This document shows, in pieces, positions 1 through 64,000 of a DNA stretch of 64,000 nucleotides; position 1 is the first letter of the stretch, and every line of letters starts with the position of its first letter. The notes below the pieces were generated by a model. The model was not told where the DNA came from and searched no databases. It was given only the letters and a program-made list of their open reading frames with translations. Location: contig JABAQQ010000020.1 in assembly GCA_019187225.1 (NCBI GenBank), forward strand, positions 79,327-143,326. The letters are read 5' to 3'. The position numbers and the translations under genes were made by a program. This DNA is from Saprospiraceae bacterium (GTDB lineage: Bacteria > Bacteroidota > Bacteroidia > Chitinophagales > Saprospiraceae).

Positions 1-1511
1 CAGGCGCGCGGGTAAGTCATGTATTCGGCATAACGGAGCGTGGGCACCTGCTCCGTCCAGAGGTTGCCCTGACCGCCGAGGATGTATTTGGGATCCACGC
101 CGTCGGGCACCGGCTCGAAACTGTAGGATTTTTTGCAGCGCAGGTGCGCATAAATCGGCGGGTCAACCGTCGGGTCGCCTTGCGTATAATCGAGGTAAGC
201 AAATGTCGTGGGCGTCATCACCACATCGTGGCCCATTTGCGCGGCTTCGATGCCGCCTTTGGTGCCGCGCCAGCTCATCACCGTCGCTTCGGGCGAAATG
301 CCGCCTTCTAGTATTTCGTCCCAGCCGAGCAGTTTTTTGCCTTTGGCTTTGAGGATACCCTCTACCCTGTTCATAAAATAGCCCTGTAAATCCTCCACAT
401 GCCGGATGTTCAGTTTTTTCATCAGCGCCTGACATCCGGGGTCTTCTTTCCAGTAGCCCTTGTAACATTCGTCGCCGCCGACGTGGATATAGGGATTGGG
501 AAACAGCGCGGCGACTTCGGTAAACACCTTATCCAGAAACTCGTACACCTTTTCGTCCGACGGATTGAGCGTGTTCTCGATGTTCATCTTGAACGTGCCG
601 TTGCCGTACCAGTCGGCAAAATGCGTCCCGGGGTTCACTTTGGTATCGGGATTTTTGGTGCAACTCAATTCCGGATAAGCCGCAAGCGCCGCCATGCTGT
701 GGCCGGGCACGTCAATTTCGGGCACGATGGTCACGTTGCGCTCCTGGGCGTAGCGCACCACCTCGCGGATGTCGTCGTGGGTATAAAAACCGCCGTAGGT
801 GGTGGGTTCGCCCGGTTTGGGGTCGGCGCGCTCGCCGAAACGCCCCGCGCGCGCTACCCGCCATGCGCCGACCGAGGTGAGTTTGGGCAGCGATTTGATC
901 TCGATGCGCCAACCGTTGTCGTCGGTCAGGTGCCAGTGGAAAGTGTTGTATTTCAGGCGGGCGATCTCGTCTATATATTTCTTGACGTCTTCCTTGGAGA
1001 AAAAGTGCCGGCTTACGTCGAGCATGATGCCGCGCCAGCCGAAGCGCGGGTAATCCGTGATCTTCACCGCAGGAATGCTCCAGTTGGCCTGCACGGGTGT
1101 TTTGCTTTCGATCTCTTTGGGCAGGAGTTGCAGCAGGGTTTGCATGCCGTAAAACAAACCCGCCGGTTGGTTGGCCGTCAACACCACACCTTTCGGACCG
1201 GCATCGAGGGTATAACCTTCTTTGCCGAGCTTTTCATTGGGCGTGCTGTTCAGGTTCAGCTGAATGGACGACTTAAGGGCTCGTTGCGGTTTAAGGGCGA
1301 AGCCTGTCGGAGCATTCAGTTTTTGCGCCAGCATATCAGCCACAGTCTGTCCTGCAGGATTGTCGAAGCCGATGGTCGTTGCCTTCGTCAGGGCAAAAGA
1401 TCCGGTGAGTTGTTGTATTTCAACGGGTTGCGGGATCAGGTGGATGGGGGTGTTTTGAGCGGTCGCAGCAGCGAGCGCCAAAACAAGCGGGAGGAAAAGT
1501 AATTTTTTCAT
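1..1511 (-). CDS. Beta-N-acetylhexosaminidase (GH20), 3' end outside the window
   Basis: This gene removes terminal N-acetylhexosamines from glycans in the periplasm or at the cell surface. Translating the minus strand from the ATG at 1509-1511 gives about 503 residues with no stop before the edge. It opens with a signal peptide (MKKLLFLPLVLALAAATAQ), then a GH20 N-terminal domain (HLIPQPVEIQQL) and the TIM barrel with FHWHLTDDNGWRIEI. The catalytic Asp-Glu pair lies in HVGGDECYKGYW near 477-510, followed by GWDEILEGG and MSWRGTKGG, both typical of GH20. A long plus-strand frame over the same bases is a shadow. The family assignment is secure; the exact substrate (chitobiose, peptidoglycan or host glycan) cannot be told. 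Confidence 0.93.
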   Translation of the reverse strand, partial: MKKLLFLPLVLALAAATAQNTPIHLIPQPVEIQQLTGSFALTKATTIGFDNPAGQTVADMLAQKLNAPTGFALKPQRALKSSIQLNLNSTPNEKLGKEGYTLDAGPKGVVLTANQPAGLFYGMQTLLQLLPKEIESKTPVQANWSIPAVKITDYPRFGWRGIMLDVSRHFFSKEDVKKYIDEIARLKYNTFHWHLTDDNGWRIEIKSLPKLTSVGAWRVARAGRFGERADPKPGEPTTYGGFYTHDDIREVVRYAQERNVTIVPEIDVPGHSMAALAAYPELSCTKNPDTKVNPGTHFADWYGNGTFKMNIENTLNPSDEKVYEFLDKVFTEVAALFPNPYIHVGGDECYKGYWKEDPGCQALMKKLNIRHVEDLQGYFMNRVEGILKAKGKKLLGWDEILEGGISPEATVMSWRGTKGGIEAAQMGHDVVMTPTTFAYLDYTQGDPTVDPPIYAHLRCKKSYSFEPVPDGVDPKYILGGQGNLWTEQVPTLRYAEYMTYPRA

Positions 1512-1682
1512 CTTGCGAAACCGTTTTTGTCAGTTTTCGCGAAGGAAGAAAGGTTTTGGGACAGGGGCAAGCATATACACAAGATTTTCTCAAAACGCGC
1601 CTCGGTAACCGTCCTGGATCAATTTCCACATAAAAAGAGGAAATTGATTTATACTTGCCCGCACAAATACCGACCGGAAACG

Positions 1683-4600
1683 ATGAAACTCGACACGCTC
1701 TCCATCGCCAAATCGCTCCAGCCCGCCTACCGCATCCGCAACGTGGAGCGCAGCCAACTCGAACGCTTCAAAACCGAACTGAGGCGGCTGTTCCAAAGCA
1801 TCGAACACGCTTCCGGCGAATCCGAAGAGCATTTCAAAAACATCGTCGCCGATTTTCTCAAAAATGTCTGGTACCGTGACGAACATTACATCAACACCCG
1901 CGACCGGCAAGACCTTACCATCCGCACCGGCAAAACCGCCAAAGACCCCGTCGGCGTTATCATCGAAGCCAAGAAACCCGGCAACCGCGCCGAAATGATG
2001 AACGCCGAAAAACCCAACGCAAAAGCCCTCCACGAACTCCTCCGCTACTACCTCCATGAACGCCGGCAATCGGGCAACCGCGACATCAAACGCCTGATTA
2101 TCACCAACGTGGAGGAGTGGTTCGTTTTCGATGCCGCCGACTTCGAGCGACACATTTACAGCAATGCGGCTTTGTTGAAACAATATACCGACTGGCACGA
2201 AAAACGCCTCGGCGCGGGCAATACCGACTGGTTTTACAAAGAGATCGCCGCGCCGTTTTTTGAAAAAGAACTGCCGACGCTGGCCTGTACGCATTTCCGG
2301 CTCGACACTTTCCGCACCGCCGCTGAAAACAACGACGACGAGCAATTGCTCGACCTCTATAAAATCCTCTCGCCCGAACACCTGCTCAAAAAACCTTTCG
2401 CCAACGACGCCAACACCCTCAACAAACAATTCTACGACGAACTGCTCTACATCCTCGGGCTGGAAGAAGTGAAAGAAGGCAGCAAAAAACTCATCGAACG
2501 CGCCGGAAAACGCCGGCAGGAAGGCAGTCTGCTCGAAAACACGCTCAACAAACTCGACGTGACGGGCAAGTGGCGCAAAGCCCCCGACCTCGCCGGTTTT
2601 GGAGAAAAAGAAGAAGAACAGCGGTTCAGCATCGCCCTCGAACTCTGCATCGCCTGGCTCAACCGCATCCTGTTTCTCAAACTCCTCGAAGGCCAACTCA
2701 AACGCTGGAAACCCGCCGAGCCACTCAGCACTTTCCTCCGCGCCGATTTCATCAAAGACTTCGACGATCTTTCGCAACTTTTCTTTGAAGTCCTCAATCG
2801 CCCTTACGACCAACGCCGCCCCGCCGTGCAGCAACGCTACGGCAATTTGCCTTACCTCAACAGCAGCCTCTTCGAACCTACCACGCTCGAAGACGCCATT
2901 TTCAGCGTGGAAAGCCTCGACGACCGCGCCGAAATGAGCCTCGCGCCCAACACCGTGCTGCGCGACGCTAACGGCCAGCGCCGCAGCGGACGCATGAACA
3001 CGCTCCACTACCTGCTCGCTTTCCTCGATGCCTACGACTTCAGCAGCAGCGGCAAAGCCCGCGTACAGGCCGACAACCGCGACGTCATCAACGCCGCCGT
3101 GCTCGGCCTCATCTTCGAAAAAATAAACGGCTACCGCGACGGCTCTTTCTTCACGCCGGGTTTCATCACGATGTATATGTGCCGCGAAACGTTGCGCCGC
3201 GCCATTTTGCAAAAATTCAACGAACGCTACGGCTGGAACTGCGCCGATCTCGGCGAACTTTACAATCACCTCGAAACCAGTAAAATAGCCGAATACAACG
3301 AACTCGTCAACAGCCTGCGCATCTGCGACCCCGCCGTCGGCTCAGGCCATTTTCTCGTCAGCGCGCTCGACGAACTCATCGCCCTCAAGAGCGAACTCGA
3401 CATCCTCTGCGACCGCAATGGTCGCCGCCTGCGCGATGTGCGCGCCAGCGTCGGCAACGACGAACTCATCGTGACCGACACCGAAACCGACCAGCCCGTC
3501 GAGTATCGCCCCGGCGTGGCTGTCTCCCAGCGCATCCAGGAAGCCTTGTTTCACGAAAAACAAAGCCTCATCGAAAACTGCCTCTTCGGCGTGGACATCA
3601 ATCCCAAATCGGTCATGATTTGCCGCCTGCGGCTGTGGATCGAGTTGCTGAAACACGCTTATTTTAAAACGGCGGACGGTGGATGGCCTACGGTAGACGG
3701 CGGGCTGGAAACTTTGCCCAACATTGACATCAACATCAAGACAGGGAATTCATTGGTGAGCCGTTTCGCGCTCGGCGAAGATTTGAAAGGCGCATTAAAA
3801 AGCATCAAATACAGCATCAACGACTACCGGAATTTTGTCCGCGACTACAAAAATTCGAGAGATAAAGAGGTAAAAAGAGGGCTTTTGATGATTATTGATG
3901 AAATCAAGAATAATTTTCGTTCGGAAATCGGGCGCAATGACCCCAAAGTGACCCGCCTGCAAAAACTGACCAGCGAACTCTATCATCGCTTCACGGGCAA
4001 TTTCCTTTTCGAACCGGAAGTGCCTTATGGCGGGAAAAAGCAGCCCGCTGATTCTCTGGAAGCGAAGCGGGAAAAGGCGAAAGCGGAACTCGAAAAGGAA
4101 ATTGCCAAACTCAGCAGCGAAATAGAAGAAATCAAAAACAACAAGATTTTCAAAAACGCCTTCGAATGGCGTTTCGAATTCCCCGAAGTGCTCGACGACG
4201 ACGGACGTTTTGTCGGTTTCGATGTCGTGGTGGGCAATCCGCCCTACATCCGGCAGGAAGAACTCGGCGCGCAAAAGCCTCATTTACAGCAACATTATCA
4301 AACCTTTGCCGGTACCGCCGACCTCTACGTTTATTTCGTGGAACGCGGACTGAACGTGCTGCGTCCCGGAGGACAGTTCAGTTACATCCTGCCCAACAAG
4401 TGGATGCGCGCGGGCTACGGCGACCGTTTGCGCCAATTCGTCAAGGGCCGCCGGCTGCTCGCCGTCAGCGATTTCGGCGACTTGCCCGTGTTCGAGGAAG
4501 CCACGACTTACCCCTGCATTTTGGAAATGCAAAACGCTCCGGCGGACGACGATTTTTCAGCCGCCAACATCCAGACGCTTGATTTTCAAAACGGACTGCC

Positions 4601-5498
4601 GGAATACCTGCACCAAAACGCCTTCCGCGTCGGCATCGCGGGTTTGCAGGATTCGGGCTGGACGCTCAGCGACCAAAGCGTACAAAACCTGCTCGAAAAA
4701 CTCCGCCGCGCCGGAAAACCGCTCGGCGAATACGTGAACGGGAAAATTTACTACGGTATCAAAACCGGCCTGAACGAAGCCTTTGTCATTGACGCCGCCA
4801 CCCGTGAGCGTTTGATTTCCGAAGACCCGAAGAGTGGGGAAGTGATAAAACCGTTTTTGGCGGGAAGGGATATAAAAAGGTATCAGACGCCTGTGAGTGA
4901 TAAGTTCTTGATTTTCACAAGACGAGGGATAAAAATTGACGGTTACCCCGCGATAAAAAAACACTTGGAACAATTCAAAGAAAGACTAATGCCTAAGCCT
5001 AAAAATCATGTGGGCGATTGGCCGGGACGAAAAGAAGGCAGTTATCAATGGTTTGAAATTCAAGATTCTGTAGATTACTTCATTGAATTTGAAGAGCCTA
5101 AAATCATTTATCCCAATATTTGCAAACGACCTGAATTTACTTTTGATGAAAATGGTATTTATACTAATCAAAAATGCTTTATCATCTCGGTGGATGACGA
5201 TTTTCTAGTTGGCTATCTGAATTCGTCTGTTGTATTTTTCCTTTTCAGACAAATTTTGCCAAAACTGCGAGGCGATTTCTACGAACCCTCTTTTGTCTAT
5301 TTTTCAAAATTTCCAGTTCCTGAAATTTCCGAAACAGCCCAACAGCCCATCATCTCCCTCGTCACCCGCATCCTCGCCGCCAAACGCGCCGACCCGCAGG
5401 CCGACACTTCGGCGCTGGAGGCTGAGATAGACGGGCTGGTGTACCAGTTGTACGGCCTGACGGAGGAGGAAATCGGGATCGTGGAGGGCAAGGCCTGA
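1683..5498 (+). CDS. Type IIG restriction-modification enzyme (Eco57I-like)
   Basis: A single chain of 1271 residues combining endonuclease, N6-adenine methyltransferase and target recognition. The N-terminal part has a PD-(D/E)xK-type signature, Asp77 followed by GVIIEAKKPG (Glu95-x-Lys97). The SAM-binding motif I, DPAVGSGHFL, is near residue 550 and the catalytic NPPYIRQEE motif near 850. The C-terminal 250 residues match the position of the target-recognition domain. I chose the ATG at 1683 over the upstream in-frame start at 1527 because MKLDTLSIAKSL begins the recognisable domain. The target-recognition part (about 4835-5335) is visibly AT-richer than the rest, as if exchanged. The stop lies inside the first of two palindromic repeats. 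No separate methylase or specificity gene is present. Confidence 0.9.
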   Translation: MKLDTLSIAKSLQPAYRIRNVERSQLERFKTELRRLFQSIEHASGESEEHFKNIVADFLKNVWYRDEHYINTRDRQDLTIRTGKTAKDPVGVIIEAKKPGNRAEMMNAEKPNAKALHELLRYYLHERRQSGNRDIKRLIITNVEEWFVFDAADFERHIYSNAALLKQYTDWHEKRLGAGNTDWFYKEIAAPFFEKELPTLACTHFRLDTFRTAAENNDDEQLLDLYKILSPEHLLKKPFANDANTLNKQFYDELLYILGLEEVKEGSKKLIERAGKRRQEGSLLENTLNKLDVTGKWRKAPDLAGFGEKEEEQRFSIALELCIAWLNRILFLKLLEGQLKRWKPAEPLSTFLRADFIKDFDDLSQLFFEVLNRPYDQRRPAVQQRYGNLPYLNSSLFEPTTLEDAIFSVESLDDRAEMSLAPNTVLRDANGQRRSGRMNTLHYLLAFLDAYDFSSSGKARVQADNRDVINAAVLGLIFEKINGYRDGSFFTPGFITMYMCRETLRRAILQKFNERYGWNCADLGELYNHLETSKIAEYNELVNSLRICDPAVGSGHFLVSALDELIALKSELDILCDRNGRRLRDVRASVGNDELIVTDTETDQPVEYRPGVAVSQRIQEALFHEKQSLIENCLFGVDINPKSVMICRLRLWIELLKHAYFKTADGGWPTVDGGLETLPNIDINIKTGNSLVSRFALGEDLKGALKSIKYSINDYRNFVRDYKNSRDKEVKRGLLMIIDEIKNNFRSEIGRNDPKVTRLQKLTSELYHRFTGNFLFEPEVPYGGKKQPADSLEAKREKAKAELEKEIAKLSSEIEEIKNNKIFKNAFEWRFEFPEVLDDDGRFVGFDVVVGNPPYIRQEELGAQKPHLQQHYQTFAGTADLYVYFVERGLNVLRPGGQFSYILPNKWMRAGYGDRLRQFVKGRRLLAVSDFGDLPVFEEATTYPCILEMQNAPADDDFSAANIQTLDFQNGLPEYLHQNAFRVGIAGLQDSGWTLSDQSVQNLLEKLRRAGKPLGEYVNGKIYYGIKTGLNEAFVIDAATRERLISEDPKSGEVIKPFLAGRDIKRYQTPVSDKFLIFTRRGIKIDGYPAIKKHLEQFKERLMPKPKNHVGDWPGRKEGSYQWFEIQDSVDYFIEFEEPKIIYPNICKRPEFTFDENGIYTNQKCFIISVDDDFLVGYLNSSVVFFLFRQILPKLRGDFYEPSFVYFSKFPVPEISETAQQPIISLVTRILAAKRADPQADTSALEAEIDGLVYQLYGLTEEEIGIVEGKA
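3671..3702 (+). repeat. In-frame short-word repeat inside the type IIG gene
   Basis: Repeated words of the type GGACGGTGGA / GGTAGACGG encode the Gly/Asp-rich stretch TADGGWPTVDGGLE between the methylase motifs. The same words, reverse-complemented, occur in frame in the acyltransferase gene at 50273-50303, so this looks like an insertion of a dispersed repeat rather than ancestral protein sequence. Confidence 0.45.
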
Positions 5499-5501
5499 GC
5501 G

Positions 5502-5534
5502 ACGTTTACGAAACCTCGAAGGTTTCGTAAACGT
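5502..5534. repeat. REP palindrome, copy 1
   Basis: A 33-bp palindrome with perfect 15-bp arms (ACGTTTACGAAACCT and its complement) around a 3-nt loop CGA. It overlaps nothing coding but starts 3 bp after the type IIG stop, and may also end that transcript. It is the first half of a tandem duplication of about 53 bp that includes the tail of the upstream gene. Confidence 0.9.
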
Positions 5535-5554
5535 GGGAACGAGAAGCCTGAGCG

Positions 5555-5587
5555 ACGTTTACGAAACCTTCGAGGTTTCGTAAACGT
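5555..5587. repeat. REP palindrome, copy 2
   Basis: Same 15-bp arms as copy 1, loop TCG. The flanking bases AAGCCTGAGCG before it duplicate the end of the type IIG gene, so the pair arose by tandem duplication. It lies 33 bp upstream of the transposase start. Confidence 0.9.
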
Positions 5588-5620
5588 GGGGAAACATGAA
5601 AACATAAAATCTTATACACC

Positions 5621-6286
5621 ATGAAAACAAATTACTGGGAAAAACTCGAACCTGACGTCATCTATCACATCTACAACCGGACAGTCGGCAAAGACAACCT
5701 GTTCAACAACGACGGCAACTATCAATTTTTCCTCAATCAATGGAAAACCTACCTGCCTTATCTGGATGTGTATGCATACTGTCTGATGCCCAACCATTTT
5801 CATTTTCTTGCTAAAGTAAAACCAGTGGATGCCGAACTGGGAAAGCATCTTGACGAACAAAGAACCAAGAAGAGCCAACAATTCATCGAAGGAGAAATAC
5901 CGTATTCAGAATACCTGGAAGACCAATTCAAGCGATTTTTCAGCAGTTATGCGCTGGCGTACAACAAACAACAAGACCGTCACGGGGCACTTTTCCAAAA
6001 GCGGTTCAAGCGTATTTCGGTGATAGACGAGTACAAACTGCATTATCTGTTGGCTTACATCCATCACAACCCTTTGCACCATCATTTTTGCCACGCATAC
6101 ACGGATTGGAAATACTCGTCTTGGTCGGCTTATCTAAACTTGCACCAGCCGTCCCTTTTGAACAGAGAAGAAGTATTGAGTTGGTTCGACGCGGATATGA
6201 AAAAGGCGCAAGAGCGATTTCTAAAATACCACGAGGATTTCAGGATAGATAAAAAGATGGAAAATGAGACGTTTGAGGATGATTAG
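5621..6286 (+). CDS. REP-associated tyrosine transposase (RAYT, IS200-like Y1 domain)
   Basis: 221 residues with the Y1 transposase/RAYT layout: an N-terminal IYHIYNRTVGKDNLF segment, the metal-binding HUH-type motif in CLMPNHFHFL (residues about 50-60), and a C-terminal half with YILAYIHHNP-like sequence (LLAYIHHNPLHHH). Members of this family are single-copy, domesticated relatives of IS200 transposases that nick and spread REP palindromes. The gene is flanked by two perfect REP palindromes upstream and a decayed one downstream, the arrangement expected for a RAYT with its cognate REPs. No terminal IS ends or target-site duplications were seen, so it is unlikely to be an ordinary IS. The start at MKTNYWEK follows an AT-rich leader. 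Confidence 0.9.
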   Translation: MKTNYWEKLEPDVIYHIYNRTVGKDNLFNNDGNYQFFLNQWKTYLPYLDVYAYCLMPNHFHFLAKVKPVDAELGKHLDEQRTKKSQQFIEGEIPYSEYLEDQFKRFFSSYALAYNKQQDRHGALFQKRFKRISVIDEYKLHYLLAYIHHNPLHHHFCHAYTDWKYSSWSAYLNLHQPSLLNREEVLSWFDADMKKAQERFLKYHEDFRIDKKMENETFEDD

Positions 6287-6301
6287 GCGCTACGTTTCGC
6301 C

Positions 6302-6323
6302 ACGTTTACGAAACCTTCAAGGT
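6302..6323. repeat. Degenerate REP palindrome, copy 3
   Basis: The left arm ACGTTTACGAAACCT is intact, followed by loop TCA and only AAGGT of the right arm, after which the match breaks off. It lies 16 bp after the transposase stop and completes the flanking set. Confidence 0.7.
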
Positions 6324-6385
6324 CTATCGATTAGCATGAAAACAAACCTGAAATTTTCCGCCAAAAATCCGTAGATTTGCCTCCC

Positions 6386-6667
6386 ATGACAGCACGAGAA
6401 ACATACATCCGCCATCGCCGCCCTTTGTTCTGGTCGGTGAGCGAGGACAAACTGTCCGGCATCAGCGACGAGTTGCTGGTGGAGACCGTGCTCAACTACG
6501 GCACGCTCGACGATGTGCGGGAATTGATAAAACTGCTGGGTTTGCAACAAACGGCCGCCATTTTTTACAAAACTTCGACCAACCGCCCCCGGCACAACTA
6601 TTTCCCGGAAGTGGCCAATTTCTTTCGTCTTTACTTCAATCGCCATGCACCCGGAGATACTGTCTGA
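6386..6667 (+). CDS. DUF6922-like small protein, putative antitoxin partner
   Basis: 93 residues (MTARETYIRHRRPLFWSVSEDKL...). The sequence FWSVSEDKLSG...VETVLNYGTLDDVRELIKLLG fits the short DUF6922-type proteins that usually precede AbiEii-like nucleotidyltransferases. An in-frame TTG at 6377 is possible, but the ATG at 6386 is preferred; TAGATTTG at 6372-6379 matches a Bacteroidota -7 box and would give a leaderless transcript. Its end overlaps the next gene by 23 bp, indicating translational coupling. The role as antitoxin is inferred from position only. Confidence 0.7.
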   Translation: MTARETYIRHRRPLFWSVSEDKLSGISDELLVETVLNYGTLDDVRELIKLLGLQQTAAIFYKTSTNRPRHNYFPEVANFFRLYFNRHAPGDTV

Positions 6668-7259
6668 ACAACAGCGCCTGTTGCTGCCTTTTGTACAAAG
6701 CCTGAAGCGGGAGTATTATCTTGTCGGCGGCACAGCGATAGCTCTTCACATCGGGCACCGACAATCCATTGACTTTGATTTGTTTAAAAAAGGAATTGTA
6801 CGCCGCGAAAAATTGGCGCAAAATCTCCGGCAGCAAGGTTTTGAGTTTCAGTTGCTGTTCGCGAATACCGAAAGTTTCCATGTATCGGTTGAAGGCGTAA
6901 AACTCACTTTTTTTCAATTCCCATTCGACATTCCCGCAAAAACGACCTTTGAGGGTATTCGTATGCCCGATTTGTTGCACCTCGCGGCGATGAAATCTTA
7001 TGCGTTGGGCAGACGGGCGAAATGGAAGGATTATCTGGATTTGTACTTCATATTGCGCGACTATTTTTCACTGACTGACGTGATTAAAAAAGCCGAGACC
7101 TTATTTCCCGCGCTATTTTCTCCGAAATTGTTTCGCCAGCAACTGTGTTATTTTGATGATGTGGACTACACTGAGGAAGTGATCTATATGCTGGGCCACG
7201 AAGTCGGAGAAGAAGAGGTGAAAGATTTCCTGATCAATATTGCCACTAAAACACTATGA
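6645..7259 (+). CDS. AbiEii-type nucleotidyltransferase, putative toxin
   Basis: 204 residues with the minimal nucleotidyltransferase signature: YLVGGTAIALHIGHRQSIDFDLF near residues 25-47 contains the GG-T/A and D-x-D catalytic pattern, and KDYLDLYFIL further on is the conserved central motif of AbiEii proteins. Such proteins act as toxins by nucleotidylating RNA or protein targets and are neutralised by a co-transcribed partner, here the overlapping 93-residue protein. Together with the type IIG enzyme and RAYT it forms a small defence/mobility block. Whether this pair gives phage resistance is not shown by sequence. Confidence 0.82.
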   Translation: MHPEILSEQQRLLLPFVQSLKREYYLVGGTAIALHIGHRQSIDFDLFKKGIVRREKLAQNLRQQGFEFQLLFANTESFHVSVEGVKLTFFQFPFDIPAKTTFEGIRMPDLLHLAAMKSYALGRRAKWKDYLDLYFILRDYFSLTDVIKKAETLFPALFSPKLFRQQLCYFDDVDYTEEVIYMLGHEVGEEEVKDFLINIATKTL

Positions 7260-7335
7260 TAATTTTGTTCGTGCCGCACTTTGTTGATTTCCGTGTTATA
7301 TGGCAATTTAAATCAACTGGAAGTAGAGGTTAGAT

Positions 7336-8268
7336 TCAGATATTTGGCAACTCCACCGCCACCTTCCCCCAAAACGCATCGTCGAGCAAGCGGGCGCTGC
7401 CGATCAGGGCGGCTGTTTCGTACAGGCGGGAGGCCGATATTTTGGTAAGAACACCCGCCCGTTGCAGGTCGTCGCGAAAAGCGGCTTCGAAGAGCGGCAG
7501 CGCGTGCGCGATGTTGCCGCCGATGACGAGGATTTCCGCGCCGAATGTTTTGAGCCACGGAGCGAGGCATTCCGCCAGGTTGTGCCCGAATTGTTCAAAA
7601 AGACTTTTTACGCTGCCATCGGCGCCGGCTTTATCCATCAATACTTTCACGCCTTCCGCTTGCTCTCCTGTTCGTTTTTCATATTCCTGTAAGAACCATT
7701 TCGTGGAAAAATAGTCGTCGGCGATGCTGTCTTTGAACGGCAGGTGCCACAGGCAGCCCTCTTTCGGCACATCTTCCCGCGCTACCACCGGTACGCCGCC
7801 GTCTATAAAAGCGGAACCGAAACCCGTGCCTAAAGTGATCACGACTACTTTTTGAAAACCTTTGCCTTCTCCGAGCCATGCCTCCCCCACCGCAAAAGCG
7901 GTCGCATCGTTCAGGAAACGCATGGGCAGGTCGTCCTTCATCGCCAGCAGCGGATCCAACGCGGAAGGAATGTGCACCCCGTACAATTTCGGGAACTTGT
8001 GTTGCATCCTCGAAATGCCGTTGCGGTATTCGAAGGGACCGGGAATGGCGAAGCCGATGCCCGCCAGTTGCGTTGCGTCCACTTTCGCGATCGTTTCATT
8101 CAATGCCTTCGCCCAGTTGTGCAGGATGACGCCCAAGGCAGCATCGTGTCGGTACGATGCCCGCGAAAGGGTGCCTTCCAGCACCCTGCCTTCCCGGATG
8201 TGTACCGCCGCGCAGGTAATGTGCGTGCCGCCGATATCGACGCCGATGGAGATGTTTTTTTGTGTCAT
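7336..8268 (-). CDS. ROK-family sugar kinase (glucokinase-like)
   Basis: 310 residues of the actin-fold ROK family, which phosphorylates glucose or related hexoses with ATP in the cytosol. Visible are the N-terminal phosphate loop GVDIGGTHITCAAV, the sugar-binding/catalytic FLNDATAFAVGEAWLGEG, and the second ATP-binding loop ITLGTGFGSAFI. The usual zinc-binding CxCGxxGC motif of regulatory ROK proteins is absent and there is no N-terminal HTH, so it is a kinase rather than a repressor. It is a stand-alone gene; the nearest minus-strand neighbour upstream is the M48-like/TPR gene ending at 8295. Substrate could be glucose, N-acetylglucosamine or N-acetylmannosamine. Confidence 0.85.
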   Translation of the reverse strand: MTQKNISIGVDIGGTHITCAAVHIREGRVLEGTLSRASYRHDAALGVILHNWAKALNETIAKVDATQLAGIGFAIPGPFEYRNGISRMQHKFPKLYGVHIPSALDPLLAMKDDLPMRFLNDATAFAVGEAWLGEGKGFQKVVVITLGTGFGSAFIDGGVPVVAREDVPKEGCLWHLPFKDSIADDYFSTKWFLQEYEKRTGEQAEGVKVLMDKAGADGSVKSLFEQFGHNLAECLAPWLKTFGAEILVIGGNIAHALPLFEAAFRDDLQRAGVLTKISASRLYETAALIGSARLLDDAFWGKVAVELPNI

Positions 8269-8294
8269 GATATAATTGTTTGAATGGGGTGCGT

Positions 8295-9617
8295 TCAGTG
8301 TTTAGGTTCATTTTTACCTGAATTATCGGACTGAGGCATCTGTCGGATCGCATTATTTCTGCACAATTGGGCATAACCCAGCGTAGGATTTATAGCCAAT
8401 GCGCGATCCAACCATTCAATCCCCTCTTTAAACAGGCCCAATTGGACAAGCGCACAGCCCTTTCCAGCATACGATGACGGAAAACCTTTGTCCAGTTCAA
8501 TGGCTTTGTCGAAATCGGCGATCGCCGGTTCGATTTGACCCAGTTTCAGGTATGCTTCTCCGCGATTATAATAAGGCGTCATATAAAACGGATTCAAAGC
8601 GATAGATTGGGTATAGTCTTGAATAGCCTCCTTCAATTTATCTGAATTTGCTTTTGCCAGGCCGCGATTATTGTATGGGGTGGCGTCTTCAGGTTCCAGC
8701 AGGATGGCCTTGGTGTAGTCGGCTATTCCTTCCCGGAACCTGCCCAAATCGCAATAGGCATTACCCCGGTTGTTGTAAGCATCGGCATAATCCGGCTGGG
8801 CTTGGATGGCCCTGGTAAAATAACGGATTTTGATTTCGGGCGTCGTTTCCATATTGCCTGCTATAAGAAAACGCAACGCGGTCGAATCAATTTTTTTGGC
8901 GTATCGCGGCGTGGGCGGGCCAACAAATTTTTTGTCTTCGCTGTTGCTTTTCCGCTGCAGATCAATTTTATAAGGACGCCTGACGATAGCGCCATCCTCG
9001 ATGGAATAGATTGAGTCGCGCCGGCCAAAATCATAGGACCTTGATTTATAGTTGTACATCATCGAGTTCATCCGCTCTCTCGGCGCAGGATGAGAAGACG
9101 AAGGGCTGTATTGCGAATACCCCCTGAAGCCGGATAGCATCTGATCCATACTTGCGCCCATCTTGTAAAGGGTTTTACAGGCGAACTCGTCCGCTTTTTG
9201 TTCAAATTTCCGCAATATGAAGGAGTTGGTTTCCGAAAAATCGTCATCGTGAACGTGATGCGCAATCTCATGAGCAAAAACCAGCCAAACTGCCCATTTC
9301 GATTGAGCATCTATACTAAATTTTTTAATAAATTCAGGATTGTACAATATGAATCGCCGTTTTCCGACGCGTGTAGCCAGGGCGTTGCGGCATGGGGATT
9401 CCCGCAGGATAAAATTAGCCTCGATATCGTTGACTGCAAGAATGGCTGATACTATTTCCAGCGACTCCTCGGAGGCGTCCTGGATTACATATTTGCCCGA
9501 TACCGGCTCCATTCCGTCAAAATTGCAATACGCTTCAACGGTTATGGTGTCCTGCCCCATAACAGGCGAGCAGAGATAAGACAATAATAGCAGTGAAAGG
9601 AATCTGAATGTTTTCAT
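8295..9617 (-). CDS. Secreted M48-like metalloprotease with C-terminal TPR repeats
   Basis: 440 residues. A signal peptide (MKTFRFLSLLLLSYLCSPVMGQ) fixes the start at 9617, 28 codons inside the longest open frame. The N-terminal half carries a zinc-protease signature, FAHEIAHHVHDDDF (HExxH), with a downstream acidic ligand candidate in KFEQKADEFA, as in M48-like peptidases. The C-terminal half has about four TPR units (ADAYNNRGNAYCDLGRFREGIADYTKAI, then TPYNNRGLAK, TPYYNRGEAYLKLGQ, PSSYAGKGCALVQLG). A periplasmic chaperone/protease role like that of BepA is a reasonable analogy, since BepA has the same M48-plus-TPR order, but here the protease lacks a membrane anchor. Monocistronic. Confidence 0.8.
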   Translation of the reverse strand: MKTFRFLSLLLLSYLCSPVMGQDTITVEAYCNFDGMEPVSGKYVIQDASEESLEIVSAILAVNDIEANFILRESPCRNALATRVGKRRFILYNPEFIKKFSIDAQSKWAVWLVFAHEIAHHVHDDDFSETNSFILRKFEQKADEFACKTLYKMGASMDQMLSGFRGYSQYSPSSSHPAPRERMNSMMYNYKSRSYDFGRRDSIYSIEDGAIVRRPYKIDLQRKSNSEDKKFVGPPTPRYAKKIDSTALRFLIAGNMETTPEIKIRYFTRAIQAQPDYADAYNNRGNAYCDLGRFREGIADYTKAILLEPEDATPYNNRGLAKANSDKLKEAIQDYTQSIALNPFYMTPYYNRGEAYLKLGQIEPAIADFDKAIELDKGFPSSYAGKGCALVQLGLFKEGIEWLDRALAINPTLGYAQLCRNNAIRQMPQSDNSGKNEPKH

Positions 9618-9701
9618 TTGAGGGTCGAAATTAATATTGTTTTGTTTCAATTCGCCGGACAAATCAAAATCGCCCGGCGAATATCCTTTACTTGGTCGCA
9701 A

Positions 9702-10475
9702 TCAAAAAGGCCTCTTATCGCGATAATAAAACCCGATTTCCTTTTCACCGATCTCATACCGGCAATTGGAAGCTTGCTGTGCCTGTACCGTAGCTGCAAC
9801 GAATTCGAGTATCTCTTGCCTTTGGCTGAGCGGCGTTTTTGTCTGCGCTTCCCATTGCGCCTCCGTAGGTATATCTATGTAAAACATACAATGGCCGCCG
9901 CCCATTTCGTGGCTGAACCCGATGCGTTTTTCGTTGTCCACATAAATGATCATTCCGGCCCGAAAAGTGCCCTCGTATTCGATGCGGCGGGAAAATTTTG
10001 TCGCTATTTCTTTTTGCAGTTTTTCGCGCAGGAGAAGGTCTTCATTGGGAATTTCATTTCCCAACCCGTCGCGGTAAACCATGGGTTCCGGTTGCCCGGC
10101 AGTCTCCGGGGCCGGCTTTTCGACGGGTGGTTCGACGTGCTCCGGATATTTCAAAATAGCGATCCGGTGTTTCCAACCCTCCGGATGGTCAATCTCGATG
10201 TCGTACTCACCGGGGGCGATGTCGAGCGTATCCCAAAGCAGTTGAATACTGCCGCTGAGCCTGTCCGAAGTGGGGCGCTCGTCCACCACTTGTTGGGTGC
10301 GCGTGTCAACCAACCGCATCGCGCCGTAATCGTATCCGCTTTGCGGCAGCCAGATGATGAGTTGCTGACAATCGGGGTAATGCACGAATTGCGTCTTTGC
10401 GATGGGAGGCGTCCCGTTCTGCGCGCCGGTGTTTTCGGTGGCGCCGATGACCATTTTGCCGAAGTATTGTTCCAT
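9702..10475 (-). CDS. Protein of unknown function
   Basis: 257 residues from the ATG at 10475 (MEQYFGKMVIGATENTGA). I do not recognise a family. Visible are a beta-rich N-terminal half (VHYPDCQQLIIWLPQSGYDYGAMRLVDTRTQQVV) resembling an immunoglobulin-like fold, a Pro/Glu linker (EHVEPPVEKPAPETAG), and a C-terminal half with GTFRAGMIIYVDNEKRIGFSHEMGGGHCMFYIDIP, where the GGGHC segment could bind a ligand. There is no signal peptide, so it is probably cytosolic. It stands alone between two minus-strand neighbours. Confidence 0.65.
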   Translation of the reverse strand: MEQYFGKMVIGATENTGAQNGTPPIAKTQFVHYPDCQQLIIWLPQSGYDYGAMRLVDTRTQQVVDERPTSDRLSGSIQLLWDTLDIAPGEYDIEIDHPEGWKHRIAILKYPEHVEPPVEKPAPETAGQPEPMVYRDGLGNEIPNEDLLLREKLQKEIATKFSRRIEYEGTFRAGMIIYVDNEKRIGFSHEMGGGHCMFYIDIPTEAQWEAQTKTPLSQRQEILEFVAATVQAQQASNCRYEIGEKEIGFYYRDKRPF

Positions 10476-10645
10476 GATGCGGGTGGTTGAAAGAAAAGTC
10501 CGTACCGGTGCAAAGGAACAGAAGCCCGGGCAATTCCATTCCAATCCTTGTAAAAACCGCCCGGCGACGAGGGTGTTGACAACGAGCAAGGCGAACTACC
10601 GCCGGTTTTCGCGAAAGAGCAATGGAACAGGTTTTGTCATAACTA

Positions 10646-11002
10646 TCAGAACGTTAGTACTTTTTCGCTCTCCACGACCCATTGCGTAAGTTCGGCCATC
10701 GTGCTGAGTTCCGTGCCTTTTACGAGCGGAACGTTTTTCAACCCGCGCGCGTCGGCGCAACTGCCGCAGATTTTGACTTTGGCGCCTTTCTGCAAGGATA
10801 ACGCCAGCATCCGCTCTATGTTATAATAACCGTTTGGAGTGCTTTGGCCTGCGATGGCACAGTTGACGCCATCGGCCAGAAGAAAAATGCGGACTTCCGA
10901 TTCAGGGTGGTCTTTACCCAATTGGTTGGCTAAACGCAAGGCGTTGTAAGCCTTTTCGGTGCCGTAAGGTGCGTCGTTGATGATGATTAAGATGCTGCGC
11001 AT
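10646..11002 (-). CDS. DsrE/YchN-like family protein
   Basis: 118 residues with the DsrE fold pattern: MRSILIIINDAPYGTEKAYNALRLANQL at the start, RIFLLADGVNCAI in the middle and VKICGSCADARGLKN towards the end, where the Cys pair sits at the position used for sulfur transfer in DsrE/TusD proteins. The family carries persulfide sulfur between partners. It lies 6 bp downstream of the haem-binding DUF3365 gene and is surely co-transcribed with it, which suggests a redox/sulfur function. The partner proteins DsrF/DsrH are absent. Confidence 0.8.
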   Translation of the reverse strand: MRSILIIINDAPYGTEKAYNALRLANQLGKDHPESEVRIFLLADGVNCAIAGQSTPNGYYNIERMLALSLQKGAKVKICGSCADARGLKNVPLVKGTELSTMAELTQWVVESEKVLTF

Positions 11003-11008
11003 GGTCTG

Positions 11009-11614
11009 TTATCTTTTGTCGTCAAATTCTATTTTGAACAATCCCCTGAGTTCGCCCATCGCAAAACCGGTGGCTTGGTCTTCCGGGTAAAGCGTTTTCA
11101 AGGCGTTCAACACTTCCGCATCGATATCGGTATCGGGTTTGCCGTGGCATTTCAGGCAAGTGGGCATCGCGATGACGACGGGAGCATAGTAGGTATATTT
11201 TCCCTTGCCGGTGGTAATGACAGGAGCGGTTGCGGCGCCCTTTTCGATCTGCGCGATATAATTTTTGATCAACGCCATTTCTTCCTCGTTCGCGGCATTC
11301 GCCGGGTTCCGGTTTTTGTGCGACACCCTGCTTATTTTCACTTTTTCCAGTTTTGCAATGCTGTCGGTGAGCGGGAGCGCATTGACCGAACAGTACTTGA
11401 TCGCTTCGACAGTACCGTTTGCCTGTATTTCGGAAGACAGCTTGGTCAGGAGCGCCCCCGACAGACTTGCGCTGATTTGCTTTCCCTTTTCTATCAACGC
11501 TGTTCTTGTTTTATCGTCTAATTCTTTGTCTTGTTGGCAGGAAACAAAAAGAGAGGTGCACAGAATACTTGTCAGTGCAAGTCTGAACAGGATGGTCGTT
11601 TTTCGTGTATCCAT
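11009..11614 (-). CDS. DUF3365 (Tll0287-like) haem-binding lipoprotein
   Basis: 201 residues from the ATG at 11614. The N-terminus is a lipoprotein signal (LALTSILCTSLFVSCQQDKE, lipobox LFVSC). The mature part matches the DUF3365/Tll0287 domain, with a single c-type haem site CLKCHG and the conserved region RVSHKNRNPANAANEEE. Such proteins are periplasmic or membrane-tethered mono-haem sensors or electron carriers. It is the first gene of a two-gene unit with the DsrE-like protein. An upstream in-frame ATG at 11650 would extend the protein beyond the signal peptide and is rejected. Confidence 0.85.
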   Translation of the reverse strand: MDTRKTTILFRLALTSILCTSLFVSCQQDKELDDKTRTALIEKGKQISASLSGALLTKLSSEIQANGTVEAIKYCSVNALPLTDSIAKLEKVKISRVSHKNRNPANAANEEEMALIKNYIAQIEKGAATAPVITTGKGKYTYYAPVVIAMPTCLKCHGKPDTDIDAEVLNALKTLYPEDQATGFAMGELRGLFKIEFDDKR

Positions 11615-11758
11615 GATTTGACCGGATGATTGCTGAATGCAAATATCCAATTGCTTTGCGCATCTTACCGGTGATTTTTGTCACCGTTCGTGATACTTTT
11701 TTAGTTGCCGGCCCACGCTTTTAGTGATGTTCCCAATGGCAGTCCGGCACGAGTTTTT

Positions 11759-13006
11759 TTATTTGCCATCTTTCTCTACACGCTTCCAGGTCTGAGTACG
11801 GTAAAAAATGCCCCAGTATCCCCTGACTTTCAGGGTGTTGGCATCTTCCAGCCAGACGGAACTGCTGTATGTTGTTCCATTGCCGGGGTCGAGAATGTAG
11901 CCATTTGCCCAGAGACCGTTTTCCTTTTTGAAACCCCACATGAAGGTCAATCCGACGATTTTGGCGTTCTTTTTTTCGCCGGGGCATCGCAGGCAGACAG
12001 GGTCTTCGCCTTCCCAGGGTTGCAGGAAAATCTTGATTACCTTCCCCTCGATGCTGCCGTTTTTCTCCGTGATTTTCACCAGGGACAAAGGCAGGCCGCT
12101 TTCCTCATGGAAGGTCTGCCAGATGCCTTCTGCCGACTGCGCCGATGAGGCAGAAACAAAGCTCAACATTAGAAGCATGGGCGCAACGTGCTTGCTTGGC
12201 GCAGAACTGATTTTGAACGGCTCGGTATCCTTGTCGGACTCGCTTTTTCTTGATGTCACCTCATCAAAAGCCTGTCGATAACCCGCTTGTTCGGTGCCGA
12301 GACATCGGTCCCACCAGGTAAAATAAAGGCCGTAATTGCCGTTAAAATGCTTGTGGTGCAGGTCGTGGTGTGTGGTCGTCGTATGCCAGTTGAGCCACTT
12401 GTTGCGAATAAACCACGCGGGCAAAAACTCGATGCCGAGGTGCCCCAGCACATTGCGGATTATCATGTAAATCAGAAAGATAAAAAGCGCCAGCGTATGC
12501 GCGGGAATGGTCAGGACGATAAGTACAAAAACACCCGCTTCCACGACCGCCTCCAGGGGGTGAAACGAATACGCCGCCCACGGAGAAGGATTGGTCGAGC
12601 GGTGATGCACAACATGAACGTGCCGGAAGATTTTGGGGTGGTGCATCAGCCGGTGTGTCCAGTAAAAATAAGCGTCGTGCAGCAAAATCATGAGGACAAT
12701 GCTAACTGCGAACCACAACCCGCTATGCTCACCAAAATCGTCGTAGATGCGCGCGTAACCCGCCTTTTTAAGGCTGAAAATGCCAAACCCGACGAGCGCG
12801 AAAATGAACACCGTGCTCATGGAATAGCGGAATTCAAATCCTATTTTGTCAGACTCCAAAGGCTTCTGCTGAATAACGCGGTGTCGCCATTTTTTGAAAA
12901 AAATGATCCAGAAGACAAGATAAGCCGCTCCGGCCGCCAAAAAATAACGGAGGAAATCAGTCAGTAAAATGTGAAGGAAGATTTCGGGAAACGAAAGTTG
13001 TTGCAT
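11759..13006 (-). CDS. Sterol desaturase/fatty-acid hydroxylase fused to a DUF2147 domain
   Basis: 415 residues in one uninterrupted frame. Residues 1-250 are a membrane di-iron hydroxylase with four or more membrane segments and the three His boxes HDAYFYWTHRLMHH, HVVHHRSTNPSPW and HTTTTHHDLHHKH. A linker is followed at about 280 by a short hydrophobic stretch (HVAPMLLMLSFVSASSAQS) that reads like a signal peptide, and then a DUF2147 domain (GIWQTFHEESGLPLSLVKI...GEDPVCLRCPG...MWGF). DUF2147 is normally a separate secreted protein, so this is either a true fusion that places DUF2147 outside the membrane or the merger of two genes. A repeat-bordered upstream region with an AraC-type dyad (13014-13046) suggests regulation by a now-broken neighbour. 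Confidence 0.85.
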   Translation of the reverse strand: MQQLSFPEIFLHILLTDFLRYFLAAGAAYLVFWIIFFKKWRHRVIQQKPLESDKIGFEFRYSMSTVFIFALVGFGIFSLKKAGYARIYDDFGEHSGLWFAVSIVLMILLHDAYFYWTHRLMHHPKIFRHVHVVHHRSTNPSPWAAYSFHPLEAVVEAGVFVLIVLTIPAHTLALFIFLIYMIIRNVLGHLGIEFLPAWFIRNKWLNWHTTTTHHDLHHKHFNGNYGLYFTWWDRCLGTEQAGYRQAFDEVTSRKSESDKDTEPFKISSAPSKHVAPMLLMLSFVSASSAQSAEGIWQTFHEESGLPLSLVKITEKNGSIEGKVIKIFLQPWEGEDPVCLRCPGEKKNAKIVGLTFMWGFKKENGLWANGYILDPGNGTTYSSSVWLEDANTLKVRGYWGIFYRTQTWKRVEKDGK

Positions 13007-13013
13007 CGTATGG

Positions 13014-13046
13014 CAGTTTTTTTTGAAAAAATTCGGGGCAAAACTG
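13014..13046. promoter_or_regulatory. Candidate operator dyad upstream of the desaturase fusion
   Basis: Inverted arms GGCAGTTTT / AAAACTGCC enclose the sequence ATTCGGGG, ending 8-40 bp upstream of the ATG at 13006. The same layout and the same distance recur upstream of the TonB-domain gene at 13943-13978, each time between a membrane AraC gene (or its relic) and the presumed target. Likely bound by the neighbouring AraC-type regulator. Confidence 0.5.
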
Positions 13047-13117
13047 CCGTCGTCATCATCGTCGAATCCACCTGAAAATGAAAAATACTGATGGATTTCA
13101 ACATCGAGGAGCGTTTG

Positions 13118-13306
13118 TCAAGCCGATTTTGCCGGGAAATCCCGCAGTGGCCGCCAATCGGCCAGCAAATAGCCAACCACGCACAATCCGAACATCAAGC
13201 CTGTGTCTATGCCCTGCCAACTTCTCCTGTCGCGCCAAAAAAGACACAACACGAGTAGGATTTGGGCGATGGCCGCAAAACGAAGAATGTCAACGAGGTC
13301 GGTCAT
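13118..13306 (-). pseudogene. Truncated membrane-bound AraC regulator (N-terminal relic)
   Basis: From the ATG at 13306 the frame reads MTDLVDILRFAAIAQILLVLCLFW...YLLADWRPL and stops after about 62 residues. It aligns with the first 60 residues of the intact membrane AraC regulator at 14063-15091 (MLRFAAISQLLLLGFLLLG...YLLVDWGQL). The rest of the membrane domain and the whole HTH domain are missing. The sequence following the stop matches the sequence following the intact regulator, so the gap is an internal deletion of about 800 bp. Confidence 0.75.
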
Positions 13307-13367
13307 GAGACGGCTCTTTTCAAAAACTTTGTGTTCTAACACGAGTAGGCTGGCCTAATCTGTGATT

Positions 13368-13537
13368 TCACAAAAGTAGCAGCAAATACCCCAATGCAGC
13401 TCCGCCCAGCACCACGAACGCGCTGTTTACCTTTTTGAAAACGAAGGTCGCCGTCAGGCTGGCGAGCTTTCGGTGGAATTGAGGCCGGGTATCAGGTTGG
13501 TAGCGCCCACGAGGTCGAGAAAATGCTCGTGCGTCAT
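13368..13537 (-). pseudogene. Chromate transporter (ChrA) relic, internally deleted
   Basis: The minus strand starts MTHEHFLDLVGATNLIPGLN, the characteristic opening of the second-half/first-half ChrA domain in Bacteroidota, then hits a stop. In another frame it continues directly with LASLTATFVFKKVNSAFVVLGGAALGYLLLLL, the C-terminal end of the same family, and stops at 13368. About 1 kb of the normal gene is missing and the junction is out of frame. The two ends in the right order leave little doubt that it is a decayed ion transporter. Confidence 0.75.
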
Positions 13538-13538
13538 C

Positions 13539-13937
13539 CTATTGCAGTTTGAAGGTTATGGGCCAGACAATAACGACAGGGACGCCGCTCCCGTTGCGCC
13601 TGGCCGGTTCCCAATCGGGAAGCGACGCGGCCAGTCGCAACGCTTCTTCATCGCAGCCGTAGCCGATGCCTTCGAGCACCGTCGCGGCAGTCACCTGCCC
13701 GCGCTCGTTCAGGCGCAGCCGGAGTGTTACCGTGCCTTCGATGCCGTATTCCTTAGCCATTTCCGGGTACCGGAGTTTCGATTGTATATATTGCTGCAAG
13801 GCCTTCGGGCCGCCGGGAAAGGCGGGTTTGGAGGCGTGGAGTGCCGGAAAACCGTTCGTTTTGGTTTGTATGCGTTCCTGGGCGCTCGCGGCAACCGGAA
13901 GCAATAAAAGGCAAAGCGCCGTCACCAGATTTTTCAT
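13539..13937 (-). CDS. TonB C-terminal-domain periplasmic protein
   Basis: 132 residues. Signal peptide MKNLVTALCLLLLPVAASAQ, then a TonB C-terminal domain: AFPGGPKALQQYIQSKLRYPEMAKEYGIEGTVTLRLRLNERGQV...DWEPARRNGSGVPVVIVWPITFKLQ. There is no N-terminal transmembrane anchor or proline-rich spacer, so it is a stand-alone soluble TonB-like domain rather than an energy transducer. It lies directly downstream of the membrane AraC gene with the CAGTTTTG/CAAAACTG dyad in between, which suggests it is that regulator's target. The start at 13937 is set by the signal peptide. Confidence 0.85.
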   Translation of the reverse strand: MKNLVTALCLLLLPVAASAQERIQTKTNGFPALHASKPAFPGGPKALQQYIQSKLRYPEMAKEYGIEGTVTLRLRLNERGQVTAATVLEGIGYGCDEEALRLAASLPDWEPARRNGSGVPVVIVWPITFKLQ

Positions 13938-13942
13938 ACCAT

Positions 13943-13978
13943 CAGTTTTGTTATGTGAAAGATTCGGGGACAAAACTG
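13943..13978. promoter_or_regulatory. Candidate operator dyad upstream of the TonB-domain gene
   Basis: Inverted 8-bp arms CAGTTTTG / CAAAACTG enclose GATTCGGGG, 6-41 bp upstream of the ATG at 13937. It matches the arrangement at 13014-13046 in sequence and distance. The intervening 95 bp up to the regulator gene are also conserved between the two loci (13030-13118 versus 13961-14055). Confidence 0.5.
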
Positions 13979-14062
13979 TGGGTGAAAGCGCGGCGCGATC
14001 CTCCTTTTTTCGAAAAATGCCGATGGATTTTGAAATCGAGGAGGATTTTTCAGCCCTGTCGC

Positions 14063-15091
14063 CTACGGGCGGTTGCGCCGGCGGTACTCTGTCGGCGTCA
14101 TGCCGGTTATTTCCCGGAACGCCTTGTTGAACGGCGCCAGCGAATTGTAGCCGACTTCGTAGGCGATTTCCAGTACCGTCAGCTCCGGCCTGGCGGGGTC
14201 GGTGAGTAGGGAGCAGGCTTCGTCTATGCGATAGGAATTGAGAAAATCGTTGAAGTTTCGAAAGCCCAGGCGGCGGTTGATGGTTTGGCGCAGCCGGTAT
14301 TCCTTTACCTCCATTTTTTCGGCAAGCGCGCGGATGGTCAGTCCTTCCGTGCGGTATATTTTTTCGACTTCGACCAAATGCATCAGTTGCGCGGCGAGGC
14401 GGGGATCAGGCTCCGGTTTCGGGGGCGGCGGAGGCGGCAATTCCGTTTCGTTATAAAAACCCGCTTTGAATTCCAGGCGGCGCGCTGCGAAAAAGAACGT
14501 CAGACCGGCGATGGTGAGTTTTTGAATAAATCCCAGTACTGCGGGCGCTTCGAGCGGAAAAGCAAGTTCCGACAACACCGTGCCTGCCATCGGCAGTGCC
14601 GTGAGCAGGATGAATACCCCGCGGAATTGCAAGCGGGCAACCAGCAAATCGGCCGCGCGGTTGCGGGCTGCTTCCATCAGCCCGAGGACGACAAAAAACA
14701 GCGACAGACCATGATGCAGCATCCGAAGGATTTTAGAAGCCGCAGTTTCCATGTCTAAGCATTGTCCGATATAAAAATTGGCCAACAGCAAGGCAAGCAA
14801 CGCTGCCAGCGCCCAAAACATCCACCTTTCAAGCCTGAAGTGATCGTCGAACAGCGACTTGCTGAACAGCCAGAAAAAATACGGCAAGGCAAAGGTGGGC
14901 ACGAGAAAAAGGTAGTGCAACACTGCCGGAAGTTGTCCCCAATCTACCAGCAGGTAACTGATGACCGAAAAACAAAAAAGCGATGTGGGCAGGATAAACT
15001 GCCTGCGACCGCCTTTACCCAGCAAAAGAAAGCCCAGCAACAAGAGCTGCGAGATCGCGGCAAAGCGAAGCATTTCGGTGAAAAATTGCAT
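14063..15091 (-). CDS. Membrane-bound AraC-family transcriptional regulator
   Basis: 342 residues. The N-terminal 210 residues contain six or seven hydrophobic helices (from MLRFAAISQLLLLGFLLLG to IAGLTFFFAARRLEF), then a proline-rich linker (ELPPPPPPKPEP) and an AraC-type double HTH (ALAEKMEVKEYRLRQTINRRLGF ... IAYEVGYNSLAPFNKAFREITGMTPTEYRRR). This class senses an extracellular or membrane signal and regulates a linked gene. The adjacent, co-oriented TonB-domain gene and the dyad in front of it are the probable target. A truncated paralogue lies 0.8 kb away. Confidence 0.88.
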   Translation of the reverse strand: MQFFTEMLRFAAISQLLLLGFLLLGKGGRRQFILPTSLFCFSVISYLLVDWGQLPAVLHYLFLVPTFALPYFFWLFSKSLFDDHFRLERWMFWALAALLALLLANFYIGQCLDMETAASKILRMLHHGLSLFFVVLGLMEAARNRAADLLVARLQFRGVFILLTALPMAGTVLSELAFPLEAPAVLGFIQKLTIAGLTFFFAARRLEFKAGFYNETELPPPPPPKPEPDPRLAAQLMHLVEVEKIYRTEGLTIRALAEKMEVKEYRLRQTINRRLGFRNFNDFLNSYRIDEACSLLTDPARPELTVLEIAYEVGYNSLAPFNKAFREITGMTPTEYRRRNRP

Positions 15092-15315
15092 GCCGGGTGG
15101 TTTAAATCTTGGCCGTTAATTTAAGAACCAGCTGTAAAAATAGCGCGCCCGCGCAAGGGTTCAACCATTAAGTTGATTGCATAGCCCCGAAATCCAGGAC
15201 TTTGTGGAGATCGGGATGAAATTGATCAAACATGAGTCTGAATTTTGCAACAATGTAAAAACGATGCACGAGCGTTTTGTTGCGCCTCTGTGGTTTAATT
15301 TTGTTTAAATACTTA

Positions 15316-15957
15316 CTAACCCGATGTTGTGAAAAGGCTATCCGGCTTCATCCCTGCAATGACCGCAAAACTCCCGCTCCCCACTCCTTGCTCCGGCCTT
15401 TGCACTTCCGCCACATTCTCATCAAAAAGCGTTTGTGCAAATTTAAAATCGCGAAAACCTGCTGCCCGCATCCAGACAGCGATTTCTTCAGGGCTGTGAA
15501 AACGGGCATTCCGGTATGAGGAGGAGCCGCTTTGCCGGTATTTTTGAGCAATGGCGCCGTTTTTATCCAAAAAGGCGACAACAAAACTGCCGCCCGGCGA
15601 TAAAACCCGGAACACTTCGGCAAAAGCCGCCGGCACGTCATCCAGAAAACAATCCACTGTTACCATCATTGCCAAATCGAAGTGCGCATCGGGGTAAGGC
15701 ATCTTTTCGGCGACACCCTTTTCGACTTCGATCCCCCGCGCGCGGGCAAGGGCGACGTATTCCTCCAAAGGCTCCAGCCCGTATTGAACCCCCAACGCGG
15801 CGGCAAACCTGCCCGTACCCACGCCGATTTCCACGCCTTTATGAAAGGACGGCAGCACAGACCGGATAGCGGCCAGTTCCGACTGGAACAGCGCAGGGTG
15901 CTCGTCGAACCAGCGGTCGTAGGCGATGGCTTGTTTTTGAAATCCTGGCATGAGCAT
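15316..15957 (-). CDS. SAM-dependent methyltransferase (class I)
   Basis: 213 residues with the Methyltransf_11 pattern: motif I VEIGVGTGRFAAALG, the acidic residue of motif II in VEKGVAEKMPYPDAHFD, and motif III EVFRVLSPGGSFVVAFLD. It begins near an in-frame second ATG (15951), so the true start may be two codons later. The substrate is unknown. It ends the minus-strand run that starts with the flavoprotein gene 5 bp upstream, so the two may share a transcript. Confidence 0.82.
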   Translation of the reverse strand: MLMPGFQKQAIAYDRWFDEHPALFQSELAAIRSVLPSFHKGVEIGVGTGRFAAALGVQYGLEPLEEYVALARARGIEVEKGVAEKMPYPDAHFDLAMMVTVDCFLDDVPAAFAEVFRVLSPGGSFVVAFLDKNGAIAQKYRQSGSSSYRNARFHSPEEIAVWMRAAGFRDFKFAQTLFDENVAEVQRPEQGVGSGSFAVIAGMKPDSLFTTSG

Positions 15958-15962
15958 ATTTA

Positions 15963-17147
15963 CTATTTGCTAAACCACAATTCAAAAATGCGTTCAAATT
16001 CATGCTTTGCTTTTCGGACTTCCGGCGCCGGCGCTTCGAGTATTATCGAGGGTGCGGGATACGCATAAAAATCACCTGAACCTTCGGCGGCCATTCCATC
16101 TCCCACGTCCACGTAACAAACTCCTCTGCCGTCAAATAATTCTGTACGTTTTTCACCTTTAATTTGCGCGGCAATATTTCCGGCGACAATATGCGCCTGT
16201 GCTTCTGCAAAAACGCCTGCTTTGGGAAGCATCATGCCGTTCAAAAGGCGGACAGCAGTATTGTCGCCAATGGCATATACCTGCGGATAGCGGGTCGTCA
16301 GTTCATCCACATCCTCCAACAATTGCATGGCTTGGGGATGAACAGAAATGTAACCTGAGGAATCTGTTAACCCTGAATCCACTATCGCTTTGGGTGCGCC
16401 ATGAGGTGGAACGCCAATCAGCAAATCGTAACCGGCCTCTTTGCCGTTTGAAAAGAAAATTTTATTGGATTTCCCGTCAATGCTCGTGACGCTGTGCTCA
16501 GGATAATAATTGATGTTATGCCCGGCCAATATCTGCGTAAATACTTCCCCGACTTGCGTACCGGCAACCGGCATGGGTTGTTTTTCAGGAGTATAAATCG
16601 AAATTTCAACATCCTGACGCACACCGCTTTGTCGCATGAACCATTCCGTTAGCATGGCTCCTTCGTATGGAGATGGAGGGCAGCGAAATGGCGTGCGCGC
16701 AATCAAAAATGCTATTCTACCCTTTTTGAAGTTGCTCAGTTTTTCGTGAATGGCAAATGCGTCTTTTGTATCAAAAAGATTGAGAGCAGCCGCCGAAAAA
16801 CCGGGAATGGCGCCGGGATACAACTCGGAGCCCATGGCAATAATCAGATAATCTGCCTGCAGAGTTTGGGCGTTGGTGTAAACCGTTCGTGTTTCAGGTT
16901 CAATGCGGACTACCTCTTCATTTATGATCTCTATATCCTTCCTCAGAAGATTTTTCATCGGGCTTTCGACTGTATCCAAATCAGGTTTTTCTCCTATAAT
17001 GACCCTCAGGAAAGAAGGATAGAAAACAAAAGACTTATTTTTTTCGATCACGGCTATCCGATAGTCGTTGGGGACCATACCCCGTAAGGCATGAGCAGCC
17101 GTTAAACCGCCCCACCCGCCTCCTAATATTAAAATTGTTTTAGCCAT
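15963..17147 (-). CDS. SQR-like NAD(P)/FAD-dependent oxidoreductase
   Basis: 394 residues. The FAD-binding loop is ILILGGGWGGLTAAHAL at the N-terminus, the second dinucleotide site is near ADYLIIAMGSELYPG, and the C-terminal FAD contact is VYAIGDNTAVRLLNG. A Cys lies in RTPFRCPPSPYEGAML, at the position of a catalytic Cys in sulfide:quinone oxidoreductase relatives. The family oxidises sulfide or reduces quinones at the membrane face. It faces an ArsR-rhodanese operon and is preceded by a rhodanese gene, supporting a role in sulfide/persulfide handling. The start at 17147 is set by the FAD loop; the longer frame to 17213 would add an unlikely tail. Confidence 0.82.
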   Translation of the reverse strand: MAKTILILGGGWGGLTAAHALRGMVPNDYRIAVIEKNKSFVFYPSFLRVIIGEKPDLDTVESPMKNLLRKDIEIINEEVVRIEPETRTVYTNAQTLQADYLIIAMGSELYPGAIPGFSAAALNLFDTKDAFAIHEKLSNFKKGRIAFLIARTPFRCPPSPYEGAMLTEWFMRQSGVRQDVEISIYTPEKQPMPVAGTQVGEVFTQILAGHNINYYPEHSVTSIDGKSNKIFFSNGKEAGYDLLIGVPPHGAPKAIVDSGLTDSSGYISVHPQAMQLLEDVDELTTRYPQVYAIGDNTAVRLLNGMMLPKAGVFAEAQAHIVAGNIAAQIKGEKRTELFDGRGVCYVDVGDGMAAEGSGDFYAYPAPSIILEAPAPEVRKAKHEFERIFELWFSK

Positions 17148-17203
17148 TGTGCAAAATTTAATAAGTTTAAAATCAAATTTTTTGAAAAAATTTGGTCTTT
17201 TGA

Positions 17204-17219
17204 AATGATGCAAATCATT
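17204..17219. promoter_or_regulatory. Dyad between the flavoprotein and rhodanese genes
   Basis: AATGAT-GCAA-ATCATT, a perfect 6-bp inverted repeat 57-72 bp upstream of the flavoprotein start at 17147. It could be a site for the divergent ArsR-type regulator, but its sequence differs from the dyad at 17602-17621. Confidence 0.35.
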
Positions 17220-17265
17220 CTTTGAGTGAATGCAAATTCCTGTTCCCGGTTGTCAATAAATAAGT

Positions 17266-17577
17266 TCAGTCAAACCAACCGAATGTCCCGCCACACAGCC
17301 AGGCGGATTGGAACCCGGCCTGCCGCAATGTTTCCGCACCTTTTGCCGACCTGCCCCCGCCCTTTCCGCAGGCTGTAACCAGCAAAACGTCCGAATCAAA
17401 CTTCAATACCGATTTTTCCAACTCACCCAACGGAATATTCATCGCACCCGGGATGTGCTTTTCTTGAAATTCTTCCGGGTTTCTCACGTCGATGATCTGA
17501 ATTCGATTACCGGCGCGGCGTTTTGCTTCCATTTCCTCCTTTGTGAGGCAGTTGTCATACATTGTTTCTTTTTCCAT
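17266..17577 (-). CDS. Rhodanese-like sulfurtransferase
   Basis: 103 residues, a single rhodanese domain: IQIIDVRNPEEFQEKHIPGAMNIPLGELE followed by the active-site loop VTACGKGGGRSAKGAE. The loop is C-x5-R, one residue longer than the usual C-x4-R, as seen in a group of Bacteroidota rhodaneses and in Cdc25-like folds. The enzyme moves sulfane sulfur to thiol or cyanide acceptors in the cytosol. It is co-oriented with the SQR-like flavoprotein 118 bp downstream. Confidence 0.85.
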   Translation of the reverse strand: MEKETMYDNCLTKEEMEAKRRAGNRIQIIDVRNPEEFQEKHIPGAMNIPLGELEKSVLKFDSDVLLVTACGKGGGRSAKGAETLRQAGFQSAWLCGGTFGWFD

Positions 17578-17601
17578 AATTTTTTTTCAACTAAACATTT
17601 T

Positions 17602-17621
17602 ATTCAAGAACTTGTTTGAAT
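17602..17621. promoter_or_regulatory. Candidate ArsR-family operator in the divergent promoter
   Basis: ATTCAA-N8-TTGAAT, an imperfect dyad of the size typical for ArsR/SmtB winged-helix operators, placed in the 64-bp gap between the rhodanese (minus) and the ArsR-rhodanese gene (plus). A second half-site, TTGAAT, follows at once. Binding by the adjacent regulator would couple both transcripts. Confidence 0.45.
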
Positions 17622-17641
17622 ATTTGAATTGAATTTACACC

Positions 17642-18280
17642 GTGAATAAACGCACCTTCAAAGACAACATTTTTGCCGCCATTGCCGGCATGACCAAGGC
17701 TTTTTCCAGCCCTAACCGCTTGGAGATCATAGACTTGCTGGCCAATGGCGAAAAAACGGTGGAGCAGGTTGCCGTCCAGACGGCGATCTCGGTCGCCAAT
17801 GCCTCCCATCACCTTCAGATACTTAAAACCGCCCGCTTAGTGAAAAGCCGGCGGGAAGGCACCTTCATTTGGTATTCCCTGAATGGCCCGAAGGCTTACG
17901 CAGCCTGGAAAGCCCTGCGCGACCTGTCCCTGGAGCAGGAACCGGCGTTGCAGGTGACGCTCCGGGAATTCCGCCGGGCGATGGACAGCCCCGGCAGCGC
18001 CTCTTATAAAAACCTGGCGCCGAACGACCGGGTGTTCTTCCTCGACTTGCGCCCGGCCGATGAATTTGCCGCCGGCCACCTGCCGGAAGCGCACGGTATT
18101 CCGGTGAAAGAACTGCCGGATCGCCTGGACGAACTCCCCCGCGACAAAACCATCATCGCCTGTTGCCGGGGGCCTTTCTGCACCTATGCCGACGAAGCGG
18201 TGCAACTGCTGAACGCCAACGGCTTCCGGGCCATACGGCTGGAAGAGAGTTACTTAGATTTGACATTCGATCGCAACTGA
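17642..18280 (+). CDS. ArsR-family repressor fused to a rhodanese domain
   Basis: 212 residues starting at GTG 17642. Residues 1-95 are an ArsR winged-helix domain (AFSSPNRLEIIDLLANGEKTVEQVA ... ANASHHLQILKTARLVKSRREGTFIWYSL). Residues 110-210 are a rhodanese domain (VFFLDLRPADEFAAGHLPEAHGIP) with the reactive segment IIACCRGPFCTYADEA. In this fusion family the rhodanese Cys is thought to sense persulfide or other thiol stress and release DNA. It overlaps the MFS gene by 1 bp (TGATG), so both form one operon, opposite the rhodanese and SQR-like genes. Confidence 0.88.
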   Translation: MNKRTFKDNIFAAIAGMTKAFSSPNRLEIIDLLANGEKTVEQVAVQTAISVANASHHLQILKTARLVKSRREGTFIWYSLNGPKAYAAWKALRDLSLEQEPALQVTLREFRRAMDSPGSASYKNLAPNDRVFFLDLRPADEFAAGHLPEAHGIPVKELPDRLDELPRDKTIIACCRGPFCTYADEAVQLLNANGFRAIRLEESYLDLTFDRN

Positions 18281-19518
18281 TGGCAACATCTGAAAAAACC
18301 GTCGAATTGGGACTGCGCCAGAACTGGCGGCAATTCGCCCTGCTTGTCCTGATCAACGCTTTTGTGGGCGGCATGGTAGGGCTCGAGCGCTCCATTTTTC
18401 CCCAATTGGCCGGCGAAGTATTCGGCATCGCGGCCAATACGGCCGTTTTATCGTTTATCGTGGCTTTCGGCCTGACCAAGGCGCTGGCCAATTATTACAC
18501 GGGCGTGCTGGCCAATCGCTTCGGCCGCAAGCGGCTGTTGGTGGCCGGGTGGCTCGTCGCGTTGCCCGTCCCCTGGATGCTGATGCTGGCGCCTTCCTGG
18601 GCTTGGGTGGTGGCGGCCAACGTGTTATTGGGCATAAGCCAGGGCCTGACCTGGAGCAGTACCATCGTCATGAAAATTGACCTGGTTGGCGAAAAAAACC
18701 GCGGGCTGGCGATGGGCCTCAATGAGTTTGCCGGCTACTTTGCCGTGGCCCTGGTGGCCTTGCTTTCGGCATCGGTGGCTTCGGCGTACGGCATCCGGCC
18801 TTACCCCTTCTATATCGGCGTGGCACTGAGCGTGCTGGGGCTGCTGGGCAGTTGGTGGTTTGTGCGGGAAACGCATCACCATGCGAAAGCGGAGCAACAG
18901 ACATCTACAATTCCCGCTTTGAAGCGCCCCTTTTGGGATACCACATGGTTGAATAAAAATCTGGGTTCCGTATCGCAGGCCGGTTTTGTCAACAACCTGA
19001 ACGACGGCATGGTGTGGGGTATTCTGCCCGTGCTGTTGGCGCAACGGAATTTTTCCTTAGTGGAAATCGGGCAAATCGCGGCGATCTATCCGGCCGTCTG
19101 GGGCATCAGCCAGGTCTTTACCGGCAAATTAGCCGATCACCTCTGCAAAAAAACGATGTTGTTTTGGGGCATGTTCGGTCAGGGTATCGCGATTGCGCTC
19201 ATGATCTGGGCCAGCCACTACTGGGAGTTTGCCGCGCTTGCGGCTATCCTCGGTTTCGGTACGGCCATGGTGTATCCTACTTTCTTAGCCACCATCGCCG
19301 AAAACACCAACCCTTCAGACCGCGCCCGCAGCATCGGCATTTTCCGGCTTTGGCGCGACCTGGGATACGCCGTTGGCGCCTTGCTCACCGGCATCATCGC
19401 CGACTGGATGGGCATATTCTGGTCGGTCGGTTTCATCGGTGTACTGACCGTGTTATCGGCGGCGATCATTGAAATACGCATGCGATGCCGGGACTGCCAA
19501 CTTCACCCTGTGAAATAA
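18280..19518 (+). CDS. MFS transporter, probable exporter
   Basis: 412 residues with about twelve hydrophobic helices and MFS loops such as GVLANRFGRKRLLVAGW after helix 2 and the second-half counterpart TGKLADHLCKKTMLFWG. The start ATG overlaps the stop of the ArsR-rhodanese gene by one base, which is decisive against the longer frame from 18163. The N-terminus (MATSEKTVELGLRQNWRQF) is cytosolic. The cargo is unknown; its location under a persulfide-type regulator suggests sulfite, thiosulfate or a thiol/metalloid toxin. Confidence 0.85.
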   Translation: MATSEKTVELGLRQNWRQFALLVLINAFVGGMVGLERSIFPQLAGEVFGIAANTAVLSFIVAFGLTKALANYYTGVLANRFGRKRLLVAGWLVALPVPWMLMLAPSWAWVVAANVLLGISQGLTWSSTIVMKIDLVGEKNRGLAMGLNEFAGYFAVALVALLSASVASAYGIRPYPFYIGVALSVLGLLGSWWFVRETHHHAKAEQQTSTIPALKRPFWDTTWLNKNLGSVSQAGFVNNLNDGMVWGILPVLLAQRNFSLVEIGQIAAIYPAVWGISQVFTGKLADHLCKKTMLFWGMFGQGIAIALMIWASHYWEFAALAAILGFGTAMVYPTFLATIAENTNPSDRARSIGIFRLWRDLGYAVGALLTGIIADWMGIFWSVGFIGVLTVLSAAIIEIRMRCRDCQLHPVK

Positions 19519-19690
19519 ACATTCAGCCCAATCATTATTTTTTGCTTCGGGTACTCATTGTAACCTCCTATTTGATGTTTTGGCCAGAATAGAGGAAAAT
19601 TTCCCGGTTTTATTTTGCTGAAAATCCCGATAGATCATGTTGTCCAAACCAAAACCGCTCCGTGTTGTTTGGCCTTGCTAAAATACCGGC

Positions 19691-20626
19691 ATGACCGACC
19701 ACATCATTCAAATCCGGAATCTCCACAAATCCTTCGGTGATTTCAAAGCGCTCGACGGGCTGAACCTCGACGTGCGGCGCGGCGAAATTTTCGGTTTCCT
19801 GGGCTGCAACGGCGCGGGCAAATCCACTACCATCCGCTGCATGTTGTCGCTGATAAAACCCGACGCAGGGGAGATTTTGTTCAACGGAAAATCCACCCGC
19901 GAACACCGCAACACGTTCCTGCGCCAGGTGGGCTGCATCATCGAAAAGCCTGACTTCTACACCAACCTCTCTGCACTCGATAATCTGCGCATCAGCGCCC
20001 GCATGTACGGCATGCGGTCAAAAAAAGAGGAAATTCTATCCGTGATCGAGCTCGTGGGCCTTGCCGGCCGCGAGCGGGAGGCAGTTAAAACCTATTCGCA
20101 AGGCATGAAACAACGCCTCGGCATCGCGCAGGCACTGCTGCACCGGCCCGAACTCATCATCCTCGACGAACCCACCAACGGCCTCGACCCCAAGGGCATC
20201 ATTGATCTGCGCCGCATCATCCAACGCCTGAAAACGGATTTTCAAAAAACCGTGATCGTGTCGTCTCATATCCTGTCGGAAATCGAACTGATCGCCGACA
20301 GTTTTTGCATCATAGATCGGGGCAAAACCGTCATACAGGGCCGCACGGCCGAGCTGCTTTCCGAAAACGAAATGCTGGTGAGCGTGGAGACTGACCAGCC
20401 GGAGCAGATGTTCCGTTTGCTGCAAAATGCAGGCCGCGAAGTATCAGCGCCGGCTTCGGACGATCAGACGCTGACCATCAAAACCGGCCGCGCGGACATT
20501 CCGGACATTCACCGCGAGATCGTACGAAGCGGCCTTCCTGTGTACGGCTTTCACGCCCGTAAAAAACTCGAAGACCTCTTCCTGAACCTCACCCAAAACA
20601 CCGACGCCCATGCTGGACTTAATTAG
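19691..20626 (+). CDS. ABC transporter ATP-binding protein
   Basis: 311 residues, the nucleotide-binding subunit of a single ABC exporter or gliding-type transporter. Walker A is GCNGAGKSTT, the signature motif is YSQGMKQRLGIAQAL (SQGMK replacing LSGGQ, common in this family), Walker B LIILDEPTNGLD and the switch His in VIVSSHILSE. The C-terminal 80 residues form the extra domain typical of the CcmA/bacitracin type. It is the first gene of a three-gene overlapping operon, sharing 17 bp with the permease. Confidence 0.9.
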   Translation: MTDHIIQIRNLHKSFGDFKALDGLNLDVRRGEIFGFLGCNGAGKSTTIRCMLSLIKPDAGEILFNGKSTREHRNTFLRQVGCIIEKPDFYTNLSALDNLRISARMYGMRSKKEEILSVIELVGLAGREREAVKTYSQGMKQRLGIAQALLHRPELIILDEPTNGLDPKGIIDLRRIIQRLKTDFQKTVIVSSHILSEIELIADSFCIIDRGKTVIQGRTAELLSENEMLVSVETDQPEQMFRLLQNAGREVSAPASDDQTLTIKTGRADIPDIHREIVRSGLPVYGFHARKKLEDLFLNLTQNTDAHAGLN

Positions 20627-21449
20627 AACGGAGATATTCAAAATCGCCACAAAACCACGGTCCTACATCGGTTTTGCCGCCATTTTCGCCATTGTCGTCA
20701 TCATCCAACTCGCTCTGTACGCCGACGGGCAGGCTTACCTGGATTTCCTGATCCAGTCGCTCAACCAGTCGTTCGAGATCGAGGGCATGGATTTTAACGG
20801 CAATCTGGTGGGTTTCATCATCCTGCAAACGCTCATCATCCAGATGCCCCTGCTGGTGGCGCTGGTATCAGGCGATGCCATATCGGGCGAGATACAGGGC
20901 GGTACCATCCGCTCCTTGCTCACCAAGCCGGTGTCGAGAAGTCAGATTGTGTGGGCCAAATTCATCGCCGCCGAGTTGTATACCCTGCTGCTCATTCTCT
21001 GGCTGGGCATCCTGGCCTGGGTCGTGTCGCTGTTGTTTTTCGGCCCCGGCGACTTAGTGGTGCTCAAAAGCGATTCGCTGGTGATCGTGCGCAATGCCGA
21101 CACGGTGTGGCGTTTCGGGTCGGCTTTCGCCGTGGCGTTCCTCAGTTTATCAGTGGTGGTGGCCCTGTCGTTTTTGCTGTCCGCCATCGCGGAAAATTCC
21201 ATCGCGCCGATCATCATCACCATGAGCGTCATCCTGCTGTTCACCATTATCGGCACCTTCGATATACCGGTGTTTAACCAAATCAAACCTTTCCTGTTTA
21301 CTACGCACATGATCGTATGGCGCAACTTTTTCGACAGGCCCCTGCCGGTGGATCAGATCGCGCAATCGGCTGGCATCATGGTCTTGCACATCGTCATGTT
21401 CTTAGGCGCGACGTTGATTTATTTCAACAAAAAAGACATTACACAATAA
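20610..21449 (+). CDS. ABC transporter permease
   Basis: 279 residues with about six membrane helices (IGFAAIFAIVVIIQLALYA; LVGFIILQTLIIQMPLLVALV; LLLILWLGILAWVVSLLFFG; VAFLSLSVVVALSFLLSAIA; IAPIIITMSVILLFTII; VLHIVMFLGATLIYF). The motif SGDAISGEIQGGTIRSLLTKPVSRSQIVWAKF is characteristic of ABC-2 type permeases of the NosY/bacitracin group. Starts inside the ATPase gene and ends overlapping the next gene (TAATG). Confidence 0.9.
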   Translation: MLDLIRTEIFKIATKPRSYIGFAAIFAIVVIIQLALYADGQAYLDFLIQSLNQSFEIEGMDFNGNLVGFIILQTLIIQMPLLVALVSGDAISGEIQGGTIRSLLTKPVSRSQIVWAKFIAAELYTLLLILWLGILAWVVSLLFFGPGDLVVLKSDSLVIVRNADTVWRFGSAFAVAFLSLSVVVALSFLLSAIAENSIAPIIITMSVILLFTIIGTFDIPVFNQIKPFLFTTHMIVWRNFFDRPLPVDQIAQSAGIMVLHIVMFLGATLIYFNKKDITQ

Positions 21450-22138
21450 TGAAAAATGCCCTTTTTATACTGCTTTTTCTGCCATTTTCCCCAATACTGG
21501 GGCAAACGCCCAACCAGATCCTGTACAAAGCGCACCAGCAGTTCGCACGTGTCAAGTCGTTTAAAAGCGAGGTCAACATCTACTTCGACCTGCCCTCGGT
21601 GAGCATCGAGAACATGTCGGGCAAGGCCTTTTACAAGGCGCCGTCCAAATTCCGCATCCGCCTGAAAGGCATCGCTTTTTTACCCAGGGACAACCCCTTC
21701 AACGTGTATACCCTGATCCGGGATTCCTCGCAGTACGCCTCGGTGCTGAACGGCAGCGAAAAGGTGGGCAATGAATTGTGCCGGATCGTCAGCGTGATTC
21801 CCAATGGCGAATCAGACATCGTGATGGCCAAACTATGGATGGGTACGACGTCTAACTGCCCGCTCAAAATGCAGATCACCTCGCGTGAGAGCGGCATAAT
21901 CCTGATCGAAAACACCTATGGCCGCCAAGTGCAGAACGCGTTACCCGACAAGATGCGCTTCACGGTGGATATGAACAAATTCAAGGTGCCCAAGGCCCTG
22001 GCCGCCGACATCAACAATTCGCCGAAAAAAACGGCCGCAAGCGCGGCGAAATCGAAGGGAACCATCGAGTTTGCTTTTACCAATTATTCCCTCAACACGG
22101 CGATCGAGGACAGCGTTTTTAAGGAAGAAGGGAAATAA
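21449..22138 (+). CDS. LolA-like periplasmic protein
   Basis: 229 residues: signal peptide MKNALFILLFLPFSPILGQ, then a sequence with the LolA/LolB-like beta-sheet pattern (ILYKAHQQFARVKSFKSEVNIYFDLPSVSIENMSGKAFYKAPSKFRIRLKG). The family binds acyl chains of lipoproteins or other lipids between membranes. Translationally coupled to the permease, so it probably works with that ABC transporter on a lipid or lipoprotein substrate. The start is fixed by the TAATG overlap at 21447-21451. Confidence 0.78.
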   Translation: MKNALFILLFLPFSPILGQTPNQILYKAHQQFARVKSFKSEVNIYFDLPSVSIENMSGKAFYKAPSKFRIRLKGIAFLPRDNPFNVYTLIRDSSQYASVLNGSEKVGNELCRIVSVIPNGESDIVMAKLWMGTTSNCPLKMQITSRESGIILIENTYGRQVQNALPDKMRFTVDMNKFKVPKALAADINNSPKKTAASAAKSKGTIEFAFTNYSLNTAIEDSVFKEEGK

Positions 22139-22206
22139 ATACAGCGCCTCATCCTCCCCGCGTTTGGCGGCTGCTATCTTAAACTTTAGCGCCAGGGCGA
22201 CTAAAA

Positions 22207-23673
22207 TCAAAAGTTTTTCAAAAACCGCTCGGCAATTTTCAATGGTCGGAAAATATAGCGTTTTTTAGCGCGGTGTCCGCCGCTACGCTGCAAAATGTCC
22301 TGCAGGGTGGCCATTACGGTCAACATGTAATTCCCTTTGTTGAGCATCACACATTCGGCGTGAACGGCATAGGCGGCGTCGGTCACTTCGGAGCGGGTGG
22401 CAATACCTCTTTTGTTGAGGGTCTCCAGCACCTGCGTTGCCCAGATGACCGGTACGTGGGCGGCTTCGCACAGCCACAGGATCTCTCCCTGTATCTCGCT
22501 CAGGCGCTCGAAACCGATCTCTACAGCCAGGTCGCCGCGCGCGATCATGACGCCGAACACCGGCTCTTCCATGCCTTGCAACAACAACGCCGGCAGGTTT
22601 TGCACCGCTTCGTAGGTTTCGATCTTGAGTACGATGGGCAAATTTTTGCCATTGCCCTGGCGCAGTAATTCCTGCAATTCAGCCACATCAGCTGCCGAGC
22701 GCACGAAAGAAAAACCCACGAGGTCGGCATGTTCCTGCGCGAAAGGCAACACCGATTTGTCAAAATCCGTAAGGCAGCGCACGGTGAGTTCCGTATCGGG
22801 GAAATTGATGCCTTTTTCAGGCTTGAGCCGTGGCTTGGCCGCCGAAACCCGGCTCACGCGAAGCACGGCCATCAACGTTCCGGGGGTTTCCACCACCGCT
22901 TCGAACAAGCCGTCGTCGAACAGCACCCGGTCGCCGGGGCGCAGGTCTTTGACCACGCCGGGCAGGGTGCAGCCCACCACCTTCTCCTGTTTGCTGTAAT
23001 CGGCGCCGGATTCGGCTAAGAAAAAACGCTCCTGTTCCAGCAGTTTCATCCGGCCCTTTTTCCTGCCTTTGCCGAGCAGTACCGTGCGGATCTTGGGCCC
23101 CGCCAGGTCCACGTATATTTTACAGGGTTGTCCAGTGGCACGCACCGCCTTGCGCACATTGGCGATCATCTTGCTCCACTGCCCGGGGTTGTCGTGGGCG
23201 CAGTTGATGCGCGCGATGTTCATGCCGGCTTTGACCAGCGATTTCACCCCGCCGTAATCGTCGGCCAATTTGCTGTCGAAGGTCACCATCAGGTGCGGAA
23301 TATTCGGATGCAGTTTTGGGCCGAACAAGGTTGTAGCGCGTTGGTGAAGCAACCTGGTACCCGCTGTGAAATCGGCGGCCGACATCTCCTTTTTCGGAAT
23401 GTCCACGCCCAGGCGTTGCAATACGGCCTGCACTTGCCGCAATACATGGCTTTCAGAACTGGCCAGCGAAGAGAGACCGGCGTTGTGCAGGTCGTCCTGC
23501 AAGTCGCGCAGGTCTTCGCTGCGCAGCGCCAGGTAATGCACAAGGTTGGAGGCGCTCCGGCGTTGTTGCGGGTGTACGCGGGTAACGGCCGCTGCCGCCC
23601 GTTTATGGGTAGTTTGCAGCTTGCGGTAGATGTGTCCGATGGCGGCACGCAGGTTATCGAGTGAATCCTTCAT
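22207..23673 (-). CDS. Pyruvate kinase-like enzyme with unusual N-terminal extension
   Basis: 488 residues. The catalytic barrel begins near 130 (HLMVTFDSKLADDYGGVKSLVKAGMNIARINCAHD) and has the PK signature IVLKIETYEAVQNLP with the active-site Lys, MIARGDLAVEIGFERLSEIQGEILWLCEAAHVPVIWATQVLETLNKRG, and ARINCAHD. The N-terminal 125 residues (QRRSASNLVHYLALRSEDLRDLQDDLH) are a helical extension not found in ordinary PykA, and the usual regulatory C-terminal domain is missing. Catalysis of PEP to pyruvate is likely but not certain. Single gene with an unusual repeat array on its 5' side. Confidence 0.85.
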   Translation of the reverse strand: MKDSLDNLRAAIGHIYRKLQTTHKRAAAAVTRVHPQQRRSASNLVHYLALRSEDLRDLQDDLHNAGLSSLASSESHVLRQVQAVLQRLGVDIPKKEMSAADFTAGTRLLHQRATTLFGPKLHPNIPHLMVTFDSKLADDYGGVKSLVKAGMNIARINCAHDNPGQWSKMIANVRKAVRATGQPCKIYVDLAGPKIRTVLLGKGRKKGRMKLLEQERFFLAESGADYSKQEKVVGCTLPGVVKDLRPGDRVLFDDGLFEAVVETPGTLMAVLRVSRVSAAKPRLKPEKGINFPDTELTVRCLTDFDKSVLPFAQEHADLVGFSFVRSAADVAELQELLRQGNGKNLPIVLKIETYEAVQNLPALLLQGMEEPVFGVMIARGDLAVEIGFERLSEIQGEILWLCEAAHVPVIWATQVLETLNKRGIATRSEVTDAAYAVHAECVMLNKGNYMLTVMATLQDILQRSGGHRAKKRYIFRPLKIAERFLKNF

Positions 23674-23780
23674 AGCTGCCGCAAAAATGCGAAAAGGATT
23701 GGCTCCTGCACATAGCTTTCATTAAGGCAGGAAGTGATCTTCGTTACCGGTTACAGATGATTTCAGACGTGGATTTAATC

Positions 23781-24046
23781 CCACAGATTTGGGCAGTTTT
23801 TTCCCGCAGATTTATTTTCCCGCAGATTTCCGCAGATTTTTTCCCGCAGATTTATTTTCCCGCAGATTCCCGCAGATTTTTTCCCGCAGATTCCCGCAGA
23901 TTTCCGCAGATTTATTTTCCCGCGGATTTCCGCAGAAATCCTGTGTAAGAAAGAGCTTGCAAACTATTAAGTAATTGCACATCTGCGAAAGTCTGCGGGA
24001 AAAATCTGCGAAAATCTGCGGGAAAATAAATCTGCGGGAAAAAACC
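23781..24046. repeat. Word-repeat array CCCGCAGATTT with inverted copy
   Basis: The 372-bp gap between two minus-strand genes is almost wholly built of the 10-12 bp word CCCGCAGATTT, with spacers TATTTT or TTTTT, about a dozen times, followed from about 23984 by the same words inverted (TCTGCGGGAAAA). It could fold into a long imperfect hairpin. The plus-strand open frames here are only readings of the repeat. Confidence 0.85.
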
Positions 24047-26649
24047 TAGAACTCCAGTTTGAACCGCGCCCGAATCCCCCACTTCGGCGCGTTCGGCAGG
24101 TCGAGGTAGTTGAGGCGGCGCACATAATCCACGCGCAGTACCTTGAAGATATTGCCCACACCGACACTGGCCTCCATGTAGGGTTCTTTTTCAAGCGTAT
24201 AGGTCAGCGGCGTACCGTTGGCATCGGTCGGGAAATGGATCAGACCGTTTTCAGCAGTGGGCCGGTTTCGGTCGTCGAGACCGCCCCAGAGCCCTTTGAA
24301 CGACACCATTTCGCGCCATTTGAGCTGGCGCAACAAGGGGATGCGGTTGAAAAAGAAGCCGCCGAATGAGTGCGTCACGTTGACCGAGGCGTATTTGTCG
24401 CTCACGAACTCCATGAAGTTCATCAGGTTGTACGCTTCCAACTGGTACGAGTAAGTCTGGTTGGCGCGGTGCACTTTCAGCAACAGGTACGGTACGGTGC
24501 CAAACGTACGTCCTCCTTCCACCACTACCTGCGACCATCCGAGCGGCGACACATAGAATACCTTTTCGATTTTGGCCTGCACGGAATGGTAGTTGTATTC
24601 GCCGCCGAGCACGTCCTTCGCCCCGAAGTTGTACCAGAGGCTGAATTTCGGGTATTTGTTCAGGATAGGTGTGCGATAGGTAGAACCCTGGTAGAAGCGC
24701 TCGTTGGGAGCATAACGCAGGTGAATACCGAAATCGGTGGTTTTGATCTCAGGATCGTACTCCGGCAGTTCGGGGTTGCCGTATTGGAACGCCAGCACAC
24801 CTGCAGGCAGTTGGCGTTCGGTTTTAGCGGTAAACGAATAGGTGAAATGCGAAGCCGTTTCTTTCAGATATTCGACGCCCAATACGCGGTTGTAGACCAT
24901 TTTGTCGTTGACGCCGCGCTTGAACGACAACAGGAAGTTATCCTCCTGGACAAACTGGAGTTCCTGACCCGGTATTTTCACGTCGTCCATAAACCAAACC
25001 TTAACCTGATCCACCGGGAAGCGTCGCACCTGCTTTTTATCGAAAGAATACGTCGCCGCCAGTGTACCTTTCCAGCGCTCGTCTTTGGTGCCGTAGGCCA
25101 CATAGCCTTCGAATTGCACGTCGCGGGCAAACTTCAGGTTGGTGCGGCCACCGAGGCGACCGCGAAAACCTTCCACGTCGTTGAAACTGTAAAAGGTATT
25201 GACGGGGCCGACATCGAAGCCGCCGTCGGCGACCGAGTGGTAGCCCTCGAACAGGATGCGGGCCACGCTCATAAAGCGTTTGAACGGCCGGTAGTTGTTG
25301 AGCGTATCAATGGTCTGCTGGATGCCTTGTTCGCGTTCGTTGAGCGCCACATGGCGGTTGGAAGCCCAGAATTGCTCATTTTGCTCCGCAGCATGCTCGT
25401 CGTAGCGCGTGTTGCCGGCGAATTTGAATACCGCATTGGACAGGGGCTGACCGATCGAATAATCGCGGTAAGAGGTCGTTTTACGACCGATCAAACCGCG
25501 TTGGGTGGTGTCTTTGGTAACGCCGAAATTCATCACCACCACGTCTTTGCTCAGCATCAGGCCGCGCGCCGGGCCGGAGATGCCGTCGTTGGATTGTACC
25601 CAGTCGAATTCCTGCTCCACTGTCAGGTCGCTCACCCAGTTGAGGTTGATGCCTTTGGGGACGCCCAGTTCGATCTTGCGCACGGCATAGGAGCCGTCGA
25701 GCGCGATCCACATATTGCCCTCGAAGGCCAGGTCGCCTTTGTTGCGCGGAGCGAAATAAAGACGCACTGCCTTCGTGTCCTGCATTTTGATGGTGTCCTG
25801 GATATAAAAACGGTAGATGTTCGGCGAAATGGGCGCCAGGGGGCTGACGAATTCGACGGTCGCCAGGTTGATGCGGTTGTCGTAAATGTCCACCTCCTGG
25901 TACATGTTCTGGATGTAACTCGTGATGCCCTGCTCGTCGAAAAAGCCCGGAATGGTGGTATTTCTTTCTCCTTTTACAAAAGTTTTTTCGTCGCGCGGGT
26001 CTTTGCGGTAATACACGTCGGACAGGCGTTCGTAGAGGTAAAACGGCAGACTGACCACGCCGGCGGTACTGGTGTCGGCATTGTCGAACACAAATTGGAT
26101 GTTGCGGAACAACAGGCCGTTGCGCAGTTTGTCGTCTACGCGGTTGAGGGCGAACTCGATCTTTTCGTACTGCTCGAAATTGTAAAAGTCCAGACCTTCC
26201 CGGCGGTTGAGGTCTTTGTGCTCGATGACTTTCTGGATGAGTTCGACAGCCGGGTTGCCTTTGTTGCGGTATTTTTCGTTGCGCACCACCACTTCCAGCA
26301 GCGTATTGTTGGCCTCTTCCAGGCGAATGTTCAGGCCTGTATTGGCTTGTCCGGGCTTCAGATCCACGTATGCAGTCTGATAACCCATATAAGTCACCGA
26401 CAACTGTTTGGTCGCTTCGCCGGTTTCGATGTTGAATTTGCCTTCGACGTCCGAAATGGCGCCTACACCGGTGCCTTCAAACTTGACGGTAGCTAAGGGC
26501 AGCGCTTCGTTGGTCATGGCATCGTAGACGACACCGCTGGCACGTGTAATCCCCGTTTGGGCGAATGCCGGGGCGAAGCCTAAGGTGAGGATGCCGAATA
26601 AGACAAGGTTTAAAAGGGAATAAAAAAAGAATTTGCTCGGGTATTTCAT
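24046..26649 (-). CDS. DUF5686 outer-membrane protein with carboxypeptidase-like plug domain
   Basis: 867 residues. Signal peptide (MKYPSKFFFYSLLNLVLFGI...APAFAQ), then a carboxypeptidase-regulatory-like domain (ASGVVYDAMTNEALPLATVKFEGTGVGAISDVEGKFNIE), as in TonB-dependent receptors of Bacteroidota, then the long DUF5686 region with many beta strands and aromatic-ended segments consistent with an outer-membrane barrel, ending with FKLEF. No TonB box or plug-specific motif is clear. The exact function is unknown; it is co-oriented with and downstream of nothing, so it is monocistronic. A second in-frame ATG four codons upstream (26661) is possible. Confidence 0.85.
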   Translation of the reverse strand: MKYPSKFFFYSLLNLVLFGILTLGFAPAFAQTGITRASGVVYDAMTNEALPLATVKFEGTGVGAISDVEGKFNIETGEATKQLSVTYMGYQTAYVDLKPGQANTGLNIRLEEANNTLLEVVVRNEKYRNKGNPAVELIQKVIEHKDLNRREGLDFYNFEQYEKIEFALNRVDDKLRNGLLFRNIQFVFDNADTSTAGVVSLPFYLYERLSDVYYRKDPRDEKTFVKGERNTTIPGFFDEQGITSYIQNMYQEVDIYDNRINLATVEFVSPLAPISPNIYRFYIQDTIKMQDTKAVRLYFAPRNKGDLAFEGNMWIALDGSYAVRKIELGVPKGINLNWVSDLTVEQEFDWVQSNDGISGPARGLMLSKDVVVMNFGVTKDTTQRGLIGRKTTSYRDYSIGQPLSNAVFKFAGNTRYDEHAAEQNEQFWASNRHVALNEREQGIQQTIDTLNNYRPFKRFMSVARILFEGYHSVADGGFDVGPVNTFYSFNDVEGFRGRLGGRTNLKFARDVQFEGYVAYGTKDERWKGTLAATYSFDKKQVRRFPVDQVKVWFMDDVKIPGQELQFVQEDNFLLSFKRGVNDKMVYNRVLGVEYLKETASHFTYSFTAKTERQLPAGVLAFQYGNPELPEYDPEIKTTDFGIHLRYAPNERFYQGSTYRTPILNKYPKFSLWYNFGAKDVLGGEYNYHSVQAKIEKVFYVSPLGWSQVVVEGGRTFGTVPYLLLKVHRANQTYSYQLEAYNLMNFMEFVSDKYASVNVTHSFGGFFFNRIPLLRQLKWREMVSFKGLWGGLDDRNRPTAENGLIHFPTDANGTPLTYTLEKEPYMEASVGVGNIFKVLRVDYVRRLNYLDLPNAPKWGIRARFKLEF

Positions 26650-27118
26650 TTTGCTAAACATAACGATAAGAAGATTGGATTGGGTTCGGTCTTTTTCGCT
26701 GCAAACTTGCCCCCTTTCGCTGCTACCGGGCAAATGATTTGCGATGAACGGTCGAAAGCGTCGGGTGAACTTTACAAATCAGGCAGTGAAATTTTTTCTG
26801 ACGATGCAAAGTTCCGGTCGTTGCGTGTCCAGCATCCAGTCCAAAACCTGCTCAGGATTTGTTCAAAATGCGCGGACGGTGCTATCTACGACCAATCCCC
26901 GCCTTCCGGATGTCACCTTGACCGCCTGCCAAACAACTGAGGTGGCAATCCGGCATGGGTTTTAACAAATCTTTTAACACTGGAGGCGGCGTTGTTCCGC
27001 AGATCAGGTATACTTCGGAGCCTTCACAAAAGTTGGCGCAAAGATGGGGCCTCCCCGAGGTGCGGGGCATCGGAAAGGACGCGTAGGGCAAGTACGTGGA
27101 TTTGCGTATTTTGGGAAT
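26650..27118. other. Gap without recognisable gene
   Basis: 469 bp between the DUF5686 gene (5' end) and the DUF1801 gene (3' end). A minus-strand frame at 26882-27091 codes for 69 residues rich in Cys and Pro, but has no recognisable family, and a promoter-like CATCTTTG lies inside it; I do not call it a gene. Nothing else seen. Confidence 0.5.
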
Positions 27119-27502
27119 TTACCTTTTCCCCGCCCGTTTCGCCTCATTCTCCTTCACCCTCAACAGCACAATTTTCCGGATCAGGTCGTCGGGAAGCGGA
27201 TTTTCGGGTGAAAACTGCACCGTCGAGGGGGAGCATTTGAAGCCTTTCAGTTCTTCCCTGAATTTTTCGAGCGTGGTCGCATTGGCAGTCGTGAAACTGC
27301 AATGGTTGGTGTGGGCCGCAAAGCCGGCCAATGCCCCGTGGAATTTGAACATGGGGATCTGGTAACTGATGCCTTCTTCGGCCTGCGGAACGATGCTGCG
27401 GATGAGTTGCCGGAGGTGCTCCAGAGCAGCCCGCTTGTCTTCGGTTTGGGCGGCCAGGTACTCATCCACGGATTTGAAATCAGTCTTAGCCATGATCTTC
27501 AA
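27119..27502 (-). CDS. DUF1801 family protein
   Basis: 127 residues, YdhG-like: FKSVDEYLAAQTEDKRAALEHLRQLIRSIVPQAEEGISYQIPMFKFHGALAGFAAHTNHCSFTT. The family's function is not established; its members pair with SRPBCC and VOC genes in Bacteroidota. The start ATG at 27502 overlaps the stop of the SRPBCC gene, so the two are coupled. Confidence 0.85.
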   Translation of the reverse strand: MKIMAKTDFKSVDEYLAAQTEDKRAALEHLRQLIRSIVPQAEEGISYQIPMFKFHGALAGFAAHTNHCSFTTANATTLEKFREELKGFKCSPSTVQFSPENPLPDDLIRKIVLLRVKENEAKRAGKR

Positions 27503-27924
27503 TTGGATTCGACGTATTTTTTAAAGTTGTCCAGGATGGCCTGCCAGCCGCCCCGTTGCATTTCGATCGAATGGGTATGCTCCGCTTCAAACGACTCGAC
27601 TACATGCGTGGATTGTCCGTTCCCGGAAAAAAGCACTTCCACTTTCCGTCCGTCACCGATCGTATAGGCGATCTTTTCGTGTGTCCTGACTTTATCATAG
27701 ACGCCTTCGAAGTCGAATGCAGCGCTGCCGTCGCGGGCGGCCATGCGGAAGCTGAACTTGCCGCCCGTCCGCAGGTCATTGGCAGCCGAAGGCGTGTACC
27801 AGTCGTCGGAGGCATTATTCCATTGGGTGATGTGTTCGGGAGCCGACCAGTGTGTCCATACTTTTTCTATGGGAGCATTGATGGTGGCTTCTATGGTGAT
27901 GATGGTTTTGTCTGTTGAATTCAT
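27499..27924 (-). CDS. SRPBCC (AHSA1-like) protein
   Basis: 141 residues with the START/Bet v1 helix-grip pattern: ITIEATINAPIEKVWTHWSAPEHITQWNNASDDW at the start, GGKFSFRMAARDGSAAFDFEGVYDKV in the middle, and the long C-terminal helix RGGWQAILDNFKKYVES. The family holds hydrophobic ligands in a cavity or acts as an Hsp90 co-chaperone-like domain. First gene of the overlapping pair with DUF1801, in a cluster of similar genes up to 31.8 kb. Confidence 0.87.
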   Translation of the reverse strand: MNSTDKTIITIEATINAPIEKVWTHWSAPEHITQWNNASDDWYTPSAANDLRTGGKFSFRMAARDGSAAFDFEGVYDKVRTHEKIAYTIGDGRKVEVLFSGNGQSTHVVESFEAEHTHSIEMQRGGWQAILDNFKKYVESN

Positions 27925-27956
27925 TGTTCAAAGTACTTATGATTTGATACTCGTTT

Positions 27957-28370
27957 TTATTTTTCTACCAATGAAAGCCAGGCGGCAATCACTTTTTTCA
28001 AGCCTTCTTTCTTTCGTTCAAAATCAGCCATATCCTTGATTTTCACCAAACGCCTGCCATCGGCGTAGTTTCCTTCCAGGATGTCCGACACGACCCCGAC
28101 GGTTTCGCCGGTCGGGAAAACCAGCAGAGCGGAGCCTTTGTGCAGGTTCAGCACCACGATGTCCCGTTTGTATGTTTTCGGGTCGAATGGCTTCATCTGA
28201 CCTTTGTAAAAGAAACTTGGCGAGTTCCATTTGATTTGCTCGCCAACCTCCGGGTCAACGCTCAAAATTGTCTGTCTTATCGCCTCGACCAGCGAGGCAA
28301 AACCGGGCGGCAATTTTTGGATGAGTGCGCTGACGCCGCCGGGGTCGTGGATGTCTCTGGATGGTGCCAT
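27957..28370 (-). CDS. DUF1801 family protein (second type)
   Basis: 137 residues, MAPSRDIHDPGGVSALIQKLPPGFASLVEAIRQTILSVDPEVGEQIKWNSPSFFYKGQMKPFDPKTYKRDIVVLNLHKG, with the same helix-plus-sheet core as the neighbour at 27119 but distinct sequence. It sits 12 bp downstream of the SRPBCC-VOC fusion and is co-oriented, so the two genes probably form one unit. Confidence 0.82.
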   Translation of the reverse strand: MAPSRDIHDPGGVSALIQKLPPGFASLVEAIRQTILSVDPEVGEQIKWNSPSFFYKGQMKPFDPKTYKRDIVVLNLHKGSALLVFPTGETVGVVSDILEGNYADGRRLVKIKDMADFERKKEGLKKVIAAWLSLVEK

Positions 28371-28382
28371 GAGCCGGGAATT

Positions 28383-29687
28383 TTATTCTTGTTCGTATGC
28401 TTTTTGTAATGTGGCGATGTCAATCCTGCTCATTTTCATCATGGCCTGCATCACGTTGTTGGCTTTTACCGGGTTGGGATCATTCAGGTATTTCACCAAA
28501 ACGGGTGGAATGACCTGCCACGACACGCCGAATTTGTCTTTCAGCCAGCCGCACTGGCTTTCCTGTCCGCCTCCGCCGGTCAGTTTGTTCCAGAAGTGGT
28601 CAATTTCTTCCTGGGTATCGCAGGAAATGACGAACGACAAAGCCTCGTTGAATTGAAAAGCATGCGGTAAGCCGCTGTCCATGACCATAAATTTTTGGCC
28701 TTCGAGGCTGAACTGGGCGTGTTTTACCGTGCCTTCTTTTTCAGGTTCGCCCGCTACATACCGCAAAATACCGTCGGTATGGGCATTTTTGAAAACGGAC
28801 GAATAATAATGCAGCGCTTCTTCCGCCCTGCCGTGCTGCTCGCCCACAAACAGGAGGCTGGGCGTGATCTTTTGCCCGACATCCGATATTTTTCCGAGCG
28901 ACAGTTGCCAGGAAAGGCCGTAACGGTCTTGCAGCCATCCGTATTTTTCGCTCCAGGGATATTTGTCGAGTGGCATCAGCACGCTGCCGCTTTCCGAGAG
29001 TTTTTGCCAGGCATTGTCAACTTCGGTTTCGGTTTCACAAACGACAAAAAAGGAGATCGAGGGGTTGAATTGAAACTGTGGTCCGCCGTTGAGCGCCGCA
29101 AATTTCTGACCGCCGAGGGAAAAATCAGCCGTAAATACGGTATCGCCGTTGCGCACGATGTTCCAGATCTTTGAATTGGGAAATACGGACGTGTACAGGT
29201 TAAGCGCCTCTTCGATCCGGTCGTCGAACCAGAGGAAAGGGGTAATTTTTTGGACTTCTGCCAGTTCTTTCACGACTCCTAACGCCTTCGGCCAGGTTTT
29301 CTGAAAATACGCTTCGAAGTCCCCCGTCGTGTCCAGTTCGACCAGCAGTTCGGTCGCGCCGTCGCGTTCGCTCACGGAATAGTTTTCCAGCGCCCCCGTC
29401 CACTTTTTGGTTTCTTCGCTGTCGAAGTCTTCGACGCCGTTTTTGACGATTCCTAAGTGCTGGATTGAAATGAATTCGTTGGGGACGTGCCGGAAGATCC
29501 TGCTGGACATGCCCGAACCGTCGGGGCCTAAAAACAGGATCTTGCTGCCTTCTTTCCAGTCGCCGACCGCATAAGAACCTTCATGGAAGACACTTGTCCA
29601 GCGGCGATATGAAGCATCGTCGAGCAGGATGCTCCATACTTTTTCTTTGGGAGCATTGATTTGGATAGAAAAATTGAGCTGTTTCAT
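28383..29687 (-). CDS. Fusion of an SRPBCC domain with two VOC (PhnB-like) domains
   Basis: 434 residues in one frame. Residues 1-145 are SRPBCC (LNFSIQINAPKEKVWSILLDDASYRRWTSVFHEGSYAVGDWKEGSKILFLG), residues 150-280 a first PhnB-like VOC unit (ITPFLWFDDRIEEALNLYTSVFPNSKIWNI...GGQKFAALNGGP), and residues 285-430 a second (ITPSLLFVGEQHGRAEEALHYYSSVFKNAH...GWLKDKFGVSWQVIPP). These domains are normally separate proteins. The VOC metal ligands are only partly kept, so binding rather than catalysis is plausible. Confidence 0.86.
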   Translation of the reverse strand: MKQLNFSIQINAPKEKVWSILLDDASYRRWTSVFHEGSYAVGDWKEGSKILFLGPDGSGMSSRIFRHVPNEFISIQHLGIVKNGVEDFDSEETKKWTGALENYSVSERDGATELLVELDTTGDFEAYFQKTWPKALGVVKELAEVQKITPFLWFDDRIEEALNLYTSVFPNSKIWNIVRNGDTVFTADFSLGGQKFAALNGGPQFQFNPSISFFVVCETETEVDNAWQKLSESGSVLMPLDKYPWSEKYGWLQDRYGLSWQLSLGKISDVGQKITPSLLFVGEQHGRAEEALHYYSSVFKNAHTDGILRYVAGEPEKEGTVKHAQFSLEGQKFMVMDSGLPHAFQFNEALSFVISCDTQEEIDHFWNKLTGGGGQESQCGWLKDKFGVSWQVIPPVLVKYLNDPNPVKANNVMQAMMKMSRIDIATLQKAYEQE

Positions 29688-29709
29688 TGTTGAGAAGATT
29701 GTTTTTTAA

Positions 29710-29850
29710 CGGCATGCCGTACTTGATCGTTTCTTCCGCATCCGGCGCCGTTTTTTGGATGGTCGCGCGGATTTGGTCCAAAACAGCCTGAACGTCATTC
29801 GGGAAAGTGGCGATGTATTCGTCTATGCTGCCGGGTTTCATCGTCGTCAT
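29710..29850 (-). pseudogene. Truncated DUF1801 gene
   Basis: From the ATG at 29850 the frame reads MTTMKPGSIDEYIATFPNDVQ...EETIKYGMP, the N-terminal half of a DUF1801 protein, then changes at about 29710 into unrelated sequence that runs into the SRPBCC-VOC gene. The second half is missing. It lies 23 bp upstream of that gene's start and probably once formed a pair with it. Confidence 0.7.
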
Positions 29851-29914
29851 GCTGAAAATGGTTTGCGTAAATATTTCGGAATGAAAACAGTTTCGGGGGA
29901 ACGGGCGCTCATTT

Positions 29915-30814
29915 TCAATGATTTGACTGGGTTTGTTGTGGCGCGCCGTCCAGAAACGCAGGCACATTTTGAAGGAGCCAGGCGGTTTGCATCATCACGC
30001 TGACATGAGTTGTGCCGGGCAGGATGGCTAATTGCGACTTGGGGAGCTCTGCAACATCGCCGAACACATTGCCACCCAACAGCTGGTACATTTCCGCTTT
30101 GTGGGCTATGTCCACTCCGTCGTTGTCGCCCATGACCAATAACACAGGCGATTTAATGGCTTTAATTTTATCCTCGCCAAGGTTGAATTTTTCGAGATCG
30201 AACTGCACCATTTTCTTTACGAACTTTGACCAATGGCCGGGCACAGGCGCCAGGCTGTCGTACATACTTTTCAGCGGCGTTTGCTCGAACATTTCCGGTG
30301 TGATGGTCTGGAGTACCGTTCCTACCTCGGGAAGCCAGCCGTCGTGTTTGTAAGTGGTGGAGACGATGATCATTTTGTCCACCATTTCTGGGTTTTGGAT
30401 GCCCAACTGGAGGGCCACCGTGCCTCCAAAGCTGTAACCGAGGACGTCGGCGCGGTCAATTTTCAGGTGCTTCAATACGCCTGCAACATCATCTGCCAAT
30501 ACCTGATAGGAATAGGGGCGGTCAATATCGGCAGTCCTGCCGTGTCCCTGCAACTCGACAGCGATCACTTTCCGGGTTTTGGAAAATTCGGGGATCAATT
30601 CTCCGAAATTCAGGGGGATGGTCATGTAAGCGCCGTGCAGCAGCAATAACGGCTTGCCTGTGCCGTGGACTTCATAGTACATCTTTAGCCCATTCACCGG
30701 CGCGTAGCCGGATTGGAAAGGTGTTTTTTCAATAGTCTGGGCATGGAGCATCGGAATGTATACCACGAGAAAAACGGCCGTTGCGAGCCAGATGTGGAAG
30801 ATTGTTTTTTTCAT
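29915..30814 (-). CDS. Secreted alpha/beta-hydrolase
   Basis: 299 residues with signal peptide MKKTIFHIWLATAVFLVVYIPMLHAQ, which fixes the start at 30814. Catalytic triad visible: nucleophile elbow GYSFGG (Ser), acid in VMGDNDGVDI, His in PGTTHVSVM. Oxyanion motif LLLLHGAYMT. The sequence resembles lysophospholipase/epoxide-hydrolase-like enzymes with no more specific assignment possible. Its 3' end overlaps the 5' part of the longer DUF1801 frame by a few codons but not the relic itself. Confidence 0.86.
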   Translation of the reverse strand: MKKTIFHIWLATAVFLVVYIPMLHAQTIEKTPFQSGYAPVNGLKMYYEVHGTGKPLLLLHGAYMTIPLNFGELIPEFSKTRKVIAVELQGHGRTADIDRPYSYQVLADDVAGVLKHLKIDRADVLGYSFGGTVALQLGIQNPEMVDKMIIVSTTYKHDGWLPEVGTVLQTITPEMFEQTPLKSMYDSLAPVPGHWSKFVKKMVQFDLEKFNLGEDKIKAIKSPVLLVMGDNDGVDIAHKAEMYQLLGGNVFGDVAELPKSQLAILPGTTHVSVMMQTAWLLQNVPAFLDGAPQQTQSNH

Positions 30815-30866
30815 TTTGACTCTATCTTTTGTTCGAAAACAGGTGTACGATTGGCAAGAGTTCGAC

Positions 30867-30899
30867 AATCCTATAAGGTTTGGCAAACCTTATAGGATT
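30867..30899. repeat. 33-bp palindrome (second REP-like type)
   Basis: Perfect 15-bp arms AATCCTATAAGGTTT around loop GGC, between two minus-strand genes. It has the same length and geometry as the ACGTTTACGAAACCT palindromes, but a different sequence. It lies 21 bp after the VOC gene's stop in its direction of transcription and may serve as its terminator. Confidence 0.7.
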
Positions 30900-30919
30900 T
30901 TGCGTCATTCTATACTAAA

Positions 30920-31345
30920 TCAGGATTTCGGATAATCGTAACTGACCATCCACTGCACCCCGAAGCGGTCGGAGAACATGCCGAAGTAGGCGCCCCAGAA
31001 CGTGTCGCCGATCGGCATGGACACGTTGCCGCCCGCCGAAAGTCCAAAGAACAGGTGGTCTGCCTCTTCCTTGCTGGAGGCAGTGATCGAGATATTGAAA
31101 AGGTTGCCCTGCACGCCGCTGGTAAAGTCGGGCGGGCAATCGCTGCCCATCAATACGCAATCCCGAACGGGGAGGGCGACGTGCAGGATTTTTTGGGATT
31201 CGCTTTCCGGCAGCGGCGTTTCGGAAGGTGGCATGTCGCCGAATCGGGAGAAGGCGGAGAACTCGCCGCCGAAAACGGATTTGTAAAAATTGAAGGCTGC
31301 TTCGCAGTTGCCGTTGAAATTGAGATAGATATTGAGAAATGCCAT
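30920..31345 (-). CDS. VOC-family (PhnB/glyoxalase-like) protein
   Basis: 141 residues, a PhnB-like VOC domain: LNIYLNFNGNCEAAFNFYKSVFGGEFSAFSRFGDMP, VLMGSDCPPDFTSGVQGNLFNISITASSKEEADHLFFGLSAGGNVSMPIGDTFWGAYFGMFSDRFGVQWMVSY. The end motif GVQWMV is characteristic. Probably a small-molecule-binding protein; no metal-site assignment. Third VOC domain within 3 kb and co-oriented with the cluster. Confidence 0.86.
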   Translation of the reverse strand: MAFLNIYLNFNGNCEAAFNFYKSVFGGEFSAFSRFGDMPPSETPLPESESQKILHVALPVRDCVLMGSDCPPDFTSGVQGNLFNISITASSKEEADHLFFGLSAGGNVSMPIGDTFWGAYFGMFSDRFGVQWMVSYDYPKS

Positions 31346-31382
31346 GACATGTGAATTTGAAATGAAAAAATGTGGTGGTGCA

Positions 31383-31775
31383 TCAGGCGAATTGAGGGTT
31401 AAAACCCGGTTTCTGCGATTGCAGTTTGTGGTATTGAACGTAGGAAACCGCCAGAATACCCAGCAAAACCAAAGGGAATACCGTTTGTCCGCCGAATCCG
31501 TCCACTGCCCAAAGGCTGATGAAGGCGGAGATGAAATTGAAAGCGAAACCGGCGTAAGCCCACTCTTTGATACGGCCCGGAACGACAGGCAGCACTAATG
31601 CTAAAACGCCCAAAACCTTAAAAACGGTGAGCATCACCCGGAAATAATCGGGGTATCCGAGGTGCCGGATGCCTTCAATCGCGATCTGGGTGTTGGAAGT
31701 GAGTGCAGGCATCACGCCTTCAAACAGGAAAATGAAGCCCGTAGTGAGCCAGAAGAGGATTTTGTTCTTTTTCAT
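31383..31775 (-). CDS. DoxX-like membrane protein
   Basis: 130 residues with four hydrophobic helices (ILFWLTTGFIFLFEGVMPALT; MLTVFKVLGVLALVLPVVP; WAYAGFAFNFISAFISLWAV; VFPLVLLGILAVSYVQYH), matching the DoxX-like (DoxX_2) family of inner-membrane proteins of uncertain redox function. A TACCTTTG -7 box lies on the minus strand at 31808-31815, with TTG 17 bp further upstream, so the transcript is nearly leaderless. It may lead the VOC/hydrolase run. Confidence 0.83.
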   Translation of the reverse strand: MKKNKILFWLTTGFIFLFEGVMPALTSNTQIAIEGIRHLGYPDYFRVMLTVFKVLGVLALVLPVVPGRIKEWAYAGFAFNFISAFISLWAVDGFGGQTVFPLVLLGILAVSYVQYHKLQSQKPGFNPQFA

Positions 31776-31807
31776 TTTTAATCAATTGTTTTAAAATTTT
31801 GAGACTG

Positions 31808-31835
31808 CAAAGGTATTGCCAACAAAAAGATTCAA
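31808..31835 (-). promoter_or_regulatory. Promoter of the DoxX-like gene
   Basis: On the minus strand, TTG at 31833-31835, 17 bp spacing, TACCTTTG at 31808-31815: the Bacteroidota sigma factor pattern with slightly short spacing. The distance to the ATG at 31775 is 33 bp. Confidence 0.5.
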
Positions 31836-32154
31836 ACGGGTGTAAAAGCGACAGAACAGGGTGGCATTTGCGACATATTTTGTTTTAAATAATCCTGAGG
31901 TCGGACAGATAGCAGGCAGGTGCCGGAAATTCCAATGCGATGATTTTTCCCATGTTAATTTAAACTTTATGCGCAAAGGACGCTGCAAAGGTATGGGTGG
32001 GGCAAGTCGTCGAAGGGGGTGTGATTGCGCCAAATCCGGCGGACAATTTCGACATCTTTTGTTTTGAAATTATTTTATACCTTTGTCGTTCCCGAAACCA
32101 CCCCTCGCGCCCTCCCGCCCCTCACGCCGCTCACATTCTCAAGCCGCTCATACA

Positions 32155-33135
32155 GTGAAACACATCTCCATCCTCGTGCCCGAATCGTCGGTGCTCGACA
32201 GCATCACCGCCCCGCGTTACCTGTTCACGGCAGTCAATAATTTTCTGGCAGGCGCCGGCAAACCTCCCCTCTTCGATGTACACCTCGTCGGGTTGCAAAA
32301 GGAAATCCGGCTGCACGACGGGCTGTTTTCAGTACACGCCGATTCGCTGATCCGGGAGGTTGAAAAGACCGACCTGATCCTCGTGCCCGCCCTTTTCGGC
32401 GACTTGAGCGCCGCGCTCGATCTGAACCGCGAATTTTTGCCCTGGATAAAAGCGCAGCACGAAGCCGGCGCCGAAGTGGCCAGTCTGTGCATCGGAGCAT
32501 TCCTGCTGGCTTCGACAGGTTTGCTGGAAGGAAAAAAATGTTCGACGCATTGGTTGTTCGCCCACGATTTCCGCCGGATGTTCCCCAACGTGACGCTCGT
32601 GGCCGACCGGATCGTGACCGAAGAGCAGCGCATCTACACAAGCGGCGGCGCCAATTCGTACTGGAATCTGCTGTTGTACCTCGTGGAAAAATACACCGAC
32701 CGCGCCATGGCCATCCTCGCCGCCAAGTTCTTCGCCGTCGAGATTGATCGCGACAGCCAGTCGGCTTTTATGATGTTTAACGGGCAAAAAGGCCACGAGG
32801 ACGAGCCGATCCGGCAGGCGCAACATTTCATCGAAGAAAACGTGACCGAAAAGATCTCGGTGGACGAACTGGCATCCAAATTCGCCATCGGGCGGCGCAA
32901 CTTCGAGCGGCGTTTCAAAAAAGCCACGAACAACACACCCATCGAGTACATCCAGCGGGTGAAGATCGAAGCGGCCAAAAAATGGCTCGAAACCGGCCGA
33001 AAAAACGTGAACGAAGTGATGTACGACGTGGGCTATTCCGACGTCAAAGCCTTCCGCTCGGTGTTCAAAAAAGTGACGGGGCTGTCACCGATGGAGTATC
33101 GGAGTAAGTTTAGCCGGGGGGTGGCGAGGGTTTGA
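32155..33135 (+). CDS. GlxA-type AraC regulator (PfpI domain + HTH)
   Basis: 326 residues from GTG 32155. Residues 1-185 are a DJ-1/PfpI domain (ISILVPESSVLDSITAPRYLFTAV ... VASLCIGAFLLASTGLLEGKKCSTHW, with the nucleophile-elbow Cys), followed by an AraC double HTH (ISVDELASKFAIGRRNFERRFKKATNNTPIEYIQRVKIEAAKKWLE ... VMYDVGYSDVKAFRSVFKKVTGLSPMEYRSKF). A TACCTTTG box at 32078-32085 fits a promoter. It is divergent to the DoxX/VOC/hydrolase cluster and may control it. Confidence 0.87.
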   Translation: MKHISILVPESSVLDSITAPRYLFTAVNNFLAGAGKPPLFDVHLVGLQKEIRLHDGLFSVHADSLIREVEKTDLILVPALFGDLSAALDLNREFLPWIKAQHEAGAEVASLCIGAFLLASTGLLEGKKCSTHWLFAHDFRRMFPNVTLVADRIVTEEQRIYTSGGANSYWNLLLYLVEKYTDRAMAILAAKFFAVEIDRDSQSAFMMFNGQKGHEDEPIRQAQHFIEENVTEKISVDELASKFAIGRRNFERRFKKATNNTPIEYIQRVKIEAAKKWLETGRKNVNEVMYDVGYSDVKAFRSVFKKVTGLSPMEYRSKFSRGVARV

Positions 33136-33210
33136 AACCATCAAGGGGGGGTGCACGAGGCATTGTCTCGCTCAAGCGGAGGACAGGCGTTTTCTTCCGT
33201 AGAGGCTTTC

Positions 33211-33240
33211 TTGCCAGTCAAAATTGAATTTTTATCTTTG
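33211..33240 (+). promoter_or_regulatory. Bacteroidota promoter of the AlbA_2 gene
   Basis: TTG (33211-33213), 19-bp spacer, TATCTTTG (33233-33240): a full match to the -33/-7 consensus TTG-N19-TAnnTTTG. The ATG follows 24 bp downstream. Confidence 0.75.
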
Positions 33241-33264
33241 TCCATTCACATAAATGAATGATAT

Positions 33265-34311
33265 ATGACCGAAAACATCTTGGGCCGAAAAATTGAGGAC
33301 ATTGATGCTGCCGACTTGGTCGAATATTTCACGACAGGAAGAAAGGAGAGCGATTTACTTGAGTTTAAATCCATTGTGGGGCCTTTGGACAAACAAAAAG
33401 TGATGCGAACGATTTGTGCTTTCCTGAATTCCAGTGGTGGTGTAATTGTGTGGGGAGCGCCTGTTGAAGTCACAGAGAACAAAGAGAAAGTTGTCAAAGG
33501 CGCTCTAACCCCAACAACCGAACACCTCAAAAAAGACAGTTTTATCACATCGCTCTCGGATAAAACTGTTCCTGTTCCAGCCAATGTAAGGTTTCAGCCG
33601 GTGGAAGTCGAGCCGGGAAAATTCGTTTATGTCATCGAGGTTTTAGCGAGTAATACCAAACCACACCAGTACGATCACAGATATTGGATGCGCCTCGATG
33701 GTCAGACAAGAGAAGCGCCACACCACTATATCGAAGCGTTGTTCAGGCAGGTGAAATATCCGAATCTGGAGGGGTATTTGAGGATTCATGACATACAAAT
33801 TGAATACAAGCCATTTAACGATTTTCGGGGTAGAGAACCCCTTGATACCTACTATCAGTTGAAAGTTGAATTTATGATTTTCAATCTTTCTCCTTTTCAA
33901 AATGAAGAAGGTGTCTCGCTATTTGCATTTAGTAATTTGGGAAACATTAATGAATATCGTAACGATTTTCAAGAAATAGTGCGTCAAAGAGAGGTTAATT
34001 TCACTGCTTCTAAGGACGTTTTACATTATGGTGCTGCTTCAGTTTCTAAAGTACTCATAGTTGCTTTCTGGGGAAAGGAAATTTCAGCCACAAACAATAT
34101 TATTAAATTGGTATTTGCATTCGGCGGTAAGTTTTCGCCTCAAAAGGTTTCTTCCTACACGCTTGATTTGTCTAAATATGATGAGGATGATTTTTTCAAA
34201 ATAGTTGTAGAGAAAACTCAAAACAAAACCAATTTTGACCTCCGAACTGAAGCCGGAATAACAAATGAAGAATATCTAAGACGTGCTATTGGGCCGGATT
34301 ACATCAAGTAA
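33265..34311 (+). CDS. AlbA_2-domain (Schlafen-like) protein
   Basis: 348 residues. The N-terminal 130 residues match the AlbA_2 domain: TTGRKESDLLEFKSIVGPLDKQKVMRTICAFLNSSGGVIVWGAPVE and YVIEVLASNTKPHQYDHRYWMRLDGQTREAPHHYIEALF. AlbA_2 proteins bind nucleic acid or NTP and are frequent in defence islands. The C-terminal 200 residues (IHDIQIEYKPFNDFRGREPL...) are not recognised. The gene is AT-rich and has its own strong promoter, unlike its neighbours, so it is probably acquired. No operon partner. Confidence 0.82.
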   Translation: MTENILGRKIEDIDAADLVEYFTTGRKESDLLEFKSIVGPLDKQKVMRTICAFLNSSGGVIVWGAPVEVTENKEKVVKGALTPTTEHLKKDSFITSLSDKTVPVPANVRFQPVEVEPGKFVYVIEVLASNTKPHQYDHRYWMRLDGQTREAPHHYIEALFRQVKYPNLEGYLRIHDIQIEYKPFNDFRGREPLDTYYQLKVEFMIFNLSPFQNEEGVSLFAFSNLGNINEYRNDFQEIVRQREVNFTASKDVLHYGAASVSKVLIVAFWGKEISATNNIIKLVFAFGGKFSPQKVSSYTLDLSKYDEDDFFKIVVEKTQNKTNFDLRTEAGITNEEYLRRAIGPDYIK

Positions 34312-34444
34312 TCTTCTCATTGTTATCACCATTTCCGCCCCACCCGATATTCAGTCATGCCGATGTCTTTCCGCCTCGCATGACCTTCCCCGCCGCGCCG
34401 GTGTCTTTTGACCCGGCGCAAGTCAACGTGAGTAGCCGAGCCTT

Positions 34445-34579
34445 TTACCGAATCCCCTCCCACCACCTCCCAAACACCTCCATTTCATTCAGATTGACCT
34501 TCTGACCTATCAAAGGATGCAGCAAAGGCATCCCCTTGCGTTCGCTTTCCGCCGCGACCCGGATGATGGGGTCGTCCCA
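34445..34579 (-). pseudogene. C-terminal relic of an MBL-fold hydrolase
   Basis: The minus strand reads WDDPIIRVAAESERKGMPLLHPLIGQKVNLNEMEVFGRWWEGIR and then a stop, closely matching the last 44 residues of the intact MBL gene at 35974-37068 (WDDPIIRVAAESERRGMPLLHPLIGEKASLEERRAFGRWWEGVR). The upstream part is lost at about 34580. It lies just left of the ATPase gene, which separates the two copies. Confidence 0.85.
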
Positions 34580-34644
34580 CGACAGAACGAACGGCCAAGC
34601 CCACACAAAATCTCCCGGACACAAAAAGACAGGCTAAAAACAAC

Positions 34645-34691
34645 GTCAACCCCGAAATTTCTGTTTTCTTTGCAGAAATTTCGGGGTTGAC
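34645..34691. promoter_or_regulatory. Perfect 19-bp hairpin ending at the ATPase start codon
   Basis: Arms GTCAACCCCGAAATTTCTG (34645-34663) and complement (34673-34691) with a 9-nt loop TTTTCTTTG; the right arm ends on the base before ATG 34692. In the mRNA it would hide or frame the start; as DNA it could be the end of a mobile insertion. No matching copy elsewhere in the window. Confidence 0.75.
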
Positions 34692-35852
34692 ATGACCTAC
34701 ATTGCGCGTACTGCCGAACAACATATTCTCAAGTTGGCATCCTACTTTCCTGCTGTGGCGGTGGTCGGGCCGCGTCAGGTGGGCAAAACCTCGCTGGTGC
34801 AGGCACTAAGAGCGCGGCTGCCCAAACCTTCGCTCTATCTGGATATGGAGAACCCGGACGACCGTATCAAACTGAGCAATCCCGCCCTGTTCCTCGATGC
34901 CCTGGCCGACCAGACCGTCATTCTGGATGAAATTCAGAAACTGCCGACGCTTTTTCCCGTCCTGCGCGGCATCATCGACCGGCGGCGGGAACCGGGGCGG
35001 TTTGTTCTACTCGGCTCGGCTTCACCCGACCTCATCCGCGACAGTTCGGAGTCACTGGCCGGGCGAATCGCCTATTTTGAGTTGAAGCCTTTTGCTTTTG
35101 GCGAAATTGAACACATCGCCGATTTTCGGCAGCACTGGCTTCGCGGCGGTTTTCCGCAGTCACTTTTGGCACCGGATGATGAACTGTCGAGATTGTGGCG
35201 GCAGAATTTTATCAACACCTACCTGGAACGCGACCTGCCCCTGCTGGGCTTGAGTGCCGACCCGATGGTGACGGGCAAACTCTGGCGTATGCTTGCCCAC
35301 CTGAGCGGCCAACTGCTGAATATGGAGGCTTTAGCCGGTTCGCTCGGCCTCAACGGCACCACAGTGCGCCGCTATCTGGATTTTTTTGAGTCGGCTTACC
35401 TGATCCGGCGTTTGCCGCCTTTTCACGTGAATTTGAAAAAACGTTTGGTGAAAACCCCGAAAATCTATTTGCGCGACTCCGGCGTGTTGCACCAACTATT
35501 GGGTATCGGTTCTTTCTTCGACCTGAGTGGTCATCCCGCACTGGGAAACTCCTGGGAAACATACATTTTGGAACAAATTGCTGCGCTGTTGCCCGATTGG
35601 GCTGAAATGTATTTCTATCGTACCCACGATGGCACGGAAGCGGATATAGTCATCGCCAGAAGCGGTCGGCCCGAAATAATTGTGGAAATAAAATATTCCA
35701 CTGTGCCGAGGGTCTCCAAAGGGCTTTATATCGCCGGTCAGGATTTAGGTATTCAAAAGCATTATGTCATTTGCCCGGTTGAGTCAGGGTTTCCTCTTTC
35801 TGAAAATACAACCGTACTGAGTTATCGGGAGATACCGAGGCTGTTTGCCTGA
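34692..35852 (+). CDS. AAA-family ATPase with DUF4143 (AAA_14)
   Basis: 386 residues. Walker A GPRQVGKTSLVQAL (residues about 26-39), Walker B VILDEIQKLP, arginine-containing sensor VLLGSASPDLIRD, then a DUF4143 C-terminal domain with an Asp-x-Glu nuclease-like core (LGNSWETYILEQIAALLPDW...YYRTHDGTEADIVI...IIVEIKY). The family is widespread, often in multiple copies and mobile, and of unknown role. Flanked by an MBL-hydrolase relic on the left and the intact paralogue on the right, and preceded by a perfect hairpin, consistent with insertion together with or beside a duplication. Confidence 0.87.
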   Translation: MTYIARTAEQHILKLASYFPAVAVVGPRQVGKTSLVQALRARLPKPSLYLDMENPDDRIKLSNPALFLDALADQTVILDEIQKLPTLFPVLRGIIDRRREPGRFVLLGSASPDLIRDSSESLAGRIAYFELKPFAFGEIEHIADFRQHWLRGGFPQSLLAPDDELSRLWRQNFINTYLERDLPLLGLSADPMVTGKLWRMLAHLSGQLLNMEALAGSLGLNGTTVRRYLDFFESAYLIRRLPPFHVNLKKRLVKTPKIYLRDSGVLHQLLGIGSFFDLSGHPALGNSWETYILEQIAALLPDWAEMYFYRTHDGTEADIVIARSGRPEIIVEIKYSTVPRVSKGLYIAGQDLGIQKHYVICPVESGFPLSENTTVLSYREIPRLFA

Positions 35853-35973
35853 TGTGAGAATTGGAAGATTTTCCACTGCACCTGGTCTTCCTCTCTGAGT
35901 TTTTACCACCCTGTTCGCACGCGTTTTTCAAAACGAACAAACAAACTGTCAGCGTCCTCAGCTGGACCCGTAC

Positions 35974-37068
35974 TCACCTCACCCCCTCCCACCACCTCCC
36001 AAAAGCCCTCCTCTCCTCCAAACTCGCTTTCTCCCCGATCAGCGGATGCAGCAATGGCATTCCCCTGCGCTCGCTTTCTGCCGCGACCCGGATGATGGGG
36101 TCGTCCCAATCGTGGTTGGCCAGCGCGAATTTGCCCCAATGCACCGCCAGCAGCCTTTTCGCCCGTAAATCCTGTGCCGCCTGCACCACTTCTTCGGGCA
36201 TCAGGTGGATGTATTTCCAGTTCCGGCTATACTGCCCGCATTCCAGGATGGCGAGGTCGAAAGGTCCGTGTTCTGCGCCGATGGCCGCAAAATGCGCGTC
36301 GTAACCGCTGTCGCCGCCGATGAAAATTTTCAGGCTTGGCGTGGTCAGAGCGAAAGAAACCCACAGGGCTTTGTTGCGGACAAAACCCCGGCCCGAAAAA
36401 TGCCGCGCCGGACAGACATCCACTACAAAGCCCTCTCCCAGAATGACTTGCTCGTGCCAGTCTTTTTCGATGATGCGGGCGGGGTCGTAACCCCAACTTT
36501 CAAGGTGCGCGCCGGTGCCGAGTCCACAAATCACTTTGTTGACTTTGGGTCGCAGCCGCCGGAGTGTTTTATAATCCACATGATCCCAGTGGTCGTGCGA
36601 GATGAACAGGAAATCAACTTCCGGGATGTCGTGGGGCCTATAAACGTCGCTGCCTGTGAAACTTCTCGCGCTCGCTCCGATGGGCGAGGCCGTACCGCTC
36701 AAAACGGGGTCAACGAGGATCTTTTTCCCATCCGCCTGCATGAAATACGACGAATGCCCGAACCAGACCAGCGCGTTTTCCGCAGGGTCGAGGGCGAACA
36801 AATTCGTTTTCATGGAGGGTAGAGGGCCGGTGGGCTGGGTGCGTTTGTTCCGGCGAAAAAGCATTTCCCACAGGATACTGCCCACTGTCGCGCCGTCGGT
36901 GAGGTCGGGCGTGTGGCTGAGATTTTGGAATTTTCCGCCGCTGTACCGAGGTGAGTTTTTTATCTGAGCGAGGCGTTTGCCCGAGGGTATTTTGCCGAAT
37001 TTGGGTTGCCGGACATAAAGTGTCACTGCCAGGGCCAACAGGGCGAGGAAGGAAAAAGCGATGAGCAT
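35974..37068 (-). CDS. MBL-fold metallo-hydrolase (UlaG/NAPE-PLD-like)
   Basis: 364 residues. N-terminal membrane segment (MLIAFSFLALLALAVTLYV), then an MBL fold with zinc motif FISHDHWDHVDYK (HxHxDH), Asp ligand in IFIGGDSGYDAHF, and His in VHWGKFALANHDW; family features are WFGHSSYFMQADGKKILVDPVL and VCPARHFSGRG. This resembles N-acyl-phosphatidylethanolamine phospholipase D-like and UlaG-like lactonases. The start at 37068 is chosen by the membrane segment; the longer frame beyond it is a shadow of the next gene. Its 3' end is duplicated at 34445-34579. Confidence 0.87.
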   Translation of the reverse strand: MLIAFSFLALLALAVTLYVRQPKFGKIPSGKRLAQIKNSPRYSGGKFQNLSHTPDLTDGATVGSILWEMLFRRNKRTQPTGPLPSMKTNLFALDPAENALVWFGHSSYFMQADGKKILVDPVLSGTASPIGASARSFTGSDVYRPHDIPEVDFLFISHDHWDHVDYKTLRRLRPKVNKVICGLGTGAHLESWGYDPARIIEKDWHEQVILGEGFVVDVCPARHFSGRGFVRNKALWVSFALTTPSLKIFIGGDSGYDAHFAAIGAEHGPFDLAILECGQYSRNWKYIHLMPEEVVQAAQDLRAKRLLAVHWGKFALANHDWDDPIIRVAAESERRGMPLLHPLIGEKASLEERRAFGRWWEGVR

Positions 37069-37109
37069 TGTTGTACTTTTTGAAGGCGAGTCTTTGGGTG
37101 TTTTTCGTA

Positions 37110-37637
37110 TCAAAGCACCAACCTGAACCCATAAACCGGCAATTCTCCCTGCATAAAATCCAGGTCTTCTGCCCGTTGGAAGCCTAAGTTTTCGTACATT
37201 TTCCAGGCGGTTTGCATCGCCGCCGTTGTGTGGATGACCATGTGGCGCACCTTTTTCGCCCGGGCTTTCCGGATGCACTCCAGGGTCAGGAGTTTGCCGA
37301 CGCCCTGGCCCCGGGCGGAGGGGCTGACGGCCAGCAGGCGGAATCCGGCAGCATTTGGCTCGCGGGTCGCCGTGCCGCCCGAACCGTAGTATTGCATATC
37401 GCCAAAGAAAACGACCGCACCGGCGATGTCGCCACCGGCCGAAACGGCTACCAGAAGTTCGGTTTCCGGCTTGTTGACAAACTCGCCGATGTGGGTGAGC
37501 AGGTGGTAGTAAGCAGGTTGTTCCGTTTCTTTCGGAAAACCTTCCAATTGAGAATACACCTGAACCATGAGTTTTCCTATCTCCGGAAACTCGCCGGGTT
37601 CGGCGTTTCTGACGGCATATTTTTCCTGGTGTATCAT
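37110..37637 (-). CDS. GNAT-family N-acetyltransferase
   Basis: 175 residues. Acetyl-CoA-binding motif A LAVSPSARGQGVGKLLTLECIRKA, motif B IHTTAAMQTAWKMYENLGFQRAEDLDF, N-terminal YAVRNAEPGEFPEIGKLMVQVYSQLEGF. Substrate unknown. The start codon at 37637 overlaps the stop of the PfpI gene by 1 bp (TGATG), so these form a coupled pair. Confidence 0.88.
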   Translation of the reverse strand: MIHQEKYAVRNAEPGEFPEIGKLMVQVYSQLEGFPKETEQPAYYHLLTHIGEFVNKPETELLVAVSAGGDIAGAVVFFGDMQYYGSGGTATREPNAAGFRLLAVSPSARGQGVGKLLTLECIRKARAKKVRHMVIHTTAAMQTAWKMYENLGFQRAEDLDFMQGELPVYGFRLVL

Positions 37638-38215
37638 CAATACATACAAACCTGTCCCTGCCCAACCGGCAAAACAGATGCAATCACTTCTTTGCCCGTG
37701 TTTTCATCGTACAACCGGCCGACCGCCCATTGGACAAGGTCAATAGCCGCCAGACATCCGGCTGCAGTGGCAACGTTTCCATGCACGACCAGATGCCGGT
37801 CTTCCAGCACTTCGATGCCCAATTCCCGCAGCGCCTCGAATGCCGTCGGGTAAATTGTCGCCGAAAGCCCGTCCAGATACCCCATCGCGGCGAGTAAAAG
37901 CGCTCCCGAACACATCGAACAGATCAATTGCCTGCCGGGATCGAGCCGGAAACGGTTGAGATACGCTGCGTCTTTGTACAAGGCCCTTGCGCCCGACCCA
38001 CTCGCAAAAAATACGAGGTCGGCATCTGCGCATTCTTCAATTTGCCCCTGCATGGCCAGTTCGATGCCGCAGACGGATCTGTGGAAGTCAGAAGTGCCCA
38101 CAATTTTGACCTGAAAATCCTTGTGCCGCAGGCGGACGCGGTTCAGCAAATCCCAGGGGAGAAATACGTCAATGTCCGTGAACCGGTCGAAGGCTACGAT
38201 GACTGCTTTTTTCAT
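37637..38215 (-). CDS. DJ-1/PfpI family protein
   Basis: 192 residues: VIVAFDRFTDIDVFLPWDLLNRVRL at the start, nucleophile elbow LICSMCSGALLLAAMG (Cys) with E/D support, and DRHLVVHGNVATAAGCLAAIDLVQWAVGRLYD. Related to isonitrile hydratase/ThiJ-like proteins and to the sensory part of GlxA regulators, but without an HTH domain. Upstream part of an overlapping pair with the acetyltransferase. Confidence 0.86.
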   Translation of the reverse strand: MKKAVIVAFDRFTDIDVFLPWDLLNRVRLRHKDFQVKIVGTSDFHRSVCGIELAMQGQIEECADADLVFFASGSGARALYKDAAYLNRFRLDPGRQLICSMCSGALLLAAMGYLDGLSATIYPTAFEALRELGIEVLEDRHLVVHGNVATAAGCLAAIDLVQWAVGRLYDENTGKEVIASVLPVGQGQVCMY

Positions 38216-38372
38216 GATAAAGTTGTTGTTTGAAAACGATGATCGCACCTACACTATTCTCATAGCGCCGGATTTTTCAGGAGACGCAAAATTAAACCAT
38301 TGACAATTTCGACCGGTACTCAATAGTGAGTTTTAATCCCCTGATTCGCACGGCTCATACTGTGTTTCCGAC

Positions 38373-38822
38373 TTACTGCCTTCCTGCAACGGCTCTCGGC
38401 GGCACTTCCCTGACTTCAACCGTCCCGCCGTGTTCGAGCACCGGGCAGGCTTTTGCCAATTCGATCGCTGCTTCCGGATCGGCAGCCCGCAGGACGATGG
38501 CACTCACTACTTTCAAATCGTCGGAAACAACGGCTTCTTTTCGGACCGTTCTTTCCGGACCGGTGAGTACGCAACTCTCCCCCGGAAAAACAAAACTGGT
38601 GACAAAAACGCTGTCCGCTTTCCACTTTTCTATCACTTTATTCCAAGCGGGGTTGACTGCTTTCGCCTTTTCGGCAGTGTAGGAAACGGCGTTCACCCGG
38701 ATCAACAACATAAATTCTTTCATGGGACCTGATTTTTGAATGTGAGAGACAGTTTTTTGCGCAGGGCAAAGGCAACTGAGTATTGCCATGCACATCAGTG
38801 TGGCAAATAATTTTGATTTCAT
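38373..38822 (-). CDS. Secreted YCII-like protein
   Basis: 149 residues with a lipoprotein-like or ordinary signal (MKSKLFATLMCMAILSCLCPAQ), then a YCII-type fold: KEFMLLIRVNAVSYTAEKAKAVNPAWNKVIEKWKADSVFVTSFVFPGESCVLTGPER ... VVSAIVLRAADPEAAIELAKACPVLEHGGTVEVREV. YCII domains are dimeric ferredoxin-like folds of uncertain catalysis; a secreted form is unusual. Divergence from the next gene is small (both minus, 65 bp apart). Confidence 0.82.
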   Translation of the reverse strand: MKSKLFATLMCMAILSCLCPAQKTVSHIQKSGPMKEFMLLIRVNAVSYTAEKAKAVNPAWNKVIEKWKADSVFVTSFVFPGESCVLTGPERTVRKEAVVSDDLKVVSAIVLRAADPEAAIELAKACPVLEHGGTVEVREVPPRAVAGRQ

Positions 38823-38887
38823 GTCAGTGCAATTTTGCCGCAAAGGTCCGGGAAGAAGACGCCCCGGAATTGTAAAAAATCATTGAT

Positions 38888-39655
38888 CTACCAGGCAGGA
38901 GGAGATTTAAAAAACTCGGCAGGCGTTTGTCCCGTGAACAATCTGAATGCCTTGTTGAAATGCGCCTGGTCGAAAAAATCGGCATCGTATGCCATTTCAG
39001 TAAATGTCTTTTGTTGCCGCGCGCCGAGCATGACCGATTTCATCCGGACTATCGAAGAAAACTGTTTGGGCGAGGCTCCAACCACGTTTCTGAACCGTTT
39101 TTCAAAAGCATCCTGGCTGATGAAAAGACTCCCGGCCAAATCTTTTACCCGGACTTGTCCTTTGGTTTCCCGGATGTTTTGAATGGCAGCAAGTACCAAA
39201 CCGTCGGGCTTGCGCCCGGTAAACCGGGACCATAAAAACCGTTCGACAACGGCAATCCTATCAACATTGTTTTTCGCTTCCGACAATTGATCCTCAACCA
39301 GTGATAATTCAGCGGGATGTACAAAATTATCGAGCGATACGCTTTCCTCGAATAATTCGTACAAGGGTTCCCTGAAAAACGAAGCAGCCCCGGTTTCTTT
39401 AAAAACAACGAGAATGGCGCCCGTTTCCTTCAAATAATGGACGAGCCGCACCGATTTTTTCAGACCGCTGATGACCATTGGCGGCAACTCGATGGTGTAT
39501 CCATCCGACAAAAAACGAACCTGCCCCTGGAACCGGAACACCATGACGAGGGCTGTGTCGGGAACGACGCGGTTCACCATCTCTTCCCGATTTTCCATTA
39601 TCAGAAAATGCCGGATGAAGGGTCTCAACGGCGCAGACGGTTGATGAAAAACCAT
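38888..39655 (-). CDS. AraC-family transcriptional regulator
   Basis: 255 residues. The N-terminal cupin-like sensing part (PLRPFIRHFLIMENREEMVNRVVPDTALVMVFRFQGQV) is followed by an AraC HTH (VKDLAGSLFISQDAFEKRFRNVVGASPKQFSSIVRMK...MAYDADFFDQAHFNKAFRLFTGQTPAEFFKS). Soluble, cytosolic, DUF6597-like sensor. Co-oriented and 65 bp upstream of the YCII-like gene, its probable target. Confidence 0.86.
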   Translation of the reverse strand: MVFHQPSAPLRPFIRHFLIMENREEMVNRVVPDTALVMVFRFQGQVRFLSDGYTIELPPMVISGLKKSVRLVHYLKETGAILVVFKETGAASFFREPLYELFEESVSLDNFVHPAELSLVEDQLSEAKNNVDRIAVVERFLWSRFTGRKPDGLVLAAIQNIRETKGQVRVKDLAGSLFISQDAFEKRFRNVVGASPKQFSSIVRMKSVMLGARQQKTFTEMAYDADFFDQAHFNKAFRLFTGQTPAEFFKSPPAW

Positions 39656-39673
39656 GCGCTGAACGATTTTTAG

Positions 39674-40135
39674 TTATCCAATCAAACTTTTCCTGAAACA
39701 AACGCTGTTTTCCACACCTTCGTACTGTCCGTAATTCGGGATGCGCCGGTAGCCGTTTTTCTCGTAGAGTGCGATGGCCTCGGGTTGGCGCAGCCCCGTC
39801 TCGAGGCAGCAGTCATGAGCACCCAGTTCCGATGCCCAGCGTTCCAGTGCGGATAAAATTTTCGATGCGATGCCTTGTCCGCGCAGTTCGGGGAACACGA
39901 ACATACGCTTCACTTCCATCACCCCCTCCGCCAAAGGTTTGATAGCGCCGCAGCCGACCGCGCGGCCATCCCGGTACGCCACGACGACGTTTTTGATGTT
40001 TGCTAATTTATTGAACTGGGAGTAAAAAGCGTACTCGTCACCGTCGCGGATGGCCAGTTCGGCGTCGAGATGCCGGACGAGCGCCGTGAAATCGGGATCG
40101 TCTGAGCCGGTGCGTTTCAGAAAAAGTGAGTTCAT
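39674..40135 (-). CDS. GNAT-family N-acetyltransferase
   Basis: 153 residues. Acetyl-CoA motif MFVFPELRGQGIASKILSALERWASELG, second motif CCLETGLRQPEAIALYEKNGYRRIPNYGQYEGVENSVCF, typical of PaiA-like GNATs with a final beta strand. Start at 40135; the longer frame adds a hydrophobic tail without meaning. Substrate not predictable. Confidence 0.86.
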   Translation of the reverse strand: MNSLFLKRTGSDDPDFTALVRHLDAELAIRDGDEYAFYSQFNKLANIKNVVVAYRDGRAVGCGAIKPLAEGVMEVKRMFVFPELRGQGIASKILSALERWASELGAHDCCLETGLRQPEAIALYEKNGYRRIPNYGQYEGVENSVCFRKSLIG

Positions 40136-40279
40136 GAAGCCGGATATGATTGAAGCAGAAGGGCAATATAATGGTAAAATCCAATTCAAAAATGAATGGA
40201 AAGATGGATGACAAAGACTGTGGCTGGTCTGCAATGGGGGGCAAAGTCTATGCGGGTTGAGAAACCGGCCGGAATGGAT

Positions 40280-42874
40280 TTATCGGATTTTTCTCCTTCT
40301 GATCACTTTCTCCACCTCCACCGCCCAGAACACCACCGACGACGCCGCCATAACGGCCAGGAGTTCATAAAATGTGAGCGGAGCGGTTTTGAAAATGGGA
40401 TTGAATGACGGGATATAAATAGTGGCCAGCTGCAATACAAAGGTGAGCGCGACGGCCCCCAACAGAGGAAGGTTTGAAAAAAGCCCCTGCCGGAACAACG
40501 ACTGCGACTCGGAACGGATGGCCAGCACATGCCCCATCTGGCTGAAACTCAATACACTGAACACCATGGTTTGCCAGTGCCGGTCGCCCATCTCAATGGC
40601 AAAAGCCTGAGTTGCAACGCACACGATACCCATCAGCAGCCCCACCCAGATGATGTGCCGGCCAAGTCCGCCGGCGAAAACGCTTTCGCCGGTAGCGCGC
40701 GGCGGGCGTTTCATGATGCCTTTTTCCGACGGCTCGGCAGCCAGTGCGATGCTGGGCAGACCGTCGGAGACCAGATTGATCCAGAGAATATGAATGGGCA
40801 GGAGCGGTATGGGCAGTCCGAACAGGGGGGCCAGCACGAGCGTCCATATCTCGCCCGAATTGCCGGTCATGATGTATTTGATGAACTTGCGGATGTTGTC
40901 GAAAATCCGCCGGCCCTGTTTGACGGCCTTGACGATGGTGGCGAAATTGTCGTCGAGCAGGATCATATCGGCGGCTTCCTTCGATACGTCGGTACCGGTG
41001 ATGCCCATCGCCACGCCGATGTCGGCCCGCTTCAGCGAGGGCGCGTCGTTGACACCGTCGCCAGTCATGGCCACGAAATGCCCCTTGTCCTGCAATGCCT
41101 TGACAATATTGAGTTTTTGTTCGGGCGAAACGCGGGCGTACACGCGGATGTGCTCCACTTTTTGCCCGAATTCCTCTGCAGACATGGCTGCGAGTTTGCT
41201 GCCGGTGATGACAAGGTCATTTTCGGACTCGATGATGCCGAGCTTTTGCGCGATGTTTCGGGCTGTGAGCAGGTAATCGCCTGTGATCATTACCGGCCGG
41301 ATGCCTGCCGTTTTGCATTCGTGCACCGCCTGTTTCACTTCTTCCCGTGGCGGGTCTATCAGGCCGGCTGCGCCGATGACGGTGAGGTCGCGCTCCATTG
41401 TGGCGTGCGTGATGTCGTCGGGCAATTCGGTTAGTCGCCGCATGGCGAATCCGAGCACCCGCAGCCCTTTATCGGCCATGGCATCGCCCTCCTCTGCCCA
41501 GCGTTCTTTTTCTTCCTTTGAAAGTCCCACCGCTTTGCCGAGCAGCACGTCCAGCGCGCCTTTGGAGAAGGCAACGAATCCGTCCCCGTCGCGGTGGATG
41601 GTGGTCATACACTTTCGCTCCGAATCGAATGGCAGTTCGGCGACGCGCGGGTAGGTCTTTTCCAGTTCTTGTTTCAAAAAGGCGTGGTTTTTCGCTGCGA
41701 CCGAGAAAGCAATTTCCGTGGGGTCGCCGATGTCCTTGCCGTCGCCGGATTCCGCCACATCGTTGCACAAAGCCATAGCTTTGAGCAGCCATTGTATCTG
41801 TTCGTCCTTTTTGCGTTGCTTGAGTTGACGGACGGGAAAGACGGCATCGCCCGCAAAAATTTCCTCTACCGTCATTTTGTTGACGGTGAGGGTACCCGTC
41901 TTATCGGTACAGATAAAGGTAACTGAACCAAGCGTTTCCACGGCAGGCAGACGCCGGACAAGAGCATTTTGCCGGACCATGCGCCGGGCGCCCAACGCCA
42001 GGGCGATGGTAATGACAGCGGGCAAAGCTTCGGGAATGGCCGCCACGGCTAATGAAATGGCCGTAAGCATCATCAGCAGCGGTTCTTCACCGCGCAGGTA
42101 GCCGACGCCGAAATAAACGGCGCAGATCAGCAGGATGATGTACGAAAGATTCTTGCCGAAAGCGGCGAGGCGTTTTTGCAGGGGGGTGCCGGTATCTTCT
42201 TCCTGCAACATCCGCGCGATGTTGCCCAGTTCGGTGTTCATGCCGGTGGCCACGACGATGCCTTTGGCGCGCCCGTAAGTGACGTAAGTGCCTTTATAGG
42301 CCATGTTCCTGCGGTCGCCCAGCGGGATGTCGGCGCCTGAAAGTATCTCGTGGTGTTTCTCTACGGCATACGATTCGCCGGTCAGCGAAGCCTCTTCCAC
42401 CCGCAGGTTGTGCACCTCGAACAAACGGGTGTCGGCGGGCACCACATTGCCAGCTTCGATCGCAACCACATCGCCGGGCACCAATTGGGACGCCGGGATA
42501 TGCGCCGGCTGGCCGTCGCGGATGACCGTCGCATTGTGCGCAGCCATTTGCCGCAATGCGGCCATCGCTTTTTCGGCGCGGTATTCCTGGACAAAGCCGA
42601 TAAGGGCGTTCACCACCACGATCACGAGGATAACGATGCTGTCGGTGATATCGCCCAGAATGCCTGAAACGATGGCCGCTGCGACCAGCACCAGGATCAT
42701 AAAGTCGGCAAACTGCCGGAGCAGCAACTGCCACCACGGCTTTTTCTTCGCCTCTTCCAACTCGTTCAGGCCATATTGGGCAAGCCGGCCCCGGGCCGAC
42801 AGGGAAGTAATGCCCAATGCCGAGGAATCGAGGAGTTCGTAGATTTTTTTGAGCGGGAGGACGTGCCAGTTCAT
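40280..42874 (-). CDS. P-type cation ATPase, calcium-type (P2)
   Basis: 864 residues. N-terminal cation-ATPase domain with the SERCA/PMCA-like start WHVLPLKKIYELLDSSALGITSLSARGRLAQYGLNEL, phosphorylation motif CTDKTGTLTVNKM, transmembrane motif VAAIPEALPAVITIALALGARRM (PEALP), hinge MTGDGVNDAPSLKRADIGVAMG, and six or more C-terminal helices ending with AVMAASSVVFWAVEVEKVIRRRK. Most like bacterial Ca2+-exporting P2A pumps. A TACCTTTG -7 box lies on the minus strand at 42881-42888, so the ATG at 42874 is nearly the transcription start, preferring it over 42883. Confidence 0.9.
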   Translation of the reverse strand: MNWHVLPLKKIYELLDSSALGITSLSARGRLAQYGLNELEEAKKKPWWQLLLRQFADFMILVLVAAAIVSGILGDITDSIVILVIVVVNALIGFVQEYRAEKAMAALRQMAAHNATVIRDGQPAHIPASQLVPGDVVAIEAGNVVPADTRLFEVHNLRVEEASLTGESYAVEKHHEILSGADIPLGDRRNMAYKGTYVTYGRAKGIVVATGMNTELGNIARMLQEEDTGTPLQKRLAAFGKNLSYIILLICAVYFGVGYLRGEEPLLMMLTAISLAVAAIPEALPAVITIALALGARRMVRQNALVRRLPAVETLGSVTFICTDKTGTLTVNKMTVEEIFAGDAVFPVRQLKQRKKDEQIQWLLKAMALCNDVAESGDGKDIGDPTEIAFSVAAKNHAFLKQELEKTYPRVAELPFDSERKCMTTIHRDGDGFVAFSKGALDVLLGKAVGLSKEEKERWAEEGDAMADKGLRVLGFAMRRLTELPDDITHATMERDLTVIGAAGLIDPPREEVKQAVHECKTAGIRPVMITGDYLLTARNIAQKLGIIESENDLVITGSKLAAMSAEEFGQKVEHIRVYARVSPEQKLNIVKALQDKGHFVAMTGDGVNDAPSLKRADIGVAMGITGTDVSKEAADMILLDDNFATIVKAVKQGRRIFDNIRKFIKYIMTGNSGEIWTLVLAPLFGLPIPLLPIHILWINLVSDGLPSIALAAEPSEKGIMKRPPRATGESVFAGGLGRHIIWVGLLMGIVCVATQAFAIEMGDRHWQTMVFSVLSFSQMGHVLAIRSESQSLFRQGLFSNLPLLGAVALTFVLQLATIYIPSFNPIFKTAPLTFYELLAVMAASSVVFWAVEVEKVIRRRKIR

Positions 42875-42880
42875 GCAAAG

Positions 42881-42888
42881 CAAAGGTA
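42881..42888 (-). promoter_or_regulatory. -7 box of the P-type ATPase gene
   Basis: TACCTTTG on the minus strand, 6 bp upstream of the ATG at 42874, implying a leaderless message. No TTG at the -33 position was found, so only the -7 element is supported. Confidence 0.45.
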
Positions 42889-42932
42889 TGGCTCCGCCGT
42901 GTTTTTATGGTGCTTTTTTGCAGAGGGGTGAA

Positions 42933-43133
42933 CTGCAATCGCCTCTCCAATCTATCTGCCTATATGATGCAGGGGGAAATCTCATCCATCATTTTCCCAT
43001 ACCCCCGAACGGACAACAGTCCACATGGGTGGAGCAGCGTCTGATATTTCCTTCTTCTATCGCGCCGGGGTACTATTTTCTGAACGTCCGGACGGAACGG
43101 GGAAACGTGGCGGTGAAAATTGTTAAGCTATAG
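42933..43133 (+). pseudogene. Orphan T9SS type A sorting domain (C-terminal relic)
   Basis: The plus strand reads LQSPLQSICLYDAGGNLIHHF, then ten to twenty variable residues, then APGYYFLNVRTERGNVAVKIVKL and a stop: the C-terminal beta-sandwich of proteins secreted by the type IX system, where xYDxxG and the final GxYxLxV...VKIVKL are the conserved parts. No start codon or secreted domain precedes it, only the 5' end of the P-ATPase gene on the other strand. It is the tail of a lost T9SS substrate. Confidence 0.7.
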
Positions 43134-43160
43134 ATATTCAATAAACAATCGACGGTATAC

Positions 43161-43715
43161 TCAAGCCTTGACCGGATTTGGCGCGTCGGCAAAATGCTTG
43201 TACTTGCCCAGCAGTTTTCCGATAAACACCACCACCGGGAAAACTACTTTTTTCACAAAACCCGGAATTTCGAGCATATCGAATTCGCTTTTGTAGCGGG
43301 TCAGCAAAAAAGCGGCGTCGAACATATCGGGTTGCGCTTTGCCGGCCTTTTTCTGGGCATTAAAAATCCCGGTGAGAAAATAGACGAAATTGTCCGCAGG
43401 TTGGACCCAGGCCCTGCAATGCAGCACCTCGTCGCCCGCATTCCAGAAGCGGTGCGGCACGCCGCGTTTGAAAATCGCGGTTTCGCCCGGGCCGGCAAAC
43501 TGCTCCGGCCCGCCTAAAACCTGGTAACCGATTTTGCCACTGACGACGGTAAAACTTTCGTCCTGCAGAAAATGGGTGTGCATCGGCGGCCCGCTGCCCG
43601 GCTCGACCCAGTTTTCACCGACGACGCGGTCGCCATCGGGATCGTGTTCGATTCCGTGAAAAACGAGTATTTCACCGAGGCCGTTTTCGATGGTGTGCGG
43701 ATATTGGATTGGCAT
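43161..43715 (-). CDS. Cupin-domain protein
   Basis: 184 residues. The cupin motifs are GEILVFHGIEHDPDGDRVVGENWVEPGSGPPMHTHFLQDESFTVVSGKIGYQV and PGETAIFKRGVPHRFWNAGDEVLHCRAWV, with His, Glu and His metal ligands in HTH, E and H. A C-terminal hydrophobic helix (VVFPVVVFIGKLLGKYKHF) may anchor it to the membrane. The start at 43715 is the first ATG giving a full cupin; the longer frame is a shadow. Confidence 0.84.
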   Translation of the reverse strand: MPIQYPHTIENGLGEILVFHGIEHDPDGDRVVGENWVEPGSGPPMHTHFLQDESFTVVSGKIGYQVLGGPEQFAGPGETAIFKRGVPHRFWNAGDEVLHCRAWVQPADNFVYFLTGIFNAQKKAGKAQPDMFDAAFLLTRYKSEFDMLEIPGFVKKVVFPVVVFIGKLLGKYKHFADAPNPVKA

Positions 43716-43896
43716 TGTTTGTAAAAGTTTGAGTTTGACAGGCGCCTGAAGAAGCGGTTTGCGACAAATGTCTGCATTTTGATTTTTAAATCGGAGTAAC
43801 GCTGGTGGATTTTTGCGCTCGATGGTTGGGGTTTTGTTGAAAACACGCTGATGCAGTGAGGTAAGACCGATCGGGGCGGAAAAAGGAATTGGTGAA

Positions 43897-43963
43897 GAAG
43901 GTGGCGTTGTGAGGTTTTTGTGCTTCACGCGAGTGCGCCGGGTGAAAACACACCGGCGCGGCG
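43897..43963 (+). repeat. Copy A of the probable group II intron boundary repeat
   Basis: 67 bp sharing about 80 percent identity with 44405-44477: GAAGGTGGCG, then a variable hairpin, CACGC, then GTGCGCCGGGTGAAAACAC and CCGGCGCGGCG. It ends beside the PIN relic. The intron part is only about 30 bp here, beginning with GTGCG at 43933. Confidence 0.5.
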
Positions 43964-43983
43964 GGGGAAGACCAAGCGAGGCC

Positions 43984-44100
43984 GAATTCGATTTGACCAA
44001 GTTCGGCGCGTTGCATCAGCGTTTTGGCATCTTTGTCGAAAGGCGGGCGGGCGGCGAGATAGTCCAACATGACGTTGGTGTCCACGAAAACTTTATCCAT
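43984..44100 (-). pseudogene. Truncated PIN-domain toxin
   Basis: MDKVFVDTNVMLDYLAARPPFDKDAKTLMQRAELGQIEF, the first 39 residues of a PIN ribonuclease (Asp and Asn metal ligands in VDTNVMLDYL), then unrelated sequence from the repeat next to it. About two thirds of the domain are missing. The gene is preceded and overlapped by the antitoxin-like gene at 44093. Confidence 0.75.
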
Positions 44101-44338
44101 TGGCCGCGTACTTTTTCAGGAGTTCGTCGGCCATGAAAGACTTGTAATCGAAGTCCGCCGGAAGCGACACGATGCCGTGCAGTTTGTCCGCAAGGCCGGC
44201 GGGAGATTTCGGTTTGCCATTTTCAGGCTTAATTTCCGAACTGACCTGAACTTTTACACCCGACTCCCGAATGAGCCGCAGCAACGGTTCCAGCAGTTTG
44301 AAGTCTTCGGCGGAGTCGAGTTGGATGGTAACGGTCAT
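44093..44338 (-). CDS. Antitoxin-like protein of the broken PIN pair
   Basis: 81 residues (MTVTIQLDSAEDFKLLEPLLRLIRESGVKVQVSSEIKPENGKPKSPAGLADKLHGIVSLPADFDYKSFMADELLKKYAANG). The last residues resemble the C-terminal arm of antitoxins that wrap a PIN partner (LPADFDYKSFMADELLKKY), and the stop overlaps the PIN start by 8 bp. The partner toxin is dead, so this is probably a leftover. Confidence 0.7.
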   Translation of the reverse strand: MTVTIQLDSAEDFKLLEPLLRLIRESGVKVQVSSEIKPENGKPKSPAGLADKLHGIVSLPADFDYKSFMADELLKKYAANG

Positions 44339-44404
44339 AACTGAAATTTGATGCGAAGTTGTTCGCAAAAATCGGCGATTTGGGGGAAACGGCAAAAGTG
44401 AAGG

Positions 44405-44477
44405 GAAGGTGGCGCTGTGAGTTTTTACATTTGACGCCTCACGCAAGTGCGCCGGGTGAAAACACCCCGGCGCGGCG
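44405..44477 (+). repeat. Copy B of the probable group II intron boundary repeat
   Basis: 73 bp matching copy A (43897-43963) across the presumed 5' exon (GAAGGTGGCG, hairpin, CACGC) and the first 30 bp of the intron-like RNA. The hairpin immediately before GTGCG suits the target preference of class C group II introns. Confidence 0.5.
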
Positions 44478-44640
44478 AAATGGCCACGACCGCCGCAGTT
44501 AGGGAGATAGCCAAGTGAACATTCACTCGGAAACAGGCTTCTCAGCCTAAAGGTAAAGGAGAAGTAGCTTAAGCTACGGCCTTGGTCCTAGCAAGACTGA
44601 GGCCTTTTTCATCTCCGTTTGTGCAGGGCAATTAGATCTT
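44447..44640 (+). ncRNA. Probable 5' fragment of a group II intron (domain I)
   Basis: A non-coding stretch of nested, GC-rich hairpins that starts GTGCGCC, the 5' consensus of bacterial group II introns. Hairpins seen: GCGCCGGGTG/CACCCCGGCGC, GCGGCG/CGCCGC, AGTGAACATTCACT, AGGCTTCTCAGCCT, GTAGCTTAAGCTAC, and GGCCTTGGTC/GACTGAGGCC followed by TTTTT (44578-44609). There is no reverse transcriptase and no domain V/VI before the next gene at 44650, so it is a truncated copy. The last hairpin with the T-run could also be an intrinsic terminator, so a free-standing structured RNA is the alternative. Confidence 0.45.
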
Positions 44641-44649
44641 GCCCAAACC

Positions 44650-46731
44650 TCACCCCACTTCCTCCCCCCACAGCATCTCCGCAACTCTTTGTGTCCCAGC
44701 CGACAAATACCGCCGGTAAGTGCTGAACGACATATTCAGGAAGTCCGCCGTTTTTTCCTGACTGCCTACGGGGTTGATGAACGTGCGGTACAGCACCCGG
44801 TGGTATTTGCCGTCGATCGGCGAGTCCTCTATTTCCTTGATGACCGCGAGGATTTTGTCTTTCAAAACGCCCACGCGCTCGCCGTCGGAAGCGTCCGAGC
44901 CGGAGCGATGCACAATGAATTTCGAGCGAATCAGCGGGTTTTGCAGCAACTGGTTGCCGTTGTGAAAATGCCGCAACGCCTCCGCCACGCTCTCGCTGAA
45001 TTCCGCCTCGCTCAGCACAACTACTTGCAATTGTGGCGTTTCCGCCGCCAAATCGGCAGCGATGCCCACCTCGCGTTTGCCCATGAGTTCGAGCCAGGCC
45101 AACGGCGGGCGCATCCGCCAGTCGTGGACGTAAAAGCCGAAGGGAATGCCGTTCGTTTCGAAATCGAGTTCCGGCACGTGGGCGAGGTCGGCGTAAGTGA
45201 GCACGGCGCGCCAGAATTCGGGCTGCACCGTTTCGAGAAAACTCACCGCCAGCCCCGGCGTGAAGTAGTATTGCACGATGGTCAGAAAGATGCTGCTCTG
45301 TAGCGGCGACACCAACTGGTGCGTCTCATTCGCCATCCACATTCTGAAAATGGCCGACTGCTCTCCCTGCCGCAAATGGAGGTGTTTGTTTTGGTAATCG
45401 AGGACTTTCTGCGTGGGTTTATCGGGCAGGTTTTTCTCCGCGACGAGTTCGTGGCCATTGATTTTCAGGACAAAAGCGTTGGCTTGTTTCGCGCCGTCGC
45501 GCCAGACCCAGATTTGCGTTGCCGGGTTTTTTGCCCAAAAATCGAAAGCCGCGAGGCTTTCCGCGCCTTCGTGGCGGCGAATCATGTCGCGCAGCATAGG
45601 CAAGTCGTTGGCATTCGCCACATCCACCCAAAAACTGCCCGTTTCCTGCCATTCGAAAAAGGGCTTCACCACCGGGTTCATGCGGTGCAGGAAGATGAGG
45701 TCGAAGAGGACGCGGCGCTGTGTTTCGCCGGTCGCTTCTTTCAATTTCCGGTGGTAATAATGCCGCGCGCGGTTGTGGAGTTCGGCGTTCCAGTCGGGGT
45801 GCCGCCATTTCAAATCGGCGCACAGGGCCTCGCGGGCGATGTCGTGCGGATAAATCCCTTCGCGGCCAATCGAGATGAACGAGAGGGTACATAGCCAACT
45901 GAAAAGTTCGCTCGCATCTTCCACGCCCATGACTTCGGCCAGCAGCGATTCGGTGAGCAAATTGACGATAGAACAAACTTCCAACGCGGCGCGGTGCATG
46001 GGGCTGGGCACCTGGCGCACAAAGAGTTGCAACAAAGTCCGGACTACGTCGGGCGACTCGTCGGGGCTGAAATTTTTGTCGGGATACTGCTCGTAAATAT
46101 CAGCCACGACCGAGAGCGCGAGCGGGTGGCCGTGCGTAAAATCGAGGATGGGGCGGATTTTTTCCTCCGGCAAATGGCGGCGGCGGAGGTAATCCTCGCT
46201 TTCGGCATCGCTGAAATTGCGCAACTGGATGCTTTTCATCAGGGCCTTCCAGCCGGGGTCGCTGAGCCAGGCGACGGAAGGAGCATTGCGTCCGCAGATG
46301 ACCGTGAGGACGTTGGCGGGCAGGTTGGGTAGAAAATCGGTACGTACCCAGTCGTCTATGGGGCTGATTTTCTCGTAGGTATCTATGAAAAGTACCGCCC
46401 TTCCCGGTAATTCGCCAATGGCTTCATAAACGCTCTGACCGGCAGCAAGCGATTTTCCCAAACTGGCTTTCACTGCATCTAAGAAGCCGGAAGGATGCGC
46501 CTCCACTTCGCGGGCGTCTATGAGCAAATGGCTCATTTTACGCTCGTTGCACAGATCAGTGAAATGTTTGAGGAGTGTTGTTTTCCCTTGTCCGCCGGGG
46601 CCGTACACGGTGAGCAGCACGCATTCGGGCGAAGGAGCATCGAGCAGGCGCTCGAAAATCTCGATTTCCCGGTCGCGGCCCACGAAAGAGCGGCGACGGG
46701 CAGCAGAGAGTAATTCTGCAACAGAGGCCAT
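44650..46731 (-). CDS. STAND-type NTPase with C-terminal HTH-like domain
   Basis: 693 residues. Walker A TVYGPGGQGKTTLLKHF (44-51), Walker B AVLFIDTYEKI (113-120), the STAND GxP element FTHGHPLALSV (about 206), and an adjacent winged-helix region. The middle contains LHLRQGEQSAIFRMWMANETHQLVSPLQSSIFLTIVQYYFTP...FYVHDWRMRPPLAWLELMGK, which is typical of a group of unclassified STAND proteins. The C-terminus LYRTFINPVGSQEKTADFLNMSFSTYRRYLSAGTQRVAEMLW has a helix-turn-helix character. STAND proteins switch on upon sensing a trigger and often act in defence or regulation. Stand-alone gene; function unknown. Confidence 0.82.
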   Translation of the reverse strand: MASVAELLSAARRRSFVGRDREIEIFERLLDAPSPECVLLTVYGPGGQGKTTLLKHFTDLCNERKMSHLLIDAREVEAHPSGFLDAVKASLGKSLAAGQSVYEAIGELPGRAVLFIDTYEKISPIDDWVRTDFLPNLPANVLTVICGRNAPSVAWLSDPGWKALMKSIQLRNFSDAESEDYLRRRHLPEEKIRPILDFTHGHPLALSVVADIYEQYPDKNFSPDESPDVVRTLLQLFVRQVPSPMHRAALEVCSIVNLLTESLLAEVMGVEDASELFSWLCTLSFISIGREGIYPHDIAREALCADLKWRHPDWNAELHNRARHYYHRKLKEATGETQRRVLFDLIFLHRMNPVVKPFFEWQETGSFWVDVANANDLPMLRDMIRRHEGAESLAAFDFWAKNPATQIWVWRDGAKQANAFVLKINGHELVAEKNLPDKPTQKVLDYQNKHLHLRQGEQSAIFRMWMANETHQLVSPLQSSIFLTIVQYYFTPGLAVSFLETVQPEFWRAVLTYADLAHVPELDFETNGIPFGFYVHDWRMRPPLAWLELMGKREVGIAADLAAETPQLQVVVLSEAEFSESVAEALRHFHNGNQLLQNPLIRSKFIVHRSGSDASDGERVGVLKDKILAVIKEIEDSPIDGKYHRVLYRTFINPVGSQEKTADFLNMSFSTYRRYLSAGTQRVAEMLWGEEVG

Positions 46732-46883
46732 TGTTCAAAAGTGGTTTCAAGGTTTTTTTACCCACCAGAGATTTATCGAAGGTAGGCAAGGTTAAATGGT
46801 TTCAGGGTTTTGAAAGTGGCTGTCCCGTAAGCCGGAGGGGCGATTTTCGTGCGAAAAGTACAATGTTTAAAAATAGTATTCAT

Positions 46884-46950
46884 CGCAGAGACGCAGAGAC
46901 GCAGCGTTTTTTTGTCATCCTGGAAGGATCTACTCTGCGCCTCTGCGGTG
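46884..46950. repeat. CGCAGAG word repeat with inverted copy
   Basis: CGCAGAGACGCAGAGACGCAG (46884-46906) and the inverted TCTGCGCCTCTGCGGTG (46934-46950). The words GCAGAGAC and CTCTGCG are known as interspersed repeats in many unrelated bacteria. First element of a 180-bp composite repeat region. Confidence 0.8.
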
Positions 46951-46965
46951 AATTGCCGCGATTCA

Positions 46966-47069
46966 TGCGAATCAGGAGCAAAACACTCATGGCACGTTTA
47001 CGAAACTTTCGAAGTTTCGTAAACGTAAACACCTGGAAATCAACGACGAATTTTTACCCCTGATTCGCA
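46966..47069. repeat. Nested inverted repeat TGCGAATCAGG around a REP palindrome
   Basis: Left arm TGCGAATCAGG (46966-46976), right arm CCTGATTCGCA (47059-47069) with the 33-bp REP palindrome inside. The right arm lies in the HemJ coding end and encodes its last residues ANPANQG. Confidence 0.7.
46994..47026. repeat. REP palindrome, distant copy
   Basis: ACGTTTACGAAACTT with perfect complement and loop TCG, 33 bp: same family as the copies next to the RAYT gene 41 kb away, differing only in the inner bases (CTT for CCT). Confidence 0.85.
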
Positions 47070-47593
47070 GGATTCGCCTTCCGGATCCCCCACCCTATCA
47101 GCCCGGTAAACACCGCCAGCCCGCCGAACAACGCAAGGTAATTGATCCCGCTTTTAAAAACCGCCAGAAAGACGATGGCGACAAGGAAAATTGTCGGCAC
47201 TTCATTCAGCGCCCGGAAATAGATGTGATTGTACTTTGATGCCCCGTTTTCGAGGTCGCGAATGTGCTTTTTTAAAGAATGCGTATAACCGGTGAGTAAG
47301 ATCAGAAAAAACAGTTTCAATTGCATCCAGTTTTGATGCAGCCAGGCGGGTTGGATGAACAACATCAAAACGCCGAAGGTCCAGGTGATGATAATAGCGG
47401 GTTGAAGGATGATCTTGTACGATTTCCACTCCATCACCGTGTAATGTCGCGCCAAAATGCCGCGTTCCGGCTCGTCTTTTTCCAACGCCATCGCGTGATA
47501 GACCATGATGCGCACGAGGTAGAACATGCCGGCCATCCAGGAGACCATGCCGATGAGGTGGAGGGATTTTGCTATGCTGTACCAGGTTGCCAT
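47054..47593 (-). CDS. hemJ: Protoporphyrinogen IX oxidase HemJ
   Basis: 179 residues with four or five membrane helices. HemJ features: LHLIGMVSWMAGMFYLVRIMVYH with conserved His, HYTVMEWKSYKIILQPAIIITWTFGVLML, and LKLFFLILLTGYTHSLKKHIRDLENG. It converts protoporphyrinogen IX to protoporphyrin IX in haem synthesis and sits in the inner membrane. The start at 47593 is preceded by a tandem word repeat; the frame beyond it reads through that repeat. Its last codons come from a repeat word. Confidence 0.85.
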   Translation of the reverse strand: MATWYSIAKSLHLIGMVSWMAGMFYLVRIMVYHAMALEKDEPERGILARHYTVMEWKSYKIILQPAIIITWTFGVLMLFIQPAWLHQNWMQLKLFFLILLTGYTHSLKKHIRDLENGASKYNHIYFRALNEVPTIFLVAIVFLAVFKSGINYLALFGGLAVFTGLIGWGIRKANPANQG

Positions 47594-47598
47594 TTTTG

Positions 47599-47634
47599 GT
47601 GATTGGTTGGATTGGTGATTGGTTGGATTGGGCA
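47599..47634. repeat. Tandem repeat GGTGATTGGTTGGATT
   Basis: Two exact 16-bp units (47599-47614, 47615-47630) plus GGGC, 6 bp upstream of the hemJ ATG on the other strand. GG pairs recur every 4-5 bp. Confidence 0.85.
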
Positions 47635-47690
47635 AAAATAGAGCGCAACTTTCCGAAAGTTTTCAATTTTTGGAAAGTTTGAATGGGCGC

Positions 47691-47723
47691 AAAAAGCGCG
47701 GCGGGGAAATCCCCGGCCGCGCT
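47691..47723 (-). terminator. Intrinsic terminator of the outer-membrane protein gene
   Basis: On the minus strand AGCGCGGCCGGGGA, loop, TCCCCGCCGCGCT then TTTTT: a GC-rich stem with T-run, 49 bp downstream of the stop of the barrel protein. A second hairpin with arms CGGAAGTCCGTT / AACGGACTTCCG (47731-47768) lies between. Confidence 0.8.
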
Positions 47724-47771
47724 CTGTGCAGCGGAAGTCCGTTCCGCTGATGCCCGAAACGGACTTCCGGG

Positions 47772-48395
47772 TTATTTGATCAAAGCAATATTCACCCCGA
47801 CCATCAGTCGCGCCGGTGTATTGCTGAAGTGGTATTTGTCGCCGAAGAAAGTGATGTGGTCGCCTTGTTTGGTAAAATTGCCTTCGTAGCGGATATCGGC
47901 GGAGATGCGCCCCGTGCCGATGGTCAGGCCGGCCTGCCACCCCCAGGTCATTTGTTTCCAGCGCGCGGCGTAACCGTCGAAATCGGTGAGTTCCGATTTG
48001 CTGCTCAGGTAATAGTGGCCTACCGGACCGCCGTGGAAGCGCAGCGGACCTGCGGTGAAGCCCAACAGAAGCGGAATATCGAGGTACTGGTATTTTTCAT
48101 TTTTGATGACTTCGCTGACACTCGATTCGCCAACCTTATAGTCGGTTTTGTTGGAGTTGAAGATCAATTCGGGCTGGAAAAACACCTTGTTGCCGAAACG
48201 GGCGTATACGCCGAACTGAGTGCCGAACTTGAGTTTGTCCACCCCTAAATTGAACGATGTATCCCCGCTTCCGACAATGATGTCTTCGGGTTTGTTGACC
48301 TGGGTATTCATGCCGCCTTTGATCCCGATGGAGAATTGCGCCTGCGCAGCGAACGCGCAGCATAGAAAGCCGATTGCAAAAAACAGATTTTTCAT
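47772..48395 (-). CDS. PorT-like outer-membrane beta-barrel protein
   Basis: 207 residues. Signal peptide MKNLFFAIGFLCCAFAAQAQ, then GIKGGMNTQVNKPEDIIVGSGDTSF and repeated aromatic-ended strands (FQPELIFN, KYQYLDIPLLLGFTAGPLRFHGG, AGLTIGTGRISADIRYEGNF), the Bacteroidota porin-like outer-membrane beta-barrel (OMP_b-brl_2) family. The family includes gliding/secretion components and porins; no more can be said here. The 48395 start is fixed by the signal peptide. Followed by a strong terminator. Confidence 0.85.
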   Translation of the reverse strand: MKNLFFAIGFLCCAFAAQAQFSIGIKGGMNTQVNKPEDIIVGSGDTSFNLGVDKLKFGTQFGVYARFGNKVFFQPELIFNSNKTDYKVGESSVSEVIKNEKYQYLDIPLLLGFTAGPLRFHGGPVGHYYLSSKSELTDFDGYAARWKQMTWGWQAGLTIGTGRISADIRYEGNFTKQGDHITFFGDKYHFSNTPARLMVGVNIALIK

Positions 48396-48510
48396 ACGAG
48401 AGTGTGTGTAGGTTGTGTGTTTACCCAAAAACGGCGACCGGTTCGGATTGGTACAGCGGAAAAGTTAAAAACCCGGAATTTAACCCTTCGCTAACCAGGA
48501 GCGTTATGCG

Positions 48511-48626
48511 GTCATTAAAGTAATTGGGGTAAATTAACGCGAGTTGTGACCTGCTCAACTTGCGTTGATTATTGGAACAAGAAGAATTCCCCAATTACCC
48601 CCAATTACCCCAATTACTTTAATGAC
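48511..48626. repeat. Perfect 22-bp inverted repeat around TAATTGGGG words
   Basis: Arms 48511-48532 and 48605-48626 (GTCATTAAAGTAATTGGGGT... and complement) enclose a 72-bp loop with a second nested stem (AACGCGAGTTG/CAACTTGCGTT) and a direct repeat of CCCCAATTA (three C-tracts). The right arm reaches the presumed start of the EngB gene, so it may influence its translation or read as a cruciform. Confidence 0.8.
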
Positions 48627-48660
48627 GAACAACGAATTCCCTACCTTCGCCCTCCGAACC

Positions 48661-49254
48661 ATGGAAGTCACCAGTGCCGAATTTGTAGCCAGTTACCCGA
48701 AAGCGAGTCAATGCCCGAAAGACGGCAGGCCGGAGTTCGCGTTTATCGGCCGCTCCAATGTGGGGAAGTCGTCGCTGATCAACATGCTGACGCGCAAGGG
48801 CCTGGCCAAAGTATCCGCTACGCCGGGCAAGACGCGGCTGCTCAATTATTTTCTCATCAACAAGACCTGGTACCTGGTGGATTTGCCCGGCTATGGCTAC
48901 GCCCGCGTCTCGAAAGAGCAGCAAAAAACGCTGGCGAACATGATCAACGGCTATTTTCTGAACCGGAAAGAACTCATTTGCGCTTTCGTTTTGATAGATT
49001 CCAATATTCCTCCGACTAAAATTGATCTCGAATTTATCAACGGTTTGGGCGAAAACGGAATTCCTTTCGCCATCGCTTTTACCAAAACCGACCGCATCGG
49101 GAAAACGACTTTAGATAAAAATATTGCCCTGTTTATGGACGAGTTGAGTAAAACCTGGGAGACCTTGCCGCCCTGTTTCATCACATCTTCGGAGCGAAAA
49201 ACAGGCAAAACCGAGATTTTGGATTTTATCGGGAAAGCACTGAAACAGCTTTAG
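48661..49254 (+). CDS. engB: Ribosome biogenesis GTPase EngB/YihA
   Basis: 197 residues with the G1-G4 motifs of EngB: FIGRSNVGKSSLI, TPGKTRLLNYF, VDLPGYGYARVS, FTKTDRIGK. Needed for 50S ribosome assembly or cell-cycle checks. ATG 48661 (MEVTSAEF) is preferred to 48622 because the latter falls inside the inverted repeat and would add 13 residues not seen in the family. It starts a co-oriented run with the acyltransferase. Confidence 0.88.
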   Translation: MEVTSAEFVASYPKASQCPKDGRPEFAFIGRSNVGKSSLINMLTRKGLAKVSATPGKTRLLNYFLINKTWYLVDLPGYGYARVSKEQQKTLANMINGYFLNRKELICAFVLIDSNIPPTKIDLEFINGLGENGIPFAIAFTKTDRIGKTTLDKNIALFMDELSKTWETLPPCFITSSERKTGKTEILDFIGKALKQL

Positions 49255-49260
49255 GTGTAA

Positions 49261-49289
49261 CCCCAACCCTCTACCCTCTACCATCTACC
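49261..49289. repeat. Short-word repeat CCCTCTACC
   Basis: AACCCTCTACCCTCTACCATC and so on: three copies of a 7-9 bp word in the 44-bp gap between engB and the acyltransferase gene. Matches the words in that gene at 50273-50303. Confidence 0.6.
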
Positions 49290-49298
49290 TTATTATCC

Positions 49299-51110
49299 GT
49301 GAAAAAAAACGTAACCATATACCCACGCGTCATCGAGCGCATGGAAGACTGGCCGATCTACCGGCTGAGCAAAGACCGTGCGGAGTTCATCCGCGAGATT
49401 GACGAATTCACGTTCAACCGCATTGCCAACCGCCACCGGAAAGACCTGGCCGATGTGTTGGTGAAAACCATCTACCAGGAACGCATCCGCATCAAGGAAT
49501 CGCCCTGGAAAGTGGACCCTCCCAATGAACGGCAGTTCTGGAACAGGATCAGCAAAAGACTCATCAAAAAATCGCTCGACCGCAACGACGCAGAAGCCAA
49601 GGCCGCGGCGGAAGATATCCTGCAAAAGATCATTCATCGCTATTCGGAAGAAATTGTCGGTACCTTCCAGGTCGGTACCTTCAAGTTTGCACAGCGCTTC
49701 CTCACTGCCTTTTTCAACCGGCTGTTCAATGCGGCCGTCGGCAAGAGCATACGCTCCATTTTTCGCGGGCGGCGACATCTGTACGAACGCCTTAATGTGG
49801 TGGGCGATGTGGAAACGGTGCGCGCACTTTTCCAACACGGCACAGTCGTCGTAGTGCCCACTCACAGCAGCAACCTCGACTCTATCCTCGTAGGTTATGC
49901 CATGGACCAGATCATGGGTTTGCCATCGTTCAGTTATGGCGCGGGGCTGAATCTCTACAATTTCGGCCCGGCGGCCTATTTTATGAACCGTCTCGGCGCT
50001 TATCGTGTGGACCGCCGCAAAAAAAATTCCATCTACCTCGAAACGCTCAAGGCCATGAGCAATCTCAGCATCCAGCGCGGCGTCAACAGCCTGTTTTTTC
50101 CGGGCGGCACGCGCTCGCGTTCCGGCGCGCTGGAGGCCGACCTCAAAATGGGCTTGCTCGGTACGGCGGTAGAAGCGCAGCGGGCAATGTGCCAGGGATT
50201 GGGGATTGCATCGCCTGCGGCAAGCCTATGGCGACCGAAAGGAGATTTGGGATCAGAGAAGGACGCACTTTCGCCATCTACCGTCCACCGTCCACCGTCC
50301 ACCGGGAAAAAAGTCTTCATCGTCCCGATGGTGCTTTGTTACAATTTTGTGCTCGAAGCGCCTTTTCTCATCGAGCAACATCTGCGCAGCACAGGCAAGG
50401 AGAACTACCTCCGCCTGAAAGACGAAGGCACGAGTGTACGCGCCTGGTTGCGCTTTATCTGGCGGTTTTTCAGCACCACGAGCGATATCACGCTCAGCGT
50501 AGGCCGGCCGATGGACGTTCTGGGCAATTTTGTGGACGCAGAAGGACGAAGTTTCGACCGCTTTGGCAATGGACTGGACGTCAGCGAATATTTCATGGGC
50601 CGGAAAAACGAGATCAATGAAGACCGGCAGCGCGAGGAAGAATACACCAAACTGCTCGCCGAACGCATCGTGGAGCGATATCATGTGGAAAATATCGTGT
50701 TGAGCAGCCACCTCGTGGCTTATGCCGTGTTTGAAATGTTGTTGCACGAAAATCCGAAACTCGACCTGTTCGGTATCCTGCGCCTGCCTCCCGACGACTA
50801 TGTTTTCCCTTTCCGCGCCGTGGAAGAAGTGGTGGAACAAATGCAGGAAAAGCTCGTGGAATGGAAAGAACAGGGAAAGATCCGCCTGGCGCCCGAAATT
50901 CACCGCGCCGCCGCCGACGTGGTGCGCGACGGGGTGAAAAACCTCGGCGTTTTCCATACCGAAAAACCGCTGGGGTTTACCAGGGACGGCGACATTGTTT
51001 CGTCCAATTTCCGTGTGTTGTATTTTTACCACAACCGGCTGGAGAACTATCAATTGGATAAATATGTGCACTGGAAAGCGGAGGAGATCGAGGTGTTGAA
51101 GGTGGATTGA
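49299..51110 (+). CDS. Glycerol-3-phosphate/lysophosphatidate acyltransferase, PlsB-like
   Basis: 603 residues from GTG 49299. The acyltransferase core is VVVPTHSSNLDSILVGY (HX4D catalytic), LNLYNFGPAAYFMNRLGAYRVDRR, SLFFPGGTRSRSGAL (FPxGTRS), and VPMVLCYNFVLEAPFLI. The size fits PlsB-type enzymes, which start phospholipid synthesis at the membrane. Residues about 325-340 (DALSPSTVHRPPSTGKK) are encoded by a triple repeat CCGTCCAC, an in-frame insertion that seems tolerated as a loop. The first half before the core is a helical domain. Confidence 0.85.
   Translation: MKKNVTIYPRVIERMEDWPIYRLSKDRAEFIREIDEFTFNRIANRHRKDLADVLVKTIYQERIRIKESPWKVDPPNERQFWNRISKRLIKKSLDRNDAEAKAAAEDILQKIIHRYSEEIVGTFQVGTFKFAQRFLTAFFNRLFNAAVGKSIRSIFRGRRHLYERLNVVGDVETVRALFQHGTVVVVPTHSSNLDSILVGYAMDQIMGLPSFSYGAGLNLYNFGPAAYFMNRLGAYRVDRRKKNSIYLETLKAMSNLSIQRGVNSLFFPGGTRSRSGALEADLKMGLLGTAVEAQRAMCQGLGIASPAASLWRPKGDLGSEKDALSPSTVHRPPSTGKKVFIVPMVLCYNFVLEAPFLIEQHLRSTGKENYLRLKDEGTSVRAWLRFIWRFFSTTSDITLSVGRPMDVLGNFVDAEGRSFDRFGNGLDVSEYFMGRKNEINEDRQREEEYTKLLAERIVERYHVENIVLSSHLVAYAVFEMLLHENPKLDLFGILRLPPDDYVFPFRAVEEVVEQMQEKLVEWKEQGKIRLAPEIHRAAADVVRDGVKNLGVFHTEKPLGFTRDGDIVSSNFRVLYFYHNRLENYQLDKYVHWKAEEIEVLKVD
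50273..50303 (+). repeat. In-frame CCGTCCAC repeat within the acyltransferase
   Basis: Three copies of CCGTCCAC preceded by CCATCTA in frame, encoding the STVHRPPST segment. The same word family lies in the type IIG gene (3671-3702) and in the gap at 49261-49289. Confidence 0.7.
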
Positions 51111-51151
51111 AAGGGGCGCTTGTGCGATCAGGCGCCCTTTTCATTTTTTTG
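51110..51151 (+). terminator. Intrinsic terminator of the acyltransferase gene
   Basis: AAAGGGGCGC, an 12-nt loop, GGCGCCCTTTT, then CATTTTTTT; the stem has one bulged G. It starts at the base after the stop. Confidence 0.8.
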
Positions 51152-51191
51152 TCTTTCCGTTTGCTTTTCTCTACTTTTGCCCGCCTTTTAA

Positions 51192-51236
51192 AGGATATTG
51201 GGATATTGGGATATTGGGATATTGGGATATTCGTAG
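51192..51236. repeat. Tandem GGGATATT repeat (G-quadruplex consensus)
   Basis: Four and a half copies of GGATATTG with G3-N5-G3-N5-G3-N5-G3 spacing, upstream of the enoyl-CoA hydratase gene on the plus strand. Followed by looser inverted-like words CCAAATCCCC and CAAATAACC. Confidence 0.85.
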
Positions 51237-51303
51237 ATTGAACCGCCTCCGCGTATATCCAAATCCCCAAATAACCAAATCAACAAATAACCAGTTACAA
51301 ACG

Positions 51304-52086
51304 ATGGTTTACGAAAATCTGAACATCAGCCACGACAACGATATCGCTGTCGTCACCATCAGCCGCGAAAAAGCGCTGAACGCCCTGAACACCCAAACCA
51401 TGCTCGAATTGAAGCATTTTTTTGGCGAAGCGGCGCATGAAACAGAAGGGCTGAAAGGCGTGGTCATTACCGGCGCCGGCGAAAAAGCCTTTGTGGCAGG
51501 GGCCGACATCACCGAATTCAGCAACCTGAGCGCTCCGGAAGGGATGCAGTTCGCCAAACGCGGACAGGAAGTGTTTTTCCTCGTCGAACGATTCCCCAAA
51601 CCCGTTGTGGCAGCCGTCAACGGCTTCGCGCTCGGCGGCGGCTGCGAATTGGCCATGGCCTGCCACCTGCGCATAGCGGGTGAAAAAGCCCGGTTCGGTC
51701 AGCCGGAAGTAAACCTCGGCCTCATCCCCGGCTACGGCGGCACGCAACGGCTCGTTCAGTACATCGGCAAGACGAAGGCGATGGAACTCCTGATGACCGC
51801 CGACATGATCGGCGCGGAAGAGGCGCAACGACTGGGCCTGGTCAATTACGTCGTGCCGGCAGGCGAAGAAGTATCAAAAGCCAAAGAATTGATCGAAAAA
51901 ATCGCCACCAAAGCCCCCTTCGCCATTGCCAAGATCATCGAAACGGTGAACTCTTACTACGAAGAAGGACTGGACGGCTTCTGGAAAGAGTTGGACGCCT
52001 TCGGCGAATGTTGCGGCACGGAAGATTTCGTGGAAGGCGCGGCGGCATTCGTGGAAAAAAGGAAAGCGAATTTTAAGGGAAAGTGA
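51304..52086 (+). CDS. Enoyl-CoA hydratase/isomerase
   Basis: 260 residues, crotonase fold: ISREKALNALNTQTMLEL, VVITGAGEKAFVAGADITEFS (oxyanion residue), KPVVAAVNGFALGGGCELAMACHLRIAGEKARFGQPEVNLGLIPGYGGTQRL, with both catalytic Glu positions (Glu in GGGCELAMA and PEVNLG). Converts enoyl-CoA to 3-hydroxyacyl-CoA in beta-oxidation, or the related butanoyl route. ATG 51304 is the first in-frame ATG after the repeat region. Confidence 0.92.
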   Translation: MVYENLNISHDNDIAVVTISREKALNALNTQTMLELKHFFGEAAHETEGLKGVVITGAGEKAFVAGADITEFSNLSAPEGMQFAKRGQEVFFLVERFPKPVVAAVNGFALGGGCELAMACHLRIAGEKARFGQPEVNLGLIPGYGGTQRLVQYIGKTKAMELLMTADMIGAEEAQRLGLVNYVVPAGEEVSKAKELIEKIATKAPFAIAKIIETVNSYYEEGLDGFWKELDAFGECCGTEDFVEGAAAFVEKRKANFKGK

Positions 52087-52091
52087 GATCA

Positions 52092-52130
52092 GTAGGCAGT
52101 AGGCAGTAGCAGTAGCAGTAGCAGTAGGCA
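52092..52130. repeat. GCAGTAGGCAGTA word repeat
   Basis: CAGTAGGCAGTAGGCAGTAG followed by CAGTAGCAGTAGCAGTAGG: words of 6 and 7 bp in the gap between two co-oriented genes. No inverted copy. Confidence 0.8.
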
Positions 52131-52182
52131 GTACCCTCTCCAATGAAGGCAAGGCAGGATTCACGATAATCCAACAGCATCC

Positions 52183-52566
52183 ATGAGCGAGTTATTTATC
52201 AAATTTATTAAATTCGGCATTGTCGGCGCATCGGGCGTGGGAGTTGATTTCGGTATCACCTGGTTGTGTAAGGAAAAGTTGCGCCTCAACAAATACGTCG
52301 CCAACAGCACCGGTTTCCTGTGCGCAGTGGTGAGCAATTACCTGCTGAACCGCGTGTGGACGTTCAACAGCCAGGATCCTGCCGTTGCCATGCAGTTTTC
52401 CAAATTTCTGCTGGCCTCTTTGATCGGATTGGGGATCAACAACGGCATCATTTATCTGCTCAACGAGCGGCTTGGCGTAAAATTCTATACTTCCAAACTT
52501 ATAGCTACCGGCGTGGTGACGCTCTGGAATTTTTGGGCAAATTACACTTTTACCTTCCATGCATAG
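52183..52566 (+). CDS. GtrA-like membrane protein
   Basis: 127 residues with four helices (FIKFGIVGASGVGVDFGITWL; VANSTGFLCAVVSNYLLNRVWTF; FSKFLLASLIGLGINNGIIYLL; IATGVVTLWNFWANYTFTFH), the GtrA family (NYLLNRVWTF, NFWANYTFTF). GtrA proteins flip or support undecaprenyl-linked sugars or teichoic/arabinogalactan glycosylation. Confidence 0.9.
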   Translation: MSELFIKFIKFGIVGASGVGVDFGITWLCKEKLRLNKYVANSTGFLCAVVSNYLLNRVWTFNSQDPAVAMQFSKFLLASLIGLGINNGIIYLLNERLGVKFYTSKLIATGVVTLWNFWANYTFTFHA

Positions 52567-52569
52567 CGC

Positions 52570-52645
52570 GAGGTTTAGCAGGGTTTAGGAGGTTTAGAGT
52601 AAACTTTTCTAAATCCTGCTAAACCCTCCTAAACCCCTCTAAACA
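52570..52645. repeat. GGTTTAG word repeat with inverted copy between convergent genes
   Basis: GGTTTAGCAGGGTTTAGGAGG on the left and TAAACCCTCCTAAACCCCTC on the right, each with three units, in the 84-bp gap between GtrA (plus) and the cold-shock gene (minus). Probably a bidirectional terminator. Confidence 0.75.
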
Positions 52646-52650
52646 ATTGC

Positions 52651-52842
52651 TCAGGCCAATTTGACCTCCACTGCGGTCATACCTTTTTTGCCGCGTTTGG
52701 TTTCGAACGTGACGGTATCGCCGTTACGTACTTTATCTATCAAACCGGTAACGTGGACAAAAACTTCCTGATTGGTGTCTTCTTCCACAATAAAGCCATA
52801 GCCTTTGGTTTCGTTGAAGAATTTGACGGTTCCTTTGTACAT
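52651..52842 (-). CDS. Cold-shock protein, CspA family
   Basis: 63 residues, one OB-fold cold-shock domain: MYKGTVKFFNETKGYGFIVEEDTNQEVFVHVTGLIDKVRNGDTVTFETKRGKKGMTAVEVKLA, with RNP1 KGYGFI and RNP2 VFVHV. An RNA chaperone. The ATG at 52842 is the only suitable start; the longer frame upstream is out of place. Confidence 0.95.
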   Translation of the reverse strand: MYKGTVKFFNETKGYGFIVEEDTNQEVFVHVTGLIDKVRNGDTVTFETKRGKKGMTAVEVKLA

Positions 52843-52913
52843 GAAAAAATATTTAAGAAATGAAAAATGTGATGGGGGCTCCTGGAATTGGTAATTGAAG
52901 CAATTAGCCATAA

Positions 52914-54878
52914 TCACCCTTCCTGTTTTCCTCCCCGTACCCGTTTCAGACTTACTTCTTTTACCGGTTCCAGCACCAGCGGCGCCTTTTCCACATCCAC
53001 CGAGTCGCTGTCGAGGCCGAACCAGTTTTTGGGTGAAGATACCCAACCTTTTACCGTAAGATAAATGGACATGATCAGTTGCTCGGGCCAGGGCAGTTCG
53101 TTCTCGTTGGACAAAAATTCCTGCATCAACACGAAACGGAAATCGCCGGTGGGGTATTTGCTGCTGGTGCTATGGTAACGCGAATAAACGTTCAATTCTT
53201 CGTTTTCCAAAAGGTCTTCGACCACCTTTTTCATGAACAGATTCATGCGTTGCTGCACCCGGAAGCCAAGGCGGAAATTCACCTTGTACAAGTCGTCGGG
53301 TGCGATGGTATTCACTTCGTATTCCATGGTATAGGGCTCGTCGGTCGTTTCGATGTGAACGAACCAATACACATCCGCCCTTTTGGGTTGGGTTTGAAGA
53401 ATGGAATACAAGATGCGGTCCTCCACGTTTTTCGGGTTTTTGGCGCCGGTGAGGAAAACGAGATTGGTGGCATATTTGGGAATGTCGTCGTCGTTGCTCA
53501 GGGAAATGAGTTGATCCACGTACTCCCTGATCCTGACCTCGTCGGAGTAACGCTGGCGGATGCGTTTGGCATTTACCCACAGCACCATTGTTCCCGTCAG
53601 CAATCCCGCCATCAGCACCGTTGCGTAACCGCCTTCGTGAAATTTCGCACCGTTGGCAATCAGGAACAATCCTTCAAGCAAGATATAAAAAACCAGCATC
53701 AACCAGATCAACGCCGAATGGATGCGCTTCACCACCAGCCAGTTGGACAACAGGATCGTGGTGCACAACATGGCCAGCACGATGGCCAGCCCGTAGGCCG
53801 CTTCCATTGCTCCGCTGTGTTTGAACAACAAAACGACCCCAATACACCCCACCCAAAGGAAGGTGTTCACAGCGGGGATGTAAATCTGCCCTTTCATATT
53901 GGTGGGGAATTTCACCGTCAATTTCGGCAACAAACCCAGCCGCACGGCCTCGGAGACCAATGTGAAAGACCCGGAAATAAGCGCCTGGCTCGCGATGATG
54001 GCGGCCAGGGTAGCGATGATGATGCCCGGCCAGAGAAACCAGTGCGGCATCATACCGTAAAACGGATTTTCATCCAAATGCTGTCCTTCGTGGTGCAACA
54101 ACCAGGCCGCCTGACCTAAGTAGTTGATTACCAGACACGTTTTTACAAAAATCCAGCTTACCTGAATATTCCGGCGACCGCAATGCCCCAGGTCGGCATA
54201 GAGCGCCTCCGCTCCTGTGGTGCACAGGAATACTGCCCCCAAAATGAAAATACCTTTAGGATTTGACAGCAACAATTGAATGCCGTAGTGGGGACTGAGC
54301 GCTGCCAGCACTTCCAGATCATGGCTGATATTGGCAAGTCCCAATACGGCCAGCATCGAAAACCATAGGAGCATGACAGGGCCAAAACCTTTCCCTACCG
54401 CCGCCGTTCCGAAACGCTGTACAAAAAACAGCACCGAAATAATGACAATGGTAATGGTCATCGTCGGTATACCCGGATACTTCAATTCCAATCCTTCGAC
54501 CGCGGAAGAGACCGAAATCGGCGGGGTGATCATTCCGTCGGAGATCATGGCGGCGCCTCCGATGATGGCCGGATAAAGAAGCCAGCGTTTGCGCCTGCGG
54601 ACAAGGGTATAGAGCGAAAAAATGCCCCCTTCACCGTTGTTGTCGGCCTGAAGTGTGAGCAGCACGTATTTGACGGTCGTCTGCAGCGTAAGGGTCCAAA
54701 ACACAAGCGATACCCCTCCCAAGACGGTCATCCGGTCAATGATATTTCCTTCCCCCACAATGGCTTTCATTACATAAAGCGGCGAAGTGCCGATGTCGCC
54801 GTAAATGATGCCTAATGTAATGATCAGTCCCGCCCAGGTGAGGGGATGGTGTCCATGGTGGTTGCTTTGAGCTTTCAC
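52914..54878 (-). CDS. kup: Kup-type potassium uptake transporter
   Basis: 654 residues from GTG 54878. The N-terminal transport core shows GIIYGDIGTSPLYVMKAIV, LQADNNGEGGIFSLYTLVRR, VRLGLLPKL and ANGAKFHEGGYATVL, the Kup signatures, with about twelve helices to residue 440 and then a cytosolic C-terminal domain. Takes up K+ by H+ symport. TACTTTTG on the minus strand (54901-54908) would place transcription start near 54895, so GTG 54878 is more likely than the upstream ATG at 54950. Confidence 0.9.
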   Translation of the reverse strand: MKAQSNHHGHHPLTWAGLIITLGIIYGDIGTSPLYVMKAIVGEGNIIDRMTVLGGVSLVFWTLTLQTTVKYVLLTLQADNNGEGGIFSLYTLVRRRKRWLLYPAIIGGAAMISDGMITPPISVSSAVEGLELKYPGIPTMTITIVIISVLFFVQRFGTAAVGKGFGPVMLLWFSMLAVLGLANISHDLEVLAALSPHYGIQLLLSNPKGIFILGAVFLCTTGAEALYADLGHCGRRNIQVSWIFVKTCLVINYLGQAAWLLHHEGQHLDENPFYGMMPHWFLWPGIIIATLAAIIASQALISGSFTLVSEAVRLGLLPKLTVKFPTNMKGQIYIPAVNTFLWVGCIGVVLLFKHSGAMEAAYGLAIVLAMLCTTILLSNWLVVKRIHSALIWLMLVFYILLEGLFLIANGAKFHEGGYATVLMAGLLTGTMVLWVNAKRIRQRYSDEVRIREYVDQLISLSNDDDIPKYATNLVFLTGAKNPKNVEDRILYSILQTQPKRADVYWFVHIETTDEPYTMEYEVNTIAPDDLYKVNFRLGFRVQQRMNLFMKKVVEDLLENEELNVYSRYHSTSSKYPTGDFRFVLMQEFLSNENELPWPEQLIMSIYLTVKGWVSSPKNWFGLDSDSVDVEKAPLVLEPVKEVSLKRVRGGKQEG

Positions 54879-54939
54879 TGCAATTCTGTTTTGTAAAGGG
54901 CAAAAGTATGGAAGGGTTGCAAATAAGTCATTGAATGTC

Positions 54940-55006
54940 ATTAAATTCATTAGGGGTCATTCGAGCCATTTTTTATTGACCCCTAATGACCCCTAATGAA
55001 TTTAAT
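54940..55006. repeat. Perfect 20-bp inverted repeat of GGGGTCATTA words
   Basis: Arms ATTAAATTCATTAGGGGTCA (54940-54959) and complement (54987-55006) with a 27-bp loop, plus one more CCCCTAATGA copy. The word GTCATTA recurs at 58592-58654 and 48511. It lies between the Kup promoter and the 3' end of the FKBP gene. Confidence 0.85.
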
Positions 55007-55021
55007 CCCCCCCCTGATGAC

Positions 55022-55528
55022 TTAATGATGATGCCCGCCTTCGCCGTGCACATGTCCATGCGCCAGTTCCGTCGGATCGGCATCGCGCACGCTTTCCACA
55101 TGGCCGGTGAAGTAGAGATCAACGCCTGCCATTGGGTGGTTGAAATCAATTTTCACTTTGTCCAGTCCTACCCAGGCCACCATGCCCTGAAAATGGTTGC
55201 CGTTTTGGTCGGTCAGGGGGAGCATATTGCCGACTTCCAGCAGGCCGTCGGGGATTTTGCCATCCATTTCGAACATATTTTTGGGCACTTCCACGAGTGC
55301 CGAATCATCGTATTCGCCGTAAGCGCTGGCGGCGGGAATGCCGAAAGCGAACTTGTCACCGGCCTTCATTCCGGCCAGGTTTTTTTCAAAATCGGGGATC
55401 ATCATGCCGATGCCATAGATAAAAACCAGCGGCTGGCCGCCGTTAGTGGTTTCTACCAGTTGTCCGTCGGCAGTTCCTTCGGTCAGGGTGTAGTGCACGG
55501 ACACTACTTTGTTTGCTGCAATATTCAT
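55022..55528 (-). CDS. SlyD-like FKBP-type peptidyl-prolyl isomerase
   Basis: 168 residues. FKBP-type core VVSVHYTLTEGTADGQLVETTNGGQPLVFIYGIGMMIPDFEKNLAGMKAGDKFAFGIPAASAYGEYDDSALVEVPKNMF with an IF chaperone insert (PDGLLEVGNMLPLTDQNGNHFQGMVAWVGLDKVKIDFNHPMAG), and a His-rich tail AHGHVHGEGGHHH for nickel or other metal. Cytosolic chaperone/isomerase. The start at 55528 (MNIAANKV) is right for the family; CAAAGGTA at 55550-55557 is its -7 box on the minus strand. Confidence 0.92.
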   Translation of the reverse strand: MNIAANKVVSVHYTLTEGTADGQLVETTNGGQPLVFIYGIGMMIPDFEKNLAGMKAGDKFAFGIPAASAYGEYDDSALVEVPKNMFEMDGKIPDGLLEVGNMLPLTDQNGNHFQGMVAWVGLDKVKIDFNHPMAGVDLYFTGHVESVRDADPTELAHGHVHGEGGHHH

Positions 55529-55634
55529 TGATAAAAAATTGGTGAGCCGCAAAGGTACGGCGATTGAAGGGGATTCAGGGCAAGTATTTAAGGGGAAGAG
55601 GCATTTTTTCCGATGTCCGGTCCATTCCGAACCG

Positions 55635-56018
55635 TCAGATGTTCTTGAATTCATCCATTTCCCGCCGCTCTTTCTTGGTAGGACGTCCGGCGCCCTTTTC
55701 GCGTTTCTCTACAACAGGTATTCCGCCCGAAAACCAGTCTTCATACTTTTTCTTTTCCGCTTCCGGCGTGATGTCTTCATAGCAGGTAAGAGCAATCGGG
55801 GCGCCCACCCGTTTTTCTATCAATTGCAGAGCGCGGTATTGAAAGTGAAAACCCTCTTTTTTGACCCATACAATCTCGCCTTCCGACAGCAGGTAAGAAG
55901 GTTTCACGGCTTCGCCGTTGATTTTTACTTTTCCAGCCTTGCAGGCGTCGGTGGCAATGGTGCGGCTTTTGAATATGCGCACGCTCCACAGCCATTTGTC
56001 AATCCGGACTTTGTTCAT
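55635..56018 (-). CDS. S4-domain RNA-binding protein (Hsp15-like)
   Basis: 127 residues: S4 domain MNKVRIDKWLWSVRIFKSRTIATDACKAGKVKINGEAVKPSYLLSEGEIVWVKKE, then a basic C-terminal tail (EKREKGAGRPTKKERREMDEF). The Hsp15 family recycles ribosomes stalled with a tRNA on the large subunit. Start and stop unambiguous. Confidence 0.9.
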   Translation of the reverse strand: MNKVRIDKWLWSVRIFKSRTIATDACKAGKVKINGEAVKPSYLLSEGEIVWVKKEGFHFQYRALQLIEKRVGAPIALTCYEDITPEAEKKKYEDWFSGGIPVVEKREKGAGRPTKKERREMDEFKNI

Positions 56019-56040
56019 TGTCGGTGCATAAAAGTTGATG

Positions 56041-56190
56041 AGGGTTGATAAGGGTTGATGAGGGTTGATAAGGGTTGATGAGGGTTGATAAGGGTTGATG
56101 AGGGTTGATAAGGGTTGATGAGGGTTGATAAGGGTTGATGAGAGCGCCGAAAATCAACCTCCTCAACTTTTATCAACCCTTATCAACCCC
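56041..56190. repeat. GGGTTGATAA tandem repeat with inverted copy (G-quadruplex consensus)
   Basis: Five exact 20-bp units (56041-56140), each made of two 10-bp words AGGGTTGATA and AGGGTTGATG: ten GGG tracts with 7-nt spacing on the plus strand, followed at 56153-56190 by CAACCTCCTCAACTTTTATC-type inverted words. Fits G3-N7 repeated quadruplex spacing. In the gap between the S4 gene and the next lipoprotein gene. Confidence 0.92.
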
Positions 56191-56287
56191 AAAAAAACAG
56201 CGACCCGGCAAACGCAAAGTTCGCCAGGCCGCGGGAATTTTAAGCGGGATAAATCACAGGATTATCATTTCTCGCAATTGTTTCGGA

Positions 56288-56701
56288 TTATTCATCTGCG
56301 CGTTCAAACGTGATCTCGATCTTGTCGCCGTCCTGTATGGTTTCGACGATCAGTTCGTCGCCCGAAAATTCCAGGACTTCGTAGGATTCCGATTCGTCTG
56401 TGTCGTCGTAAGTCAGTTCGATTTCTTCGCTGCCATCCGTTGACCATTCGCCTTTGGGATTGGTCGTCGTCATATTGCCGCTGAAGATATCGGTCGTTTT
56501 GAGCGTGGCTTTGAAATCTTTATCGGCTTGCAGTTCGAGGTCGAGCGAAAAATAACTGGTGACGTCGTTTCCGTTGAGTTTCACATTGACAGATTGCCAT
56601 TCGCCGGTTATCTTTTCTTCGAAGGTAGCTTCTTTTTTGCAGGCGGTGAATGACAAGGCGGTGATGAGGAGTACCGGGAGGTTGAAAAATGACTTCTTCA
56701 T
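56288..56701 (-). CDS. Lipocalin-like lipoprotein
   Basis: 137 residues. Lipobox ITALSFTACKK gives Cys at about 21; the mature part has a lipocalin-like beta pattern (ITGEWQSVNVKLNGNDVTSYFSLDLELQADKDFKATLKT...GEWSTDGSEEIELTYDDTDESESYEVLEFSGDELIVET). Envelope protein of unknown ligand. Confidence 0.75.
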   Translation of the reverse strand: MKKSFFNLPVLLITALSFTACKKEATFEEKITGEWQSVNVKLNGNDVTSYFSLDLELQADKDFKATLKTTDIFSGNMTTTNPKGEWSTDGSEEIELTYDDTDESESYEVLEFSGDELIVETIQDGDKIEITFERADE

Positions 56702-57009
56702 GGAATGACTGATTGAAAATTGATGTGTAACGGGTTTTGAATGATTGCCTGTGCACCGGCAGTTTACGGCGCTATAAATGCAGCCGGAGCGGTTTTTATT
56801 GCTGCTACCACAGGTGGTTTAACTTTACCATAAAATTTGTAAGTTTTGCACATTTAACATTCGGAAGGCTTGATTTTTATCAAAAGTTGTAACTTCGCAG
56901 ACCAATTTCGTCTGAAATCAGCATATTTTTTGAGGTATTTTAATCCGCATACCCACTTTGGTGAAACACCAAGTTGCCCAATCATTTCACCTTTATTTAA
57001 CAACCGATA
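56702..57009. other. Gap without recognisable gene
   Basis: 308 bp between the divergent lipocalin-like gene and the next gene. Presumably holds both promoters; no -33/-7 pair is certain. No repeat or ORF of interest. Confidence 0.5.
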
Positions 57010-57717
57010 ATGCTGAAGAAGAACTCTACACTGCTTCCCCTCTTTTTACTCCTTTTTACCTTTTCCGCGACCGCCCAAAACCTGAAAATAAATCTCGGCC
57101 TGAACATTGGGATGTCGCAACTCTTCCATGACACCCGCTTCGAGACGACGCCGCTGCACGATCTGTACTCGTTCACTGCCATCTCGCACCGCCCGGACGA
57201 TTATTCCTGGGAGGAATTTGAAAAAGACTACGGCATCCGAACGTCGTTCATTCAACCGCGCTTCGGGGTTTCCGCCCACTTCACCTATAAAGACTGGCCG
57301 CTAATGGCCTCTGTGGAAGCGATGAGCTCGCCGTCTTCCTACCAGAAAATGGCGTATGGCTTCACCGTCGGCATCGGCAAGGAATTCTACTCCTACGACG
57401 ACTATTATTTCTCTTTCCTCGGAGGCTATAAATTTGTGAAAGACAACGGCTTCGGTGCAACGACTGTGGTGAACAGCATTGGAAACGACGAAGCCCGCGA
57501 ATACGCTTCCACATTTTTCAACCCGGAGAATCCGCTCGGTACCAAAACCGGCAACCTGTTCACGCTGCGGGGCGGATTGGGCCGCGAACTCGGCGAGGCA
57601 AAGATCATCCGGGTCGGTGTGGAAGCTTACGGCGAACTGGATCTGACCGCCAAAACGAAACGCCAGTCGCGTATGACCAACTACGGTGCGCAGTTTTTTC
57701 TGCGGTTTAAATTGTAA
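57010..57717 (+). CDS. Outer-membrane beta-barrel-like protein of unknown family
   Basis: 235 residues with signal peptide MLKKNSTLLPLFLLLFTFSATAQ, then NLKINLGLNIGMSQLFHDTRF and strand-like segments with aromatic ends (FGVSAHFTYKDWPLMASVEAMS; YGFTVGIGKEFYSYDDYYFSFLGGYKF; RGGLGRELGEAKIIRVGVEAYGELDL; YGAQFFLRFKL), ending in FKL as in porin-type barrels. I do not recognise a named family. Convergent with PPK2 across a perfect palindrome. Confidence 0.75.
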   Translation: MLKKNSTLLPLFLLLFTFSATAQNLKINLGLNIGMSQLFHDTRFETTPLHDLYSFTAISHRPDDYSWEEFEKDYGIRTSFIQPRFGVSAHFTYKDWPLMASVEAMSSPSSYQKMAYGFTVGIGKEFYSYDDYYFSFLGGYKFVKDNGFGATTVVNSIGNDEAREYASTFFNPENPLGTKTGNLFTLRGGLGRELGEAKIIRVGVEAYGELDLTAKTKRQSRMTNYGAQFFLRFKL

Positions 57718-57723
57718 TTGCAG

Positions 57724-57785
57724 GGTTTAGAAAGTTTGGAGGGGTTTAGAACGCGCGTTCTAAACCCCTCCAAACTTTCTAAACC
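57724..57785. repeat. Perfect 62-bp palindrome of GGTTTAG words
   Basis: 31-bp arms without loop, centred on ACGCGCGT, made of AAAGTTTGGAGGGGTTTAGA-type words, then more of the same words to 57815 without inverse. Lies between two convergent genes whose stops are at 57717 and 57812, so it may act as a bidirectional terminator. As DNA it would extrude a cruciform. Confidence 0.92.
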
Positions 57786-57811
57786 TTCCAAACTTTCCAA
57801 ACCTTCCAAAC

Positions 57812-58591
57812 TCAACTTTTCTTCTTCGCCTTTATCTGCGTTTGCACGGGCTTGGGCAATTGCATGTCGAGTTTTTCCAACCCTTCCACCAGGGTTTTTG
57901 CGATAAAGTAGTCGCGGTACCAGCGTTTGTCCACCGGACAAATGTGCCAGGGCGTGGTACTGTTGTTGATGGCGTATTCGTAGGCTTCCATGTATTTGTC
58001 CCACAATTTGCGCTCTTCCCAGTCGGCTTCTTTGTGCTTCCAGAATTTAGCCGGGTCTTCCAGTCGCTGACGCAGTTGCTCCTCCTGCTCCTCCGACGAG
58101 ATGTGCATGTAGAATTTGAAGATCAGCGTATTGTTGTCGTGCTTCAACAGATCTTCGAAAGCGTTGATGGCGGCCATACGCGTTTGCACCCGTTTCATAT
58201 CAATCCAGCCGTGAACGCGCTGGATGAGGATATCCTCGTAATGGCTGCGGTTGAAAATAGTGAGCGTGCCCTTTTCCGGCACACATTTGTGCACCCGCCA
58301 GAGAAAATCATGGGCGAATTCCGCTTCCGTCGGCTTTTTGAACGACGCCAGGTCGAGACCGGCAATGGTGCATTCGGAAAACACCCGGCGCACGGCGCCG
58401 TCCTTGCCGCTCGCGTCCATGCCCTGAAGGACGATCAGCACGGAATGTTTGGCTTCCGCATACAGCAGGTGCTGGAGTTCGCCGAGGCGCTTGACGAGTT
58501 TTGCCGTCTTGTCTTTGAGCGCATCTTTTTTGAAGCCTTTCGGCGGCAGGGTGGAGATTTCGGAAAGTTTGATAAGATTGGATTTTGCCAT
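57812..58591 (-). CDS. Polyphosphate kinase 2 (PPK2)
   Basis: 259 residues. Walker A IVLQGMDASGKDGAVRRV, GLDLASFKKPTEAEFAHDFLWRVHKCVPEKGTLTIFNRSHYEDILIQRVHGWI, with the lid and the Walker B in GTLTIFNRS. Transfers phosphate between polyP and nucleotides. Type (class I versus II) not decided. Clear start at 58591. Confidence 0.92.
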   Translation of the reverse strand: MAKSNLIKLSEISTLPPKGFKKDALKDKTAKLVKRLGELQHLLYAEAKHSVLIVLQGMDASGKDGAVRRVFSECTIAGLDLASFKKPTEAEFAHDFLWRVHKCVPEKGTLTIFNRSHYEDILIQRVHGWIDMKRVQTRMAAINAFEDLLKHDNNTLIFKFYMHISSEEQEEQLRQRLEDPAKFWKHKEADWEERKLWDKYMEAYEYAINNSTTPWHICPVDKRWYRDYFIAKTLVEGLEKLDMQLPKPVQTQIKAKKKS

Positions 58592-58654
58592 TGATTGTCA
58601 AGTCATTAAGAGTCATTTTGGTTATTTAGGGTCATTAAAGGTCATTAATGACCC
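58592..58654. repeat. GTCATTA word repeat with inverted arms
   Basis: AAGTCATTAAGAGTCATTTT, then GGGTCATTAA-AGGTCA-TTAATGACCC (58629-58654; 10-bp arms). The word GTCATTA is the same as at 54940-55006. In the gap between PPK2 and the DUF58 gene. Confidence 0.8.
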
Positions 58655-58657
58655 AAT

Positions 58658-59596
58658 TTACCCCATTTTCGCCCGCTTCATCATCCAGGTCTGCAATATC
58701 TGGTGAAAACCCTTGTTGATATCGGCTTCCACGAAATCAATTTTATACTGGAGACAGCGGAGTTTGAGTTGTTCGGTGAAAGCCGCCACTTGTTTGACGT
58801 AGTATTCTTTCACCTGATTGGGCTGGAGTTTCACCTGTTCGCCACTTTCCATGTCGACGAACACATAGGGGCGGTTCTCGAATTCAAAATCGAGCTCCTT
58901 GCTTTTGTCGGTCACATGGAACAGGATCACTTCGTGTTTGGCATAGCGCAGGTGCTGCAATGCGGCAAAGATCTCTTCGGCCTGGTCGGGTTGTTCCATC
59001 ACGTCGGTAAAAATGACCACCAGCGAGCGCCGGTGGATGGCTTCGGCAACCTGGTGAAGGATGGCGGCGAGGTTGGTGGGGCGGTTCAGTTCGGGATTTT
59101 CGATGCGCTGCGCCAATTGGGACAACAACATCCGGTAGTGCACCGTATTGGATTTCGCCTGCGTATTGAGCCGGATCTCGTCGTCGAAAAGGGTCAGGCC
59201 GAAAGCGTCGCGCTGGCGGCGCAGGGCGTTCATCAGCACCGCCGCCGATTGCGCGGCAAAGCAAAATTTGTTTTTGTACTTGAGTTTTTCCGGGTTTTTC
59301 TCATCCCAGGGGTAGTACATGGTGGAAGAAGCATCCAGCACGATCTGGCAGCGCAGGTTGGTCTCTTCCTCAAATTTTTTGGTGAACAACTTGTCCGTGC
59401 GGCCATACACCTTCCAGTCAATGTTGCGGGTGCTTTCGCCCACGTTGTAGAGGCGGTGTTCGGCGAATTCGACCGAAAAACCGTGGAACGGGCTGCGGTG
59501 CAGGCCGACGATAAAACCTTCCACGACCTGGTGCGCAAGCAATTCGAGGTTGCTGCCAAGGGCACGGATATCTTGTGATTCAAGAATTTGTGACAT
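58658..59596 (-). CDS. DUF58 domain protein
   Basis: 312 residues. DUF58 core: RNIDWKVYGRTDKLFTKKFEEETNLRCQIVLDASSTMYY (NIDWKVYARTD-type motif, MIDAS-like DxSxS), SLVVIFTDVMEQPDQAEEIFAALQHLRYAKHEVILFHVTD. Usually encoded next to a MoxR ATPase; none is in the window. Start at 59596 (MSQILESQDI) chosen over 59650 by family length. Cytosolic. Confidence 0.88.
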   Translation of the reverse strand: MSQILESQDIRALGSNLELLAHQVVEGFIVGLHRSPFHGFSVEFAEHRLYNVGESTRNIDWKVYGRTDKLFTKKFEEETNLRCQIVLDASSTMYYPWDEKNPEKLKYKNKFCFAAQSAAVLMNALRRQRDAFGLTLFDDEIRLNTQAKSNTVHYRMLLSQLAQRIENPELNRPTNLAAILHQVAEAIHRRSLVVIFTDVMEQPDQAEEIFAALQHLRYAKHEVILFHVTDKSKELDFEFENRPYVFVDMESGEQVKLQPNQVKEYYVKQVAAFTEQLKLRCLQYKIDFVEADINKGFHQILQTWMMKRAKMG

Positions 59597-59684
59597 AACT
59601 GTTTTTGGAAAACCACTTCCGGACGGCAAAAGTAGGCATTGCGACAACAAACGCAGTCTACCTGGCCCGCATTTTACCGAAACG

Positions 59685-59717
59685 AAAAAAGGCGCCGCAC
59701 ATTTCGCGCGACGCCTT
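59685..59717 (-). terminator. Intrinsic terminator of a small membrane protein gene
   Basis: On the minus strand AAGGCGTCGCGC-loop-GTGCGGCGCC then TTTTTT. It lies 33 bp downstream of the small ORF ending at 59750. Confidence 0.75.
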
Positions 59718-59749
59718 CCCCTTCTGTATGTCTCGAAAACACTGCCCGC

Positions 59750-59887
59750 TCAGGGGAGGTTGTTTTGCATTGTCGTCGGTGCTTTGGGCTGCGGTTCCCC
59801 GGCGATCTTTTCATAGGCCAGATACAACAAGCCGAGATGAAAAAGGAGGATGCAGATGGTGGCGATGGATTTATTTTTGGATTTCAT
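59750..59887 (-). CDS. Small single-pass membrane protein
   Basis: 45 residues: MKSKNKSIATICILLFHLGLLYLAYEKIAGEPQPKAPTTMQNNLP, one hydrophobic helix (IATICILLFHLGLLYLAY) with basic N-terminus. Own terminator downstream. Function unknown; the terminator supports that it is transcribed. Confidence 0.5.
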   Translation of the reverse strand: MKSKNKSIATICILLFHLGLLYLAYEKIAGEPQPKAPTTMQNNLP

Positions 59888-60082
59888 AATCGGTTTTGCC
59901 GCGCATTGGTTTTGGTGCGGCAGAAATGTTAAGACAAAAGCCATACCATTTTTTTAACTAAAATGATATTACCTTGAAAAACAGGTTTTTATCTATTATG
60001 GTTCTGCCGGCGGGCAGCGTGAACACGAAACGGGCACTTATTTTTTCAAAACCGGCTCGTTTTTTCAGGGAAAAGTCAAATA

Positions 60083-60119
60083 AAAAAAGCCAACCACCTG
60101 AAAATCAGATGATTGGCTT
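60083..60119 (-). terminator. Terminator, natural downstream flank of a tmRNA-like gene
   Basis: On the minus strand AAGCCAATCATCTGA-TTT-TCAGGTGGTTGGCTT followed by TTTTT: 15-bp stem with two GU pairs. It directly follows the tmRNA-3'-like sequence in the minus direction. Confidence 0.75.
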
Positions 60120-60128
60120 AAGATTTTG

Positions 60129-60143
60129 TGGAGCTGGCGGGAA
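60129..60143 (-). other. tmRNA (ssrA) 3'-end-like attachment site
   Basis: On the minus strand TTCCCGCCAGCTCCA followed by CAAAATC: identical to the last bases of bacterial tmRNA, without the preceding tmRNA sequence. This is what remains at the far end of an element that integrates into the ssrA gene. It marks the left edge of the AT-rich island to its right. Confidence 0.55.
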
Positions 60144-60238
60144 ACCAACCCTAACGCACAAAGTTTTAATTATCAATAGTTTAGGAAATAGTTTTGAATT
60201 GGTGGTGCAAAAAGTGGTGCAAAAAAATGCTCAATCCC

Positions 60239-60736
60239 TTAAATTTTGACACCCAACTCTCTAAACATATCCATTGGAAGTACGCAACGTACACTAAAAG
60301 GTAAGCAAGCATCTGGAATTTTTACCGATTTTTTGCTGGCTGGATCACTTCGTTCGTTTGTAACAAGTGGATTGGAGTGTTTTTTTGCGAAAGCCGCAAG
60401 CCATGCATCTGCTTCTTCAGCATCCATAAAAATATCCACGGCCTGTTGACTATACGGGGCACCCTTTTTATTGAAGGCCCAATTTACTACTTGGCTATAT
60501 TCATCAATCACTTCAGTAGTGTCTTTAAAAAAGCCTTCTGGCAAGTTTGCTTCACACCAAGCCTTCAAATCATCATCATTTCTGTAAATTTCATCTTTTA
60601 CTTTGTCAATACTTATGACTTTCCCTTCGTCAGCAAGGGCTTTTAGTTTATCCCAAAAACTTGGGACAACGTCCATCGGAAAACCTTTCCTGTAAGCTTC
60701 GATGAAGAAATTGGTATCAAGTAGATATGGAGTCAC
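60239..60736 (-). CDS. DUF4411 PIN-like protein, putative toxin
   Basis: 165 residues: MTPYLLDTNFFIEAYRKGFPMDVVPSFWDKLKALADEGKVISIDKVKDEI with Asp-Thr-Asn, then MDAEEADAWLAAFAKKHSNPLVTNERSD with further acidic ligands, the PIN fold. DUF4411 genes are nearly always next to an ImmA/IrrE-type gene, as here (3 bp apart). Probably a toxin-antitoxin-like module of the mobilome. Confidence 0.85.
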   Translation of the reverse strand: MTPYLLDTNFFIEAYRKGFPMDVVPSFWDKLKALADEGKVISIDKVKDEIYRNDDDLKAWCEANLPEGFFKDTTEVIDEYSQVVNWAFNKKGAPYSQQAVDIFMDAEEADAWLAAFAKKHSNPLVTNERSDPASKKSVKIPDACLPFSVRCVLPMDMFRELGVKI

Positions 60737-60739
60737 GGA

Positions 60740-61870
60740 TTAAAGATGAAATTTTTCAACAAATTTTTGATATGTATCTCCCTTTAGACCACTTAGCCGG
60801 TAAGCGTCCTTATAACTAATGTCACCCTGTTTTAAAGCAATATTCAGACGTGCGACAAAAGGCAATCCCAGCCTAACTTTAAGGTTGTTGTAGCCATCCC
60901 CCCCACCTTTTTGTTTGGCTTTTTTATTAAAATTTTCTCTTATGTAATTATTATAAAACTTGAAGTAGTCAGATTTATCAATGAATCCTAAATCCAACGC
61001 TCGTCTGGCTGTCACAATTTGGCTTACTTTGAAATGACGGGCTGCATACCAAATTCCTGGCTTTTCCGCCCAAAAGCTTTTAAATGCATCGGCGGGTACT
61101 AAAAATTCAGCGGCAACTTGATCACAAATTTTTTCTACCGGATCATCAGCAGGAAGTAACTGTCGAGCATCGAAGCCAGCACTTTTACCTAACCAGACGT
61201 GTGCTAACTCATGCGCTAAAGTGAACATTTGGGCAGATTTGCTATCCGCATTATTTACAAATAAAAATGGTACATATTTGTCTACTAATACAAATCCACG
61301 GCATTCTTCTACTGTTATTTTTCGCCTTGAATTGTTTTCTACAATGCTGTTGAAAACTACAACGACACCTATTTCTTCTATTTTTCTGGTAAAATTTGCT
61401 TTTGCTCCTTCCCATGTTGGGAAGTTGCTGGCCCAGGTTTTTTCCAAACCAAGAACTCGACGCATATCTTGAGCAATTTCTTCAGTTGCATTTTGAAGTG
61501 TGAACTTTCCTACAAAATCCAATGGGGCTTCTTCCTGATTTTTTAAATATTCGGCCAGCCAATCCTGTCGGTATTGCAGCAGACTAACAGTTTCACGAAC
61601 GTTCAGGCTCACATCACGGGTAGCGGTTCGTCCGGTGCGGAAAAAAGGAATGGGGGTCTTCTCTATGGGTGGTTCAGGTAAAAAAAGATACCCGAATGGC
61701 AAGTAAACCTTCTTGGAAAAAGACTCCAGTTGTTTGACAGTCGGCTCTTTTTTATTAGTCACCCAATCTTGCACCTTTTCGTTTTTGCGGACAAATTCGT
61801 CAATATCAAAACCTGCTCGAGCGATGGCCCAAGTAAGCATATTAGGTTTGACATTGATTTTAGAAGTCAT
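60740..61870 (-). CDS. ImmA/IrrE-family metallo-endopeptidase with helix-turn-helix-like N-terminus
   Basis: 376 residues. Protease motif FTLAHELAHVWLGKSAG (HExxH) near residue 215 and DQVAAEFLVPADAFKSFW downstream; the N-terminal 60 residues (NPMLTWAIARAGFDIDEFVRKNEKVQDWVTNKKEPTVKQLESFSKKVYLPFGYLFLPEPP) look like a degenerate XRE/HTH domain. Related to phage-derived anti-repressors that cleave repressors. Partner of DUF4411. AT-rich. Confidence 0.87.
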   Translation of the reverse strand: MTSKINVKPNMLTWAIARAGFDIDEFVRKNEKVQDWVTNKKEPTVKQLESFSKKVYLPFGYLFLPEPPIEKTPIPFFRTGRTATRDVSLNVRETVSLLQYRQDWLAEYLKNQEEAPLDFVGKFTLQNATEEIAQDMRRVLGLEKTWASNFPTWEGAKANFTRKIEEIGVVVVFNSIVENNSRRKITVEECRGFVLVDKYVPFLFVNNADSKSAQMFTLAHELAHVWLGKSAGFDARQLLPADDPVEKICDQVAAEFLVPADAFKSFWAEKPGIWYAARHFKVSQIVTARRALDLGFIDKSDYFKFYNNYIRENFNKKAKQKGGGDGYNNLKVRLGLPFVARLNIALKQGDISYKDAYRLSGLKGDTYQKFVEKFHL

Positions 61871-62183
61871 AAAAATAAAACCCTAAAAAATTAGAAGATG
61901 AACCAAATCTAACTTAAGCCACTTCTCCCAAACGCTCCTTCGTCTTTGCAATCATAAAAGTCCGAATGTCCGGAAATGTTCGTATTATGTCATAAAGTAG
62001 GCAGAAATAATTTGGTGTTTGCTTTTGGCGACGCCACCATTTAATGAAAGTGAACAGGTCTTTTTACATCAAAAAACCGTATTGCCCCTGCAAAAGAATA
62101 GTGACGGTAAACAGTCGGCAACACAGTTAGGACAAAGATAAGCCTTCGGTTGTTGCTTTCCTGCGTATATCCCGAAACGGAAC
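61871..62183. other. Gap with a possible C-terminal gene relic
   Basis: 313 bp. On the minus strand a frame without start reads DLFTFIKWWRRQKQTPNYF and ends IRTFPDIRTFMIAKTKERLGEVA at 61914, with a stop before it: perhaps the tail of a lost gene. I do not recognise the family. Otherwise no ORF or repeat. Confidence 0.35.
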
Positions 62184-62777
62184 TTACGCTCCCTGTACCT
62201 TGCGTGTACGTTTTCGCTTCGATCCGGTGGTCTCTTTCTTTTGAGTGACAAACCTCCCTGTGCTTTCCCCAATCGTAATGAACATTTTTTGCCCCATGCC
62301 CAACTCTACAATTTTATGCAACGTTCCTAACTGAATATCGGACTTGTCATTTTCAATTCGGGAAATATATTTCGGGGTGGTGCCGCTGTTAAAGGCCACT
62401 TTGGCTTGTGTTAGTCCAGCTTTTTTCCGTGCCTGCCTAATCATTGCACCGATGTGCAATTTCTCTACCTTCCCTACTAACTTACTTTGCCTGTATAACT
62501 CCTGTGCATCCAATTCCAACGGCTCCGAACGCTTTTTCCCTTTAAAGGTGAAAGGAACTAATACATTCGGCCAGCAAAGGGTGTGATTTTCTGAAATGGT
62601 CACTTTTTTAAAGGTCTTCCAATCCCGAAGAGCTGCTACGTTGGCATCTGCTTCGGCCTCCCATATCTCAAAAAGTGGGGCAAAGTCCAACACGCGAACC
62701 TCAAGCGTGCTCCAAATCATGGTGATTTTGAAAGGCTCCACCTTGATGATACGGGCAATATTTGGCAACTTTTTCAT
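62184..62777 (-). CDS. DUF2442 protein fused to an XRE-type HTH
   Basis: 197 residues. Residues 1-85 are a DUF2442 domain (IIKVEPFKITMIWSTLEVRVLDFAPLFEIW...ENHTLCWPNVLVPF), residues 105-170 an XRE HTH (GAMIRQARKKAGLTQAKVAFNSGTTPKYISRIENDKSDIQLGTLHKIVELGMGQKMFI), then a basic tail. DUF2442 and DUF4160 genes are a common pair of unknown role, probably toxin-antitoxin; the XRE part would be the antitoxin/regulator. 3 bp downstream of the DUF4160 gene. Confidence 0.86.
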   Translation of the reverse strand: MKKLPNIARIIKVEPFKITMIWSTLEVRVLDFAPLFEIWEAEADANVAALRDWKTFKKVTISENHTLCWPNVLVPFTFKGKKRSEPLELDAQELYRQSKLVGKVEKLHIGAMIRQARKKAGLTQAKVAFNSGTTPKYISRIENDKSDIQLGTLHKIVELGMGQKMFITIGESTGRFVTQKKETTGSKRKRTRKVQGA

Positions 62778-62780
62778 AGC

Positions 62781-63020
62781 TTACTGTCTTAGTTTCGGGT
62801 TCTTTTGATAAAAGGTCTCCAAAAGTTCGTCCCGGTTTTCGGCAAGGTATTCCAAGACCTCGCGCAATTTCCGGCGGGGCAATCCTCCTTCAATTACAGT
62901 TCCTATCCGAATGTCAATCAACGCTTGATACTCACCGTAAAAAGCATGAAAATGGGGTGGAAGGTGGTCGCGACTGAAAACGCAAATACGGATTCCCGAA
63001 ATCCGGTCTAATTCTGGCAT
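62781..63020 (-). CDS. DUF4160 protein
   Basis: 79 residues: MPELDRISGIRICVFSRDHLPPHFHAFYGEYQALIDIRIGTVIEGGLPRRKLREVLEYLAENRDELLETF, with the signature DHLPPHFHAFY. Pairs with DUF2442-XRE directly downstream. Probable mobile stress or toxin module. Confidence 0.87.
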   Translation of the reverse strand: MPELDRISGIRICVFSRDHLPPHFHAFYGEYQALIDIRIGTVIEGGLPRRKLREVLEYLAENRDELLETFYQKNPKLRQ

Positions 63021-63084
63021 GGGTTAATTTTAGACAAAGGTATCGAATTCGGTAACATTTATCAAAGTTTTTATTTGCTTAACA

Positions 63085-63131
63085 AACGACGAACGCCGTC
63101 CAGAATTAACCCGGACGGCGTTCGTCGTTTT
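63085..63131 (-). terminator. Hairpin terminator between element genes
   Basis: Perfect 18-bp arms (AAACGACGAACGCCGTCC and complement) with an 11-nt loop, followed on the minus strand by TTTGTTAA. It lies 15 bp after the stop of the 117-residue gene. Confidence 0.7.
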
Positions 63132-63145
63132 ACGCCTGCCTGCGC

Positions 63146-63496
63146 TCACTCTTTTGGCTTACTGGATTTGGCATTTTCTTCCAACCAGACGGCGGCATAT
63201 CCTTCAGGGTCTTCAGACGATGGATTATTAGGTTGAAAGTATTTTGGTAAATTCTCCCAAACGTCTTTTGCATTGGGAGCAAAATAGGTTTTTGTTTCAA
63301 TCGGTAATGCCATTGTTGGAGAATAATAACCTTTATCGGCATCCCAACGTGAAAGGCGCAATTTATGTAACACTTCGGCTACCAATACCTTTTCGCCTTC
63401 CGTTGTATATCGGAATTGACCTTTACTAATGCCTTGCGGGAATCCCGCTTTTTCCAACTCTAAGGCAGTATCAAATGAAACTATTTCTTCATTCAT
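63146..63496 (-). CDS. Hypothetical protein of the element
   Basis: 116 residues from ATG 63496: MNEEIVSFDTALELEKAGFPQGISKGQFRYTTEGEKVLVAEVLHKLRLSRWDADKGYYSPTMALPIETKTYFAPNAKDVWENLPKYFQPNNPSSEDPEGYAAVWLEENAKSSKPKE. Such small proteins with ALELEKAGFPQ and YFAP are common in Bacteroidota prophages and elements; function unknown. Possibly phage-related. Confidence 0.65.
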   Translation of the reverse strand: MNEEIVSFDTALELEKAGFPQGISKGQFRYTTEGEKVLVAEVLHKLRLSRWDADKGYYSPTMALPIETKTYFAPNAKDVWENLPKYFQPNNPSSEDPEGYAAVWLEENAKSSKPKE

Positions 63497-63552
63497 CATC
63501 TCGAATTTTTAACGGTGGAATTTAGTTCAACAAAGTTAAAGGCTGTCCATAC

Positions 63553-63789
63553 TCATCGAATTTTCTCAATGTAAACGGCGTACTCCTTTTGCCCCGTCTT
63601 AAACCGAATCGGGTTTTCGTCGGCTCGCCGGTGCGATAACGTCGAGTAACTCAAAAACTCGCCGTCCTGTTCTCTCATATCCTCGCACAATTTTTTCAGG
63701 TTGCCCCAAACGCCTATCAGTTCGCCGTCGCCAGTCAGGACACTAAATCGCTTTTCTGCCTTTTGCTCTCGATAGGTTTTGCCTTTCAT
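63553..63789 (-). CDS. Small hypothetical protein
   Basis: 78 residues: MKGKTYREQKAEKRFSVLTGDGELIGVWGNLKKLCEDMREQDGEFLSYSTLSHRRADENPIRFKTGQKEYAVYIEKIR. TACATTTG on the minus strand (63794-63801) is a -7 box just 4 bp from the start codon, so the message would be leaderless. No family recognised; position within an element suggests mobilome. Confidence 0.65.
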   Translation of the reverse strand: MKGKTYREQKAEKRFSVLTGDGELIGVWGNLKKLCEDMREQDGEFLSYSTLSHRRADENPIRFKTGQKEYAVYIEKIR

Positions 63790-63793
63790 GTTA

Positions 63794-63801
63794 CAAATGT
63801 A
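63794..63801 (-). promoter_or_regulatory. -7 box of the small hypothetical gene
   Basis: TACATTTG on the minus strand, 4 bp before the ATG at 63789. No -33 TTG seen at the expected spacing. Confidence 0.4.
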
Positions 63802-64000
63802 GCGAGGCGAGTGTGCCTAAATTGCCGGTTTCAGCACACTTTTTCGAGAATGTTTGCAATTTGCAATTATTTTTGTTTATTCCGGAGTGTCTGACCCCCG
63901 TGTTCCGGAGCATTGACCCCTATGTGGATAAGTACGGCATGAGTTGGGCGTTAAGGTAATTGGTTTAGATTTTTTCGTCTGCTTTTTCCTTTCAATTCGA

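Follow-up and report, generated by a model that had tools for sequence, protein, structure and literature searches.

What generates and maintains the short words that are repeated in tandem, often with an inverted copy, between the genes of a Saprospiraceae bacterium (GCA_019187225.1, contig JABAQQ010000020.1, forward strand, 79,327-143,326; this 64,000-nt stretch is the window)? To our knowledge, heptamer-type repeats and the intervening sequences (IVSs) of ribosomal genes have been described for decades with no agreed origin or function. We defined gaps from gene calls (the left edge of the first from the list of open reading frames) and examined those in the 46.7-58.7 kb interval that measured at least 40 bp, calling tandem words with TRF at a minimum score of 30 and judging same-word inverted copies by eye. 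Arrays were found in 11 of 13 gaps, with none in 55529-55634 or 56702-57009, and 7 of these 11 (46884, 48508, 52570, 54927, 56034, 57723 and 58601) also held the word inverted, which agrees with an earlier note describing a tandem word, usually with its inverted copy, in nearly every gap. The remaining four (47596, 49266, 51193 and 52090) had a single arm, or an opposite arm with a different word. Words were compared with those at loci encoding IVP, the 23S-rRNA intervening-sequence protein (S23p, a four-helix bundle, PF05635), or GxxExxY proteins, of the PD-(D/E)XK superfamily. The features are listed here, with no strand assigned unless given:

46884..46955: CGCAGAG-word hairpin (CGCAGAGACGCAGAGACGCAG ... 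CTCTGCGCCTCTGCGG; TRF, by eye, fold z -3.9); a few 12-mers in common with flanks of GxxExxY loci L170 (4) and L354 (2), 0 of 39 controls.
47596..47631: lone G-type arm, word TTGGTGATTGGTTGGA (TRF); 12-mers in common with the arms of the source genome's IVP gene C1:35215 (L399).
48508..48627: hairpin GTCATTAAAGTAATTGGGG ... CCCCAATTACCCCAATTACTTTAATGAC (TRF, by eye, fold z -9.2); word absent from the IVP and GxxExxY loci examined.
49266..49289: C-type arm alone, ACCCTCT (TRF); no IVP or GxxExxY word match.
50276..50306, plus strand: word ACCGTCC within acyltransferase-like reading frame 49299-51110 (TRF); word also in an IVP hairpin at C7 (L383).
51193..51231: left arm, (GGGATATT)5, in gap 51111-51303 (TRF); word that of IVP hairpin C21:35731-36117.
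51255..51293: right arm in gap 51111-51303, with a different word (CCAAATAACCAAATCAACAAATAACC); no IVP match, 1 of 39 controls.
52090..52133: G-type arm CAGTAGG (TRF); word of IVP hairpins at C28 (L394) and C31 (L397).
52570..52644: GGTTTAG-word hairpin (TRF, fold z -6.5); no IVP or GxxExxY word match.
54927..55010: GTCATTA / GGGGTCATTA-word hairpin (TRF, fold z -7.2); no IVP or GxxExxY word match.
56034..56189: GTTGATRAGG-word hairpin, left arm of 20-bp period, right arm shorter (TRF; 56050-56195 folds with z -7.5); relative G007 has an IVP hairpin with this word (L369).
57723..57812: GTTTAGAA/AGTTTGGA-word hairpin (TRF, fold z -11.2); no IVP or GxxExxY word match.
58601..58655: GTCATTA-word hairpin (TRF, fold z -3.5 for 58598-58665); no IVP or GxxExxY word match.
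23779..24042, beyond the 46.9-58.7 kb range: CCGCAGATTT-word arrays, C-first (TRF); word flanks GxxExxY gene C2:187766-188107.

Long exact tandem runs occurred in the window (10 rows, 9 distinct stretches) and in none of five second-order Markov sequences. Seven of eight window stretches were predicted to fold into stable hairpins (z of -3.4 or lower), the exception being 51190-51296 (z -0.8), and an Rfam search of 46000-59000 gave no match. The hairpins sit between protein genes and hold no gene in the loop; because they lie outside rRNA genes, we call them IVS-like and not IVSs. Six of the 13 arrays in the range share their word with IVP or GxxExxY loci (five of these with IVP), and for the other seven no such locus with their word was present among the loci examined.

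We extended the survey to 985 kb of the source genome (548 gaps, with shuffled gaps and coding stretches as controls). Tandem scores of at least 14 were found in 99 gaps, compared with 0 of 548 shuffled and 1 of 548 coding, and inverted scores of at least 14 in 129, compared with 0 and 1. This sample contained 202 intergenic arrays in 126 kb and 80 coding arrays in 858 kb, and 9.4% of its non-coding bases were tandem array. The words had been thought locus-specific, which they are not: grouped by a common 7-mer, 21 families of three or more arrays took in 172 of the 202 intergenic arrays, including GGGATATT (24 arrays) and GACGGTR (28), and GGGATATTGGGATATT had 145 occurrences genome-wide, its reversed pattern 0. 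Units were 7 bp long in several families and 8-10 bp in others. By eye, GGGATATT and GACGGTR copies had no conserved ends, loop or flank, and some copies of the GGACATT and CAAAG words lay within MITE-like repeats having their own ends. No reproducible target duplication was found for the word hairpins. A single candidate duplication was seen by eye in G009 (TGGTTGAGRTAA), at a copy with MITE-like ends, and was not reproduced elsewhere.

The arrays have a consistent orientation. The G-rich strand ran 5' to 3' from the flanking gene toward the gap centre in 153 of 196 arrays and in 31 of 34 for two-armed gaps, divergent gaps kept the same polarity (13:0), and hairpins of the source genome without a tandem word were also biased G-first (47:23). 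GG occurred 6 times in 10 tested units, with 6.3 expected from shuffled units, so the 'grammar' of the words, previously described as a G-rich tract, is a polarity rule and not a G-tract rule. The outer edge of an array lay a median of 9 bp from the gene. Convergent gaps had the highest rate of arrays (25/82, compared with 58/349 and, for divergent gaps, 16/117); their presence in divergent gaps upholds the earlier view that they go beyond ordinary terminators, and they are likewise neither a plain insertion sequence nor CRISPR.

IVP genes co-occur with word hairpins. Word arms adjoin all 11 IVP genes of the source genome (by eye), on both sides in 10 and on one side in a copy cut by a contig end. 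Our strict test demanded same-word inverted arms of at least 16 bp by shared 9-mers and used control genes of 240-600 bp. It was passed by 9 of 11 IVP loci in the source genome (controls 7/203), 15 of 28 in relatives (3/129) and 8 of 16 on plasmids, mostly cyanobacterial (5/120), or 32/55 against 15/452 when pooled (Fisher p 1e-24), with 23 of the 55 IVP loci failing; the left arm was the G-rich one in 9:0, 11:4 and 8:0, respectively. At a minimum of 14 bp, 8/11 source-genome and 10/16 plasmid loci passed (controls 8/205, 4/129 and 7/120). A lax test with 8-mers was passed by 40/55 IVP loci but also by 22-25% of control genes, and the strict test was used instead. IVP genes were located by HMM, a regex-based finder of reading frames having recovered the gene in just 15 of 30 IVP loci. 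The plasmid set comprised 16 of 24 records; the relatives' set counts two pieces of one broken gene (L381 and L393) separately and excludes L366, which is identical to the source genome's C22 copy, and L401 is a locus truncated by a contig end.

The same genes share words with arrays elsewhere in the genome. With 11-mers, 90 of 198 dispersed arrays matched the flanks of the 11 source-genome IVP loci, compared with 1 for reversed words, 27 for relatives' IVP flanks, 8 for plasmid IVP flanks and 33 for 39 control-gene loci; with 14-mers, 84 dispersed loci matched (summed, some counted twice), compared with 4 for reversed words and 1 for 15 foreign sets. Similarity between IVPs was weakly linked to similarity between their words (Mantel r 0.30, 0/2000; source genome r 0.43, 149/5000). 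Several cyanobacterial plasmid IVP genes sit between heptamer arms, in line with the likeness to cyanobacterial heptamers drawn before, and an Azospirillum IVP gene (L414) with word arms (by eye) lies inside the LSU (23S) rRNA gene. Sampling of the phylum found PF05635 in 157 of 198 genomes, and one query for phage IVP genes gave no match.

GxxExxY genes have flanks like those of IVP genes, the phylum GxxExxY loci being without control genes of matching size from the same genomes. Across phyla, GxxExxY genes were present in 6 of 120 loci among the matches listed, all six 18-162 bp from the word, a figure that has no control rate and draws on many contigs from metagenome bins. Over 13 mutually related congeners (10 of the 13 samples just 10-45 kb; G011 entered with one IVP in two fragments), array density tracked GxxExxY copy number (rho 0.94) better than IVP copy number (rho 0.80); genome size gave 0.44 (n.s.). 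The earlier picture, in which nothing co-occurred with the words, therefore gives way to one in which IVP and, separately, GxxExxY genes do. Among the enzymes that had been suggested as partners, reverse transcriptase (RT) fell away (RVT_1, rho -0.09) and Y1 transposase was weakly linked (Y1_Tnp, rho 0.55, p 0.05). The strict arm test was passed by 4 of 12 RT loci and 2 of 8 Y1 loci, no RT was present between the arms of the source-genome IVP hairpins read, and the IVP hairpins contained no transposase.

Close relatives differ at these sites. Tandem arrays were found in 21/363 gaps of G009 (0 shuffled, 7 coding) and 15/342 of G007 (0 shuffled, 2 coding), and gaps matching those of the window had different words, one arm swapped or no array, not the unvarying words expected of old, selected terminators. 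At 50276..50306, G007 and G009 carry shorter, unrelated sequence, and the source reading frame remains open. The right arm at 51255..51293 pairs, by eye, with a left arm retained in G007, G009 and G010, and gap 51111-51303 thus appears to have had one arm replaced. Two genomes that are approximately 95% identical do not share all their arrays and differ in one IVP-bearing element: it is present in G007, and G009 has 123 unrelated bp there between flanks that are 93% identical. Word arrays turn over fast. The words are also not strictly genome-specific, because those of G007 and G009 IVPs occur in the source genome (L367, 8 loci; L390, 4; L369, 11; L391, 2).

Our preferred reading, which we consider fairly probable (roughly 0.6), is that the arrays form the arms of small, mobile hairpin elements that are IVS-like and lie between genes. 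Built like 23S rRNA IVSs, they have a loop between a G-rich tandem word and its inverted copy; in gene-bearing copies the loop holds an IVP gene, another kind is linked to a GxxExxY gene, and the majority of copies, those of the window without exception, are gene-less. Elements may be copied into new gaps along with their word. Their arms would lengthen, shorten and be replaced through slippage and template switching, and as a consequence each lineage would drift to its own word and a gap would 'reword' quickly. A putative IVP multimer may bind the word arms of the hairpin that encodes it, whether these are DNA or structured RNA, and promote insertion at sites where a hairpin is harmless. We infer movement, no such event having been observed. 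Slight preference goes to a route without a dedicated RT, given that array density is not tracked by RVT_1 counts and that two IVP-rich draft relatives, G006 (11 IVPs) and G010 (7 IVPs), had no RVT_1 match.

The same two results weigh against an RNA intermediate, which we consider unlikely. Ribosomal IVSs are cut out by RNase III, and the hairpin RNA could be excised, reverse transcribed with an Avd-like IVP cofactor and re-inserted, the words arising from template jumping by the RT. Consistent with this, the IVP model resembles Avd of DGRs (4dwl, TM 0.72/0.87; DGR-complex Avd 8ube, 0.71/0.83; Foldseek E 0.07-0.4), one IVP hits the Avd profile at E 5e-9, under the profile cut-off, and of the three source-genome RTs one is 2.4 kb and another 5.5 kb away from an IVP element. 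However, the RT at C7 has its own true Avd alongside (E 4e-30), separate from the IVP hairpin at that locus.

It is also doubtful that the genes are passengers, small IVP and GxxExxY genes lodging between arrays that spread by slippage or ectopic recombination, with hairpins as harmless sites. Arrays do flank other genes, as at the control and RT loci, IVP and word similarity are just weakly linked, and the GGACATT and CAAAG words also occur within MITE-like repeats; the excess at IVP loci over controls, in the source genome and pooled, and the recurrence of this architecture within an rRNA gene and on plasmids of cyanobacteria argue against it. Old, selected bidirectional terminators expanding by slippage would account for stable predicted hairpins close to genes and for the richness of convergent gaps, but this explanation is very improbable given that divergent gaps hold arrays of the same polarity, that local slippage cannot give one word at many loci and that close relatives have different words.

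There is little to recommend a Y1 transposase mobilising REP/RAYT elements (REPINs), or selection of the repeats as G-quadruplexes. Y1_Tnp matches were present in 14 of 20 genomes, three of them in the source genome, but array-poor G004 and G008 have five and four, Y1 tracks arrays just weakly, few Y1 loci have arms, and copies of one word have no conserved loop or flank (by eye); among the 10 tested units, runs of GG and GGG were no more frequent than in shuffled ones, and both candidates were rejected. A repeat family of approximately 100 bp with ends TATAC...GTATA, present in G007 and G009, speaks for the REP/RAYT reading. Least probable is telomerase-like addition, in which a DRT10-like or other RT adds G-rich words to the two 3' ends at a double-strand break, which are then joined: the polarity matches a pair of 3' ends bearing the G-rich strand, and tandem-repeat synthesis by DRT10 is a precedent (available text of PMC12632851), but this idea, once leading, was dropped because it leaves the IVP genes in loops unexplained and RT counts do not track arrays, two IVP-rich drafts having no RVT_1 match. 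The source-genome RTs match many RT models; among the best 25 per protein, none was named DRT10 (2023 PADLOC copy).

The IVS-like elements that we favour can be set beside known systems. Cyanobacterial short tandemly repeated repetitive sequences (STRRs) are tandem 7-mers, intergenic and dispersed, features also found in the arrays here. Avd works with a DGR RT, whereas the IVP elements seen here have none between their arms, the IVP model having the same four-helix-bundle fold as Avd. REPINs, RAYT-associated repeats and MITEs are likewise short inverted-repeat elements in gaps with many copies; by contrast, GGGATATT and GACGGTR copies lack, by eye, a conserved terminal sequence. The 23S rRNA IVS is a hairpin with complementary ends, sporadically present and in some cases with an S23p gene in the loop (available text of PMC4990558). 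The IVP-bearing kind shares this enclosure of the gene by arms, including in Azospirillum; the word hairpins here differ in lying between protein and tRNA genes, in many mostly gene-less copies, and in the length of their tandem-word arms and the large number of words that one genome contains. In the same portion of PMC4990558, the Coxiella IVS has GACAGAT heptamers, short direct repeats upstream of the S23p gene, the findings suggest that Coxiella does not produce S23p in vivo, and a mobile IVS with an ORF aiding mobility is credited to Ralph and McClelland (1993).

Intergenic G-rich heptamers are also reported in the available text of PMC4692102: GGGGA(C/T)T in Nostoc and GGGAATC in Xanthomonas, the latter with 70 and 75 cases of two convergently oriented sites, similar to the paired arms here. 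Nostoc PCC 7120 differs in having few paired repeats and none on plasmids, and that part of the text discusses G-quadruplexes and names no IVP gene. The TAACTGA direct repeats of Beggiatoaceae, cyanobacteria and some Bacteroidetes, with no mechanism evident, are tandem heptamers near genes common to distant phyla (PMC4679880, in part). They differ in being a single word, with 169 direct sets and one indirect, and in that text no IVP link is made and 'four helix bundle' occurs 0 times.

In the open-licence literature we found no paper linking IVP or GxxExxY genes with tandem-word hairpins. New here are the polarity, the arms of IVP genes in the source genome and on plasmids, the match of IVP words to dispersed arrays, the GxxExxY flanks and the differences between genomes approximately 95% identical; the interpretation given in the earlier note is partly supported. 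Our results suggest that puzzling repeats of several bacterial groups are a family of tiny mobile elements. More tentatively, and with the odds somewhat against it, they may form a mobile class with no transposase or RT of its own, in which an evolving-word hairpin is moved or maintained by a word-recognising Avd-like four-helix-bundle (or PD-(D/E)XK) protein; ribosomal IVSs would be only the best-known landing site, and cyanobacterial, possibly also Xanthomonas and Beggiatoa, heptamers would be gene-less copies. If the link holds, one element family would account for heptamer-type repeats and ribosomal IVSs alike, many words would gain a candidate gene to test, and the origin of the words would become a question about small protein families, PF05635 among them. 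A sizeable share of the intergenic DNA in such genomes would then be element-derived and open to misreading as terminators or regulatory repeats.

The earlier note had described words in nearly every gap, usually followed by an inverted copy. The window covers 64 kb of contig 22 in a draft assembly of 7.18 Mb, whose gene content suggests a member of the Bacteroidota. Its part from 46.7 to 58.7 kb has 13 gaps that measure 40 bp or more; we found a tandem word in 11 of them (TRF score of at least 30) and an inverted copy of the same word, judged by eye, in 7 of the 11 array-holding gaps. Word arrays are far more frequent than chance: across 985 kb of this genome, tandem arrays occupied 99 of 548 gaps, whereas equal numbers of shuffled and of coding stretches gave 0 and 1, and inverted repeats occupied 129 of 548 (shuffled, 0; coding, 1). 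Arrays were fewer in two related genomes, G009 (21/363 gaps; shuffled 0, coding 7) and G007 (15/342; shuffled 0, coding 2). The 985-kb sample held 202 intergenic arrays in 126 kb of non-coding DNA versus 80 in 858 kb of coding DNA, and the intergenic arrays made up 11.8 kb, or 9.4%, of the non-coding DNA.

The words had been called locus-specific, which is contradicted by their grouping. When arrays were joined through a common 7-mer, 21 families of at least three arrays took in 172 of the 202 arrays of this sample, and the words form a genome-wide dictionary. Genome-wide, the sequence GGGATATTGGGATATT has 145 occurrences and its reversed control has 0. Families in the sample include the following.

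Word families in the 985-kb sample
GACGGTR: 28 arrays
GGGATATT: 24 arrays
GGACATT and GGACGTT: 19 and 8 arrays
GGTTGAT: 11 arrays
GTTTGAG: 10 arrays

By eye, copies of one word (GGGATATT or GACGGTR) had neither loop nor flank in common. Part of the GGACATT and CAAAG copies lay within MITE-like repeats having their own ends. On contigs C5 and C2, a MITE-like repeat of ~100 bp with ends AAGTANNCGGACA...TGTCCNCATACTTA contains GGACATT words, and some GGACATT arrays resemble expanded copies of it. Separate from the word arrays, a ~100-bp repeat family with TATAC...GTATA ends (TATACTTCGCGCCG...CGAATCAAGGTATA; G007 contig C2 and G009 contig C4) was polymorphic between G007 and G009 as clean insertions. 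Two adjoining ORFs between GACATTG-word arrays (C22:14004-15040) resemble an IS630-type transposase split over two frames.

ORFs lying between opposite arrays of one word were searched for in the source genome. Most were ordinary genes, but two belonged to PF05635, the family of the 23S-rRNA intervening-sequence protein (IVP, or S23p; Pfam E values of 4e-34 and 2e-23).

C21:35731-36117: IVP gene flanked by GGGATATT arrays
C22:34599-34994: IVP gene flanked by GTTTGAG-type arrays

PF05635 had 11 matches in this genome. Word arms adjoin all 11 genes by eye, ten on both sides and one, at a contig end, on one side.

Arm words of the 11 IVP genes (by eye)
First to fourth: GGCAGTGGCAGTAG; GTTATTGGTTGCTGG; GGACGTTAGACTGTT; GGCAGTGGGCAGTG
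Fifth to seventh: GTGTTTGAG; GATTGGTGATTGG; GGGTTGGCGGGTTAAC
Eighth to eleventh: GGACTGTTGGACGTTGGAC (contig end); GACGGTGGACGGTA; GGGATATT; AAATTGTTTGA

Under a strict test, which demanded inverted same-word arms of at least 16 bp, detected via common 9-mers and at most 250 bp off, 32 of 55 IVP genes had arms (source genome 9/11, relatives 15/28, plasmids 8/16), versus 15 of 452 control genes of 240–600 bp (7/203 in the source genome, 3/129 and 5/120 in others; P = 1e-24). Other gene sets gave 1/19 (ECH), 4/12 (RT) and 2/8 (Y1). The left arm at IVP loci was G-rich in ratios of 9:0 in the source genome, 11:4 in relatives and 8:0 on plasmids. The loci that have arms are hairpins with word arms, a polarity and an IVP gene in the loop. 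Across the phylum, 157 of the 198 genomes sampled carried PF05635, with up to 16 copies.

The words of IVP loci are also common to dispersed arrays that hold no gene. We found that 11-mers from the 11 IVP flanks of the source genome occurred in 90 of 198 dispersed arrays (the 202 minus four that are IVP arms themselves), and the reversed 11-mers in one. Flanks of 28 IVP loci from relatives matched 27 of these arrays and those of 16 plasmid IVP loci matched 8; flanks of 39 control-gene loci, a set that includes array-rich gaps, matched 33. Some words cross species, the tandem words of four G007 and G009 IVP loci matching 8, 4, 11 and 2 loci of the source genome. Within 46.7–58.7 kb, 4 of 13 arrays (47596, 50280, 51193 and 52090) share words with IVP loci of the same genome, array 56034 shares one with an IVP locus of G007, and array 46884 weakly matches loci of GxxExxY genes, a second gene family linked to hairpins; 7 of the 13 had no word match to the examined IVP or GxxExxY loci. 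Control loci matched these arrays in 0 of 39 cases, except 1 of 39 for array 51255. Elsewhere in the window, array 23779 matches a GxxExxY locus of the source genome.

Under the strict test, GxxExxY genes (TIGR04256, PF13366) had arms at 19 of 30 order-level and 12 of 30 phylum-level loci, and these arms lacked clear polarity (10:5 and 5:5). At least four C[AG]C[AG][AG]A[GT] motifs surrounded 10/30 and 19/30 GxxExxY loci, and 0/19, 2/12 and 1/8 controls. A cross-phylum scan for CGCARAGACGCARAGACGCAR covered one genome per species (84,980 species). Contigs of many phyla, including at least one archaeal contig by title, were among the matches listed, and 6 of 120 stretches among those listed contained a GxxExxY ORF, always 18–162 bp from the word.

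Across 13 congeners, which are related and of which 10 were sampled over just 10–45 kb, array density correlated with IVP copies (rho = 0.80, P = 0.001), more strongly with GxxExxY copies (rho = 0.94), and with genome size at rho = 0.44 (P = 0.13). Of the co-occurring enzymes suggested in the earlier note, a reverse transcriptase failed to track the arrays (RVT_1, rho = -0.09), and a transposase did so weakly (Y1_Tnp, rho = 0.55, P = 0.05).

Gaps of the source genome in which a tandem repeat accompanies an inverted one had a G-rich left arm 69 times, a C-rich one 9 times and an even one once. This order was seen in convergent (14:3), co-directional (42:6) and divergent (13:0) gaps; because divergent gaps follow the rule, polarity is not a transcript effect alone. 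Hairpins without a tandem word shared the G-first leaning (47:23). For the 196 of 202 arrays with unequal G and C, G-rich ones prevailed among those closer to the left gene (80:18) and C-rich ones among those closer to the right gene (73:25; Fisher P = 1.7e-15). The outer edge of an array lay a median of 9 bp from the gene. Where a gap held both G-rich and C-rich arrays, the G-rich one came first in 31 of 34; one of the three exceptions (C2:187.5-188.4 kb) has an uncalled GxxExxY gene between its two arrays, and a second carries the same CCGCAGATTT word. Relatives keep the rule (60/75 arrays in G009, 40/51 in G007). One possible reason for this order is that IVP may bind the G-rich strand.

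As the earlier note had anticipated for an active process, equivalent gaps of the close relatives G007 and G009, ~95% identical in syntenic parts, differ in words, arm lengths and presence. One tRNA-cluster spacer has a GTTGGTT-type hairpin in G007 and a AGGTTAGA array in G009, the preceding spacer has a GTCATTA hairpin only in G007, and some gaps have a long array in one genome only or one arm expanded. A gene-less GGTAGAAGG-word hairpin occurs only in G009, its loop resembling, by eye, that of a hairpin elsewhere that is common to both. The flanks of one G007 IVP locus (L391) align to G009 at 93.3% over 1099 bp and 93.7% over 1335 bp. The DNA enclosed by these flanks is 878 bp long in G007, where it carries the IVP gene and GTTGGTTGTTCG arms, and 123 bp long in G009, where it contains an unrelated hairpin. 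A second pair (L367/L419) matched at one flank only. In the source genome, the left arm of gap 51111-51303 is (GGGATATT)5, and the right arm pairs, by eye, with the left arm retained in G007, G009 and G010; one arm has therefore been replaced. The counterpart of this gap has no array in G008, G012, G003 and G005, and a different array in G002. At 50190-50310 of the window, an acyltransferase-like ORF includes GGGATT- and ACCGTCC-type words with the frame staying open; its counterpart in G007 and G009 is shorter, unrelated sequence.

Arms also accompany IVP genes in other phyla. Among 16 viewed of 24 plasmid PF05635 records, arms were clear by eye on cyanobacterial plasmids of Nostoc edaphicum (GTAGGGA) and Nostoc C052 (GGGAACA), and on those of Geminocystis (AAGGGAA) and Picosynechococcus (GGAGATA); at L406 and L417, no opposing arms were seen by eye beside the IVP gene. 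Three of the 16 (L403, L406 and L409; cyanobacterial plasmids) lay inside CRISPR–Cas gene runs, two of them as cas6–IVP–cas4 and the third with cas10 on one side and a cmr3-type gene on the other; 23S rRNA IVP is also named in the legend to a figure of a CRISPR-discovery paper (PMC10910872). On Azospirillum lipoferum AZO_p2, outside the eight strict-test passes at the coverage found, the IVP gene lies within an Rfam-called bacterial LSU rRNA and has, by eye, AGAGGACGGATGACAGAGGACGG arms; this locus is a ribosomal intervening sequence (IVS) with word arms. The Coxiella IVS likewise has short tandem heptamers beside its S23p gene: the sections consulted of one paper describe GACAGAT heptamers upstream of it, varying in copy number among strains, and suggest that S23p is not made in vivo (PMC4990558).

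The C22 IVP, modelled with AlphaFold2 (mean pLDDT 90.8), matched the solved S23-family structures XCC0516 of Xanthomonas campestris (2gsc; TM 0.75–0.80/0.89–0.91) and BT_0352 (2rld). The next matches, at weak Foldseek E values, were to the similarly folded DGR protein Avd (4dwl, 0.72/0.87; 8ube, 0.71/0.83), and one IVP matched the Avd profile below its cut-off. The model would fit a nucleic-acid-binding cofactor; we know of no catalytic residues for IVP. On contig C7 (~C7:140.1-141.5 kb), a true Avd gene (E = 4e-30) lies just upstream of a reverse transcriptase, likely a DGR. This reverse transcriptase is 2.4 kb from an IVP hairpin, and of the three in the genome, two have an IVP element no more than 5.5 kb away. 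Such an enzyme is not obviously needed, because RVT_1 matches were absent from G006 (11 IVPs) and G010 (7 IVPs), though these are drafts, 95% and 82% complete.

The IVS, S23p and heptamer repeats are already known, and an IVS ORF aiding mobility has been proposed (cited in PMC4990558); the portions consulted of the open-licence literature contained no paper linking IVP or GxxExxY genes to dispersed tandem-word hairpins. We infer that the hairpins are mobile. IVP would act on the arms, whose words may change via slippage, template switching or arm replacement, and movement could proceed through DNA or RNA. A class of mobile elements lacking a transposase and reverse transcriptase of their own is rather less likely than not; the weak Y1 correlation and a report on Nostoc PCC 7120 slightly reduced its probability, and also slightly reduced confidence in the IVS-like reading. 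With a probability of roughly 60%, the word hairpins are IVS-like elements outside rRNA genes.
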